Positions 1 through 37,030 of a DNA stretch of 37,030 nucleotides are shown one piece after another. The stretch is from a virus. The first letter of the stretch is position 1. Every line of letters starts with the position of its first letter. The DNA lies in IMG/VR virus record IMGVR_UViG_3300042090_002743, positions 1-37,030 of that record; one strand, given 5' to 3'. The notes beneath the pieces were generated by a model. It was not told the origin of the DNA, made no database searches, and saw nothing but the letters and a program-made list of their open reading frames with translations. The translations under genes and the position numbers were made by a program.

Positions 1-320
1 GGGTCGATCGGCAGCTCGCGCCAGTCCAGGTCGAGCGTGAACTTCCCTGCGGTCCGGTAGGCGGGGAGCTCGACGGTCGCGGCGCGCGGGACGCGGTTGA
101 CGATCTTCGAGAAGTCGGTATTCCCGCGCTGGACGACGAGCGGGCGGACCGTGATCGTGTCCGGCCCGGTGACCGCGTCGACGATGCCGGTCCCGGCCTG
201 CGCGGTCGGGACCGCGGCGAGCTGGCCGTCGACGACCTGGAGGCTCGGGTCGAACAGCAGGCGCAGGTTCACCACGAGGCTCGGGTAGAACGTCTGCGCG
301 TTGGCGACCTTGTCGGTCAT
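1..320 (-). CDS. Putative baseplate/tail protein, N-terminal part (cut by window edge)
   Basis: This minus-strand reading frame starts with ATG at 320 and is still open at base 1. The visible ~106 residues begin MTDKVANAQTFYPSLVVNLR and contain several beta-strand-like stretches (e.g. DTITVRPLVVQ). I do not recognise a family. The ATG overlaps the stop of the upstream LysM-like gene (ATGA), so the two are translationally coupled. In contractile-tailed phages the genes after the tape measure and LysM protein usually build the baseplate hub or wedge, so a baseplate role is inferred from position only. Confidence 0.7.
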   Translation of the reverse strand, partial: MTDKVANAQTFYPSLVVNLRLLFDPSLQVVDGQLAAVPTAQAGTGIVDAVTGPDTITVRPLVVQRGNTDFSKIVNRVPRAATVELPAYRTAGKFTLDLDWRELPID

Positions 321-1444
321 GAGGACGCCGGCTCCTGCGGCGGCTGAACGGGGACGAGGACGACCTGTCCCGCGACGAGCGCCTCGTCCGAGAGCGCGTT
401 GTAGAGCATGATGCCGCGCCAGTCGTCGGCGGTCCCGTAGAACGTCATCGACACGCGGCGGAGGTCGTCGCCCTGTCGCGCGACGAAGACGCGGAGGTTG
501 TTCGACGTCATCGCCGAGAGGATCTTCCGCTGGCCCTGGGCGGCGGTGACGGCGATCTGGTCGGCGATGTCGCCCTGGTCGCGGACGACGGCACGGTCGG
601 CGAGCGTCGTCCCGAACGGGCCGCCGACGTCGAGCCGGGCCCCGTCGACGACGTTCTGGTACTGGTCGTGGAGCTCGTCGCCGGTGAGCTTGATGCCGTC
701 GTAGATGCCGGAGATGCGGCTCTGCGTGTCGCCGACCGCGACGGCCGCGCCGACGACCTGGGTGACGGCGTCGGCGAGCTCGTCGATCTGGTCGGAGAGG
801 TCGGCGGACATATCGTCGGTGTCGTCGGCCGCGACCTGCGCGGCGGGCGAGAATCCGTTCGCGAAGCTGGCGCTCGCGTCCTGGAGCTGGTTGCCGAGCG
901 ACGTGAAGGTGTTCGGCGCGTCGGCGAGGTCGGACGACGAGACCGAGCTCTCGAGCGGGATCTTCGGGAGCGACGCCTCGTCGATCCGGTCCCACGCGAA
1001 CGTCATCTCGAACTCGACGTCGTGGGTCGTGTGCCATTTCTGGACGAGCTTCTTGAGCGTGCCGAACCGGACGCGCGAGAACCACGTGACCTTGACGTCC
1101 TGGCCCTTGCGGCGGATGTCGTCGAGGACGTCGACGAGGTGCTCGGCCGTCCCGAGCTGCCCGCCGTTCAGCGTCGCGTACGGCGGGTGCCCGACGGCCT
1201 CGCCGAGGAAGATGTCCTTCCACCAGCCGTTACAGGTCGTCTCCTCCTCCTCGGCGCCGTAGACCTGCTTTACGCCGTTCGGATTGCCGATGTACCACTG
1301 CATCGACATCCGCTGCGAGCCGCCGAGGGTGAACGGCTTGTACGGCAGGGCGCGGCCCGACAGCACGACGACACGCTGGTCGCCGGTGAGCTCGGTGATG
1401 GTCAGCGAGCTTGCCTGGGTGTCGGTGTCGGTCGAGAGGGGCAT
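317..1444 (-). CDS. Tail/baseplate protein with C-terminal LysM-like segment
   Basis: A 375-residue protein directly follows the tape measure. Its last ~60 residues (DDLRRVSMTFYGTADDWRGI, then a VAGQVVLVP ending) match the layout of the LysM domains that end phage hub-associated proteins such as the XkdP/gp53 type, which attach the tube to the baseplate hub. The N-terminal ~150 residues are aromatic and mixed beta/alpha (MSMQWYIGNPNG, WHTTHDVEFEMTFAWDRID). The middle is Ala/Asp rich, probably helical. The start ATG lies 3 nt after the tape-measure TAG stop in the junction TAGCCGATGCC, which also occurs before two connector genes. The assignment rests on position plus the LysM-like end; exact function is uncertain. 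Confidence 0.75.
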   Translation of the reverse strand: MPLSTDTDTQASSLTITELTGDQRVVVLSGRALPYKPFTLGGSQRMSMQWYIGNPNGVKQVYGAEEEETTCNGWWKDIFLGEAVGHPPYATLNGGQLGTAEHLVDVLDDIRRKGQDVKVTWFSRVRFGTLKKLVQKWHTTHDVEFEMTFAWDRIDEASLPKIPLESSVSSSDLADAPNTFTSLGNQLQDASASFANGFSPAAQVAADDTDDMSADLSDQIDELADAVTQVVGAAVAVGDTQSRISGIYDGIKLTGDELHDQYQNVVDGARLDVGGPFGTTLADRAVVRDQGDIADQIAVTAAQGQRKILSAMTSNNLRVFVARQGDDLRRVSMTFYGTADDWRGIMLYNALSDEALVAGQVVLVPVQPPQEPASS

Positions 1445-1447
1445 CGG

Positions 1448-3346
1448 CTACCGGATGAACTGCGGCCCGAGGGTGGAGACCATCTTGCGCTCGCCGAGCG
1501 AGCCGAGGTCGTTCGCGAACGAGACGGCGATACGGTCGGGGTCGAAGCCGTCCTCGAACTTCTGCTCGATGTCGAAGTGCGAGCCGCGGAAGTCCTGGAT
1601 GACGTTCGCGCGGCCGGCGGTCGCGTCCTCTGCCTTCTTCGGGGGCTCGTAGGTCTTGCGGAACTTGGAGATCCAGTTGTTGCCGGACGCGGTCGAGCCG
1701 GCCATCTCGTTCTGCTTGGCGATGATGCTCATGATCCGGACCTGCTCGGCGGTGAGCTTGTGGCCCGCGTTGAACTCCGACATCGCGGCCCGGAACTGGC
1801 CGCCGAGCGGGCTCGCCATCATGCCCTGCAGGACGGACGCGTTCATGCGGCTGAAGGCGGTCTCCTCGCCGTTGCGCGCCATCCGGCCGCCGTTCCCGCC
1901 GAGGCTCTCGGGGAGCTTGTCGAGGATGCTGTTCAGCCAGTCGAAGATCTGGGCGACGACCTCGAGCACCTTGGCGAGGATCTCGCCGAGCTTCTGGGTG
2001 TACGCGATGGTCTTCTCGCCGATCCACCGGACGAACCGTCCGAGCGGCGCGTCGGCGGAGAACATCCGGCCGACCGCGGCGACGATCTTCTGGATTGCGC
2101 CCCAGATCGCGGTCGCGACGCCGCCGAGCTTCTCCTTGAAGTAGTCGAAGTGCTTCACGACGAGCATCACGGCCCCGACGACGAGCCCGATGCCGGCCGC
2201 GCTGCCGATGAGCTTCATGAGCATCGGGAGGACGCCGGCGACCTTGCCCATCACGCCGCCGAGCCCGCCCAGCCCGGCCTCGCCGGCGACCTGCGCGCCG
2301 AGCCCGACCGCGCCGCCGAGCCCGCGGCCGAGGAGCCCGCCGAGCCGGCCGCCGGCGCCGACGACGGCGCCGAAGACCTTCCGTCCGGTCCCGACGAGCC
2401 CGCCGGCGCCGCCGGGGAGCTTTTCGAGGAGCGAGTTGGCGAGCATGATCTTCCCGAGCGTCTTCGCGTGCGCGATGGCGAGCTCGAACCCCTTGATCAG
2501 CGGGTTGACGACCTTGTCGATGTCGATCTTGTCCAGCCACCCGGCGAGCATCGACGAGATGCGTTCGAGCGCGGGCGCGAGGCGGACGACGACCTTCTCG
2601 GAGATCCGCCGCCACGCCTCGGAGATCTTCTGCGACGCCTCGTGGAACCGCTCGAACGCCTCGATCGCCGAGCCGCCGGCGAGGTGGACGTTGAGCTGCT
2701 GGGCGTGCTTGACCATCTCCTGGATCTCGTCGGGGCCCTTCTTGAGGAGCCCCATCAGCGCGCCGGCCTCCTCGCCGGAGACGCGCATGTACTTCGAGAC
2801 CTCGCCGACGCCGATCTTGTTCGCCTGGACCGCCTTGCTCATCGAGAGGAGGGCCTTCGAGGGGCCCTCGTTGAGGGTCACGCCCCAGCGTCGCGCCTCG
2901 AGGACGAGCTGCTTGCTGCCCTCCTCCATCGAGAGCGTCTTCTTCGAGAGGGCGGTGAGCGACCGCGAGAACGTCTCGACCTGGAGGCCGGACTGCTCGA
3001 ACGCGTCGCGCCAGCCGGCGACGCTGTCGGCGGACATGTCCGCGAGCTCGGACATCTTCTTGAGCTGCTCGAGCGACTCCTTGCCGGTATCGATCATCCG
3101 CTCGAAGCCGATGCCGCCGGCGAGCCCGGCGAGGCCCATGCCGATCTCGGTGACCTTCGAGAGCGAGCGGGAGACGCGCTCGGCGCCCTCGCCCATCTTC
3201 TCCATGGCCTCCTTGCCGCGCTCGCGGAGGTGCTCGAAGCCGGTACGGAGCCGCTCGATGCCCTCGGCGATCTTGTGGAGCCCCGAGGAGACCTTGTCCT
3301 TGAGGCTCCACTCGAGCGCGGTCTTGACGGTTTGGTCCTCGGCCAT
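1448..3346 (-). CDS. Tail tape measure protein
   Basis: A 632-residue protein immediately follows the frameshifted tail chaperone pair, the standard place of the tape measure gene. The N-terminal half is helical and rich in Lys/Glu/Ser. The centre (about residues 310-400) is a Gly/Ala/Leu/Val-rich hydrophobic tract with GIGLVVGAVMLVVKHFDYF, typical of the membrane-active part of tape measures. The C-terminal part is hydrophilic. Tape measures set tail length and are ejected with the DNA; at ~0.15 nm per residue this length implies a tail of roughly 95 nm (an estimate). The start ATG has GAGGAG upstream and lies 4 nt after the preceding stop. Confidence 0.9.
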   Translation of the reverse strand: MAEDQTVKTALEWSLKDKVSSGLHKIAEGIERLRTGFEHLRERGKEAMEKMGEGAERVSRSLSKVTEIGMGLAGLAGGIGFERMIDTGKESLEQLKKMSELADMSADSVAGWRDAFEQSGLQVETFSRSLTALSKKTLSMEEGSKQLVLEARRWGVTLNEGPSKALLSMSKAVQANKIGVGEVSKYMRVSGEEAGALMGLLKKGPDEIQEMVKHAQQLNVHLAGGSAIEAFERFHEASQKISEAWRRISEKVVVRLAPALERISSMLAGWLDKIDIDKVVNPLIKGFELAIAHAKTLGKIMLANSLLEKLPGGAGGLVGTGRKVFGAVVGAGGRLGGLLGRGLGGAVGLGAQVAGEAGLGGLGGVMGKVAGVLPMLMKLIGSAAGIGLVVGAVMLVVKHFDYFKEKLGGVATAIWGAIQKIVAAVGRMFSADAPLGRFVRWIGEKTIAYTQKLGEILAKVLEVVAQIFDWLNSILDKLPESLGGNGGRMARNGEETAFSRMNASVLQGMMASPLGGQFRAAMSEFNAGHKLTAEQVRIMSIIAKQNEMAGSTASGNNWISKFRKTYEPPKKAEDATAGRANVIQDFRGSHFDIEQKFEDGFDPDRIAVSFANDLGSLGERKMVSTLGPQFIR

Positions 3347-3350
3347 CGTG

Positions 3351-3952
3351 CTACTCCTCGCCGCGGTTCGTGGGGTCCCGTCGCTCGACCTTGAGGTACT
3401 CGGCGATCGCCTCGGAGAAGGCCCGGACGCGCTCGACGGTGAGCGGGCCGAGCATGGCCAGGATGGGCTGGTGGCCGTAGCGGGACGCGAAGGCGATCAT
3501 CTTCCACATCCCGTCCAGCAGCACACCGGACTGTCCGAAGACGTCGAACAGGACGGCGACGCCGCCTAACCCACCCGAACCTCCATTCCCTTGAAAACCT
3601 CCTCCTCCTCGGCGTCCGTGATCGTCGAGATGCGGACCTGCATGCGCGCGATGAGGTCGCGGATGGCCGGGTCGGCGTGGTTGATGATCCGCTCGGCCTC
3701 GGCCGTCGTGTTGTCGACCCGGCGGCCGTCGACCATCACGAGGCTCCGCACGAGCGTGAAGAAGACCGCGGCGCCCTGGCTCGTCTTTCCCATCTCGAGC
3801 GCGTCGAGCTGCTCGCGCATCGGGAGCTTGGCGAGCCCGAAGCTCTTCTTGATGTACTTGTCGTCGAGGGCCGCGAGCCGCTTCGTGAGCGGGAACGTGT
3901 AGACCGGGCGGTTCGCCTGCTCCTCTTGGACTGCCTGTAGGACGCTTTCCAT
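3351..3952 (-). CDS. Tail assembly chaperone GT fusion (by -1 ribosomal frameshift)
   Basis: The frame that is -1 relative to the 128-residue chaperone stays open past the chaperone stop and ends with TAG at 3351, just before the tape measure. Shifting near 3593-3599 gives a product of about 200 residues: ~120 from the first frame, then ~80 starting QGNGGSGGLGG and continuing through VAVLFDVFGQSGVLLDGMWK. The short, partly hydrophobic T part and the position between tube and tape measure match the G/GT (lambda) chaperone arrangement conserved in siphoviruses and myoviruses. GT binds tape measure and tube subunits during assembly. The shift is inferred from frame geometry and has not been tested. 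Confidence 0.8.
3566..3952 (-). CDS. Tail assembly chaperone G-like protein
   Basis: A 128-residue protein starts MESVLQAVQEEQANRPVYTF and ends in an EEEE-VFKG-MEVRVG tail. It sits between the tail tube and the tape measure. It has the moderately acidic, helical character of gpG-like chaperones, which coat the tape measure while the tail tube polymerises. The start ATG has a GAGG-type ribosome site upstream (GAGGTAACGAGAC). The stop codon TAG at 3566-3568 lies about 25 nt downstream of the proposed slippery site, so the full-length G product and the GT fusion share 120 residues. Confidence 0.85.
   Translation of the reverse strand: MESVLQAVQEEQANRPVYTFPLTKRLAALDDKYIKKSFGLAKLPMREQLDALEMGKTSQGAAVFFTLVRSLVMVDGRRVDNTTAEAERIINHADPAIRDLIARMQVRISTITDAEEEEVFKGMEVRVG
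3584..3611 (-). other. Probable -1 programmed frameshift site
   Basis: On the coding strand a run of four GAG codons forms an SD-like GGAGGAGGAGG stretch, followed by GGTTTTC (3599-3593) and then AAG GGA ATG. In GGTTTTC the A-site codon TTC re-pairs as TTT after a -1 slip; the P-site re-pairing (GTT to GGT) is poor. A second candidate is GGGAATG (3590-3584), where GGA becomes GGG. It lies at about the distance from the SD-like run at which internal SD sequences stimulate -1 shifts, as in dnaX. Which one is used cannot be decided by eye. Confidence 0.65.
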
Positions 3953-4037
3953 GTCTCGTTACCTCGTGTCGGTGGCTGGTTTCGCGTCGCCCGTCGACCG
4001 TCGACACAGGATCGCGTCGCGTCGAGCAGCTGCGACG

Positions 4038-4475
4038 TCAGTTGATCTGGATCGACTCGCCGTTGCCCTGGAGCTGGACCGTGACGTACTCGCTCCGGCC
4101 CGGGACGTTGAGCGGCATCTCGCCGAAGTGGACGTCCTTGAGGAGGACGCGGACGCGCGGGCCGTTCGGGAAGACCAGTGTCACGCCGATGTTGACCCGG
4201 ATGCCGGCGATGCGGCGGCGGGCCTTGTTGACGATCGCCGCCCGGAAGTCGAGGTAGTTCCGCGTCTCGATGTTCGCCTCGAGCCGGAACGAGTACCCCT
4301 TGTAGATCTCGTCGTACCGCGCCGTGGTCTCGCCGAGGTACTCCTCGGTCAGGATGGTCAGCAGCTCGGACGAGTCGAAGGACTTGATGTCGACGAGGCT
4401 CTGTTGGACCACGTTGTTCATCAGGACCTGGATCGAGACCTCTTGACCCTTGATGCGGGGCTGTGCCTGCGCCAT
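4038..4475 (-). CDS. Tail tube protein (XkdM-like)
   Basis: A 145-residue protein starts MAQAQPRIKGQEVSIQVLMN. Its size and beta-rich pattern (SFDSSELLTILTEEYLGETT, YKGYSFRLEANIE, RVRVLLKDVHFGEMP, YVTVQLQGNGESI) match the XkdM-type inner tube of contractile tails. Tube rings stack inside the sheath to form the DNA channel. It lies upstream of the chaperone pair and tape measure, as expected. The ATG has a GAGGAG ribosome site 7 nt upstream, and a separate promoter with a ~100-nt leader precedes it. A lipoprotein gene separates it from the sheath gene, which is unusual. Confidence 0.85.
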   Translation of the reverse strand: MAQAQPRIKGQEVSIQVLMNNVVQQSLVDIKSFDSSELLTILTEEYLGETTARYDEIYKGYSFRLEANIETRNYLDFRAAIVNKARRRIAGIRVNIGVTLVFPNGPRVRVLLKDVHFGEMPLNVPGRSEYVTVQLQGNGESIQIN

Positions 4476-4610
4476 ACGTCGGCTCCTCGTGTGCGGTGGA
4501 GGCGACGTGGAGGGGGAAGGCTCGCCGTCGCCGGCGACCCGTCCCTCCCTATCCGGGGCGGGCCCGTGTGGAGGTCGACGCCGGACGACCCGGCGGCGTG
4601 GTCAGGACGA

Positions 4611-4640
4611 AGCCTAGCGCGTCGCGGGCGGCCGCAGCAA
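4611..4640 (-). promoter_or_regulatory. Promoter for tail tube gene (TTGCTG-N18-TAGGCT)
   Basis: On the minus strand TTGCTG (4640-4635) is followed 18 bp later by TAGGCT (4616-4611). The same -35 hexamer with the same 18-bp spacing occurs upstream of the 9672-10067 gene. Here the -10 is ~135 nt from the tube ATG, so the mRNA would have a leader of roughly 130 nt carrying a GAGGAG ribosome site. The stretch 4476-4610 shows no other gene. Confidence 0.55.
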
Positions 4641-4641
4641 G

Positions 4642-5007
4642 TCAGTACGCGAACACGTACAGACACCGCGCCCACCAGTCCTTCCATTCCAGGCACGTAG
4701 CCGGCCGATGCGCCGCGCACCACCGCGCGTACCGGAGCCGCGACCGCCGCCGCGCGAGCGCGCCGTCGAGCCCGACGAACTCGCCCGACACGCACTGCTG
4801 CTGCTTGGCCCAGGCTGCGGAGTAGAGCGCGAGGTCGCAGCGCTCCTCCAGGTCGCACCAGGCGATCGCGAGGTCGAGCTCGACGCGGACGCGGTCCTCG
4901 GCGGCCGGCACGGCGGGCCGCGGCGCGGCGACGTTCGACGGCATCGGCGCCGGCGCGGGCCGCGCGCAGGCCACGAGCGCAAGGAGGACGAGGGCCTCGG
5001 GCGCCAC
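4642..5007 (-). CDS. Predicted lipoprotein, Cys-rich (moron)
   Basis: A 121-residue protein with a lipoprotein signal: a short hydrophobic stretch (LVLLALVAC) ends in a lipobox-like L-V-A-C with Cys at about residue 14. The mature part is Pro/Ala rich at first and then carries four or more further Cys (WCDLEERCDL, QQQCVS, RWCAAH, ATCLEW, RCLYVF), suggesting disulfides outside the cytoplasm. It has its own promoter (TACCAT ending 6 nt before the GTG start) and lies behind a terminator. It therefore forms a unit separate from the sheath and tube it interrupts. A phage lipoprotein in this place may be a superinfection-exclusion moron; that is a guess from context. No family is recognised. Confidence 0.7.
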   Translation of the reverse strand: MAPEALVLLALVACARPAPAPMPSNVAAPRPAVPAAEDRVRVELDLAIAWCDLEERCDLALYSAAWAKQQQCVSGEFVGLDGALARRRSRLRYARWCAAHRPATCLEWKDWWARCLYVFAY

Positions 5008-5013
5008 GGCGCG

Positions 5014-5022
5014 ATGGTACCG
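5014..5022 (-). promoter_or_regulatory. -10-like element of leaderless lipoprotein gene
   Basis: The minus strand reads CGG-TACCAT with the hexamer at 5019-5014, and the GTG start is at 5007, 6 nt downstream. A transcription start ~7 nt from the -10 would fall on the start codon. No convincing -35 is seen. Confidence 0.5.
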
Positions 5023-5053
5023 CGTCGCGCGTCGACGGCGCGCCGTGAAAGGT

Positions 5054-5080
5054 GACCGCCCGGGCCGGATCCGGGCGGTC
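5054..5080. terminator. Terminator hairpin after the tail sheath gene
   Basis: There is a perfect 10-bp inverted repeat GACCGCCCGG / CCGGGCGGTC (5054-5063 and 5071-5080) with a 7-nt loop. It lies 133 bp downstream of the sheath stop and 35 bp upstream of the lipoprotein promoter. No strong U-tract follows, only CCTTT. The stretch 5081-5212 shows no gene. Confidence 0.65.
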
Positions 5081-5212
5081 GTTCGTCGGTGGCGGTCCTC
5101 GAGTCGGAGTCACCCCCGCGCGGCGGGGCGTGGGCCATCGGCGGCCTCGACATGGTCGCGCCCGGTCTCGTCGCGCCTCGAGAGCGCGACGCGGGGGATC
5201 GCCGTGCGAAGG

Positions 5213-7309
5213 CTATCCGCCGACCCCGGCGTTCGGCGCGGCGTTGACGGTCGTGATGTTGACGGACTCGCCGATCTCGCACTGGAACGTGATGAAGTCC
5301 ATCGACGCGATCGTCTGCACGCGGACGATGATGTAGAAGATGCCCGCCGCGAGCATCTGCGGCGTGTTCCCGGACTTCGCGTCGACCTGGTACCCGACGA
5401 TGCGCTGGTTCTGCGCGTTGTCCGCCGAGACGAGCGTCTCGAGGAAGTCGGTGACCTGGGTGACGAGGTTGTCCTGGTTGAGGATCGTCCCGAGGCTCTT
5501 GACGAACGGCTTGGCGATGATCGCCAGGTTCGCCTCGATGTAGTCCGCCATCTTCCGGCGGTTGATGTGCGTCTGGCCGTTGACGAGGCTCGACGTCACG
5601 CCGCTCTGGAACTCCGGCCCGTCGGTCTTGTCGAACCGGAGCGCGCAGATGCCCGACGCGCGGAACAGCTTGTACGCGTTGATGTCGAGCGTCGCGTACG
5701 GGACGTTCCGGCCGAACCCGATGAGCGGCTGGAGGACGCGCGTCGTCGTCGCCGAGACCTCGCCCGGGTTGTGCTCGGGGTCGAGGTTCGAGAGGATCGC
5801 CGCGAGCCATCCGTCCGTCGTCGTGTCGAGGTTGCCGTTCGTGACGGTCGTCCCGTCCGCGCCCGCGATGGCGATGTTGCTCGCCTCGGGGACGAAGGTC
5901 TGCGCCGGCGGCCAGTTGTAGAACACGCGCTCGCTTCGGTTCGCGCCGACGCCCGGGTCGGACGACCCGGTCACGACGCCGATGACCGTCGCCATCGTGA
6001 ACGCCGACGCGCTCAGCTCCGGCGAGATCGAGCACGTCAGGCCCTGGCCCGCACGCGCCGAGACGTTGTTGCAGAGCGTGTTGAGCGAGCTCCGGATGGT
6101 CGCGCTCTTGCGCGCCGCCCAGATGTGGCTGACCGTCGAGGCCGGCGCCGCGTCGACCAGGAAGCCCTGCATGGCCGCCGTGTAGAGGGCGTCGATCGCC
6201 GAGGCGTTCGCCGCGTTCGGCGCCTGCACCAGCGCCGTGTACGCGACCGCGGTCGTCCCGACCGAGCCGGTCAGGCCCGACAGCGGGTCCGCGGACGTCG
6301 CCGTCAGCGCCGGCGGCGCGACGACCGGGTTCAGGACCGTCGACGCGGCCCACGTCCCGTTCGAGCCCGACGCGCCGGTGCCCGCGTCGTTCGTGAGCGG
6401 ACGGACGGCGACGCTGAAGGTCCCCTGGCTCGTGAAGTTCGGGCTCGGCCCGGCGCCGTACGAGTCGGCCGTGCTGCCCGGGTGGAGCCGCCAGACCATC
6501 GCCGCCGACGTCGTTCCGAAGTCGAAGTTCACGCCGTTCATCGCCTGGACGACGATGGTCGTGTCGTTCGTGATGGAGACGACCCGGAACTGCCCAGCGT
6601 TCGTCAGGTTCGCGCCGGTCGCGCCGAGCGAGCCGAGGACGAGGATGTCGCCGGGCTGGACGCCGACGAGGCCGTCCGGGCGCTGGACCGTCGTGAAGGT
6701 GCCCGTCGCCGACGTGAAGCTGTTCGTCGCCGCCGGCGACCCGGTGGTCACCGAGCCGTCGACGTTCTGGAGGTAGGCGACGAGCGACGAGAAGTTGATC
6801 GCCTGCGCGTTCTTGAGCCGCTCGAGCGTGTGCGCGGCGTCGGTGAAGAGGTAGCCGGCCTGGACGACCGCGGGCTGGACCGGGACGACCGGGTTCGGGT
6901 TCGTCGCGCTCGTGCAGGTCGGGAGCGACCGCCAGAACCGGCAGCCGGTCGCGCTCGCGAGGTTGACCGGGCAGACGACGAGCGTCCCGAATGACTTGTT
7001 CCGCAGTTCGACGAAGCCGTTGCCGCAGCCCGCGCCGAACGCGCCGAGCGTCGAGTCGAAGCCACCGACCTTCTGGATCAGGTCGGCGCTGGAGAGGATC
7101 TGGACCGGGTTCGGGTTCGTCGTGATGTTCCCGTTGACGTCGCAGGCGATGCCGTACGTCATGTCGGCGAACTCGCCGACGAGGGCGGTCACGTTCGTGT
7201 TGACGCCTCCGGTCGGGGTCGGGACCGGAAGGTCGATGATGTTCACACCCTCGATCGAGGTGAGGGTCGCCTGCGAAGGCGTGGACGTGAATCGCTGGAC
7301 GAAGCCCAT
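5213..7309 (-). CDS. Tail sheath protein
   Basis: A 698-residue protein. The C-terminal ~250 residues carry the typical order of contractile sheath proteins: a TDGWLAAILSNLDPEHNPG stretch, then YATLDINAYKLFRASGICAL, then NRRKMADYIEANLAIIAKPF, ending with beta strands (FITFQCEIGESVNITTVNA) that form the inter-subunit meshing arms. The sheath contracts around the tube to drive it through the envelope. The long middle part is Thr/Ser/Ala/Gly rich with beta-type repeats (e.g. VVSITNDTTIVVQAMNG) and probably forms the exposed domains. The ATG at 7309 has AAGGAG 7 nt upstream. Length is within the upper range for sheath proteins. Confidence 0.93.
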   Translation of the reverse strand: MGFVQRFTSTPSQATLTSIEGVNIIDLPVPTPTGGVNTNVTALVGEFADMTYGIACDVNGNITTNPNPVQILSSADLIQKVGGFDSTLGAFGAGCGNGFVELRNKSFGTLVVCPVNLASATGCRFWRSLPTCTSATNPNPVVPVQPAVVQAGYLFTDAAHTLERLKNAQAINFSSLVAYLQNVDGSVTTGSPAATNSFTSATGTFTTVQRPDGLVGVQPGDILVLGSLGATGANLTNAGQFRVVSITNDTTIVVQAMNGVNFDFGTTSAAMVWRLHPGSTADSYGAGPSPNFTSQGTFSVAVRPLTNDAGTGASGSNGTWAASTVLNPVVAPPALTATSADPLSGLTGSVGTTAVAYTALVQAPNAANASAIDALYTAAMQGFLVDAAPASTVSHIWAARKSATIRSSLNTLCNNVSARAGQGLTCSISPELSASAFTMATVIGVVTGSSDPGVGANRSERVFYNWPPAQTFVPEASNIAIAGADGTTVTNGNLDTTTDGWLAAILSNLDPEHNPGEVSATTTRVLQPLIGFGRNVPYATLDINAYKLFRASGICALRFDKTDGPEFQSGVTSSLVNGQTHINRRKMADYIEANLAIIAKPFVKSLGTILNQDNLVTQVTDFLETLVSADNAQNQRIVGYQVDAKSGNTPQMLAAGIFYIIVRVQTIASMDFITFQCEIGESVNITTVNAAPNAGVGG

Positions 7310-7333
7310 GGGTGTGCTCCTTGCTGACTGAGA

Positions 7334-8197
7334 CTATCCTGTAGACCCCGAGGACTCCAAGGGGTCCCCGAGTTGCGCGACCGGGTCCACGACGGTCCCG
7401 TCCTGCGCGAGGAGGAGGTCCTCGACCGCCTCCTTGACCGTCGGCGCCGCCGTCTCGGGCGGGACCGGCGACGTCGGCCGCGGCCGCCCCGGGTTCGCCG
7501 GCGCCGGGTCCGTCGGGTCGTCAACCCGGACGATCACGTGGGCCTGGAGCGTCGGCGGCCGCCGGACGACGACCTCGGCGACCCGGCCCTCCACGAAGAC
7601 CTCCACGGGTCGCAGGCCGTGCCGGGCGAGCTCGGCGCTGTCGCGGTAGTCCGCCCGGACGGGGAGGAACGTCGCGCGCTGTCCGCCGTAGTGCGGAAGC
7701 TCGACGTAGAACCCGTACATCCAATCGACCGGCGCCAGCGCGTCCTCGAGCATGCGCGCGATGAGATCCCGCTCGCCGGGCGTCGCGGTGTGCGCGACGA
7801 TACGGAAGAGGGCGGTGACCTCGGAGCGCTTCTCGACGTACGAGCCGTCCGGCATCCGGTCGCCCTCGAAGACGCGCGGCGTCAGGTTGTCGGCCTCGTA
7901 CTCGGGGTTGCCTTCGAGGAGGATGGCGGCCGCCGGGTACTCGGCCGGCTCGTTCGGCTCGGCCCAGGTCATGTCGACCGAACGGAACCGGACCTCGGCA
8001 CCCGAGTCCTGCGACGAGAGCCGTTCGAGGTACTCCTTGAGCCCGCGCTGCATCGAGGCGACCGCGTCCGCCTCGAAGACGGTCGTCCGCGTCGCCTCGG
8101 TGTCCGGGAGGCGGACAAGGAAGGCCGGGCCAGGCTCGGGCGGGACGAGCCGGGGGAGGTTGCGGACCTCGGGCGGCGGGTCGTGGTCGTAGATCAC
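7334..8197 (-). CDS. Putative tail terminator / tail completion protein
   Basis: A 287-residue protein with a GTG start overlapping the previous stop (GTGA). Residues ~20-200 form an alpha/beta domain (ASMQRGLKEYLERLSSQ, PAAAILLEGNPEYEADNL, VTALFRIVAHTATPGERDLI). This suits neck-to-tail completion proteins, which repeat a conserved pattern of strand, acidic loop and helix. The C-terminal third is Pro/Thr rich and likely disordered. The gene lies between an HK97 gp10-like gene and the sheath, the usual place of the tail terminator, which caps the tube and joins it to the neck. Function is inferred from position. Confidence 0.6.
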   Translation of the reverse strand: MIYDHDPPPEVRNLPRLVPPEPGPAFLVRLPDTEATRTTVFEADAVASMQRGLKEYLERLSSQDSGAEVRFRSVDMTWAEPNEPAEYPAAAILLEGNPEYEADNLTPRVFEGDRMPDGSYVEKRSEVTALFRIVAHTATPGERDLIARMLEDALAPVDWMYGFYVELPHYGGQRATFLPVRADYRDSAELARHGLRPVEVFVEGRVAEVVVRRPPTLQAHVIVRVDDPTDPAPANPGRPRPTSPVPPETAAPTVKEAVEDLLLAQDGTVVDPVAQLGDPLESSGSTG

Positions 8198-8700
8198 CGG
8201 AGCCTCGACAGCGCGCGGCGGACCTCGCGGCGCATCTCGTCGACGACGACGCGGGTGACCTCGGGCTTCGCGCGGCGCATCACGTAGCGGCCGCGGAGCC
8301 CGCGGCGTGCGATCGCGCGGGCGATCGGGAACGCCGCCCGCCGCGCCTCGTCCTTCGAGAGGTGGAGCTTGAGCTTCGCCCAGCGCTCGACCGCGGCGAG
8401 CGGCGGCATCGCCGAGCCGCGCCGACGTCCGCGCTCGATGACGTCCGCGTAGCGCGCGAGGTTGAAGAGGCGGGCGCCGCCCGGGATGCTCGCGGTCCGC
8501 CAGCTCCGACGGTACGTGCCGGTGTGGTTCGCGCCGACCGAGCCGCCCACCGATGCCGGCGGCGCGTTGTCGCCGGCGCGCTGGAGGACCGGGAGCGCGC
8601 GCATCGCGCCGCGCCGGATGCCGCGCTCGGCGGCGGCCCGGAAGGTCTTCACGGCCATGCCGCGGACGTACGCGACGAGCTCGTCGACGGTGAGGTTCAC
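8194..8700 (-). CDS. HK97 gp10-like head-tail connector / neck protein
   Basis: A 168-residue basic protein. I chose the GTG at 8700 (reads VNLTVDELVAYVRG) because it overlaps the upstream stop as GTGA. The middle shows the gp10-family pattern of an N-terminal helix rich in Ala/Arg, then TGTYRRSWRTASIPGG, then ARYADVIERGRRRG, the place where the family has a Tyr-Ala-x-x-x-Glu-x-Gly segment. Such proteins form the minor connector ring at the head-tail joint. The C-terminus is strongly Arg rich. It is coupled to the following terminator-like gene by another GTGA overlap. Confidence 0.7.
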   Translation of the reverse strand: MNLTVDELVAYVRGMAVKTFRAAAERGIRRGAMRALPVLQRAGDNAPPASVGGSVGANHTGTYRRSWRTASIPGGARLFNLARYADVIERGRRRGSAMPPLAAVERWAKLKLHLSKDEARRAAFPIARAIARRGLRGRYVMRRAKPEVTRVVVDEMRREVRRALSRLR

Positions 8701-9248
8701 GGCGGCGACGGCTCCCCGCGCCGCGTCCGGCGGTCGACGGCGGCGTCGAGCGTGACGATCCACATCATCGAGGTCGCGACGTAGTTCGGCGCGCTCGCGA
8801 GCTGGAAGCGCTTGCGCTGGCCCTCTCGGCCGTCGGGGCGGAGGATCTCGATCTCGTAGTAGAGCGACTCGCTCGACGAGACCGGGTTGCCCTCGGCGTC
8901 GACGCCGAGGAGGTGGTCCTCGCTGTAGCGGCCGGAGATCTCGTCGATGACCGTCTGGCCCGTCTCGACGACGCCGACCTCGGTCACGGTCTCCTGGAGC
9001 GAGGCGAGGTCGACGACGTGCGGGGTCGGCAGCAGCTCGAGGACGTGCGCGACGACCTCCGGGCCGACGCCGCGCTTCCGTCCGAGCCACCGCGTCCGGA
9101 CGATGCGGACGCGGTACGGCCGCGCGCCGAGGACGGTCTTGAGGTTGCGCAGCTCGTCGGCGACCGGGACGAGCTCGCGGCACAGCGAGTCGCGCAGCAG
9201 CTCGGCCGAGCTGACGTCGAAGCCGTCGACCTTGTCGTCGATGGGCAT
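8697..9248 (-). CDS. Hypothetical head-tail connector region protein
   Basis: A 183-residue protein (MPIDDKVDGFDVSSAELLRD) of mixed composition without a motif I recognise. It contains a beta-rich central part (VVDLASLQETVTEVGVVETG) and the aromatic stretch PNYVATSMMWIVTLDA near the end. It lies between two connector-type genes and is coupled to the gp10-like gene by GTGA, so a head-closure or adaptor role is plausible from position. The junction upstream is TAGCCGATGCC, with no clear SD sequence. Confidence 0.6.
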   Translation of the reverse strand: MPIDDKVDGFDVSSAELLRDSLCRELVPVADELRNLKTVLGARPYRVRIVRTRWLGRKRGVGPEVVAHVLELLPTPHVVDLASLQETVTEVGVVETGQTVIDEISGRYSEDHLLGVDAEGNPVSSSESLYYEIEILRPDGREGQRKRFQLASAPNYVATSMMWIVTLDAAVDRRTRRGEPSPP

Positions 9249-9251
9249 CGG

Positions 9252-9668
9252 CTACCCGCCGGAGCGGACCGGGATGTTCGGCCCGTTGAGCTGGTTGAAG
9301 AGCTTGCGGAACTTCGCGGCGCCGGGGTAGAGCGGCGCGCCGAGCTCCTCGGAGAGCCGCTCGGCCCAGCGGGTGTGCTCGTCCTCGAGCGCGTCGAGGT
9401 GGTCGCGGCGGATCTTCATGTTGTCGATGCTCTCGGCGACGAGGAACTTCACGCCGTCGCGCATCCGGGCCTCGATCATGTCGAGGGTCTGGAGGAGCTG
9501 GCGGACGCGGTCGACGCCGTCCTCCAGCAGGTTCGTCATCGCGAGCTCGACGAGGAAGAGGGTCTGGATCGGGGCCGGGAGACCGAACTGGATCGACGCC
9601 GCGGGCTGCACGGACAGGTAGCCCATGTGGTAGCGGACACGCTCGCGCTCGGTGTCGTCCAGCGGCAT
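9252..9668 (-). CDS. Hypothetical connector protein (helical)
   Basis: A 138-residue, mainly helical protein starting MPLDDTERERVRYHMGYLSV. It has long Leu/Glu/Arg heptad-like helices (LLEDGVDRVRQLLQTLDMIE, DNMKIRRDHLDALEDEHTRW) and ends ...NQLNGPNIPVRSGG. Helical proteins of this length between the capsid and the gp10-like gene are often head-tail adaptors that bind the portal. I infer that role from position. The start has CAGGAG six nt upstream, and the TAG stop of the preceding gene lies between them. Confidence 0.65.
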   Translation of the reverse strand: MPLDDTERERVRYHMGYLSVQPAASIQFGLPAPIQTLFLVELAMTNLLEDGVDRVRQLLQTLDMIEARMRDGVKFLVAESIDNMKIRRDHLDALEDEHTRWAERLSEELGAPLYPGAAKFRKLFNQLNGPNIPVRSGG

Positions 9669-9671
9669 CGG

Positions 9672-10067
9672 CTACTCCTGGAGGACCCCGACGACCTTCG
9701 TGAACCGGCCCTCGCCCTCGACGAGGACGCACTCGAGGTCAAGCCGGAGCCGGTCGAGCCGGTCCTTCCCGCCGTAGTGGACCGGGTCGAGGAGCTGGCC
9801 GACCTTGAAGAGGTGGACCTGGCCGCCGCCGACGTTGCGCTGTTCGGCCCGGCGGACGCGGTAGACCTGGCGCGGCGCGGAGGGCGCCGGCTCCGTGTTC
9901 GCCGGCGGCGCGGCCGCAGGAGGCGCCTGCGTCGCGGGCGACGTCGGCGTCGCGTCCGCCGGCGGCGCGGTCCAGTCCTTCCGGTCGAGGAGGTCGTCCG
10001 CGGTCGCCGAGCGCTCGGGCGTGAGCTTCGCGGCCTCGAGCGGGTCCAGCTTCGTCTTCGGTGCCAT
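9672..10067 (-). CDS. Hypothetical protein with Pro/Ala linker, after capsid gene
   Basis: A 131-residue protein. Residues ~1-35 are charged (MAPKTKLDPLEAAKLTPERS), ~36-70 are a Pro/Ala/Thr linker, and ~70-131 form a basic domain with YRVRRAEQRNVGGGQVHLF and then LDLECVLVEGEGRFTKVVGV. The ATG at 10067 was chosen because a promoter with -10 TACCCT ends 6 nt before it. It follows the capsid gene behind a terminator, so it opens a new transcription unit that runs through the connector genes to the sheath. Function is unknown. Confidence 0.7.
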   Translation of the reverse strand: MAPKTKLDPLEAAKLTPERSATADDLLDRKDWTAPPADATPTSPATQAPPAAAPPANTEPAPSAPRQVYRVRRAEQRNVGGGQVHLFKVGQLLDPVHYGGKDRLDRLRLDLECVLVEGEGRFTKVVGVLQE

Positions 10068-10073
10068 GGCGCG

Positions 10074-10103
10074 AGGGTACCATCCGCCGGCCGGACGCAG
10101 CAA
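10074..10103 (-). promoter_or_regulatory. Promoter TTGCTG-N18-TACCCT for connector genes
   Basis: On the minus strand TTGCTG (10103-10098) and TACCCT (10079-10074) are 18 bp apart, with TGG directly before the -10 (extended -10). The ATG is 6 nt downstream, so the mRNA would be leaderless. The -35 and spacing are the same as in the promoter at 4611-4640. Confidence 0.65.
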
Positions 10104-10106
10104 AGA

Positions 10107-10145
10107 CGAAGGGCCCGAGGGGTAACGAGGTCCCCGGGCCCTTCG
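10107..10145. terminator. Terminator hairpin after the capsid gene
   Basis: There is a perfect 11-bp inverted repeat, CGAAGGGCCCG (10107-10117) and CGGGCCCTTCG (10135-10145), extended inward by a GGG/CCC pairing past one bulged base. On the minus strand it is followed by TCTTTGCTGC, a weak U-rich tail. It lies 66 bp behind the capsid stop and directly before the next promoter. Confidence 0.8.
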
Positions 10146-10210
10146 AATGCAACGGCGCGCCGGCGATGGCCGGGAGGACTCTTCGGCGCGACCGTCGACG
10201 GACGCGGGCG

Positions 10211-11611
10211 CTACTCGCCCGAGACGATCTGGCAGACGCGCTTGATGCGCTGCGGGCCGCCGGTCAGGACGTCGGTGCGGAACGGCCAGTCGCCGATGAA
10301 CTTGTAGCTGCAGCTCACCGTGTCCTGGAGCCGGTTGAGCGGCGCGCGGATGATGAGCTGGATGCGGTCGGTGTTGACCGTGATCCCGTTGTTGTCGATC
10401 GAGAACGCGCCGACCTTGCCGGTCACGCCCGCCTCGGTCACCAGTCCGGAGAGGTCCTGGTAGTACTCCATGATGCCGCCCTGGCCGGTCAGGATCGAGC
10501 GGTGGAGGCGGTCGCCCGTCGACGGGTTGCCGTTCGAGTAGAGCTCGGCGCCGAACTGGTCGTTCGTCGAGTACGTCTGCCCGTCGTACGGGTAGACGGT
10601 CTCCGGCAGCGGGCACTCCGAGTTGCGGAAGACCGCCGTGTTGAGGATCTTCCCGAGCGCGAAGTTGCTGTACATGAAGTAGTCGGGCAGCGAGGTCAGG
10701 AGGCGCTGGAACTCCGGGTCCGAGAAGACCTGGCCCTGGGCAATCGGATCCACGTGCATGTGGAACAGGCCGTCCGGGTGCTCCGGCACGTTCTCCTGCC
10801 AGAACTGCGCGACCGCCGAGCGGATCGCCGCGAGCGTCAGCAGGCACGTCGAGTTGATCGAGTCGGTCTGGATGCCGCCGCCGACGTAGACGACGAACGT
10901 CTTGTCCGTCGAGAGGACCGCGGTCCGCGCCGCCGGGACCGTCGCCGCCGCGCCGAGCGTGAGCGTGCCCGGGCCCTGCTCGTCGCCGACCGTGTTCGGC
11001 GTAAAGCCGACGACCGTGTTCGAGCCGACGCCGTTGATCGTGATGTTCAGCGGGTTGTTGACGCTGACCGGCTGGTACTGGACCGGAGAGCCGGTCGTGA
11101 GGTCCGGGCGGCGCGCGGTCGTGAAGCCCGCGAGGCGCGCGACCGGGAGCGCGGTCGAACTCGACGTCGAGGAGGTCGAGACCGTGTTGCCCGCGCTCGC
11201 CGCGTTGTAGAGGCGGTCGCGGACGATCCGGTTGAGCGACTGGCCGGCCGCGAGGCCGAGCTGCATCGCGTTGCGGAGGAACAGGTTCGCGATCGCCGTG
11301 ATCGCGGACGGCATGTTCGTGTCGATGCTGTCCGCGTACTGCTGGAGCTGCGCGGTCCACTGCTCCGACTGGTAGTTCGACGGGATCGGGTCCTGGCCGG
11401 GGACGATCGGCGCGCCCTTCGGGGCGATCAGGCCGACGCCCGTGAAGGCCATCGAGTCGCCGACGTGGTTCGGCCAGAGCACCGGCTTCGCCTCGCCGCG
11501 GAAGAGCAGGCGGGGGAAGAGTGCGTCGTGGAACGCGCGCTCGAGCAGACCCGTCTGGACGAGGGCTCGGATCGTGGGGTCCTGGACGATTGTTGAAAAC
11601 GGAGGCGCCAT
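10211..11611 (-). CDS. Major capsid protein (candidate)
   Basis: A 466-residue protein encoded right after a scaffold-like protein and ahead of the connector genes. The ribosome site is good (GAGGAAA, 5 nt before ATG), and the gene has its own terminator, as for a highly made protein. The N-terminal segment (FSTIVQDPTIRALVQTGLLE, FHDALFPRLLFRGEAKPV) and the helix LFLRNAMQLGLAAGQSLNRI recall N4 gp56-type capsid proteins, which share the HK97 fold. The rest is beta-rich with Thr/Val/Asn. It would form the icosahedral shell. The family link is from memory of patterns; the capsid call rests mostly on position and size. Confidence 0.75.
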   Translation of the reverse strand: MAPPFSTIVQDPTIRALVQTGLLERAFHDALFPRLLFRGEAKPVLWPNHVGDSMAFTGVGLIAPKGAPIVPGQDPIPSNYQSEQWTAQLQQYADSIDTNMPSAITAIANLFLRNAMQLGLAAGQSLNRIVRDRLYNAASAGNTVSTSSTSSSTALPVARLAGFTTARRPDLTTGSPVQYQPVSVNNPLNITINGVGSNTVVGFTPNTVGDEQGPGTLTLGAAATVPAARTAVLSTDKTFVVYVGGGIQTDSINSTCLLTLAAIRSAVAQFWQENVPEHPDGLFHMHVDPIAQGQVFSDPEFQRLLTSLPDYFMYSNFALGKILNTAVFRNSECPLPETVYPYDGQTYSTNDQFGAELYSNGNPSTGDRLHRSILTGQGGIMEYYQDLSGLVTEAGVTGKVGAFSIDNNGITVNTDRIQLIIRAPLNRLQDTVSCSYKFIGDWPFRTDVLTGGPQRIKRVCQIVSGE

Positions 11612-11649
11612 CGGTTTCCTCGATTGGCGGCCTCACGGACCGCCTGTTG

Positions 11650-11673
11650 CTGCGCATGTTCGCACATGCGCAG
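11650..11673. terminator. Perfect hairpin between scaffold-like and capsid genes
   Basis: There is a 10-bp perfect inverted repeat CTGCGCATGT / ACATGCGCAG with a TCGC loop. It lies between the scaffold-like stop (11682) and the capsid start (11611) and has no U-tract. It may attenuate, or serve as an RNA-processing or stabilising 5' hairpin for the capsid mRNA, rather than being a full terminator. Confidence 0.5.
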
Positions 11674-11681
11674 TGCCAGGG

Positions 11682-12524
11682 CTAGGTCATCCTGGTCGGG
11701 TCCAGCCCGAGCTTCTTCATGAACTCGCTGACCGCCTCGGGCTTCGCGGAGCGAGCGTCGAACTGCATCTGTGCCGCCGCGTCGACGGTCGGCTGTCCCG
11801 CCGGCGGCGTCGCCGGCGTGCCCGTCTCCGGCGTCGTCCCGTTCGTCCCGGTCGTCGCGGGCTGGACGGTCTCGCCGAAGAGGTAGGGCTGGTCCTTGCG
11901 GAGCGTCTCGACGAACGCCTTCGGATCGTACTTGGCGAGCTCCTCGACCGACTTGCCGCGCATGTCGAGCCGGAGCTGGTGGAGGACGTAGTCGACGTTC
12001 CTGCCGGTGACGCCGAAGCCGTAGATCTGGCCGCGGAGCTGGATCTCCGTGTCCTTCGCCTCGACGTCGCGCTCGAGACGGCGCCGCGCCTTGCGGTCGC
12101 TCTTCCACCGCTGCCGCTCCTCGTCGGCGAGGGACGCGCGACGGGCCGCCTCCTGCGCCGCCTTGTCGACGGTGACGGGCTTGTTGGGCTTCGGGGGCTT
12201 CGGGGTGGCCATGACGTTCTCCGGGGGCTGCGGGTTGATCGGTCGGGCTGCCTGCTGCTTCTTCAAGTCGGACATCGCCTGGAACGCGGCCGCGGCGGAC
12301 TCGAATCCGGCGGCCTGCGCGATGGTCTCGAGCTCGGCGAGCGCACGTTGGCGCCCCTTGCTCTCGGCCTCGTCCTTGATGCGCTTGAAGTCCGCGTGCT
12401 GGAGCTGGACCGTCTTTCCGCCGTCCCCGGATCCTCCCGCGTTGTCCGGCGGTGCTGCCGGCGGCGTGGGCGGAGGCGGAGGTGTGGCCTCGGGTGGCTT
12501 CGGGGTCGTCTCTGGCTCGGGCAT
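11682..12524 (-). CDS. Scaffold-like protein
   Basis: A 280-residue hydrophilic protein. Residues 1-40 are a Pro/Glu/Thr tract. It then has charged helices (QLQHADFKRIKDEAESKGRQ, QRWKSDRKARRRLERDVEAK), a Gly/Thr/Pro linker (~215-245) and a short C-terminal helical piece ending VSEFMKKLGLDPTRMT. Scaffolding proteins typically are charged, helical, poor in aromatics and encoded directly upstream of the capsid gene, with a small C-terminal helical capsid-binding motif. All of this fits. ATG with AGGAGA 6 nt upstream. The gap 12525-12641 upstream contains CCACAACC-type short repeats and no gene. Confidence 0.65.
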   Translation of the reverse strand: MPEPETTPKPPEATPPPPPTPPAAPPDNAGGSGDGGKTVQLQHADFKRIKDEAESKGRQRALAELETIAQAAGFESAAAAFQAMSDLKKQQAARPINPQPPENVMATPKPPKPNKPVTVDKAAQEAARRASLADEERQRWKSDRKARRRLERDVEAKDTEIQLRGQIYGFGVTGRNVDYVLHQLRLDMRGKSVEELAKYDPKAFVETLRKDQPYLFGETVQPATTGTNGTTPETGTPATPPAGQPTVDAAAQMQFDARSAKPEAVSEFMKKLGLDPTRMT

Positions 12525-12641
12525 GCGCGTCTCCTGGGTTCACCGACTGTTGACCGCCGTCGTAGGCGTGTTTGGTCGGCGCCTGCCTGGGTTTGTGGTT
12601 GTGGCTCGGGTTGTGGATGGACCTGTGGACGGAGGGCGGCG

Positions 12642-12670
12642 TCGCGTCGAGGAGTACTTGCGCGACGCGA
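12642..12670. terminator. Hairpin downstream of the 12675-13151 gene
   Basis: 8-bp arms TCGCGTCG (12642-12649) and CGACGCGA (12663-12670) lie 5 bp behind the stop codon of the 158-residue protein. There is no U-tract. It is a candidate terminator that would separate this gene from the scaffold-like gene. Confidence 0.4.
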
Positions 12671-12674
12671 AGGG

Positions 12675-13151
12675 CTACGGCGCGGTGCCGATGCCGGCGC
12701 CGATGCCGCCGGTGAGCGACGAGACCGCGGCGGTCATCGAGACGGCGGCGCGCGGGATATACTCGATCGTGAACGCGGTGACCGCCGCCTCGAAGGTCAG
12801 GGTCGTCCCGTCGTCCGAGATGAGCGCGATGCCGGGACCGTTCGCGCCCGGCGCGCCGGCGGTGCCGCCCGCGTCGGTGACGATGCGCGCGCCCGGCGTG
12901 CCGCCGGTGACGGTGCGGAGCGCGGTGACCGCGAGCGCCGCGAGGCGGTTCGGGTTCGACGCGCCGACGGTCTCGCCGGTCGCGTCGATCTGGGTGAGGA
13001 CCTGCGTCGCCGACGAGGTCAGCCCGGTGAAGACGCGCTTGAGCGGCGTCACCATGTTCCCGAACTGCATCAGCCGGAGGATGTCCGGAAGCTCGTCGGG
13101 GAGCGCGTTGTTGAGCTGCTGCTGGAGGGTCGGGACGACGGTGGTGGTCAT
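12675..13151 (-). CDS. Hypothetical head-region protein
   Basis: A 158-residue protein starting MTTTVVPTLQQQLNNALPDE. The N-terminal half is helical (LPDILRLMQFGNMVTPLKRV). The C-terminal half is Gly/Ala/Thr rich and beta-like (ISDDGTTLTFEAAVTAFTIE, YIPRAAVSMTAAVSSLTGGI). It is encoded among the capsid-region genes with an AGGAG ribosome site. A capsid decoration or head protein is possible from position and composition, but no family is recognised. Confidence 0.7.
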   Translation of the reverse strand: MTTTVVPTLQQQLNNALPDELPDILRLMQFGNMVTPLKRVFTGLTSSATQVLTQIDATGETVGASNPNRLAALAVTALRTVTGGTPGARIVTDAGGTAGAPGANGPGIALISDDGTTLTFEAAVTAFTIEYIPRAAVSMTAAVSSLTGGIGAGIGTAP

Positions 13152-13203
13152 GGTGCTCCTGGGCTCGGTTGTACTGCGCAGCGCGCGGCGCTGTCCAGGC
13201 GCT

Positions 13204-13590
13204 TCACGCCATCTCCCCGACGAACACGGCGACGTTGGTCAGCGTGCCCGGCGTCCGGACGAGCTGGATCGCGGTGATCGGGACGGTCCGCGAGATGATG
13301 ATGAGCTGGTCGTCGATCGGGATGGACTGGAGGACGCCCGACGCGCTCGTGATCTGTACGGTCATCGGCTGGTCGGCGTTGACGATGACGACGTTGCCGT
13401 TGACGACGCCGGCGTAGGCGACCTGCTGCGGTGTGTCCGCCGTGAGCTGGTAGGGGGCAAGCGTCTTCTGGTCGAGGGTGACGAACTCGACGATCTTGGC
13501 GCCCAGCTCGGCGGCGCCGGAGATCAGCAGCCCGCCGTCCTGTGGCCGCGAGTGCCACCGGGCGTTGAGCTCGAACTCGTCCGTCGGCAC
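13204..13590 (-). CDS. Hypothetical beta-rich structural protein
   Basis: A 128-residue protein starting (GTG) MPTDEFELNARWHSRPQDGG. Most of the sequence alternates hydrophobic strands and turns (GVVNGNVVIVNADQPMTVQI, DDQLIIISRTVPITAIQLVR), as in small phage head or decoration proteins. A weak TAGGCG element ends 6 nt before the GTG, matching the spacing of the leaderless genes here but lacking the final T. It lies next to three tiny genes with a shared C-terminal tail. No family is recognised. Confidence 0.65.
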   Translation of the reverse strand: MPTDEFELNARWHSRPQDGGLLISGAAELGAKIVEFVTLDQKTLAPYQLTADTPQQVAYAGVVNGNVVIVNADQPMTVQITSASGVLQSIPIDDQLIIISRTVPITAIQLVRTPGTLTNVAVFVGEMA

Positions 13591-13606
13591 CGCGCGCGCC
13601 TACGGT

Positions 13607-13789
13607 CTACTGTCCGCCGACGCGGAACGGGCTCGGGTCGGGGCCGGCCGGGTTCGCGTTCGGAAGGTTCGGCGGGTCCGCCGGGACATTGTGGTCGTAC
13701 TTCCCGTGCTCCGAGTCGTACTTCTCGACGGGCTGGTTGTAGCCCTGGCCGAGGCCGGGCTGGTCGTTCGGGGTGACAACGGACGGCAT
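13607..13789 (-). CDS. Tiny disordered protein ending SPFRVGGQ (tail family, member 1)
   Basis: A 60-residue protein starting MPSVVTPNDQPGLGQGYNQP. It is rich in Asn/Pro/Asp/Gly, without predicted hydrophobic core, and ends PDPSPFRVGGQ. The next two upstream genes end SPFKLGQ and PDPSPFRLGG, so the three form a tandem set. The ATG has AAGGA about 8 nt upstream. Function is unknown; the shared tail may be a docking peptide for a head protein. Confidence 0.7.
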   Translation of the reverse strand: MPSVVTPNDQPGLGQGYNQPVEKYDSEHGKYDHNVPADPPNLPNANPAGPDPSPFRVGGQ

Positions 13790-13803
13790 GGTCGTGGTCC
13801 TTT

Positions 13804-14004
13804 CTACTGGCCGAGCTTGAAGGGGGAGGAGGTGTTCGAGCCCGGCGGGCCGGGGTCGGGGGTCGTGTCGACGCTCGACTCGTACGCGCCGCCCGGCGTC
13901 GGGTCGTACTCCGCGGCCGGGTCCTCGAACCCCGACGGGTCCGTGCCGAGCTCGAGGGCCCGCTTGCGCGGGCTGCGAAGGTTGCCTGGGGACGGATTCG
14001 GCAT
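13804..14004 (-). CDS. Tiny disordered protein ending SPFKLGQ (tail family, member 2)
   Basis: A 66-residue protein starting MPNPSPGNLRSPRKRALELG. It has a basic N-terminal third and then an acidic, Pro/Gly/Ser-rich remainder, ending SNTSSPFKLGQ. The codons for the tail differ from those of its neighbours, so the similarity is kept at protein level. ATG follows a GGAGG site with 7-nt spacing; the TAG stop of the preceding gene sits in that spacer. Confidence 0.7.
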   Translation of the reverse strand: MPNPSPGNLRSPRKRALELGTDPSGFEDPAAEYDPTPGGAYESSVDTTPDPGPPGSNTSSPFKLGQ

Positions 14005-14007
14005 GGC

Positions 14008-14247
14008 CTAGCCTCCGAGCCGGAATGGGGACGGGTCGGGAACCTGCGTGAAGTCGTCGTTCGTCGGGCGCTCGCCGCGGTCGAAGACCGTCCCGACGGT
14101 CGGCTCGTCCGGGACGGTGTCCGGCTCGTCGGCGGTGCTGACCGGAGCCGCGAACCGCGCGCGGTCCGTGAACCGCGCCGGGTCGTGGAAGTCCGGGTCC
14201 CGGACGGAGATGCCCGGCAACGCGTGGTACCGCTGGAAGCGCGACAT
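14008..14247 (-). CDS. Tiny disordered protein ending SPFRLGG (tail family, member 3)
   Basis: A 79-residue protein starting MSRFQRYHALPGISVRDPDF, Asp/Pro/Arg rich, ending QVPDPSPFRLGG. I chose the ATG at 14247 because a TTGACA-N17-CAGCCT promoter ends 7 nt upstream; an ATG at 14253 is the alternative. As first gene of the unit it would be leaderless and lead into the other two tail-family genes. Function is unknown. Confidence 0.7.
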   Translation of the reverse strand: MSRFQRYHALPGISVRDPDFHDPARFTDRARFAAPVSTADEPDTVPDEPTVGTVFDRGERPTNDDFTQVPDPSPFRLGG

Positions 14248-14254
14248 CAGCATG

Positions 14255-14283
14255 AGGCTGCCACCGCGCCGCCGGGGTGTCAA
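14255..14283 (-). promoter_or_regulatory. Promoter TTGACA-N17-CAGCCT
   Basis: The minus strand has a consensus -35 TTGACA (14283-14278) and CAGCCT (14260-14255) 17 bp downstream. The -10 lacks the first T of TANNNT but keeps the 7-nt distance to the ATG at 14247 seen for other leaderless genes here. Confidence 0.55.
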
Positions 14284-14294
14284 CGAACCGATGG

Positions 14295-14885
14295 CTAGCT
14301 CTCGCCGCCGTCGCCGTCGCCGTCGCCGGCATCGTCATCGTCCTCGTCGTCCTCGTCCTCTTCCTCTTCGTCGTCCTCGTCTTCGTCTTCGAGGTCGGCC
14401 GGGTCGACCTCCTCCTTCGCGAGCGACGCCATCGCGGTGAGGTACTTCGAGACGAGCGAGACGTCGGCGTCCTCGGTCTCGCCGTCGTGCCCGTCGATCA
14501 GCGCGGTCGCGACCGCGGTCACGTCGTCGGGCGGGAGGTCGGCGACGTACTTCGCGAGGCAGACCTTCAGCTCGTCGGGGAGGCCCTCGAAGTCCTCCTC
14601 GACGGCCTCGGTCGCGTCCTCGGGGACCTTCGCGAGGAGGAGGTCGCCGCCGATGTCGTGGGCGCTGTCGATGATCTCGCCGGCCTCGGCGGTGAGCGAC
14701 TGGCCAAGGTCCTTCCACTGGCCGATGAGCCCGAGCCCGCGTGTCTTCGGGTCCTCGGCGGGCGCCGCGCCGTCCTCGTCGTCGTCGGGGTCGTCGTAGT
14801 CCGCCATGTCGACGGACGGATCGTTGAGGGCGGCCATGCCGGGATCCGCGTCCGCGAACGCCTTGAGCTTGTTGGGAGCGACCAT
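14295..14885 (-). CDS. Acidic protein with Asp/Glu C-terminal tail
   Basis: A 196-residue protein starting MVAPNKLKAFADADPGMAAL. Residues ~27-45 are acidic (DYDDPDDDEDGAAPAED). A helical middle follows (LGLIGQWKDLGQSLTAEAGE, LPDELKVCLAKYVADLPPDD). The last ~40 residues are almost only Asp, Glu and Gly. Such polyacidic tails occur in DNA-mimic and in scaffold or internal head proteins; neither can be shown here. It lies between MuF and the tail-family genes. A TACCTG element ends 6 nt before the ATG. Function is unknown. Confidence 0.75.
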   Translation of the reverse strand: MVAPNKLKAFADADPGMAALNDPSVDMADYDDPDDDEDGAAPAEDPKTRGLGLIGQWKDLGQSLTAEAGEIIDSAHDIGGDLLLAKVPEDATEAVEEDFEGLPDELKVCLAKYVADLPPDDVTAVATALIDGHDGETEDADVSLVSKYLTAMASLAKEEVDPADLEDEDEDDEEEEDEDDEDDDDAGDGDGDGGES

Positions 14886-14891
14886 GCGTTA

Positions 14892-14900
14892 CAGGTACCA
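14892..14900 (-). promoter_or_regulatory. Weak -10-like element before the acidic protein
   Basis: The minus strand reads TGG-TACCTG (hexamer 14897-14892), ending 6 nt before the ATG at 14885. It has the extended TGN and the spacing of this genome's leaderless promoters but G instead of T at the last position. Confidence 0.35.
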
Positions 14901-14917
14901 CGTCCGGGCGTGCGACG

Positions 14918-15862
14918 TCACGCGCGTCGCCGCTGCCGGCGGACGGGGACCTTCGCGCCGCCGACGACCTGCCAGCTCGGCGGCGCCTCGTCCCAGGCCG
15001 GGCTCCACGGCATCAGCGTCGCGCGGTCGTGCGGCCGGTTCGGCGGGTGCTCCCACTCGCCGTCGCGGAGCGAGCCGGCGACGCCCTTCGCGCCGGACGG
15101 CATCCGGAACGCCTCGCCGGGCCGAGCGACCTGGCCGTGCATCGCGACCGAGTCGTCGCCGACGCGGTCGTCGAGCTTCGCGTGCGAGTAGTCGTCGACG
15201 AGCTCGGTCCACCGCATGTACAGCTCTTCGTCGAGGTCCTTCGCGCTCTGCGTGATGGCGTCGCGCTGGGTGGCGTTGTAGGCCCAGGCCTGCTCGGTCC
15301 GGACGATCCGTTCGGCGCGCCAGAACTCGACGTCGGCGGTCCGCGCGACGCGCGTCGTCGCCTCGTGCGTCGTCTCGCCGGTCGCGAGCGAGACGGCGAG
15401 CTCGCCCTCGATCCGCTTGACGAGCCCGGCGCCGTAGCGGGCCATCGAGGTCCGGTTCTGCTTGAGGAGCGAGGTCTTGCGGCGGTCGAGGACGCCCTGG
15501 AACCGCGCGGCCTCCTCGATCGGGAGCGTAACGGTCGCGCCGGACCCGAACTCGCGCTCGCCGCGCCGGATGTTCCTGATGGCCGCGTCGAGCGCGTCGC
15601 GCTGGGTCTCGACGGTCGCGGCCGCGCTCGCGTCGCCGAGCCGCTGGGCGATGACCATCTGGCCGTGGCGGACCTGGCCGAGGAGGACGCGATGCTGGTG
15701 CGCGGTGAAGGGTGCGGAGCCGCGGCCGACCGCATGGCCGATCTTCCGTTCGAGCTCGGCCTGCGCCGCCTCGTAGAGACGGCGGAGGCGGAGGGCGCCG
15801 CCGCGGTCGATAAGCCGGGCGAGCCGTCGTGCGTGTTCGAGCGCCGCCTCCTGGAACGACAT
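14918..15862 (-). CDS. MuF-like head morphogenesis protein
   Basis: A 314-residue protein. Residues ~180-290 carry the Phage Mu F-like domain: AERIVRTEQAWAYNATQRDA, then LYMRWTELVDDYSHAKLDDR, then VAMHGQVARPGEAFRMP and the Pro-Asn-Arg-Pro-His-x-Arg segment near the end. MuF-type minor head proteins associate with the portal and take part in head assembly. The N-terminal 170 residues are helical and Arg/Ala rich. The gene lies downstream of the portal region and upstream of scaffold and capsid, as usual, though here several kilobases of accessory genes separate it from the portal. Confidence 0.88.
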   Translation of the reverse strand: MSFQEAALEHARRLARLIDRGGALRLRRLYEAAQAELERKIGHAVGRGSAPFTAHQHRVLLGQVRHGQMVIAQRLGDASAAATVETQRDALDAAIRNIRRGEREFGSGATVTLPIEEAARFQGVLDRRKTSLLKQNRTSMARYGAGLVKRIEGELAVSLATGETTHEATTRVARTADVEFWRAERIVRTEQAWAYNATQRDAITQSAKDLDEELYMRWTELVDDYSHAKLDDRVGDDSVAMHGQVARPGEAFRMPSGAKGVAGSLRDGEWEHPPNRPHDRATLMPWSPAWDEAPPSWQVVGGAKVPVRRQRRRA

Positions 15863-15866
15863 CGGG

Positions 15867-16043
15867 TCACCGCCGGCGCATGTGGACGATCTCGGCGACC
15901 GTGAGCCCGACCGTCAGCGCCCACACGAACCGGCCGATCGCCACGAACGTCCCCTCGGACATCCCGTCGAGCTCGTAGGCGAACAACGTCCCGACGAGGA
16001 CGAGGAGGAACGCGACGAGGTGCGGGGTCGGGAGGCCTCTCAC
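15867..16043 (-). CDS. Small two-helix membrane protein
   Basis: A 58-residue protein started by a GTG that overlaps the stop of the Cys-rich gene (GTGA). It has two hydrophobic segments, HLVAFLLVLVGTLFAY (about 7-22) and FVAIGRFVWALTVGLTVAEI (about 32-51), and a short MRRR tail. The two-TM layout and size would fit a small holin, but it lies in the head module far from the lysin-like gene, so this is only a possibility. Confidence 0.65.
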   Translation of the reverse strand: MRGLPTPHLVAFLLVLVGTLFAYELDGMSEGTFVAIGRFVWALTVGLTVAEIVHMRRR

Positions 16044-16507
16044 CGCGCCTCCGCGTATCGCCAGCGCGCGCAGCGGCCGAGCGCCTCGACCGCGGCGGGC
16101 CGGCCGTCGACGTAGACGGCCGCGCAGCAGCCGCTCCACTCGCCCTCGACGCCCGAGTAGTGCCGGCAGTTGCGGCACGCGGCGCCGCCGTCGGGCGCGC
16201 GGACGAGCCCGGCGAGCGTCGGGTCGGCGTACTGCCGACCGCCGAGCGTCGACGAGTAGAGCTGCGGCGGTCCGCTCGCGTGGTGGCCGCAGACCATCTC
16301 GGCGCCGACCTCGGTCGCCTGGCCGAACAGCAGGCACCGCTCGCTCGCCTCGGCGTAGAGCGCGCAGTTGCCGCAGCGCTTGCCCTCGGGGCCGCGGCCG
16401 CGCTCGTAGAGGACGTCGCTCGGCGAGGGCATCTCGACGGGCGAGACGGGCGGGCCGCCGCCGGCCTCGACGAAGACGGCCAGGGCGGATGGACGGATGC
16501 CGGCCAC
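16040..16507 (-). CDS. Protein with two Cys4-type motifs (HiPIP-like)
   Basis: A 155-residue protein with two similar cysteine modules. The first (about residues 45-75) is CGNCALYAEASERC, then VCGHH. The second (about 110-150) is CRNCRHYSGVEGEWSGCC, then GRCARW. The pattern C-x-x-C-x-x-Tyr, then Cys, then Cys resembles high-potential iron-sulfur and related small phage Cys4 proteins. It could bind zinc or an iron-sulfur cluster. Start GTG at 16507, just after the upstream TAG. Coupled by GTGA to the membrane protein. The role is unknown. Confidence 0.7.
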   Translation of the reverse strand: MAGIRPSALAVFVEAGGGPPVSPVEMPSPSDVLYERGRGPEGKRCGNCALYAEASERCLLFGQATEVGAEMVCGHHASGPPQLYSSTLGGRQYADPTLAGLVRAPDGGAACRNCRHYSGVEGEWSGCCAAVYVDGRPAAVEALGRCARWRYAEAR

Positions 16508-16510
16508 GGG

Positions 16511-16969
16511 CTACTCCGACCGCGCGCCCGAGACGCTCTCGGAGATGTGGCGGAGGTCGCCGACCGCGACGACGGGCCGCTCGGCGCCGGGGCCGCGGTC
16601 GATCTCGACGAGCGCGTTGCTCGGGCCGCGGGCCGCGGCGATCTCGAGCTCCTTCTGGTGATGCCGGCAGGCGAGGACCGACGCGACGCGGATCATGTCG
16701 CCGAACTTGGTCTTCTGGACGGGGACCTGCATCGAGCCGTCGGGGTTCGTCATCATGATCATGCCGACGTACTCGGGCGACGCCTTGATCGCGTCCTCGA
16801 GCAGCATGAAGGTCCGGATCTGAACGACGGGCGCGCCGCCGCAATGGCACCGGCCGCGCCACCCGAGCCGGGCGTGGACCTCCATCGCGGTCTCGACGCC
16901 GCCGAAGAGCACCTTGCGGTGGATGATCTCCTGCTTGCGCTTCTGTCGGATCCGGCTCTGGTGTCCCAC
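16511..16969 (-). CDS. Hypothetical protein with CHCGG...CRHH motif
   Basis: A 152-residue protein, GTG start at 16969. The basic N-terminus (GHQSRIRQKRKQEIIHRK) is followed by RGRCHCGGAPVVQIRTF and, ~55 residues later, LACRHHQKELE, which together could form a C-x-C / C-x-H-H zinc site. It opens a unit with TGGTAGCGT ending 6 nt before GTG, so it is probably leaderless. It is followed by the Cys4 protein, the small membrane protein and MuF, which are close or overlapping. No family is recognised. Confidence 0.7.
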   Translation of the reverse strand: MGHQSRIRQKRKQEIIHRKVLFGGVETAMEVHARLGWRGRCHCGGAPVVQIRTFMLLEDAIKASPEYVGMIMMTNPDGSMQVPVQKTKFGDMIRVASVLACRHHQKELEIAAARGPSNALVEIDRGPGAERPVVAVGDLRHISESVSGARSE

Positions 16970-16975
16970 GTCCTC

Positions 16976-16984
16976 ACGCTACCA
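16976..16984 (-). promoter_or_regulatory. Extended -10 TGGTAGCGT, leaderless gene
   Basis: The minus strand reads TGGTAGCGT at 16984-16976, with the GTG start 6 nt downstream at 16969. The nonamer and spacing are identical to those before the glycine-rich gene at 18373. Confidence 0.65.
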
Positions 16985-16992
16985 CGCCGCGG

Positions 16993-17145
16993 TCACCTCT
17001 TCGGCGGCGTCGCGGAAGGCCTCGGCGTCGCGGGCGGCCGCGAACGCTTCGGGCGGGGCTCGGTGTTCGCCCAGCGCCGGAGGGCGCGCGGGCTGACGGC
17101 CGTCGGGACGACCTTGTCGACCGGATAGACCTTCTCGCCAGGCAC
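16993..17145 (-). CDS. Small basic Pro/Arg-rich protein (uncertain)
   Basis: A 50-codon frame starting GTG at 17145, 4 nt after the TAG of the preceding gene. It reads MPGEKVYPVDKVVPTAVSPR, then a Trp-containing stretch (ALRRWANTEP) and a Pro/Arg/Thr tail. The N-terminal half looks protein-like. It fills the only gap in this stretch and ends 9 bp before the promoter at 16976. There is no SD sequence. It may or may not be translated. Confidence 0.4.
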   Translation of the reverse strand: MPGEKVYPVDKVVPTAVSPRALRRWANTEPRPKRSRPPATPRPSATPPKR

Positions 17146-17149
17146 GGGC

Positions 17150-17494
17150 CTAGTTGAAGATGAACCGGACGCCGTTGAGGCCGCTCGCGGCCGTGACGCC
17201 GAGCGTCGTCGCGCCCGCCGGCAGCGAGAACGAGTCGAAGTCGACGAGGCCGAGCTGCTGTCCGGTGTCGCCCGTGATGCCCTTGAGCGTGAGCTGGACC
17301 GTGTTGCCGGCCGGCTTCTCGATGGTGACGCGGTTCGAGCCGGGCGGGATCGCGATCGAGTTGAACCCGGTCGCGAGGTTGACGAGCAGCGTCGTCCCGG
17401 GGCTCGTCTGGTTCGCCGTCGCGTTGGCCTGGAGCGAGAGCGTGACGTCTCCCGTGAACGAGAGCGTCAGCTGCGCGGTCGACGTGGTCGACAT
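17150..17494 (-). CDS. Small beta-rich protein next to the adhesin-like gene
   Basis: A 114-residue protein starting MSTTSTAQLTLSFTGDVTLS. Almost all of it is alternating Thr/Val/Leu strands and Gly/Asn turns (VTIEKPAGNTVQLTLKGITG, TTLGVTAASGLNGVRFIFN), as in small phage fibre or decoration proteins. It follows the glycine-rich gene after 3 bp and probably shares its leaderless transcript. A partner or tip protein of that fibre is possible. No family is recognised. Confidence 0.65.
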   Translation of the reverse strand: MSTTSTAQLTLSFTGDVTLSLQANATANQTSPGTTLLVNLATGFNSIAIPPGSNRVTIEKPAGNTVQLTLKGITGDTGQQLGLVDFDSFSLPAGATTLGVTAASGLNGVRFIFN

Positions 17495-17497
17495 GGG

Positions 17498-18373
17498 CTA
17501 GGTGTACTCGTCGATGATGACGTAGCCGTGCGTGCCCGCGCCGCCGGCCGCCGCCGCGCTCGCGTTGATCGACAGGCCGCCGGACCCGCCGCCGCCGAAG
17601 CCCTGGCCCGGGTTGCCCGCGCCGGCCGCGATCGAGTGACCGCCGCCCGCGCCGAACGGCGACGACCCGCCGAACCCGGATGTCCCGATGGTCCCGCCGA
17701 AGCCCTGGCCCGCACCGCCCGGCTCCTGCGCCGTGCTGATGTCGCCCGCGGACGAGCCGGTCGCGAAGCCGCCGCCCTGCGCCTGGATATTCGACGCCGA
17801 CGAGGCCACGAACCCGCCGCCGGGTCCGCCCTTCGCGGTAATCGTCGTGCCCGCGATCACGACCGACGTATCGCCGCCCGTGCCGCCCGCGCCGCCGGTG
17901 TTCGCGCCCGCGGCGCCCGCCGCGCCGACGGTGACGGCGCCGCCGGTGATGGGGTAGTTGCCCGCGCCCGGGTCGATGTACTGCTCGACGTACGCGCCGG
18001 CCGCGCCGCCGGCGCCGACCGCGACCTGCGAGGCCGAGCTCGCCGCGACACCGCCGCCTCCGCCGCCGCCGCCGACGAGGCGGACGTGGACGCGGTTCGC
18101 CTTCGGGTTCGGGGTGTAGGTGCCGGAGGCCGAGAAGGTCTGCCGGCCGAGGTAGTAGCTCTGCGCGACCGGCTGGACCTGGGCGGACTCGCCGGACGGG
18201 ATGTTCGCGTTCATCGACAGGAAGCCCTGCGGGATCGTCGCCCCGAAGGCCGCCTGGACGTTCGCGAGCGTGTCGTTGATGACGACGCCCTGACCCGGGG
18301 CCAGCGCGCCGCCGCCGTACTGGGCGGGAATGGTGACGATGCCCGGGGACTGATTGCGGACGGCTACCGACAT
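17498..18373 (-). CDS. Glycine-rich adhesin/fibre-like protein
   Basis: A 291-residue protein. Residues 1-85 form a non-repetitive N-terminal part (IVTIPAQYGGGALAPGQG). From ~85 (FSASGTYTPNPKANRVHVRL) a glycine-rich domain follows, with runs of up to 8 Gly and many Gly-Gly-x repeats (GGAGGTGGDTSVVIAG, GFGGSSPFGAGGGHSIAAGA). It closes with a conserved-looking end, GTHGYVIIDEYT. A phrase like xTYTxNP..., then RVxLVGGGGGGG, is typical of glycine-rich domains in phage tail fibres, which can fold as polyglycine-II bundles as in the T-even gp38-type adhesins. It probably contacts host receptors or decorates the virion. Its position between portal and MuF is unusual for a fibre. Confidence 0.75.
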   Translation of the reverse strand: MSVAVRNQSPGIVTIPAQYGGGALAPGQGVVINDTLANVQAAFGATIPQGFLSMNANIPSGESAQVQPVAQSYYLGRQTFSASGTYTPNPKANRVHVRLVGGGGGGGGVAASSASQVAVGAGGAAGAYVEQYIDPGAGNYPITGGAVTVGAAGAAGANTGGAGGTGGDTSVVIAGTTITAKGGPGGGFVASSASNIQAQGGGFATGSSAGDISTAQEPGGAGQGFGGTIGTSGFGGSSPFGAGGGHSIAAGAGNPGQGFGGGGSGGLSINASAAAAGGAGTHGYVIIDEYT

Positions 18374-18379
18374 GCGAAG

Positions 18380-18388
18380 ACGCTACCA
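18380..18388 (-). promoter_or_regulatory. Extended -10 TGGTAGCGT for glycine-rich gene
   Basis: TGGTAGCGT lies at 18388-18380 on the minus strand, 6 nt before the ATG at 18373. It forms one half of a divergent promoter pair with the plus-strand TAGCCT at 18408-18413. Confidence 0.65.
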
Positions 18389-18407
18389 CTTCGCGGCGAC
18401 CGCACGC

Positions 18408-18413
18408 TAGCCT
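18408..18413 (+). promoter_or_regulatory. -10-like TAGCCT for plus-strand gene
   Basis: CGC-TAGCCT on the plus strand ends 8 nt before the GTG at 18422. The 48-bp space between the divergent start codons holds only this element and the minus-strand TGGTAGCGT. Confidence 0.45.
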
Positions 18414-18421
18414 GATGGGAC

Positions 18422-18670
18422 GTGGGCTGGCAGGAGCACTCGCGCGACCGGGACGGCACGGTCTACTGGCGGTGCTCGTGGTGTCGGCGCTGGGCGGTGA
18501 CGCCGACCTGGTCGACGCCGACACGGTGCGTGTGCCAGGGCGGGGTCGACGCCGACGCGCCGCGTCCCTTCCGATGGTTCGGGGCCGGCGCTATCGTAGA
18601 CCGATGGACTCGACGCTCGCAGTACAGCTCGTCGACGACTGCATCCGGTCGACCGCGCAGACGATGCTGA
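18422..18670 (+). CDS. Plus-strand zinc-ribbon-like small protein
   Basis: An 82-codon frame from GTG reads MGWQEHSRDRDGTVYWRCSW. Its first 45 residues hold C-x-x-C (YWRCSWCRRW) and C-x-C (TRCVCQGG), a plausible zinc ribbon. The rest is low in structure and overlaps the next plus-strand gene by 67 bp in another frame. It is one of the only two convincing genes on the plus strand and has its own -10-like element. Function is unknown; it may be a moron-type insertion. Confidence 0.5.
   Translation: MGWQEHSRDRDGTVYWRCSWCRRWAVTPTWSTPTRCVCQGGVDADAPRPFRWFGAGAIVDRWTRRSQYSSSTTASGRPRRRC
18569..18597 (+). promoter_or_regulatory. Promoter TTCCGA-N17-TATCGT, leaderless plus-strand gene
   Basis: TATCGT (18592-18597) ends 6 nt before the ATG at 18604, the same distance as for the minus-strand leaderless genes. 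TTCCGA lies 17 bp upstream as a weak -35. Confidence 0.5.
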
Positions 18671-18813
18671 TGAACACGATCGAACGGGTCGCCTCGCTAT
18701 CGCCCGACAGCGACGCCGCGCGCGGGCTCATCGATGACCTCGCCGGCAGCGTCCGCCGGCTCCTTGCGATGCGCGACCTCCTCGTCGCCGCGCTCGAGGG
18801 TCACTCGCCGTAG
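18604..18813 (+). CDS. Plus-strand small helical protein
   Basis: A 69-residue protein starting MDSTLAVQLVDDCIRSTAQT. It is wholly helical and amphipathic (IERVASLSPDSDAARGLIDD, LRRLLAMRDLLVAALEG-type ending). The ATG is placed by a TATCGT element 6 nt upstream. Its stop (TAG, 18811-18813) lies inside the 3' end of the convergent HAD gene, a 13-bp tail-to-tail overlap. No family is recognised. Confidence 0.55.
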   Translation: MDSTLAVQLVDDCIRSTAQTMLMNTIERVASLSPDSDAARGLIDDLAGSVRRLLAMRDLLVAALEGHSP

Positions 18814-19223
18814 ACGCGGCGGACGTCGTCCCAGGACCAGCCCTCGGGGCCGCCGAGCCGGATGGACATGTTGTCGATGTAGAGGTCCGCGCAGACCTTG
18901 CCCTGTCGGCCGTCGTCGATCGCATGGAAGATGCCCGGCAGCTCGGCGGCGACGAACCGGAGCATCTGCCGCCAGCGCGCGGCGTGGAGCTCGGACGACG
19001 AGTGCGGCGCGACGTGACCGGCGCGGACGAGCGGGTCGAACTCGGGGAGGTACATCCGCGCGCGGTTCATGCGCGCGGACCAGAGCACGAGGAGGTGGCC
19101 CGCGCGGCGGAGGCTCTCGAGTCCCGGACGGACGCTCGGCATCAGCACGAGCGGCGAGTAGACGTCGTCGTAGCGACGGTCCTCGCGGACGATGGTGCCG
19201 TCGAAGTCGATCGCGATGATCAT
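18801..19223 (-). CDS. HAD-superfamily hydrolase (small phosphatase)
   Basis: A 140-residue protein starting MIIAIDFDGTIVREDRRYDD. Asp6 and Asp8 of the D-x-D-G-T motif are the HAD nucleophile and acid/base. VLWSARMNR carries the Ser of motif II, and ADLYIDNMSIRL is the late acidic motif (an Asp-Asn pair instead of the usual Asp-Asp). Length and the short LYIDN ending match small BT0820-type HAD phosphatases, common in phages next to nucleotide or RNA-end enzymes. The substrate is unknown. The ATG overlaps the previous TGA by one base (TGATG). Confidence 0.8.
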   Translation of the reverse strand: MIIAIDFDGTIVREDRRYDDVYSPLVLMPSVRPGLESLRRAGHLLVLWSARMNRARMYLPEFDPLVRAGHVAPHSSSELHAARWRQMLRFVAAELPGIFHAIDDGRQGKVCADLYIDNMSIRLGGPEGWSWDDVRRVYGE

Positions 19224-19570
19224 CAGTCGCCCTTGTCGTCCTCCGCCTTCGCCCGACGCTCGACGGTGTCGAGCGTCCCGCCGAGCGTGACGTTCGGGCC
19301 GTAGCGCTCGCGGACGCGCGCCTCGTACCGCGCGGCCTCACCCTCCATCCCGGCCGCGATCGCCTCCCAGTATTCCTCCTCGGTCACGAGGCCCTTCCGG
19401 ACGAGGAGCACGCCGACGGAGGACGCGTCGACGAGCGCCGAGTTGATGCCGACCCGGAGGTGCTTCCCGTTCGTCTCGCTGGGGCTATGCGGCATCATGA
19501 ACGCGACGCCGGCCTGCATCCGCTCGATGGCGGTCCGGTACCTGAGCTGCAACTCGTCGAGCTTGGACAT
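19223..19570 (-). CDS. Hypothetical helical protein (phage accessory)
   Basis: A 115-residue protein starting MSKLDELQLRYRTAIERMQA. The N-terminal helix is followed by FMMPHSPSETNGKHLRVGIN, where the His/Ser/Asn residues look conserved-like, and a segment about residues 40-95 (GVLLVRKGLVTEEEYWEAIA). It has its own leaderless promoter and is coupled to the HAD gene, so the two may act together. No family is recognised. Confidence 0.65.
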   Translation of the reverse strand: MSKLDELQLRYRTAIERMQAGVAFMMPHSPSETNGKHLRVGINSALVDASSVGVLLVRKGLVTEEEYWEAIAAGMEGEAARYEARVRERYGPNVTLGGTLDTVERRAKAEDDKGD

Positions 19571-19577
19571 GCGGACG

Positions 19578-19583
19578 ATGCTA
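19578..19583 (-). promoter_or_regulatory. -10-like TAGCAT overlapping a stop codon
   Basis: The hexamer TAGCAT (19583-19578) ends 7 nt before the ATG at 19570. Its TAG is the stop codon of the ParB-like gene. Confidence 0.5.
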
Positions 19584-19838
19584 CCGCGGGCGGAGGACGA
19601 TGACCTCGGCGTTCTGGACGCCGGCCGCCGCCCACGCGGCGACGCGGTGGTGGCCGTCGAGGATGGCCTGACGCGGGCGGTCGTCGAGGACGAAGATGGC
19701 GGGGAGCGCGTTGCCCTCTCGAAGGCTGGCGACGAGGGCGGCGACCTTCTTGGTGTCGAGCCCGTGCCGGATGAGACCGGCGAGGTGCGGGACGGGCCAG
19801 GACTCGAGCGCGGTCGCGATGGGGCGAGAGGTGCTCAC
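19581..19838 (-). CDS. ParB/sulfiredoxin-fold domain protein
   Basis: An 85-residue protein, GTG start overlapping the upstream stop (GTGA). The body follows the ParB N-terminal pattern: GLDTKKVAALVASLREGNAL, then an aliphatic strand (PAIFVLDD), then AILDGHHRVAAWAAAG. The D-G-H-H-R box is the nucleotide/catalytic motif of the family. Length covers only the single domain, so it is not a partition protein. Phage proteins of this type are suspected nucleases or NTP-binding enzymes; the activity here is unknown. Confidence 0.7.
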   Translation of the reverse strand: MSTSRPIATALESWPVPHLAGLIRHGLDTKKVAALVASLREGNALPAIFVLDDRPRQAILDGHHRVAAWAAAGVQNAEVIVLRPR

Positions 19839-20110
19839 GGTTCGTCTCCTGGCTCGGGCTCGCGGTAGATCTCGAAGTTGAACGGGTAGACCCGCGCGGC
19901 GAGCTTCAGGAGACACCAGAACACGAAGAACCGCCAGCGCGAGTGGCGCGGCGGCGGCCGGACGCTCGCGGAGAGCGTGAGCGCGTGCGGGCGCGCCGCG
20001 GGGAGGTGGACGCTCGGCTCGTCGCGCCACGAGGGCCCCGCGGGCGTGTAGGCGGGCGCGGAGGCGGCGCGGTCCGGGTCGAGGGCCGCGAGGCCGAGCT
20101 CGTCGCTCAC
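19835..20110 (-). CDS. Hypothetical protein with hydrophobic segment
   Basis: A 91-residue protein starting (GTG) MSDELGLAALDPDRAASAPA. It has a Pro/Ala/Arg-rich middle and one hydrophobic stretch, WRFFVFWCLLKLAARVYPF (about 59-77), which could insert in a membrane, with a short acidic end. Both ends overlap their neighbours (GTGA type), so it belongs to the operon downstream of the portal. No function can be given. Confidence 0.55.
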   Translation of the reverse strand: MSDELGLAALDPDRAASAPAYTPAGPSWRDEPSVHLPAARPHALTLSASVRPPPRHSRWRFFVFWCLLKLAARVYPFNFEIYREPEPGDEP

Positions 20111-20343
20111 GCGGGGCCTCCGCCGTCCAGCGCGCCGGCGGCCTCGTTCGGACTGACCGGGCCGTCGGGGTCCGACGGTTCGCAGCCGAGCGCGATGCCG
20201 GTCATGTCGATGGTGCCCTCGCGCATGTCGATCGCGTGCTCGTAGCCGGCCGCCTCGAGCTTCGCCTTGATCTCGGCGAACGCCTCGGCGGATACCTCGA
20301 GCACGGCGAGCGTGTGCGTGGTCCGGATCTGCGGCCTCGTCAT
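20107..20343 (-). CDS. Hypothetical small phage protein
   Basis: A 78-residue protein starting MTRPQIRTTHTLAVLEVSAE. The pattern of a short strand, then a helix with GYEHAI, then GTIDMTGIALGCEPS looks like a small conserved phage accessory family whose function is unknown to me. It is coupled by overlap to genes on both sides. The Gly/Pro-rich end (ALDGGGPA) is likely disordered. Confidence 0.65.
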   Translation of the reverse strand: MTRPQIRTTHTLAVLEVSAEAFAEIKAKLEAAGYEHAIDMREGTIDMTGIALGCEPSDPDGPVSPNEAAGALDGGGPA

Positions 20344-20489
20344 CGCCTGCCCCGTTGCGGCTTCGGGGGCGGTGGCGGGTCGACGCGCGGCGGCTCGATC
20401 GCCGGCCAGGACCCGACGCCGCCGCCGGTCCCGTTCCAGTCGCCCGGCGTCGGGAGCGCCGGGAGCTGCGGAGGCTTCTTACGTGGCAC
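20340..20489 (-). CDS. Small Pro-rich protein after portal
   Basis: A 49-residue protein starting (GTG) MPRKKPPQLPALPTPGDWNG, with a Gly-rich turn and a poly-Pro stretch, ending KPQRGRR. It overlaps the 3' end of the portal by 11 bp in another frame, has GGAGGA 6-7 nt upstream, and its end overlaps the next ATG, so it is probably translated. Function is unknown. Confidence 0.5.
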   Translation of the reverse strand: MPRKKPPQLPALPTPGDWNGTGGGVGSWPAIEPPRVDPPPPPKPQRGRR

Positions 20490-22455
20490 CGGGTCCTCCT
20501 GGTGGCGCGCCGGCGGGAGGCGACACGGGCGGCGTCGCCGCAGGCGGAGGCGCGGACGGAGCGGCGGGTGCGAGCGCGGGCTGCGGCATCGGCTTGAGGT
20601 TGCCGACGATGCGCATCGCGTCGCGCTGCGAGACCGGGAACGAGATCTCGATGATGGCGAGCGCGGACTGGACGTCGAGCTGTCCGGCCTTGACGGCCTG
20701 GGCGAGCTCAACGAGGGCGGTGATCTGCGCACCGTTGAGGGCGGACTGTTGGACGTTCGCGCTGTCGACCTTCGCGTCCTCGGCGCCCGGCGCCGACGGA
20801 TCGTCGGTCGGCCCCGTGACGGCCTGACGCTCGAGCTCCATCTGGTCGGCGATGGTCTCGCGGCGGATGTTCTCGAGCATCGAGTTGACGTCCTCGACGC
20901 CGAAGAAGCCGGCGAGGTAGCGCGCGGCGGTCGCGCGGTCGATGAGCGTCGCATGCTTGGCGGTCGTCGCGGCGGTGACCGCGTAGCCGGCGTCCTGCGC
21001 GCCGGGCTCGTAGTACGCGGGCCACGAGAGGTCGATCTGGGAGTAGGGCCCGTCGCCGATCTGCCGCGGCGTCCGCCGGCGGACCTCGCCGGACGCGTCG
21101 TCGACCTCGACCTTGTCGGGAAGGACGATGGTCCGCCGGACGATGCCGCTCGCGGTCTGGACCGGACGGCCGATGCGCTTCGCGGCGACGCAGATCATGT
21201 TGAGGAGCTTCTTGACGCCCTGTTCGCCGTACTGCTCGCGGAGCGAGTCCGCGCGGGCGATCATCGGCGACATCAGCCGCTCGACCTCGGTCGCGGTCAT
21301 CTGCCGGTCGGGGAGCGCAAGGACGCAGCCGGTCACCTCGCAGATCATCGCCTTGTAGTCCTCGATCTTCTTGCGCGCCATGTCGATGCCGCTGCCGGTC
21401 ATCTCCATGTACTTCGCGTCGCCGCCCTGGCCGAGCTTGATGGCCGTCCCGACGCCGATGGCGACCGAGCCCATGTCCTTCTCGTCCGAGACGACGACCG
21501 TCGGGTCGCACGTCGCGATGATGCCCTTGTCGCTCTGCGAGTTGAGGCGGTCGATCGCCTCCGCGAGGTCGAGGCAGCCCATGCAGTCCGGGTCGCCGTC
21601 GAGGTCGGTCGGGTTCGGCGTGTTCTGGATCCAGACGACGGGGCAGAAGCCGAGGCCGTGCTTGACCACCGCCGCCGGCTCCCAGCGCGGCGGCGCGTCG
21701 TCCTCGGGCTCGGGGACCGGGACGGGACGGAAGACGACATCGCTCTCGCGGTCGATCACGCGCCGGTACCAGTACGCGACCTCGTGCCACTGGCCCTGGA
21801 GGTCCTTGACCTCGCGCGTGAAGACGTAGCGGTAGTCGATGCGGTCGAGGACGAGCTGCGAGCGGTCGAGGAACGTCGGGCGCGCCCATCGCGGGTCGAA
21901 CACCTCGAACGCCGGCCGGCCGTTGATCAGCTTGAACCCGACGATGGTCGAGCCCATCCCGCCGCCGATCGACCGCGCGAGCATCATCGTCGGCCAGAGC
22001 CGGCCGACCTCGGCGACGGTGTTGAGGAAGTCCTCGGTCTTCGGGTCGCCCGAGACCGAGATCTTCGGGTGCCGCTTGTTCGAGAAGAGCATCGACGTGA
22101 ACCGGTCGACGATGACCTTCACGACGTGGTACGGCGTCGTCGGCCGACGGAGCGCGACGGGGAGCGTTGTCGGGCCGGCGATGTAGAAGCCGGGCGGCAC
22201 GAAGCCCTGCAGGGCGACGCTGTCCCGCTCGACCATGCCGAGGTACCGCGAGCCGTCCCACGCGACGGTCCGCGCGGCGTACTGGTCGGTGCGGTAGAAG
22301 CTCCAGTACTTGTCGAGGACCTGCTGGCGCGGCGACATCTGGAGCGCCGCGCGCGAGGAGCCGACCTCCTCCTCGTGCATCACGCCGGCGGCGACCATCG
22401 AGATAGGTCCGCCGGGGAGGCCCGCGGCGGTCGCGGTCGAGGCCATCGTGGTCAC
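20479..22455 (-). CDS. Portal protein
   Basis: A 658-residue protein encoded downstream of the terminases. Portal features are the size, a mixed alpha/beta clip-wing pattern with PYHVVKVIVDRFTSMLFSNK (residues ~100-120), the segment GFCPVVWIQNTPNP leading into SQSDKGIIATCDPTVVVSDE, and a helix-rich stem before a Pro/Ala-rich disordered C-terminus (from ~620). The portal forms the dodecameric ring for DNA packaging and exit. The GTG at 22455 is preferred because TAGCCT ends exactly 6 nt upstream; an in-frame ATG three codons later is the alternative. The TAA stop is one of very few in the window. Confidence 0.85.
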   Translation of the reverse strand: MTTMASTATAAGLPGGPISMVAAGVMHEEEVGSSRAALQMSPRQQVLDKYWSFYRTDQYAARTVAWDGSRYLGMVERDSVALQGFVPPGFYIAGPTTLPVALRRPTTPYHVVKVIVDRFTSMLFSNKRHPKISVSGDPKTEDFLNTVAEVGRLWPTMMLARSIGGGMGSTIVGFKLINGRPAFEVFDPRWARPTFLDRSQLVLDRIDYRYVFTREVKDLQGQWHEVAYWYRRVIDRESDVVFRPVPVPEPEDDAPPRWEPAAVVKHGLGFCPVVWIQNTPNPTDLDGDPDCMGCLDLAEAIDRLNSQSDKGIIATCDPTVVVSDEKDMGSVAIGVGTAIKLGQGGDAKYMEMTGSGIDMARKKIEDYKAMICEVTGCVLALPDRQMTATEVERLMSPMIARADSLREQYGEQGVKKLLNMICVAAKRIGRPVQTASGIVRRTIVLPDKVEVDDASGEVRRRTPRQIGDGPYSQIDLSWPAYYEPGAQDAGYAVTAATTAKHATLIDRATAARYLAGFFGVEDVNSMLENIRRETIADQMELERQAVTGPTDDPSAPGAEDAKVDSANVQQSALNGAQITALVELAQAVKAGQLDVQSALAIIEISFPVSQRDAMRIVGNLKPMPQPALAPAAPSAPPPAATPPVSPPAGAPPGGPGAT

Positions 22456-22461
22456 GAGGTC

Positions 22462-22470
22462 AGGCTACCA
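22462..22470 (-). promoter_or_regulatory. Extended -10 TGGTAGCCT before portal
   Basis: TGG-TAGCCT (hexamer 22467-22462) ends 6 nt before the GTG at 22455. No -35 of note is seen. The element implies a leaderless portal transcript starting inside the late region. Confidence 0.6.
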
Positions 22471-22488
22471 TCGCGGGCGGCGCGGCGG

Positions 22489-23226
22489 CTACCGCGTCCG
22501 AAGCTCGGCGGGGACGGTAACCTGTTCGATCCGGCGGACCTTCTCCTCCAGGTCGGCGAGGCGCTGCTGGGCCTCGTCCGCCCAGGCCGGCAGATGGACG
22601 GCGCGGGCGTGATGGACCCCGAGCTCGAGGACGCGCGCGTTGAGCGTCGCGACCTGCTGCTCGAGGTGCGCGATGCGGTCGGAGTGGTACGGCGAGGACG
22701 GCGCGGGCGGCTCGACGACCGGCGTCGGCGCATCGTCGAAGGACTCGTGCGCGGAGACGCCGTTGCCGGCCGCCTTCGCGATGATGGTCGTGATGTCCGC
22801 GCGCGAGAGTCGGAGCTCGGTGACAAGCATGTCGACCGTCATCTCGGCCGCCAGCTCGAGCCGCGCGCGGACGTACTCCTCGACCTTCGGCCAGAGGTAC
22901 CCGCGGACCTCGGGCGCGTTGCGGACCTCCGTCGGCATCGACGCGAAGCCGCCGAGGTCGGAGCGCATCCGCTGGACGTCGGTCGCGCGGGCGAGCCGCT
23001 CGTCGGAGAACTGCGGGACGCGCGGCGCGTTGCGGGCCTTGTTGTCGGCGACCTCCTGCGCGCGCGCGGCGTCGCGCTGGATCTCGTCGTACGCGAGCGC
23101 GCGCTCGGTCGGGTCCTTGGTCTCGGCCGCGGCCTTCGCGCGTGCCTGGAGGCGGGCCTCGAGCTCGGCCCGGTGGGCGGCGCGCTTCTCGTCGAGGTCC
23201 TCGTTCAACTCTTCGATCGTGGGCAT
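22489..23226 (-). CDS. Coiled-coil protein upstream of portal
   Basis: A 245-residue protein. The ATG at 23226 follows AAGGAG with good spacing. Residues 1-75 are a charged coiled coil (IEELNEDLDEKRAAHRAELE). The middle (~90-160) is helical with LWPKVEEYVRARLELAAEMT. A Pro-rich hinge follows, and the end is a second coiled coil (HSDRIAHLEQQVATLNARVL, RLADLEEKVRRIEQV). It sits between the RHH gene and the portal. Coiled-coil proteins here may be scaffold-like or internal head proteins; no family is recognised. The 93-bp space upstream holds two CCGGCGGG direct repeats and no gene. Confidence 0.65.
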   Translation of the reverse strand: MPTIEELNEDLDEKRAAHRAELEARLQARAKAAAETKDPTERALAYDEIQRDAARAQEVADNKARNAPRVPQFSDERLARATDVQRMRSDLGGFASMPTEVRNAPEVRGYLWPKVEEYVRARLELAAEMTVDMLVTELRLSRADITTIIAKAAGNGVSAHESFDDAPTPVVEPPAPSSPYHSDRIAHLEQQVATLNARVLELGVHHARAVHLPAWADEAQQRLADLEEKVRRIEQVTVPAELRTR

Positions 23227-23319
23227 CTCATTCTCCTTGCGTGGTCGGTCTCTGGCGGACGCCGCCGACCCGCGACGTTCGAATATGCCGGCGGGGTGCT
23301 TGGACACCGGCGGGATCCG

Positions 23320-23511
23320 CTAGGCGCTGACACGACGGGCGGCCGCCTCGCGGACGCCGTCGACGGTCGACTCCGGCGCCGCCATCGCGAGCCGGAGTCC
23401 ATGCTCGCACATCGCCGAGAGCGAGATGCCCTGACGGTCCGCGAGGTCCTTCGCGCGGTCGTAGAGGCTGCCGTTGATGCTGATGGACCTTCGGGTCTGA
23501 TGCTTCGCCAT
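23320..23511 (-). CDS. Ribbon-helix-helix (Arc/CopG-like) DNA-binding protein
   Basis: A 63-residue protein starting MAKHQTRRSISINGSLYDRA. A short basic beta strand (RRSISING) is followed by two helices (LYDRAKDLADRQGISLSAMC, then EHGLRLAMA). That is the RHH fold used by small dimeric repressors, in which the strand reads the major groove. ATG at 23511 is set by GGGAG 7 nt upstream. It lies among accessory genes upstream of the coiled-coil and portal genes and may regulate a nearby promoter. Confidence 0.75.
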   Translation of the reverse strand: MAKHQTRRSISINGSLYDRAKDLADRQGISLSAMCEHGLRLAMAAPESTVDGVREAAARRVSA

Positions 23512-23555
23512 GACGTTCTCCCTTGGTGTCGCGGCGGACCGCCGCGACGTGAAAC

Positions 23556-23777
23556 CTAGCGGACCGCGAGCCCGCGGCCCAGCGCCTCGAACCACGACGG
23601 GTCGACCGTCTCGACGACAAGGTCGAGCCCGGCCGCGTCGACCCGGCGCCAGTCGGGGCCGACGTGCCCGGCGGCGAGCTCGACGGCGCGGGACATCACG
23701 GTCGCGGTCACGATGAGCCGGTACCAGACGCGGCCGCCGACGAAACCGACGATGGTGTTGATGCTCGGCTCGCTCAT
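23556..23777 (-). CDS. Hypothetical small protein
   Basis: A 73-residue protein starting MSEPSINTIVGFVGGRVWYR. It shows two strands, a helix (VMSRAVELAAGHVGPDWRRV) and a final strand-helix. No motif is recognised. Its ATG overlaps the end of a 9-codon frame (ATGA) that itself overlaps the stop of the upstream gene, so translation is probably coupled through the junction. Function is unknown. Confidence 0.55.
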   Translation of the reverse strand: MSEPSINTIVGFVGGRVWYRLIVTATVMSRAVELAAGHVGPDWRRVDAAGLDLVVETVDPSWFEALGRGLAVR

Positions 23778-23799
23778 CGGGCGGCCGCGTCGTTCACGC

Positions 23800-24156
23800 T
23801 CATCGGCTGTCCCCGCAGAACTCGATCTGCCCGCTCTTGATGAAGCCGTGGAATGCGCAGCCGATCTCGTCGATGCGGCCGTCGGGGAGCATCCGCTTGC
23901 TTGGCGTGATGCGGATCGATGGCGTGAGCGTGAGCGTCGCGAACACGTCGTTCGTGCGCTCCCACTGCGCGCCGTTGCGCTGGAGGACCGGCCGTCGCGA
24001 GCCATCGAGCGCCGGCGTGAACGGGACGACGTGGCGGCAGTGCTCGTGCCCCTCCGGGCAGTCGAACTCGAGGGCGTCCGGCGAGTGGTCGTCCTTGCCG
24101 TCGTATGTGCGCCAGCGCGGGTTGCAGTCGGCGAGCTGGGTCTTGCGACTGCCCAT
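23800..24156 (-). CDS. Hypothetical protein with Cys/His pairs (DUF6527-like?)
   Basis: A 118-residue protein. It has ALEFDCPEGHEHCRHVVPF (C-x-x-x-H-x-x-C-x-H), then a Trp-centred stretch (NGAQWERT), LTLTPSIRITPSK and near the end DEIGCAFHGFIKSGQIEFC. The order of a Cys/His N-terminal cluster, LTPSI and C-x-x-H-x-F-I-x-x-G resembles DUF6527-type small phage proteins, from memory and unverified. A zinc site is likely. The ATG lies after a GGAAG-like site, and the upstream stop falls in the same spacer. Confidence 0.65.
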   Translation of the reverse strand: MGSRKTQLADCNPRWRTYDGKDDHSPDALEFDCPEGHEHCRHVVPFTPALDGSRRPVLQRNGAQWERTNDVFATLTLTPSIRITPSKRMLPDGRIDEIGCAFHGFIKSGQIEFCGDSR

Positions 24157-24162
24157 CGCTCG

Positions 24163-24405
24163 TTACTTCCCCTCCGGCCGCTTGTCGAGACGCTTCTCGG
24201 CGAGCAGCGCGGCCACGTCGTCCACGTGCAGGCAGTCGCACAGGCACGCATACGTGCCGTTCTCGGGCAGCGGCGCGATGTCGCCGTTGCAGTAGTCGTT
24301 GCCCGGCGTCGCGTTCTGGAGGGTGCCGATCCTCTCCACCTTGCCGCCGTTGAGCCTGACGATGACGTCGCCATTCTTCGCTTCGCGTCCGTTTCGGTAG
24401 TGCAT
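24163..24405 (-). CDS. Hypothetical small protein with Cys triad
   Basis: An 80-residue protein starting MHYRNGREAKNGDVIVRLNG. The N-terminal half alternates short strands and turns, as in small SH3-like barrels (GREAKNGDVIV, KVERIGTL). The C-terminal half has YACLCDCLHVDD, a Cys cluster that may bind metal, and a basic end. I use the ATG at 24405 with GGAGGAAA upstream; an in-frame TTG two codons earlier is less likely. Function is unknown. Confidence 0.6.
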   Translation of the reverse strand: MHYRNGREAKNGDVIVRLNGGKVERIGTLQNATPGNDYCNGDIAPLPENGTYACLCDCLHVDDVAALLAEKRLDKRPEGK

Positions 24406-24453
24406 GGTCAATTTCCTCCGCGCATTGTTTGGGTTTTGCTTCCCGATTCCGCC

Positions 24454-24807
24454 CTAGCAGCGGAGCCCGATAACAGTCCGGGCGATGCACCTCGCTGCCA
24501 TTCCGGCCATCCGCCACGACGAGAGGAGCGGGACGTTGCTCGACGTCGTCGACGTCGCCGAGATGCCGGCCCGGTTGGCGGGCGCGAACGCGAGCGGGCC
24601 GAGGTCGGCGGTGGGCGTCGACGGGTACGAGGCGATGACGAAGGCATAGGCGAACACGGCGACGCCGAAGACGACGACGACGGTCCCGAACCACGCGAAG
24701 GCCCGGGCGAACACGGAGTCGGCCTGGCGCTGGCGCTCGGCGACGCGGCGGGCGACCTCGACGTCCTCGGACGTCACGCACTGACGGGTGATGATCCGCT
24801 TCGACAT
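24454..24807 (-). CDS. Single-TM membrane protein
   Basis: A 117-residue protein. Residues ~1-34 are a charged cytoplasmic helix (SEDVEVARRVAERQRQADS). A TM helix follows at ~35-60 (FGTVVVVFGVAVFAYAFVIA), then a Ser/Thr-rich outer part. ATG at 24807 was chosen because TAGCAT ends 7 nt upstream; in-frame GTG and ATG codons a few nt further upstream overlap that element. It is one of the few membrane proteins near the terminase and could belong to lysis or exclusion; nothing decides this. Confidence 0.6.
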   Translation of the reverse strand: MSKRIITRQCVTSEDVEVARRVAERQRQADSVFARAFAWFGTVVVVFGVAVFAYAFVIASYPSTPTADLGPLAFAPANRAGISATSTTSSNVPLLSSWRMAGMAARCIARTVIGLRC

Positions 24808-24814
24808 GTCCACC

Positions 24815-24820
24815 ATGCTA
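24815..24820 (-). promoter_or_regulatory. -10-like TAGCAT overlapping RHH stop codon
   Basis: TAGCAT (24820-24815) ends 7 nt before the ATG at 24807, and its first three bases are the TAG stop of the RHH gene at 24818-24976. Confidence 0.5.
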
Positions 24821-24976
24821 CCGCTCCTTGTCGGCGCGGACCGCGGCGTTTAGCCATTCGCGCGTCCAGGCCGACAGGGTCATCCCGTCCTCGCGGGACG
24901 CGCGACGCCAGGCGGCGATCTCGTCCTTCCGCGCCCGGACCTGTAGCTTGTCGAGTCGGACGCGAACGGTCGCCAC
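24818..24976 (-). CDS. Small RHH-like DNA-binding protein
   Basis: A 52-residue protein starting (GTG) MATVRVRLDKLQVRARKDEI. It has a basic strand, a helix with AAWRRASREDGMTLSAWTRE and a final helix WLNAAVRADKER. This strand-helix-helix order with a GMTLSAWxRE turn is typical of ribbon-helix-helix proteins such as the mobilisation-accessory or antitoxin type. The start is fixed by a near-consensus promoter whose -10 ends 6 nt upstream, so its mRNA should be leaderless. Self-repression of that promoter is a reasonable guess for an RHH protein with its own promoter. Confidence 0.7.
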   Translation of the reverse strand: MATVRVRLDKLQVRARKDEIAAWRRASREDGMTLSAWTREWLNAAVRADKER

Positions 24977-24982
24977 CCGGAC

Positions 24983-25011
24983 AACGTAAGGACAAACGTC
25001 ATCACGGTCAA
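24983..25011 (-). promoter_or_regulatory. Sigma-70-like promoter TTGACC-N17-TACGTT
   Basis: The minus strand has TTGACC (25011-25006), a 17-bp spacer and TACGTT (24988-24983). The GTG start of the RHH gene is 6 nt downstream, which places transcription start on the start codon. It is the best-formed promoter in the window and begins just behind the terminase stop codon. Confidence 0.75.
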
Positions 25012-25018
25012 GGCGTGT

Positions 25019-26593
25019 CTACCGGCGGTTGAAGTCGACGCTGGTGTGCGACTCGACGTGCGTCGAGCCCATGCGGATTCCCTCGCGCGCGAAGAAGCTC
25101 GCCATGAGGCGGTCGCCGGTGTGCGTCGTCGGCGAGTAGTAGAGCATCTCGTCGACCCACGCGCGGACCTCGGGGTGCATCCGCGCGGCGAGGCCGACGA
25201 GGTTGCCGCCCTCGTTGGGGATGCGCCACTTGCCGCCCTGCATCTCGACGCTGATGGACGCGATGCCGTGCTCGGGGTGCGCCTTGTTGCGGCCGGTCGT
25301 GTAGGGCTTGACCGGGACGCTCGTCCCGGCGCGGGCAAACTGGACGATAAAGTCCTGGGCGGCGTTGTTCTCGACGACGACGATGGACCGGAAGCGATGG
25401 TGCTTCTCGGCGATGCGGGCGACGATCTCGGGCCCGGACCAGCGGCCGGTGTCGATCTCTAGGACGCTCCGGTTGCCCATCGGGTCGACGGCGATGGTGA
25501 AGAAGCACGTCTGGTCGGCGCCGTCCTTCTGCTGGACGGCAAGGTCGACGCCCGTATACGTCCGGTACCCGCGCGGGAGGTCGGTGAGTGCGGTCGCGAT
25601 GCTCGTCCCGGCGCCGAGGCGGAGGGCGATCTCGATGCCGAGCCGCGAGAAGATGCTCGTCGAGTCGTCGCGCGCCTCGCACAGCATCTGCCGTGCGAAC
25701 TCGATGGGCGTCATCTCGCCGCGCTTCTTCTCGATGCGCTCGAGGCTCCAGCGCTCGGGCCAGCGCGAGGTCGGGATGAGGAAGCCGCACGGGAGGCCGG
25801 TGAGCCGCTCGGGCGGCGTGACGCTGTGCGGTCCGGCGTGGCCGGCGGTGAGACGGCACCGGACGTTCGGGTCGAGGACGGGGAACCGGAAGGCCTGCCA
25901 GCCGGGACGTGCGGCGAACTGGTGGAGGGCGTCCTGCGGGTGGAACGCGTTGCCGACGATGCGGACGCGCGCGGTCGCGGTGAGGCGGCCGAGGAGGGCC
26001 GAGTCCATCCAGTCGATCGTGTCCTTGCGCCCGTCGGCGGTCCGCGTGTTCTCGAAGTCGAGGAGGTCGTCGATGGCGATGATGTCGAGGCGGGCGCCCT
26101 GGATGGAGCCGTGGATGCCGGCGACGGTGACGGACGGGTCCTTCGAGAAGGTCGGACGGCGGACGGAGAACTGGTGCTCGCCCCACGGCTCGCCGGGGAC
26201 GAGGTCGGGGAAGACCTCGCGGAGCTCCTTCGACTGCTCGATGTACGTCTTGATCGACCGCGCGAACTTGGCGGCCTGGTTCTGGGTGTTGGAGAGGAGG
26301 AGGAACCGGAGGCTCGGGTCGCGGCCGAGCTCGAAGAGCGTGCGGAGGACGGTGATCTGCTGGCTCTTGCCGCCCTCGACGTGGGCCCAGAGGACGAGGC
26401 GCTCATGCTCCTCGGCGTAGCGGTGCCACGACTGGTGGATGGGCGCCTGGACGATAGGGATGCCGGTCTTCTCGTCGCGGCCGACGAATTCGCAGAAGAC
26501 GTTGACGTCGGTCCGCGCGAGGCGTCGGACCTTCTCGCGTCGGGCCGCCGCGAGCCGGACGGCCTCGGACCGCGAGCGCGCGACGGCGACCAT
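25019..26593 (-). CDS. Terminase large subunit
   Basis: A 524-residue packaging ATPase/nuclease. In the N-terminal ATPase domain, LVLWAHVEGGKSQQITVLRT (Walker A around residues 70-77, Gly-Gly-Lys-Ser) and LDIIAIDDLLDF (Walker B, ~159-170, with Asp-Asp rather than Asp-Glu) are visible. The C-terminal RNase H-like nuclease has YTGVDLAVQQ (Asp340), SIVVVENNAAQDF (Glu398) and HTGDRLMASFF (Asp484) as catalytic acidic residues. It cuts concatemers and pumps DNA into heads through the portal. The ATG lies 6 nt behind TAGGCT, whose TAG is the stop of the small terminase gene. Residues 27-36 are encoded by one copy of a 28-bp repeat. Confidence 0.92.
   Translation of the reverse strand: MVAVARSRSEAVRLAAARREKVRRLARTDVNVFCEFVGRDEKTGIPIVQAPIHQSWHRYAEEHERLVLWAHVEGGKSQQITVLRTLFELGRDPSLRFLLLSNTQNQAAKFARSIKTYIEQSKELREVFPDLVPGEPWGEHQFSVRRPTFSKDPSVTVAGIHGSIQGARLDIIAIDDLLDFENTRTADGRKDTIDWMDSALLGRLTATARVRIVGNAFHPQDALHQFAARPGWQAFRFPVLDPNVRCRLTAGHAGPHSVTPPERLTGLPCGFLIPTSRWPERWSLERIEKKRGEMTPIEFARQMLCEARDDSTSIFSRLGIEIALRLGAGTSIATALTDLPRGYRTYTGVDLAVQQKDGADQTCFFTIAVDPMGNRSVLEIDTGRWSGPEIVARIAEKHHRFRSIVVVENNAAQDFIVQFARAGTSVPVKPYTTGRNKAHPEHGIASISVEMQGGKWRIPNEGGNLVGLAARMHPEVRAWVDEMLYYSPTTHTGDRLMASFFAREGIRMGSTHVESHTSVDFNRR
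26488..26515. repeat. 28-bp direct repeat, copy A (inside terminase large)
   Basis: These 28 bases are identical to 27876-27903 and lie in the same orientation. Here they encode residues 27-36 of the large terminase (R-T-D-V-N-V-F-C-E-F). Similarity stops sharply on both sides. Confidence 0.95.
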
Positions 26594-26599
26594 CCGACG

Positions 26600-26605
26600 A
26601 GCCTA
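26600..26605 (-). promoter_or_regulatory. -10-like TAGGCT before terminase large, overlapping a stop
   Basis: TAGGCT (26605-26600) starts with the TAG stop of the small terminase candidate and ends 6 nt before the ATG at 26593. No clear -35 or SD is seen. Confidence 0.45.
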
Positions 26606-27217
26606 GCGCGGCTTGACGGGCGGCGTCGCGTTCGCCGGCGGCGCGGCGGCGGGCGTCGAGGTCGTGTCGACGATCGCACGCCCGGTCGGGAGCCCGAGGG
26701 CGCGCTCGGCGACACGCTCGAGGATGCCGTCCTGGAACTGGCAGGCGGCGTCGAGGTCGCCGTCCGCGAGGCCGGCGAGGTCGCCCGCGCCGCCCGGGGT
26801 CATGTCGGCGACGGCGATGGCGACCTTCTTCGGCGCGGCGTGTCCGGTGAACTGCGAGATGCACTCGAGGACGAGCCGCTCGTGGTTGCGGTTGGGGCCC
26901 TGACGCGTCCGGTCGAGGAGGTCCATCCAGAGGAGGAGCAGCGCCTCGCGGGTGACGCCGACGAACTGCTCGTTGCGGATGTCGACGGCGAGCTGGTGGG
27001 CGCGGTCGGCGGCCTGGATGCCGCACGCGAAGTGCTGGCGGACAAGGCGCTTCATCTCGGCCGGCAGCAGCATCGGGTCGCGGATCCACTGCGTGATGAT
27101 CCACTGCGCGCGGCGCTCGGTCATCTCGAAGGCCTCGCGCTTCCGTCGGATGGGCGTCGGGTGCGGCTTGGGCCTCGGGCGTTCCGGTTCGTCGCTGCTG
27201 CCGTCGTCCGCGGCCAT
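26603..27217 (-). CDS. Terminase small subunit (candidate)
   Basis: A 204-residue protein directly upstream of the large terminase, the usual place of TerS. Residues 1-30 are charged and Pro rich. A helical region follows with ERRAQWIITQWIRDPMLLPA and MKRLVRQHFACGIQAADRAH, which may form the DNA-binding part. The middle is helical, suiting the oligomerisation core, and the end is an Ala/Pro/Thr tail. TerS binds the packaging start site and hands DNA to TerL. The ATG follows TGGTAGATT by 7 nt, so the mRNA is likely leaderless. No specific family signature is visible; the call is by position and shape. Confidence 0.65.
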   Translation of the reverse strand: MAADDGSSDEPERPRPKPHPTPIRRKREAFEMTERRAQWIITQWIRDPMLLPAEMKRLVRQHFACGIQAADRAHQLAVDIRNEQFVGVTREALLLLWMDLLDRTRQGPNRNHERLVLECISQFTGHAAPKKVAIAVADMTPGGAGDLAGLADGDLDAACQFQDGILERVAERALGLPTGRAIVDTTSTPAAAPPANATPPVKPR

Positions 27218-27224
27218 GCGTCCG

Positions 27225-27233
27225 AATCTACCA
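27225..27233 (-). promoter_or_regulatory. Extended -10 TGGTAGATT before small terminase
   Basis: TGGTAGATT (27233-27225) ends 7 nt before the ATG at 27217. Upstream TTCTGG (27254-27249) at 18-bp spacing is a weak -35. Confidence 0.6.
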
Positions 27234-27281
27234 CGGGGCCGGGAGCTGCCAGAACCGCGAATTGGTGCCGAGCTGTCGAAA

Positions 27282-27349
27282 CGGAGAATGGCTATGGAGG
27301 CACGAAAGACGGAGTATCGCTGTGGAGGAAGCGGAGTATCGCTGTGGAG
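27282..27349. repeat. Three 18-bp direct repeats (CGGAGTATCGCTGTGGAG type)
   Basis: Copies start at 27282, 27310 and 27332. The last two are identical, CGGAGTATCGCTGTGGAG; the first has three substitutions (CGGAGAATGGCTATGGAG). Spacing is 28 and 22 bp. They lie 50-130 bp upstream of the small terminase promoter and look like protein-binding iterons. Confidence 0.85.
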
Positions 27350-27399
27350 CGCGTCAGGCTTCGCCATGGAGCTCGGGCTCGGGGCGGAGCGTTCGGCGC

Positions 27400-27524
27400 G
27401 GTGTCCCCGCGTTCGATGTCTTGGGATGCTCGCCTGGGGTGCCCGCCCTTGGTGTCCCCCTATAGGGGGACGGGGACACCAGGGCGGCGGTGTCCCCGGG
27501 GGAGTCGGGGACACTCGGGGACAC
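27400..27524. repeat. GTGTCCCC box cluster with central palindrome
   Basis: GGTGTCCCC occurs at 27400, 27451 and 27489. The inverse GGGGACAC occurs at 27472, 27507 and 27517. GTCCCCCTATAGGGGGAC (27454-27471) is a perfect 18-bp palindrome. TGGTGTCCCC (27450-27459) and GGGGACACCA (27472-27481) form a further inverted repeat around it. This pattern suggests a multi-site binding region or strong cruciform/hairpins. Confidence 0.85.
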
Positions 27525-27660
27525 AGGGGACGTCGCCCCTTCGATGCCCGCTTGGCGTGCCCGGTCGCGGGTCCACAGCCACGTCCCCGCGCCGGCCTTG
27601 GGAACCCGTACGACGTCGGGGTGCGCCCCGTTCGCGAGCCGGTCCGTCGCCAACGCTGCG

Positions 27661-27695
27661 GTACGCAAACATAATAACTATTCGTATTGCAGCCT
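27661..27695. promoter_or_regulatory. AT-rich island, possible melting or promoter region
   Basis: The stretch around ACATAATAACTATTCGTATT is strikingly A+T rich in an otherwise very G+C-rich sequence. It contains TATTAT/TATGTT hexamers on the minus strand and CATAAT on the plus strand, but no convincing -35 partner. It could be an easily melted element of an origin or a promoter reading toward the small terminase. Confidence 0.45.
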
Positions 27696-27759
27696 TAGGA
27701 TCACGCGACGGACTGTCGCGCAACTTGCTGTAGCCACGCGATCGTCGCGTGATAATTTG

Positions 27760-27835
27760 TGGTGGTCCCGGCAGGACTCGGACCTGCGTCTTCCCCTTAG
27801 CACGGTGGCGCTCTTTCCAGTTGAGCTACGGGACC
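27760..27835 (-). tRNA. tRNA-like gene, anticodon GCU (Ser codon), atypical
   Basis: The minus strand folds as a 76-nt cloverleaf: acceptor GGTCCCG/CGGGACC (7 perfect pairs), TA, D stem GCTC/GAGC with G18-G19 in the loop, T stem GCAGG/CCTGC, discriminator A and an encoded CCA end. The anticodon loop GTGCTAA has U33 and anticodon GCU (27801-27799), which reads Ser AGC/AGU. Three features are odd. The variable loop is 4 nt (AGAC) although bacterial tRNA-Ser has a long variable arm. The anticodon stem CCACC/GGGGA has two mismatches. The T loop reads TCCGAGT, with C at the near-invariant position 55. It may be a degenerate or non-standard tRNA, with an Arg-like body being one alternative. Confidence 0.7.
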
Positions 27836-27837
27836 AT

Positions 27838-27870
27838 GACCCCGGCCGTCTTGCAGGACGGTGCGGGGTC
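27838..27870. repeat. Strong hairpin directly 5' of the tRNA-like gene
   Basis: GACCCCG (27838-27844) pairs with CGGGGTC (27864-27870), and inside it CCGTC pairs with GACGG around a 6-nt loop. It ends 2 bp before the tRNA 5' end. It may act in tRNA processing or as a terminator for transcripts from the sigma-like gene; no U-tract is present. Confidence 0.65.
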
Positions 27871-27875
27871 AACCT

Positions 27876-27903
27876 ATTCGCAGAAGACGTTGACGTCGGT
27901 CCG
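27876..27903. repeat. 28-bp direct repeat, copy B (non-coding)
   Basis: Perfect copy of 26488-26515, 1388 bp away in the same orientation, in the gap between the sigma-like gene and the tRNA-like gene. It is a fragment of the large terminase reading frame (R-T-D-V-N-V-F-C-E) that runs into a TAG stop here. Confidence 0.95.
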
Positions 27904-27907
27904 GGAC

Positions 27908-27924
27908 GCGACGCGAAGCGTCGC
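27908..27924. terminator. Hairpin after the sigma-like gene
   Basis: 7-bp perfect arms GCGACGC (27908-27914) and GCGTCGC (27918-27924) with a 3-nt loop, 5 bp behind the TAG stop at 27930. Terminator-like, without a clear U-tract. Confidence 0.55.
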
Positions 27925-27929
27925 TCGCG

Positions 27930-29351
27930 CTAGTTCCCGAGCATCGCGGCGCGCAGGTGATCGAGGGCGTCCCGTTCGATCTGCCGGATCCGCTCGCGGG
28001 AGAGCCCGGCGCGCATCTCGCCGCCCCATCGGAACCGTCCGAGCCGCTGGCCGACCTGCTTGAGGGTCAGGCCGTCCTCGCCGAGGTAGCGGAGGCGGAT
28101 GACGTCGCGTTCGCGCTTGGGAAGCTTCGCGAGCGCGGCCTCGATCTGCGCGCGGCGGTCCTCCGTGTCGGCCCGGTCCTCGGCGTCCGGGTCCTCCGCG
28201 GGGATCGTCTCGTGGAGGGACGCGAGCTCGCCGTCCGGCCCCGAGCGCGGCGCGTCCAGGCTCACGTCGACCCGGCCGCGCGCGAGGAGGCGGCGGACGT
28301 CGTTGACGCCGACCTTCGCGTACGCGGCGAGGTCCTCGGGCGACGCGCCGGCGCCGAGCGCCTGCTGGGCCCGGTAGAGCCGCGAGCGGATGTGGCCGTA
28401 GCGCGCGGGGAGCCGGATGGCCTCGCCGGTGTTCTCGATGCACCGGCAGATGTGGTGGCGGATCCACCAGACGACATACGTCGACAGCGCCGTGTCGCGT
28501 CCGACGTCGAACTCCCGAAGCCCGCGGATGAGGCCGATCGTCCCCTCCTGGACGAGGTCCTCGTAGGGGACCGGGGCCCACTTTATCTTGCGCGCGAACG
28601 CGTGGACCAGACCGATGTTCCTGCGGACGAGGATGTCGAGAGCGTACGCGGCGCGGCGCGGATTCGTCGAGCGGGCGGCCCGGACGAGCGCGACCGTGTC
28701 CGCGCGCGACATCCGGCCCTTTCCGTCGAGGACGGCCCGCGTTGGGAGAGGGTCCTCGTCGTCGTCGCCGTCCGGCGTCGCAGCCGCAGCGGGCGACGCG
28801 GGCGAGCGCGGGGACGCCTGCGCGCCCTGGGTCGCGTGTCCGGTCGGCTTCCCGCACCCGCGCGCGTTCCCGCCGACGAACCCGCAGCGCGAGCACGTCG
28901 TGACGCCATTCGGGCCGGGCGGCCGCGGCTGCGGGGCCTGTACCGCCATGGGCGGGGCGGGGAGGGCGGGGGCGGGCGCGCCGTCGACGCGCGACACGAG
29001 CGAGGCCAGCGCGTCGTCGAGGACGCCGTCGAGGCGACCCCGCAGCTCGGCCACGAGCCGCTCGGTGATCCGTCCGACGACCGCCTCGACCTTCGACCGG
29101 ACGAGCGTGTCGAGCGCGTCCCGCTCGGCGTCCGCGCGGCGCGCGGCGGCCGAGATGTACGGCGCCGGCTCGGTCCGCGGCCGTGTCGCGCCTCGAGGAC
29201 GCGGCGCGGACTTCGTGTACGGGTTGACGAGCCCGTGCTTCGCGACGAAGCGCGCAAGCGTCTTGCGGGCGACGCCGAGCTCGCGGGCGGCCGCCTTGAC
29301 GCTTCCGGCGCGCTTGAGGGCGCGGGCGACGCGGTCGGGTCCGGGCAGCAT
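27930..29351 (-). CDS. Sigma-70-family factor with N-terminal HTH and zinc ribbon
   Basis: A 473-residue protein. Residues ~8-42 form a Fis-like helix-turn-helix (GSVKAAARELGVARKTLARF). A helical Arg/Ala/Asp region follows, then a Cys4-like ribbon with C153-x-x-C156 and C166...H172 (TTCSRCGFVGGNARGCGKPT) and an Asp/Pro linker. Residues ~236-305 are sigma region 2, with YEDLVQEGTIGLIRGL and the promoter-melting/-10 segment TYVVWWIRHHICRCI. Region 3 follows, and region 4 (~403-470) ends in LSRERIRQIERDALDHLR. Eleven residues (439-449, RFRWGGEMRAG) interrupt the region-4 HTH before LSRERIRQIE. It would direct RNA polymerase to phage promoters. The HTH/ribbon fusion is unusual. Confidence 0.88.
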   Translation of the reverse strand: MLPGPDRVARALKRAGSVKAAARELGVARKTLARFVAKHGLVNPYTKSAPRPRGATRPRTEPAPYISAAARRADAERDALDTLVRSKVEAVVGRITERLVAELRGRLDGVLDDALASLVSRVDGAPAPALPAPPMAVQAPQPRPPGPNGVTTCSRCGFVGGNARGCGKPTGHATQGAQASPRSPASPAAAATPDGDDDEDPLPTRAVLDGKGRMSRADTVALVRAARSTNPRRAAYALDILVRRNIGLVHAFARKIKWAPVPYEDLVQEGTIGLIRGLREFDVGRDTALSTYVVWWIRHHICRCIENTGEAIRLPARYGHIRSRLYRAQQALGAGASPEDLAAYAKVGVNDVRRLLARGRVDVSLDAPRSGPDGELASLHETIPAEDPDAEDRADTEDRRAQIEAALAKLPKRERDVIRLRYLGEDGLTLKQVGQRLGRFRWGGEMRAGLSRERIRQIERDALDHLRAAMLGN

Positions 29352-29355
29352 GAGC

Positions 29356-29604
29356 CTACGACGCCTTCCGGCCGCGGGGCTCCCAGCCGTGCCGGCCGAC
29401 CCGCTTCCGGATCTTCCCGCATCGCGCGAGCCGGCGGAGGGCCTCGCCGACCGCGCGGTGAGGGTCCTTGCCGCGCGGGATGTCGAGGAACCGCCCGACG
29501 GCGGCCGCGATGGTGACCTGGCGCGCGTTGCCGGCGGTGACCTCGCCGAGGACGACGGCCTCGTTGTGGACGAGCTGCCTGCGCGTGAGACGGATCGGCG
29601 ACAC
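29356..29604 (-). CDS. Winged-helix-like DNA-binding protein
   Basis: An 82-residue basic protein started by GTG at 29604, which has GGGAGG 6 nt upstream. The helix-turn-helix-like part is QVTIAAAVGRFLDIPRGKDP, then HRAVGEALRRLARCGKIRKR, and a wing ending VGRHGWEPRGRKAS. It lies immediately upstream of the sigma-like gene and is likely cotranscribed, so it may regulate middle/late expression. A promoter TGGTAGAGT sits ~24 nt upstream of the start. An ATG at 29652 is a less likely start, as it lacks an SD sequence and would overlap the preceding small gene. Confidence 0.65.
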   Translation of the reverse strand: MSPIRLTRRQLVHNEAVVLGEVTAGNARQVTIAAAVGRFLDIPRGKDPHRAVGEALRRLARCGKIRKRVGRHGWEPRGRKAS

Positions 29605-29627
29605 TGGACACCTCCCGGGGCCCGACC

Positions 29628-29636
29628 ACTCTACCA
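29628..29636 (-). promoter_or_regulatory. Extended -10 TGGTAGAGT overlapping a stop codon
   Basis: TGGTAGAGT (29636-29628) contains the TGG-TAG end of the small membrane protein gene. It lies 24 nt before the GTG of the winged-helix gene, so that mRNA would have a short leader with the GGGAGG site, unlike the leaderless genes. Confidence 0.5.
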
Positions 29637-29741
29637 GAGTCCGAACAGCCATCCGAACGCGTAGACGCAGGCCGCGACCGCGAACAGGGCGGCGAGCGCG
29701 GACGCGACGACCGCGACCGCGAGGTCCACAAGCGTCCTCAC
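29631..29741 (-). CDS. Tiny single-TM protein
   Basis: A 36-residue protein started by GTG at 29741, with GGAAGG ~8 nt upstream. Residues 4-33 are one hydrophobic helix (LAVAVVASALAALFAVAACV) ending in aromatic residues (WLFGLW). It is one of two adjacent tiny membrane proteins; they may be lysis-accessory or signalling peptides, but nothing identifies the role. Confidence 0.5.
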   Translation of the reverse strand: MRTLVDLAVAVVASALAALFAVAACVYAFGWLFGLW

Positions 29742-29775
29742 GGGCCGGCCTTCCGCTTCCGGGCCGCGGTCGACA

Positions 29776-29895
29776 CTATCCGGACCTCGCGACCAGGACG
29801 CAGACGACCGCGAGCGCGGCCAGGAGGAAGATGGAGGCGAGGAACATCGCCAGCTCCCACGACGCATCGGAAGGGACGAGACGGCGGCGGGACAT
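29776..29895 (-). CDS. Tiny single-TM protein
   Basis: A 39-residue protein starting MSRRRLVPSDASWELAMFLA, with a basic N-terminus and one hydrophobic helix (FLASIFLLAALAVVCVLVA), likely N-in. The ATG at 29895 has TACCAT ending 7 nt upstream. The frame stays open upstream to a GTG at 30099 that overlaps the methylase stop (GTGA), so an N-terminally extended 107-residue form is possible. Function is unknown. Confidence 0.5.
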   Translation of the reverse strand: MSRRRLVPSDASWELAMFLASIFLLAALAVVCVLVARSG

Positions 29896-29902
29896 CCGGC
29901 CC

Positions 29903-29908
29903 ATGGTA
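29903..29908 (-). promoter_or_regulatory. -10-like TACCAT before tiny TM gene
   Basis: CGC-TACCAT (29908-29903) ends 7 nt before the ATG at 29895. Between 29909 and 30095 no separate gene is seen. Confidence 0.4.
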
Positions 29909-30095
29909 GCGCGCCGGCGCCGCGCGACGCGAGGGCTTCCTGAGGGCCCGCGCCTCGCGTGCGAGAACGAGGGCGAGGTCGGGGACGTTGCGGTTCGGAC
30001 CGGCCGTCGTCGCCGTCGTCGAGAGGTAATGGAGTACGGCATCGCCACGACGACGACGTCGTCGAACTTCCCGGCGGTCCCGGCGGTCGGCCCGA

Positions 30096-30617
30096 TCACG
30101 GCCGCCGCTCCCACCACGCGCCGTGCGCGTCCAGCCGCGGGTCGCACGCCGCGCGGAACCCGGGCGTCGCGAGGAGGCACTGCGGCCGCTGGGCGACGTG
30201 CGAGCCGGCGAGGTCGACGCCGGGCGGCGCCTCGAACGGGACGCGGCGCCAGAGCGCGAGCTGGTGCCGGGCGACGAACGTGAAGGCCCGCCACCAATAG
30301 GTCGAGCTGTCGACGTTACAGATGATCCCGACGTCGGTCACGCGGCCGGCGGCGAACTCGTCGTAGAGCCTCGAGCCCCACGGGTTCGGGTCGGAGTACG
30401 GGACGTTCAGCCAGACCGAGCCGATCCACGGCATCCGGAGCCCGTCCTCGCCGCGTTCGACCATGTACGTCCGGCGCGCGCGGATATGGCTCCGCGGGTT
30501 CGAGCACGGGTCGAGGTCGACCTCGGGGAGCAGCTCCGTGAACCACATCGGCGTGCAGTAGCAGTCGCGGAGGAGCACGCCGTGCTCGTTCCGCTCCTCG
30601 TCGTCCGACGGCCTCAT
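30096..30617 (-). CDS. Dam-type phage DNA N6-adenine methyltransferase-like protein
   Basis: A 173-residue protein with the order of the phage DNA N-6-adenine methyltransferase family: CYCTPMWFTELLPEVDLDPC (an early Asp-Pro-Cys where others have a D-P-A/C motif), a middle IRARRTYMVERGEDGLRMPW, then VWLNVPYSDPNPW as the catalytic-type motif, and AFTFVARHQLALWRRVPFEA. The usual N-P-P-Y motif appears as N-V-P-Y. The ATG overlaps the stop of the previous gene. It would methylate phage DNA to evade restriction; the changed motif leaves activity open. Confidence 0.7.
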   Translation of the reverse strand: MRPSDDEERNEHGVLLRDCYCTPMWFTELLPEVDLDPCSNPRSHIRARRTYMVERGEDGLRMPWIGSVWLNVPYSDPNPWGSRLYDEFAAGRVTDVGIICNVDSSTYWWRAFTFVARHQLALWRRVPFEAPPGVDLAGSHVAQRPQCLLATPGFRAACDPRLDAHGAWWERRP

Positions 30618-30838
30618 CGCCAGAGCTCGTGCTGGCCGGCGTTCCGCCAGGCGAGCATCGCCTCCATCGTCTCGAAACGAACGGTCACCATGCCGACCGC
30701 GTAGACGCCGTTCGCGCGGCGGACCTGCGAGACGCCGTGGGCCTCGAACGGCATCGCGGCGGCGAGGAGCGCCTCGCGCGAGGGGAGCGGGATGACCGCG
30801 GGCGGGGCCTCGCCCCGGATGAGTCCGATCAGCGCCAT
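30614..30838 (-). CDS. Hypothetical small protein
   Basis: A 74-residue protein starting MALIGLIRGEAPPAVIPLPS, followed by REALLAAAMPFEAHGVSQVR and VYAVGMVTVRFETMEAMLAW. It has an AGGACAGG-type site upstream and its ATG falls inside the 3' end of the previous gene. No family is recognised. It is coupled to the methylase by ATGA and may be a small accessory subunit. Confidence 0.55.
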   Translation of the reverse strand: MALIGLIRGEAPPAVIPLPSREALLAAAMPFEAHGVSQVRRANGVYAVGMVTVRFETMEAMLAWRNAGQHELWR

Positions 30839-31191
30839 GACCTGTCCTTCCTTCGTCTTCCGGTCCGACGGAACCACCGGCGGTCGGCCGCGGCCCGCTC
30901 GGCGCGGGGCGGCACCGGATCGTGCCAGCCCGGCCGCGGGTCGACGCCCGCCCTCGTGAGATGGAACGCGCCGCATTGTGGGCACGTGTACGAGCGGAGC
31001 GCGGGGCCGCCGCGCCGCGCGACCTCGGCGGCGACCATGTTCGCGTACGCCTGGTTCGGGTAGGACTTCTTCCCGGTACACATCGCGTGGACGCGCTCGT
31101 CGTCCGCCGGCGGCGCGGCGCCACGGTGTGGACCGTCATGTCCGGCGGCCAGCCAGCACCCGTCGGCCGGACATCGGGCCGGCCCGGTCAT
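30829..31191 (-). CDS. Zinc-ribbon protein (Cys-rich)
   Basis: A 120-residue protein. The N-terminal ~25 residues hold CPADGCWLAAGHDGPHRG (C-x4-C-x5-H-x4-H), a possible zinc finger. Then follows CTGKKSYPNQAYANMVAAEV and YTCPQCGAFHLTRAG, the helix plus C-x-x-C-x-x-x-H layout of small phage zinc ribbons. The C-terminus is very basic (DRRWFRRTGRRRKDRSWR), suggesting nucleic-acid binding. ATG overlaps the previous stop (ATGA). Confidence 0.65.
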   Translation of the reverse strand: MTGPARCPADGCWLAAGHDGPHRGAAPPADDERVHAMCTGKKSYPNQAYANMVAAEVARRGGPALRSYTCPQCGAFHLTRAGVDPRPGWHDPVPPRAERAAADRRWFRRTGRRRKDRSWR

Positions 31192-31652
31192 GCCGCCGCG
31201 CCGACCGTGGTCGAGAAGGTGACGCCGTCGACGACGGCCGTCGTCCGGACCCGGACGTTCACGAGGCCGCGGCGGACGTCGACCTCGACCGCGTCGACGG
31301 CGACGACGCCGGGGACGCGGAGGATATGGTCGCGGACGGCGTCCTCGATCGACCGCGGCGACGTACGCGCGTACGCGAACGCGTCGGCGACCGCGCCGAC
31401 GAATGAGTCGCGCCCGACCGTGCGGCGCGTGTGCCCGCGCCGTGCCCAGACCCGATCGACGACGCGCTCGGCATCCTGCCAGTCGCGGCCATGGCCCTCG
31501 GCCGCACGCTCGGCCCGGACGCGGACGACGTTCGCGTACGTATGCGTCCAGCAGGTCGCGACGTCGAGCTCCACGTCCTCCGCGTCCCAGCCGTGCCGGT
31601 ACGCGAACACGCGGCGGCAGACCCGACACCGTCCGTGCTGTCTCCGGTCCAT
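31188..31652 (-). CDS. Protein with N-terminal zinc finger and structural-type C-terminal domain
   Basis: A 154-residue protein starting MDRRQHGRCRVCRRVFAYRH. C-R-V-C and ATCWTH could bind zinc. The C-terminal ~55 residues (IEDAVRDHILRVPGVVAVDA, then VDVRRGLVNVRVRTTAVVDG) follow a pattern seen in XkdS/gp25-like baseplate-wedge and BON-type domains, in which a helix, a P-G-V turn and strands alternate. It sits far from the tail module, so a baseplate function is doubtful. GAGGAGG ribosome site 6 nt before ATG. Confidence 0.6.
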   Translation of the reverse strand: MDRRQHGRCRVCRRVFAYRHGWDAEDVELDVATCWTHTYANVVRVRAERAAEGHGRDWQDAERVVDRVWARRGHTRRTVGRDSFVGAVADAFAYARTSPRSIEDAVRDHILRVPGVVAVDAVEVDVRRGLVNVRVRTTAVVDGVTFSTTVGAAA

Positions 31653-31668
31653 CGTCCGACCTCCTCGT

Positions 31669-31677
31669 AGCCTATCA
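31669..31677 (-). promoter_or_regulatory. Extended -10 TGATAGGCT before small Cys-rich operon
   Basis: TGA-TAGGCT (hexamer 31674-31669) lies 16 nt before the ATG at 31652, with a GAGGAGG ribosome site between them. This is a leadered, SD-type start. It begins just inside the 27-bp gap behind the previous gene. Confidence 0.45.
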
Positions 31678-31679
31678 GC

Positions 31680-32120
31680 TCAGCGGTCCGCGGCGCGCAC
31701 GGGATAGAGGCTCGCGCCGCGCCGGAGCCCCCATCCGAGGACGCCCGTCGCGCCGGCGTCGGCGAGGACGCGTGCGAGGCTGACGTCGTCCGGCGGGAGC
31801 CGGCCGATGCCGACGAGGTCGGCGACCGGGCCGGGCGCCGCGCGCATCTCATCGCGCATCCCGTCCGAGACCGTCTGGCCGCAGAGGACGATGCCGCCGT
31901 CGCACGTCCGGGCGAGCTCGACGTTGTCGCGCATGATCCGCGCGCGCGGCAGCCGCCCGATACCGGCGAGGAAGGCGTGCGCGTACGCGAACCAGGGCGC
32001 GACGAAGCACACGTCCGGCTCGCGGAGCATCAGCCACTCCAGCCACACCGCGCCGTTCTCGAGGTTGCCGAGGACGTCGTCGCCGACCGGGTGCGCGAAG
32101 TAGACGCGCGACAGGCTCAC
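31680..32120 (-). CDS. DUF4406 / nucleoside deoxyribosyltransferase-like protein
   Basis: A 146-residue protein, GTG start overlapping the previous stop. RVYFAHPVGDD at the start, a central VCFVAPWFAYAHAF, then RARIMRDNVELARTCDGGIV and LCGQTVSDGMRDEM form the Rossmann-like pattern of the nucleoside 2-deoxyribosyltransferase superfamily, in which an early Y-x-x-H-P, a late Asp and an S-x-G-M-x-x-E motif line the active site. Phage members may salvage deoxynucleosides or sense nucleotides. The exact reaction is unknown. Confidence 0.7.
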   Translation of the reverse strand: MSLSRVYFAHPVGDDVLGNLENGAVWLEWLMLREPDVCFVAPWFAYAHAFLAGIGRLPRARIMRDNVELARTCDGGIVLCGQTVSDGMRDEMRAAPGPVADLVGIGRLPPDDVSLARVLADAGATGVLGWGLRRGASLYPVRAADR

Positions 32121-32692
32121 GGCCGCCACCGCCGCAGCTCCGCCGCCATGTCGTCGAGCCGGTTCGCCATGGCCGTGACGAGCCCGACGAAGTCGTTCGG
32201 AACCCGGTAGCCGTAGGCGACGATCCACTCGCGCGCGCGCACGGACAGCCGGACGACGCCGTCCGGGCCGTCGAGCGGGACGCGCTCGGCGACCGGGACG
32301 GCGCCGTCCTCCGCGGCGCGCGCCTCGCGCGTCTCGGCGGCCCGTGGGGCGGCTTCGGCCTCGTCGCCGGGACGCCGGCGCGGCGGGATCCGCGCGTCGA
32401 GCTCGTCGGAGAGGACGAGGGCCATCGCGCCGATCGTCATGGTGACCGTGTCCTGTGGCTCGCCGGCGAGGCCGAAGGTCTTGACCATCCGATGGGCGAA
32501 CGCCTCCGGATTGTTGAAGTACACGATGAGGTCGCTCGTCCGCGCATAGGGCGCCTCGCGGCGGACGAGGTCGATGGCCGGATGCCGTTGCGCGTTGAGC
32601 GTGGTCCGGAGCGCACCCTCGTTGTTGTCGAGGACGGCCCGGGCGGCGGCCTTCGCGTCCTCGGCGGAGCTGCTGGCGTCGACGACCTTCAT
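32117..32692 (-). CDS. Hypothetical protein, Arg/Glu-rich
   Basis: A 191-residue protein starting MKVVDASSSAEDAKAAARAV. A helical N-terminal domain includes DLVRREAPYARTSDLIVYFN, then MVKTFGLAGEPQDTVTMTIG. The middle is a charged linker (RRPGDEAEAAPRAAETREAR), and the end (SVRAREWIVAYGYRVPNDFV) is amphipathic. It is coupled by ATGA and GTGA overlaps. No family is recognised. Confidence 0.6.
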   Translation of the reverse strand: MKVVDASSSAEDAKAAARAVLDNNEGALRTTLNAQRHPAIDLVRREAPYARTSDLIVYFNNPEAFAHRMVKTFGLAGEPQDTVTMTIGAMALVLSDELDARIPPRRRPGDEAEAAPRAAETREARAAEDGAVPVAERVPLDGPDGVVRLSVRAREWIVAYGYRVPNDFVGLVTAMANRLDDMAAELRRWRP

Positions 32693-33129
32693 CGGGGGAG
32701 CACTCCCTTCTGCTGCGCGACCTCCAGGGCGACGAGCTTGAGCGACTCGAGGAGCGAGTCGACCTGGCCCTCGAGCCTGCGGAGGCGTTCGTCCCGAAGG
32801 CCCTCGCGGCGGTCGAGCTCGTCCATGTACGCGACGACGGCCGCGGCCGCGATGACGGCCCGGACGTAGGAGTCCGAGCGCATGCGCGCCCATCCGTGGT
32901 CCTCGAGCCCGCCGAGGATCTGCTCCTTGTCGCCGAGAATCGCGACGAGGTCGCCCGTCGTGTCCATCGGGACGCGCGCCCGCAGCCGGTCGAGCGCGCG
33001 GTGGTGGTACGCCCGGAGCCGCCGGCGCTGCTCCTCGCCGGGCTCCAGGTTCCGGATCGCCTCCCATGCCTCCGCCGCGTCGGCGGCCTCGATGTCGCTG
33101 TCCAGCGTCGCTGCCTTCACGTCTCGCAT
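32689..33129 (-). CDS. Hypothetical helical protein
   Basis: A 146-residue charged helical protein starting MRDVKAATLDSDIEAADAAE. The helix LRAYHHRALDRLRARVPMDT is followed by AILGDKEQILGGLEDHGWAR, and a C-terminal coiled coil (ERLRRLEGQVDSLLESLKLV) could oligomerise. AAGGAG lies 6 nt upstream of ATG. It is followed by an ATGA-coupled gene. Function is unknown. Confidence 0.6.
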   Translation of the reverse strand: MRDVKAATLDSDIEAADAAEAWEAIRNLEPGEEQRRRLRAYHHRALDRLRARVPMDTTGDLVAILGDKEQILGGLEDHGWARMRSDSYVRAVIAAAAVVAYMDELDRREGLRDERLRRLEGQVDSLLESLKLVALEVAQQKGVLPR

Positions 33130-33144
33130 CGCAGTCTCCTTGGT

Positions 33145-33342
33145 CTAGATGTTCTCCGGCAGTCCGTCGAGCAGCGCGTCCGGCGCGCCGTCGACCGTTT
33201 CCTCTTCGTCCGCGAGCCCGAGCTCGCGCTGTCGCTCCTCCCAGCGCCGCCGCGCGGCGACGGACCGCTGGATGCGCGACCGGAGGACCTTCGCGCGCGC
33301 ACGGATGGCCGCGAGTCGCATCGCGCGCTCGCCGCCGGTCAA
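33145..33342 (-). CDS. Small basic-acidic helical protein
   Basis: A 65-residue protein. The likely start is TTG at 33342, which overlaps the preceding tiny gene's stop (TTGA) and has GGAGG upstream; GTG or ATG slightly further upstream are alternatives. A basic helix (RAMRLAAIRARAKVLRSRIQ) is followed by RWEERQRELGLADEEETVDG and an acidic end (ALLDGLPENI). No family is recognised. Confidence 0.5.
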   Translation of the reverse strand: MTGGERAMRLAAIRARAKVLRSRIQRSVAARRRWEERQRELGLADEEETVDGAPDALLDGLPENI

Positions 33343-33407
33343 GGCGCCTCCGGCGTGCATACGCACGGCGCCGGCGTCGTCCGCCGGACCACGTTGTCGC
33401 TGCTCAT
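33339..33407 (-). CDS. Tiny 22-residue ORF, coupled
   Basis: 22 codons starting ATG at 33407, which overlaps the lysin stop (ATGA). It begins MSSDNVVRRTTPAPCVCTPE and its stop overlaps the next start (TTGA). The perfect double overlap supports translation, if only to couple its neighbours. It has a C-x-C pair. Confidence 0.4.
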   Translation of the reverse strand: MSSDNVVRRTTPAPCVCTPEAP

Positions 33408-33886
33408 CGTCGGATCCTCCGCATGATGTCGTCGATGGCCAGCGCGTAGCGGCAGCCGCGCTCCGGCCCGCGTCCCTCGACGCACGCCTGGATAAGGGCG
33501 TACCCGCCCGCGAGCCCGGCGAACGCGGCCCACCGGCCCGGGACCGCGTCGTACCAGCCGCGCAGGTGCGTCGCGCCGTCGAGGTACTGCGCGACGAGCG
33601 GCTTTCGCACGCACCGCGGCGTCGGAGTCGGCGTCATCACGCCGCACCCGCGCGCGCCGCCGTCCGGCGCGTCGACGTTGCTCGTGAACCGCGACTCGTG
33701 CCAGGCGACCGCGAGGACCTCGGTCGGGTCGAGCCCGGTCGCGGCCGCGGCGACGCGCGCGGACCAGACGTGCTCGGCGGCGGCCTCGTCGCTCGGCAGG
33801 TCGGCCGGGTCGAAGCGGCGGAGGTCCGCGCCGACCGACGGCACGAGGCAGGAGAGGAGCACGACGAGCAGCTCGAGGAAAATCAT
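33404..33886 (-). CDS. Secreted lytic-transglycosylase-like endolysin
   Basis: A 160-residue protein with a signal-like start (MIFLELLVVLLSCLVPSVGA), then a helical region and ATGLDPTEVLAVAWHESRFT, where the Glu after His is the expected catalytic residue of lytic transglycosylases (GxE/xES motif). GGARGCGVMTPTPTPRC fills the place of the family's G-x-M-Q/T loop. Cys pairs suggest disulfides after export. The enzyme would cleave peptidoglycan, and the signal points to Sec export. ATG overlaps the previous stop. Confidence 0.7.
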   Translation of the reverse strand: MIFLELLVVLLSCLVPSVGADLRRFDPADLPSDEAAAEHVWSARVAAAATGLDPTEVLAVAWHESRFTSNVDAPDGGARGCGVMTPTPTPRCVRKPLVAQYLDGATHLRGWYDAVPGRWAAFAGLAGGYALIQACVEGRGPERGCRYALAIDDIMRRIRR

Positions 33887-34128
33887 GGCCGGCCGCCGTT
33901 GCAGCGATGCGCGCGGCCCGAGATAGGCGGCGTTCGGCCAGTGCACGGCCGGTGCATCCGGTCCGAGCGGCGGACGACGCCGCACCGACGGCAGAACTCC
34001 CACGGCGACGCGACGCCGCGGTGCTCCGTCGCCCACTCGTGCGTCGCGTCGCCGTCGAGCGAGCGGGCCTCGGGCGCGGAGGTCGCGGCGTCGAGCGCGC
34101 CGGGCCAGGACTCTTCGTACGGGCTCAT
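33883..34128 (-). CDS. Small zinc-finger-like protein
   Basis: An 81-residue protein starting MSPYEESWPGALDAATSAPE. The second half has WEFCRRCGVVRRSDRMHRPC and HRCNGGRP, compatible with a C-x-x-C...C zinc finger. The ATG overlaps the stop of the 42-residue gene (ATGA). A TAGGAA element with TGC before it ends 6 nt upstream, a weaker match to the leaderless pattern. It is coupled to the lysin gene. Confidence 0.6.
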   Translation of the reverse strand: MSPYEESWPGALDAATSAPEARSLDGDATHEWATEHRGVASPWEFCRRCGVVRRSDRMHRPCTGRTPPISGRAHRCNGGRP

Positions 34129-34253
34129 CCGGGCTTCCTAGCACGGTCGGACACGACGATGGCGTACGGAACCTCGGCCGCGGCGCCGACCGGGCGGCAC
34201 TCGCGCCTCCTTGATGGAGTCGAACTTCTTGGAGTCGCCTCGACGACCCTCAC
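34125..34253 (-). CDS. Small 42-residue protein, coupled at both ends
   Basis: 42 codons from GTG at 34253, overlapping the previous stop (GTGA), to a TGA that overlaps the next ATG (ATGA). It begins MRVVEATPRSSTPSRRRECR and ends AAAEVPYAIVVSDRARKPG. The two exact overlaps make it likely translated although it is below the usual length cut-off. Function is unknown. Confidence 0.5.
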   Translation of the reverse strand: MRVVEATPRSSTPSRRRECRPVGAAAEVPYAIVVSDRARKPG

Positions 34254-34897
34254 CGTCCACCTCCGCGCTCGCGGATCCACGCGTCGACCTCGTCCGCGAC
34301 CGCGAGGTACTCGCGCGACGGCGTCCGCGTGACCTCCTGGCCGACGCGGTACGAGCGCCAGATCTTGTCCCGGAGATGCTGCGGCAGCGCCCTCCAGTGA
34401 GCGAAACAACCCCACATCGCCGGCTTGCACTGGCGCGTACAGCCCGGCCAGTGGCAGCGATGTTCGCGCGTCTGCGTCGCGCGCCGGACGTGCTCGGCCT
34501 TCTCGCCGACCGACTGCGCGTGTGCGCGCGCGGCGCGCTCATTATCGCGGTTAAGGTGCTCGACGTAGTGCAGCCGGCGGTCGAGCGTTCTCTGCGGCTC
34601 GCCGAGGAACCGCGGGTCGCGACTCGCCTGCTCCTGCAGCTCGACGACGATCATCCCGCACGCCACGCGGTCGTACGGCGAGACGTCGGTCCGCCCCGGG
34701 AACGCCTTCAGGAACGTACGCTCGGCATGCCGGTCCACCAGCTCGTTCAGCCACGAGTCGGCGTCCTCGTCTCTCGTCCGCGCGGCGACCTCGCCGACGA
34801 CGTCGCGCGGCTCGTCCCGGTCCGCGGGCGGCGCGTCCCAGGCCGGGAACGTCGCCGCGAGCGCGCCGCGGTCGACCTCGTCGGGGTCGTCGCTCAC
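34250..34897 (-). CDS. Hypothetical protein with CHWPGC...C...H motif
   Basis: A 215-residue protein, GTG start overlapping the previous stop (GTGA). A charged, helical N-terminal half (DSWLNELVDRHAERTFLKAF) is followed by SPYDRVACGMIVVELQEQAS and, near residue 150, HRCHWPGCTRQCKPAMWGCF then AHWRALPQHLRDKIWRSYRV. The C...C...C...C/H spacing with the L-P-x-x-x-R helix looks like a small conserved phage zinc-binding protein. Possibly DNA or RNA binding; function is unknown. Confidence 0.65.
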   Translation of the reverse strand: MSDDPDEVDRGALAATFPAWDAPPADRDEPRDVVGEVAARTRDEDADSWLNELVDRHAERTFLKAFPGRTDVSPYDRVACGMIVVELQEQASRDPRFLGEPQRTLDRRLHYVEHLNRDNERAARAHAQSVGEKAEHVRRATQTREHRCHWPGCTRQCKPAMWGCFAHWRALPQHLRDKIWRSYRVGQEVTRTPSREYLAVADEVDAWIRERGGGR

Positions 34898-35430
34898 ACC
34901 GACCGCCTCGGCTCGCGCCGGTTCCGACGGGTCGTGGCGTTCTCGTCGGGATGCGGGTCGTGCAGGTACGCGCGCTCGACGCAGTCGAGGACGAACCGCC
35001 GGAACCGCTCGCGGTCGCGTGCCGACATCCTCTTCGCGGGACGAAGGACACTTCCTCCGCCCGACGTCCAGTGCATGACCAGCCCGGGCTCGACCGCGGC
35101 CGCGAGACAGCCCGAGCCACGCCCGACCGCGTCCATCCGATTCCGTACACGACGCATCTCGACCTCTCCGCTCCGAAACCGGCCGTCCGCGGACGCGACG
35201 CCGGTGTCCGGGATCGAGCAGCACGCGACGTACTGCTCCCATGCCGTCGCGTCGCCGAGCCTGCGTTGCGCCGCGCGCCCGAGCCGGCTCGCGGTCGGCG
35301 CCCGGTCCGCGTCGCCCGCGCCGTCGCCGGCGGCGCGCGTGTGCGCGTTGGCGAGCGCGCACCGGTCGCAGTAGTAGACGTCGCATCCGCGGCCGCACGC
35401 GACGCAGAGGGCAAGCGCGGCGCGGCTCAC
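34894..35430 (-). CDS. Hypothetical protein with N-terminal Cys cluster
   Basis: A 178-residue protein, GTG start overlapping the previous stop. The N-terminal ~30 residues (LCVACGRGCDVYYCDRCALA) hold two C-x-x-C pairs and a middle Cys and are probably a zinc ribbon. The remainder is Arg/Asp rich with LGDATAWEQYVACCSIPDTG and MSARDRERFRRFVLDCVERA. It belongs to the Cys-rich gene chain. No family is recognised. Confidence 0.6.
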   Translation of the reverse strand: MSRAALALCVACGRGCDVYYCDRCALANAHTRAAGDGAGDADRAPTASRLGRAAQRRLGDATAWEQYVACCSIPDTGVASADGRFRSGEVEMRRVRNRMDAVGRGSGCLAAAVEPGLVMHWTSGGGSVLRPAKRMSARDRERFRRFVLDCVERAYLHDPHPDENATTRRNRREPRRSV

Positions 35431-35825
35431 GCGGCCCTCCGCGCCGGCTCGGCCGCCTTGCGCCTGCGCGGCTTCCGCGGCCGCTTCGGGCTCGCGGCGA
35501 CGAGCGCCTCGTAGTTGCCCTGCCGCAGCGACTCCGGGTCCGCGCCCGCCTCGACCGCGGCGTCGAACGCGGCGACGCACCCGTCGACGTGCGCGCGCCA
35601 CGCCATCATCTTGAGCTCGTGCATGAAGCCGAGGGTCCCGCCGCGTCGGCCGTACTTGGTCTTCCCCGTCTTGCGGTCGGTGCCGATGGCGATGATGTCG
35701 CGTCGCGCCTGCAGGAAGCTCGCGCCGATGGTGAACCCGTGCGGCTGCTGCTGCGCGTGGTAGTCGTACGGCATCCCGCAGCCGGGGCACACCATGTTGC
35801 GCGTCTTGCCGAACGAGGACGCCAT
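35427..35825 (-). CDS. Hypothetical Cys-x-x-Cys protein
   Basis: A 132-residue protein starting MASSFGKTRNMVCPGCGMPY. C-P-G-C with YDYHAQQQPHGF close by suggests a metal site. The rest is mixed helix/loop (RAHVDGCVAAFDAAVEAGAD) ending in a Lys/Arg/Pro-rich tail (KRPRKPRRRK). It starts 3 nt after the stop of the zinc-ribbon gene. Function is unknown. Confidence 0.6.
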   Translation of the reverse strand: MASSFGKTRNMVCPGCGMPYDYHAQQQPHGFTIGASFLQARRDIIAIGTDRKTGKTKYGRRGGTLGFMHELKMMAWRAHVDGCVAAFDAAVEAGADPESLRQGNYEALVAASPKRPRKPRRRKAAEPARRAA

Positions 35826-35828
35826 GGC

Positions 35829-36092
35829 CTAGGCCGGCTCCTCGTCGAATCCGCCCGGCACGCCCTCGCAGGTGTGCGGGCCGACCGCGCCGCAGTCGAG
35901 GCACTGCACGTCGTCTTCCATCCGAGACTGGACCTGCGCATCCGACGCTTCGGACTTCATTGTCGCCAGGTCGGTCGCGTTGAACGCGCAGGACCAGCAC
36001 TCCTCGCCACCGGCAGGTTCCTCGCGGTCGGGCGCGACCGCAGCGATGCGTCCGCAGTTGGTACACCGGACGAATTGCCGATGGTCCGTCAT
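35829..36092 (-). CDS. Double zinc-ribbon-like small protein
   Basis: An 87-residue protein starting MTDHRQFVRCTNCGRIAAVA. Cys pairs at C-T-N-C and C-W-S-C (GEECWSCAFN), then C-L-D-C and HTCEG, make two likely zinc-binding units. ATG overlaps the previous 26-residue frame (ATGA). Small Cys4 proteins of this type often bind nucleic acid or proteins; no family is recognised. Confidence 0.6.
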   Translation of the reverse strand: MTDHRQFVRCTNCGRIAAVAPDREEPAGGEECWSCAFNATDLATMKSEASDAQVQSRMEDDVQCLDCGAVGPHTCEGVPGGFDEEPA

Positions 36093-36169
36093 GCGCGGTC
36101 GTCCTCTCGGTTAATACTAACCTCGCCGCGACCGCTCAACAGCACGCGGGTGATGTAGCTGCTGGTCAC
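36089..36169 (-). CDS. Tiny 26-residue ORF
   Basis: 26 codons from GTG at 36169, which overlaps the previous stop (GTGA) and has AAGGAG ~5 nt upstream, to a TGA inside the next ATGA. It begins MTSSYITRVLLSGRGEVSIN. Overlaps on both sides and the SD sequence support translation. It contains the AT-rich GGTTAATACTAACC palindrome (36109-36122). Confidence 0.45.
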   Translation of the reverse strand: MTSSYITRVLLSGRGEVSINREDDRA

Positions 36170-36240
36170 GGCTGCTCCTTGATCCACGGCCCATCGCCGC
36201 GCTCGGCGAGCCACTCGCAGATCCAGTCCGGGTCGGTCAT
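36166..36240 (-). CDS. Tiny 24-residue ORF
   Basis: 24 codons starting ATG at 36240, which overlaps the previous stop (ATGA). It begins MTDPDWICEWLAERGDGPWI. The acidic, Trp-rich sequence is not typical of random frames here, and its stop overlaps the next GTG. It is possibly a short peptide of the coupled chain. Confidence 0.4.
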   Translation of the reverse strand: MTDPDWICEWLAERGDGPWIKEQP

Positions 36241-36503
36241 CGCCGCACCAGACGGGCCCGGCCGCTCGTCATCGCCTTCGCGAACCGGTAGACGTTGCTG
36301 TCCTTGCCGAACCCCTCGCCGAGCCCCGCGAGGTCCTCGCGGAGGCGCTCGACCGCGCCGGCGGCGCACTCGGCGGCGACGTGGACCCGCGCAGACTCCC
36401 ACTCGCGCCACGCGTCGCCGTCGTGGATGACGGGCGGGTTCGAGATGTCGTAGCACTGCGCGAAGACCGCGGCGTAGAGCATCTTCTCGCCGTCCGTCAT
36501 CAT
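36237..36503 (-). CDS. Hypothetical small protein
   Basis: An 88-residue protein from ATG at 36503, which overlaps the upstream stop. It begins MMTDGEKMLYAAVFAQCYDI and continues NPPVIHDGDAWREWESARVH and ECAAGAVERLREDLAGLGEG, wholly helical. It looks like a small phage accessory family of unknown function. It belongs to the coupled chain. Confidence 0.6.
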   Translation of the reverse strand: MMTDGEKMLYAAVFAQCYDISNPPVIHDGDAWREWESARVHVAAECAAGAVERLREDLAGLGEGFGKDSNVYRFAKAMTSGRARLVRR

Positions 36504-36901
36504 CGGCGCGACCTCATGGTCCTCGAGTTCTCGAGCGCGCTCTCGATGGCGCGCTCGACGTCGTCGCCGACCTGGCTCGGCGACCGGCCCTCGATCAGGG
36601 ACTTTAGCTGGGCTTCCGCGGCCTCGACGCGCGCGTCCGCGCCCACGAGGTCGTCGCGTGCGCGGTCGAGCGCGTGCTCGATCTCGACGTACGCCTTGCT
36701 CGACGCGTTGAAGAGCCGCCGCGCCTCGACGAGCTCGGCGAACGCCGCGAGCGCCTTCACGTCGTCGTCGTCCGGGTTGGCCATCTCGATCACCTCCTTC
36801 GCCAGTGTGCGGACGTCGTTCCAGATGGGCGCGCTCGGCCCGCCATGGTACGCGGCGTGGACGCGAAGCGCGATGGCGAACAGCTCGGCGCCGGGCCTCA
36901 C
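36500..36901 (-). CDS. Hypothetical coiled-coil protein
   Basis: A 133-residue protein. I use the GTG at 36901, which overlaps the previous stop (GTGA); a frame open further upstream is less likely. It begins with a helical region (ELFAIALRVHAAYHGG), then RTLAKEVIEMANPDDDDVKA, then a long coiled coil (ALDRARDDLVGADARVEAAE). Function is unknown. Confidence 0.55.
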   Translation of the reverse strand: MRPGAELFAIALRVHAAYHGGPSAPIWNDVRTLAKEVIEMANPDDDDVKALAAFAELVEARRLFNASSKAYVEIEHALDRARDDLVGADARVEAAEAQLKSLIEGRSPSQVGDDVERAIESALENSRTMRSRR

Positions 36902-37030
36902 GACGACCCCCGCGGGCCGAGCGGGTCCGAGCCGAGGCCCGCCTCCTGGCGGTCGCACCACTCGCGGACAAGTCCGACGATGTCCTCGCGGTTCGCGCTC
37001 GATATGTACGCGACCCCGCCGGGGCCGTAC
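36898..37030 (-). CDS. 3' end of a cut-off gene
   Basis: The frame runs in from beyond the right edge and ends with TGA at 36900-36898, overlapping the next GTG. Visible are about 43 residues (YGPGGVAYISSANREDIVGL, then VREWCDRQEAGLGSDPLG). No family can be named from this piece. Confidence 0.5.
   Translation of the reverse strand, partial: YGPGGVAYISSANREDIVGLVREWCDRQEAGLGSDPLGPRGSS

Follow-up and report, generated by a model that had tools for sequence, protein, structure and literature searches.

Leaderless genes preceded by a TANNNT hexamer about 12 bp upstream have been described in Actinobacteria, Deinococcus-Thermus, some Acidobacteria and delta-proteobacteria (PMC3160421, PMC12340547), and in Deinococcus this signal has experimental support (PMC12340547). 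Among viruses, the Thermus phage phiYS40, which is classed with the Myoviridae (PMC2771037), offers a comparable case: its middle and late messages are reported to be mostly leaderless (Sevostyanova et al. 2007, reviewed in PMC3594737), and a raised IF2 together with a lowered IF3 in the infected host belongs to its programme. Another Thermus phage, P23-45, possesses middle and late promoters with an extended -10 element (TGn) (PMC7403470); it remodels the host sigma with the protein gp39 and uses no sigma factor of its own.

The DNA investigated here is the virus record IMGVR_UViG_3300042090_002743, whose 37,030 bp form the window of this analysis. Its GC content is 71%, nearly all genes lie on the minus strand, and they encode a tail sheath, a portal, a large terminase, a major head protein and a tail-fibre-like protein, along with a sigma-70 family factor comprising regions 2-4, a Dam-like methylase and a tRNA-Ser. 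The tail sheath gene (5213-7309) matches phrog_23, placing the virus among the contractile-tailed phages. A second record, G001, represents the same phage (99.97% identity to positions 9432-37030 of the window) and adds 17.4 kb to the genome. All gene calls are our own and were made with a codon-usage caller that is blind to the DNA upstream of a start.

Before a number of these genes we find the arrangement of the bacterial leaderless genes, with the same hexamer at the same distance, no Shine-Dalgarno (SD) site and an optional -35 box; what differs is that it occurs in a virus and precedes approximately 16% of the genes. With phiYS40 the phage shares the contractile tail and a TANNNT peak at -12; about ten genes of its structural region are predicted to be leaderless. 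Unlike phiYS40 (33% GC in the stretch read, host known), it is rich in GC and carries the predicted promoters only in its structural module, and no Thermus phage is found among the matches listed for sheath, portal and terminase (best 20 of 41), which gives no sign of a sequence relationship between the two. Run through the same pipeline, phiYS40 shows TANNNT at 14 of 58 starts with a peak at -12, P23-45 at only 3 of 78 (at -12/-13), and Mx8 (0/74) and phiC31 (0/50) at none; the plasmid MP1 of D. radiodurans, a weak positive control, has four TANNNT at -12/-13 among 42 annotated starts. A likeness to P23-45 lies in the TG found one base before the hexamer in five of the eight window sites that do not overlap a stop codon. 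The original prediction regarded such promoters as unusual for a contractile-tailed phage; if this is taken to mean that they lack precedent, it is not supported, given phiYS40 (PMC2771037, PMC3594737). Together with the bacterial TANNNT genes, this precedent means that the kind of arrangement is known, and the phage family and its conserved capsid-operon site are new examples of it.

The explanation we consider probable, with good confidence, is that about ten promoters of the primary-sigma type (sigma-70/sigma-A) in the structural module give leaderless first genes and are read by the host sigma. The -10 element TANNNT, often extended by TGG, ends 6-7 nt before the start codon, and transcription in vivo would start on the first base of that codon or immediately beside it. 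The first gene of each unit would then be translated from a 5'-terminal AUG or GUG without an SD site, and the later genes of the unit via SD sites; the reader would probably be the RNA polymerase carrying the host primary sigma.

All twelve TANNNT hexamers of the original prediction are present on the strands given for them, at -12 or -13 (gaps of 6 or 7 nt). On the minus strand, a 6-nt gap separates TACCAT (5014-5019) from GTG 5007 of a 121-aa gene (4642-5007) with neither an SD site nor an upstream in-frame start, TGG-extended TACCCT (10074-10079; -35 TTGCTG at 10098-10103, N18) from ATG 10067, TGG-extended TAGCGT (16976-16981) from GTG 16969, and a second TGG-extended TAGCGT (18380-18385) from ATG 18373 of the tail-fibre-like gene (17498-18373), whose homolog in the related record G020 carries TANNNT at the same place. 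The same gap is found between TGG-extended TAGCCT (22462-22467) and GTG 22455 of the portal gene (20479-22455), between TACGTT (24983-24988; -35 TTGACC at 25006-25011, N17) and GTG 24976 of a 52-aa ORF, and between TAGGCT (26600-26605) and ATG 26593 of the large terminase gene (25019-26593), a start backed by homologs. TAGCAT (19578-19583) and TGG-extended TAGATT (27225-27230) lie 7 nt before ATG 19570 and ATG 27217, respectively, the latter opening the first gene of the structural module. On the plus strand, TATCGT (18592-18597) stands 6 nt before ATG 18604 of a 69-aa gene, for which longer in-frame starts exist. The TAG of the 19570 hexamer is at the same time the stop codon of gene 19581-19838, and that of the 26593 hexamer the stop codon of gene 26603-27217; such a sharing of TA with a stop codon at two sites counts against the leaderless reading.

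Two of the listed minus-strand sites are doubtful. TAGCAT (24815-24820) lies 7 nt before ATG 24807, and the in-frame ATG 24816, 9 nt upstream and provided with a good SD (AGGAG, 7 nt), is preferred as the start; TACCAT (29903-29908) lies 7 nt before ATG 29895, which opens an ORF of just 39 codons with weak coding signal. From the five sites proposed as weaker matches, only the one before 14247 was retained, and this by homology: no match was found before 13590, 14885 and 34128, and 18422 has a TAGCCT at -14 but does not share the frame of the called gene. All three -35 boxes had been described correctly (TTGACC-N17, TTGCTG-N18, TTGACA-N17), and a recognisable -35 box is present at only two to three of the window's own sites.

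The proposed comparison with other start-codon positions came out in favour of the signal: using the retrained codon-usage model, TANNNT occurs at -12/-13 before 10 of 61 called starts and before 2 of 1,483 other ATG/GTG codons. The first model gave 9/58 against 3/1,486, and its three control hits correspond to the listed sites 24807, 24976 and 29895. No called start has TANNNT at any of the remaining offsets between -18 and -8, and the pattern TA...T at -12 ranks first of 25,600 pattern/offset tests (p = 1.4e-11, uncorrected). Ten copies of GGTA(G/C)NNT exist in the window, and eight of the nine on the minus strand lie 6-7 nt before a listed start. When the 16 intergenic minus-strand TANNNTs were placed at random, 0.26 were expected at this spacing and at most four were reached in 20,000 trials; seven are seen. 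Both the offset, with the first T about 12 nt before the start, and the above-chance frequency are thus as in the bacterial TANNNT leaderless genes. The signal was originally called phage-wide, a description that has to be narrowed: all sites are confined to the structural module at 5-27 kb (10 of 42 genes), and none of the 43 genes in the rest of the window and the G001 extension has a start of this type (p = 5e-4).

An SD site is present in none of the ten hexamer genes and in 32 of the 51 others (Fisher p = 2e-4), so the hexamer genes lack SD sites as bacterial leaderless-type genes do, and the gap to the upstream gene is larger for them (p = 0.002). It should also be noted that a clear SD is missing from several genes without TANNNT. 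The view that leaderless-type promoters exist alongside SD-led genes gains support from this mutual exclusion and the larger gaps and, within the family, from the spacing of TTG motifs and from orthologous sites.

For the family we used about 65 related virus contigs of 48-72% GC obtained by sheath and terminase searches, with loci partly shared between the different searches. TANNNT at -12/-13 precedes 74 of 1,948 starts, compared with 437 of 86,319 control codons; these counts include the window itself and a small number of near-duplicates. Of 46 family sites without SD and without stop overlap, duplicates being mostly removed, 15 have TTG separated from the hexamer by 17 or 18 nt, and every other spacer length from 8 to 29 accounts for 0-2. 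This peak points to a sigma-70 promoter rather than a translation signal, and the family hexamers are predicted to be -10 elements of sigma70-type promoters. Most consistent is the head of the capsid operon, the region between the head-morphogenesis gene and the homolog of 13204-13590, where TTG-like-N16-18-TANNNT-N4-8-start occurs in 22 of 42 regions versus 1.2 expected from shuffles. In the 20 of these promoters that were aligned the start is always ATG and the gap 5-8 nt. The window's ortholog reads TTGACA-N17-CAGCCT-N7-ATG, with the -35 box at 14278-14283 and the -10-like CAGCCT, which has C in place of T at -12, at 14255-14260 on the minus strand, 7 nt before ATG 14247. The protein starting there, MSRFQRYHALPGISVRDP, aligns with MKQDLRYLRLPGVSVRDP of G020 and MRRPEYLRLPGISTRDP of L010 from the N-terminus on, and the site is therefore orthologous to the conserved promoter, with its first base changed. 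The portal-gene hexamer is likewise kept as TANNNT in G020, G002 and G003 at 42-57% protein identity. The pattern is thus real and partly conserved among related phages, and the predicted leaderless arrangement is inherited within the family, the capsid-operon head being its clearest instance. In one case the mode itself has apparently changed within the family: start 10067 of gene 9672-10067 is backed by the homologs L011, G020 and L010, all three of which are SD-led, and is of the leaderless type here.

The phage's own sigma factor (27930-29351, minus strand) could be thought to direct the TANNNT promoters as its regulon for late structural expression, with compact genes accounting for the leaderless placement. 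The factor has regions 2-4, all promoters lie in the module adjoining its gene and none elsewhere, and the relatives have sparser and less uniform sets than the window with its GGTAGC-type sites. Yet promoter-carrying phages generally do not share it: among 20 relative records this sigma is encoded only by G001, which belongs to the same phage; sigma region 4 exceeds the cut-off in two of 16 records, just one of them a further relative; and relatives without the gene, for example G002, carry the same promoters. Its region 2.4 reads WWIRHHICRC, where solved primary sigmas read WWIRQAITR, with H and C at the positions of Q437 and T440 of E. coli sigma-70; both residues contacting -12 are non-consensus, which argues against a preference for T at this position. 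We therefore regard a phage-sigma regulon as unlikely, and the host sigma is favoured because relatives with no detectable sigma gene carry the same promoters.

The same two residues may bear on the C at -12 of the capsid-operon promoter. In E. coli sigma-70, Q437H and T440I suppress T-to-C changes at -12 (PMC2613000). CANNNT is found only in the window's capsid promoter among the 42 regions, T stands in the 20 aligned relatives, and no further C-12 promoters were detected in the window or in G001. We tentatively raise the possibility, doubtful as it is, that the phage sigma differs in its -12 specificity and that the capsid-operon promoter is its cognate site. If so, the main capsid promoter would have moved from the host sigma to the phage sigma with its start still leaderless, and the remaining leaderless promoters would be left to the host sigma. 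The pairing is suggestive, but it comprises a single promoter and a single sigma and could be a coincidence or reflect promoter decay; two of eight other phage sigmas compared likewise depart from consensus at the two residues, where variation is thus not rare. Should it hold, it would provide a natural test of sigma region 2.4 specificity.

The search for the host yielded few leads. No close relative came out of tblastn searches of isolated phages with sheath, terminase, portal and sigma as queries, or of plasmids with the sheath. A genome scan revealed clear sheath relatives in one cellular genome, an Armatimonadetes MAG, and when 291 genomes of its phylum were searched with a profile, a single further match appeared, weak and partial. 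In the sampled contigs of this MAG the leaderless signal is small (1/101 starts), which counts against the leaderless reading; the Armatimonadota genome G029 shows it at 5 of 38 starts. WhiB is an actinobacterial marker, and its absence from all 16 relative records searched argues, weakly, against an actinobacterial host. A sigma-like protein of G003 that comprises region 4 only gave no clue to the host.

Promoters with very short leaders, or translation from a downstream start, would also place a hexamer close to an annotated start without strict leaderlessness. The 6-7 nt gap would permit a leader of 0-3 nt, and 24976 and 27217 have SD-led in-frame ATGs downstream; these two are the only members of the hexamer set with an SD-led in-frame start within 40 codons, which speaks against downstream translation of the others. 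An upstream in-frame start is missing in seven of the ten genes, and the hexamers of 16969, 18373, 22455 and 26593 each supply a TAG stop in frame at -12 that precludes a longer reading, again at odds with this explanation. The N-termini of the terminase, of the tail-fibre-like protein and of the product of gene 9672-10067 align with those of their relatives, as does that of the 14247 protein, which likewise counts against this explanation. Very little probability is accordingly left to this alternative. Chance, composition or gene calling, which might be suspected since stop codons just before starts can make TA and since the sites first listed had been selected, is rejected almost with certainty by the upstream-blind caller, the control codons, the random placement, the unbiased pattern ranking and the conservation in relatives.

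Promoters of the primary-sigma type, probably read by the host sigma, thus remain our preferred explanation. For such phages gene callers gain a usable start signal. Leaderless expression has been described chiefly for cellular genes and for a single Thermus phage; these predictions would extend it to a whole family of uncultured contractile-tailed phages, and roughly half of the relatives studied keep the capsid-operon promoter at the same place.

The window is matched from 9432 to 37030 by G001 (IMGVR_UViG_3300014201_000011, 45,004 bp), a record of the same phage, with 99.97% identity in the overlap. G001 supplies a further 17.4 kb of genome past the window's right end, and the two records combined give a genome of about 54.4 kb.

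Flanked by the sheath and tube genes lies a leaderless-type gene (4642-5007), that is, one with a TANNNT hexamer ending 6-7 nt before the start codon and without an SD sequence. It encodes a small cysteine-containing protein, for which no homologs were found among the relatives; its N-terminus (LVACARPAP) is lipoprotein-like. The protein encoded at 16040-16507 matches the high-potential iron-sulfur protein family (E 6.6e-6, exceeding the Pfam cut-off), an odd neighbour for virion genes, and this may be a mere cysteine-pattern match. Relatives of the sheath are present on two separate contigs (L076 and G021:C172) of one Armatimonadetes MAG, the match on L076 being broken in two, with each piece in a different reading frame.

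The phage encodes its own sigma-70 factor (27930-29351), and a tRNA-Ser (GCT) at 27760-27835 lies between this gene and the point where the structural module begins. The sigma factor possesses an N-terminal HTH-like part, carries H and C at the two -12-contact positions, and its region 4 contains an additional segment of about 11 residues compared with other sigmas. One protein of the related virus G003 (L143, on G003:C1 near 36948-37037) contains region 4 as its sole sigma region, lacks region 2 and has a second HTH-like part with a weak Csa3-like match.

In two other related viruses (G014, 27354-27578; G015, 8011-8235), the ortholog of the capsid-operon gene starting at ATG 14247 apparently has a leader, in which an SD sequence follows the -10-like sequence and precedes the start codon; this suggests that an orthologous gene switches between leaderless and SD-led starts.
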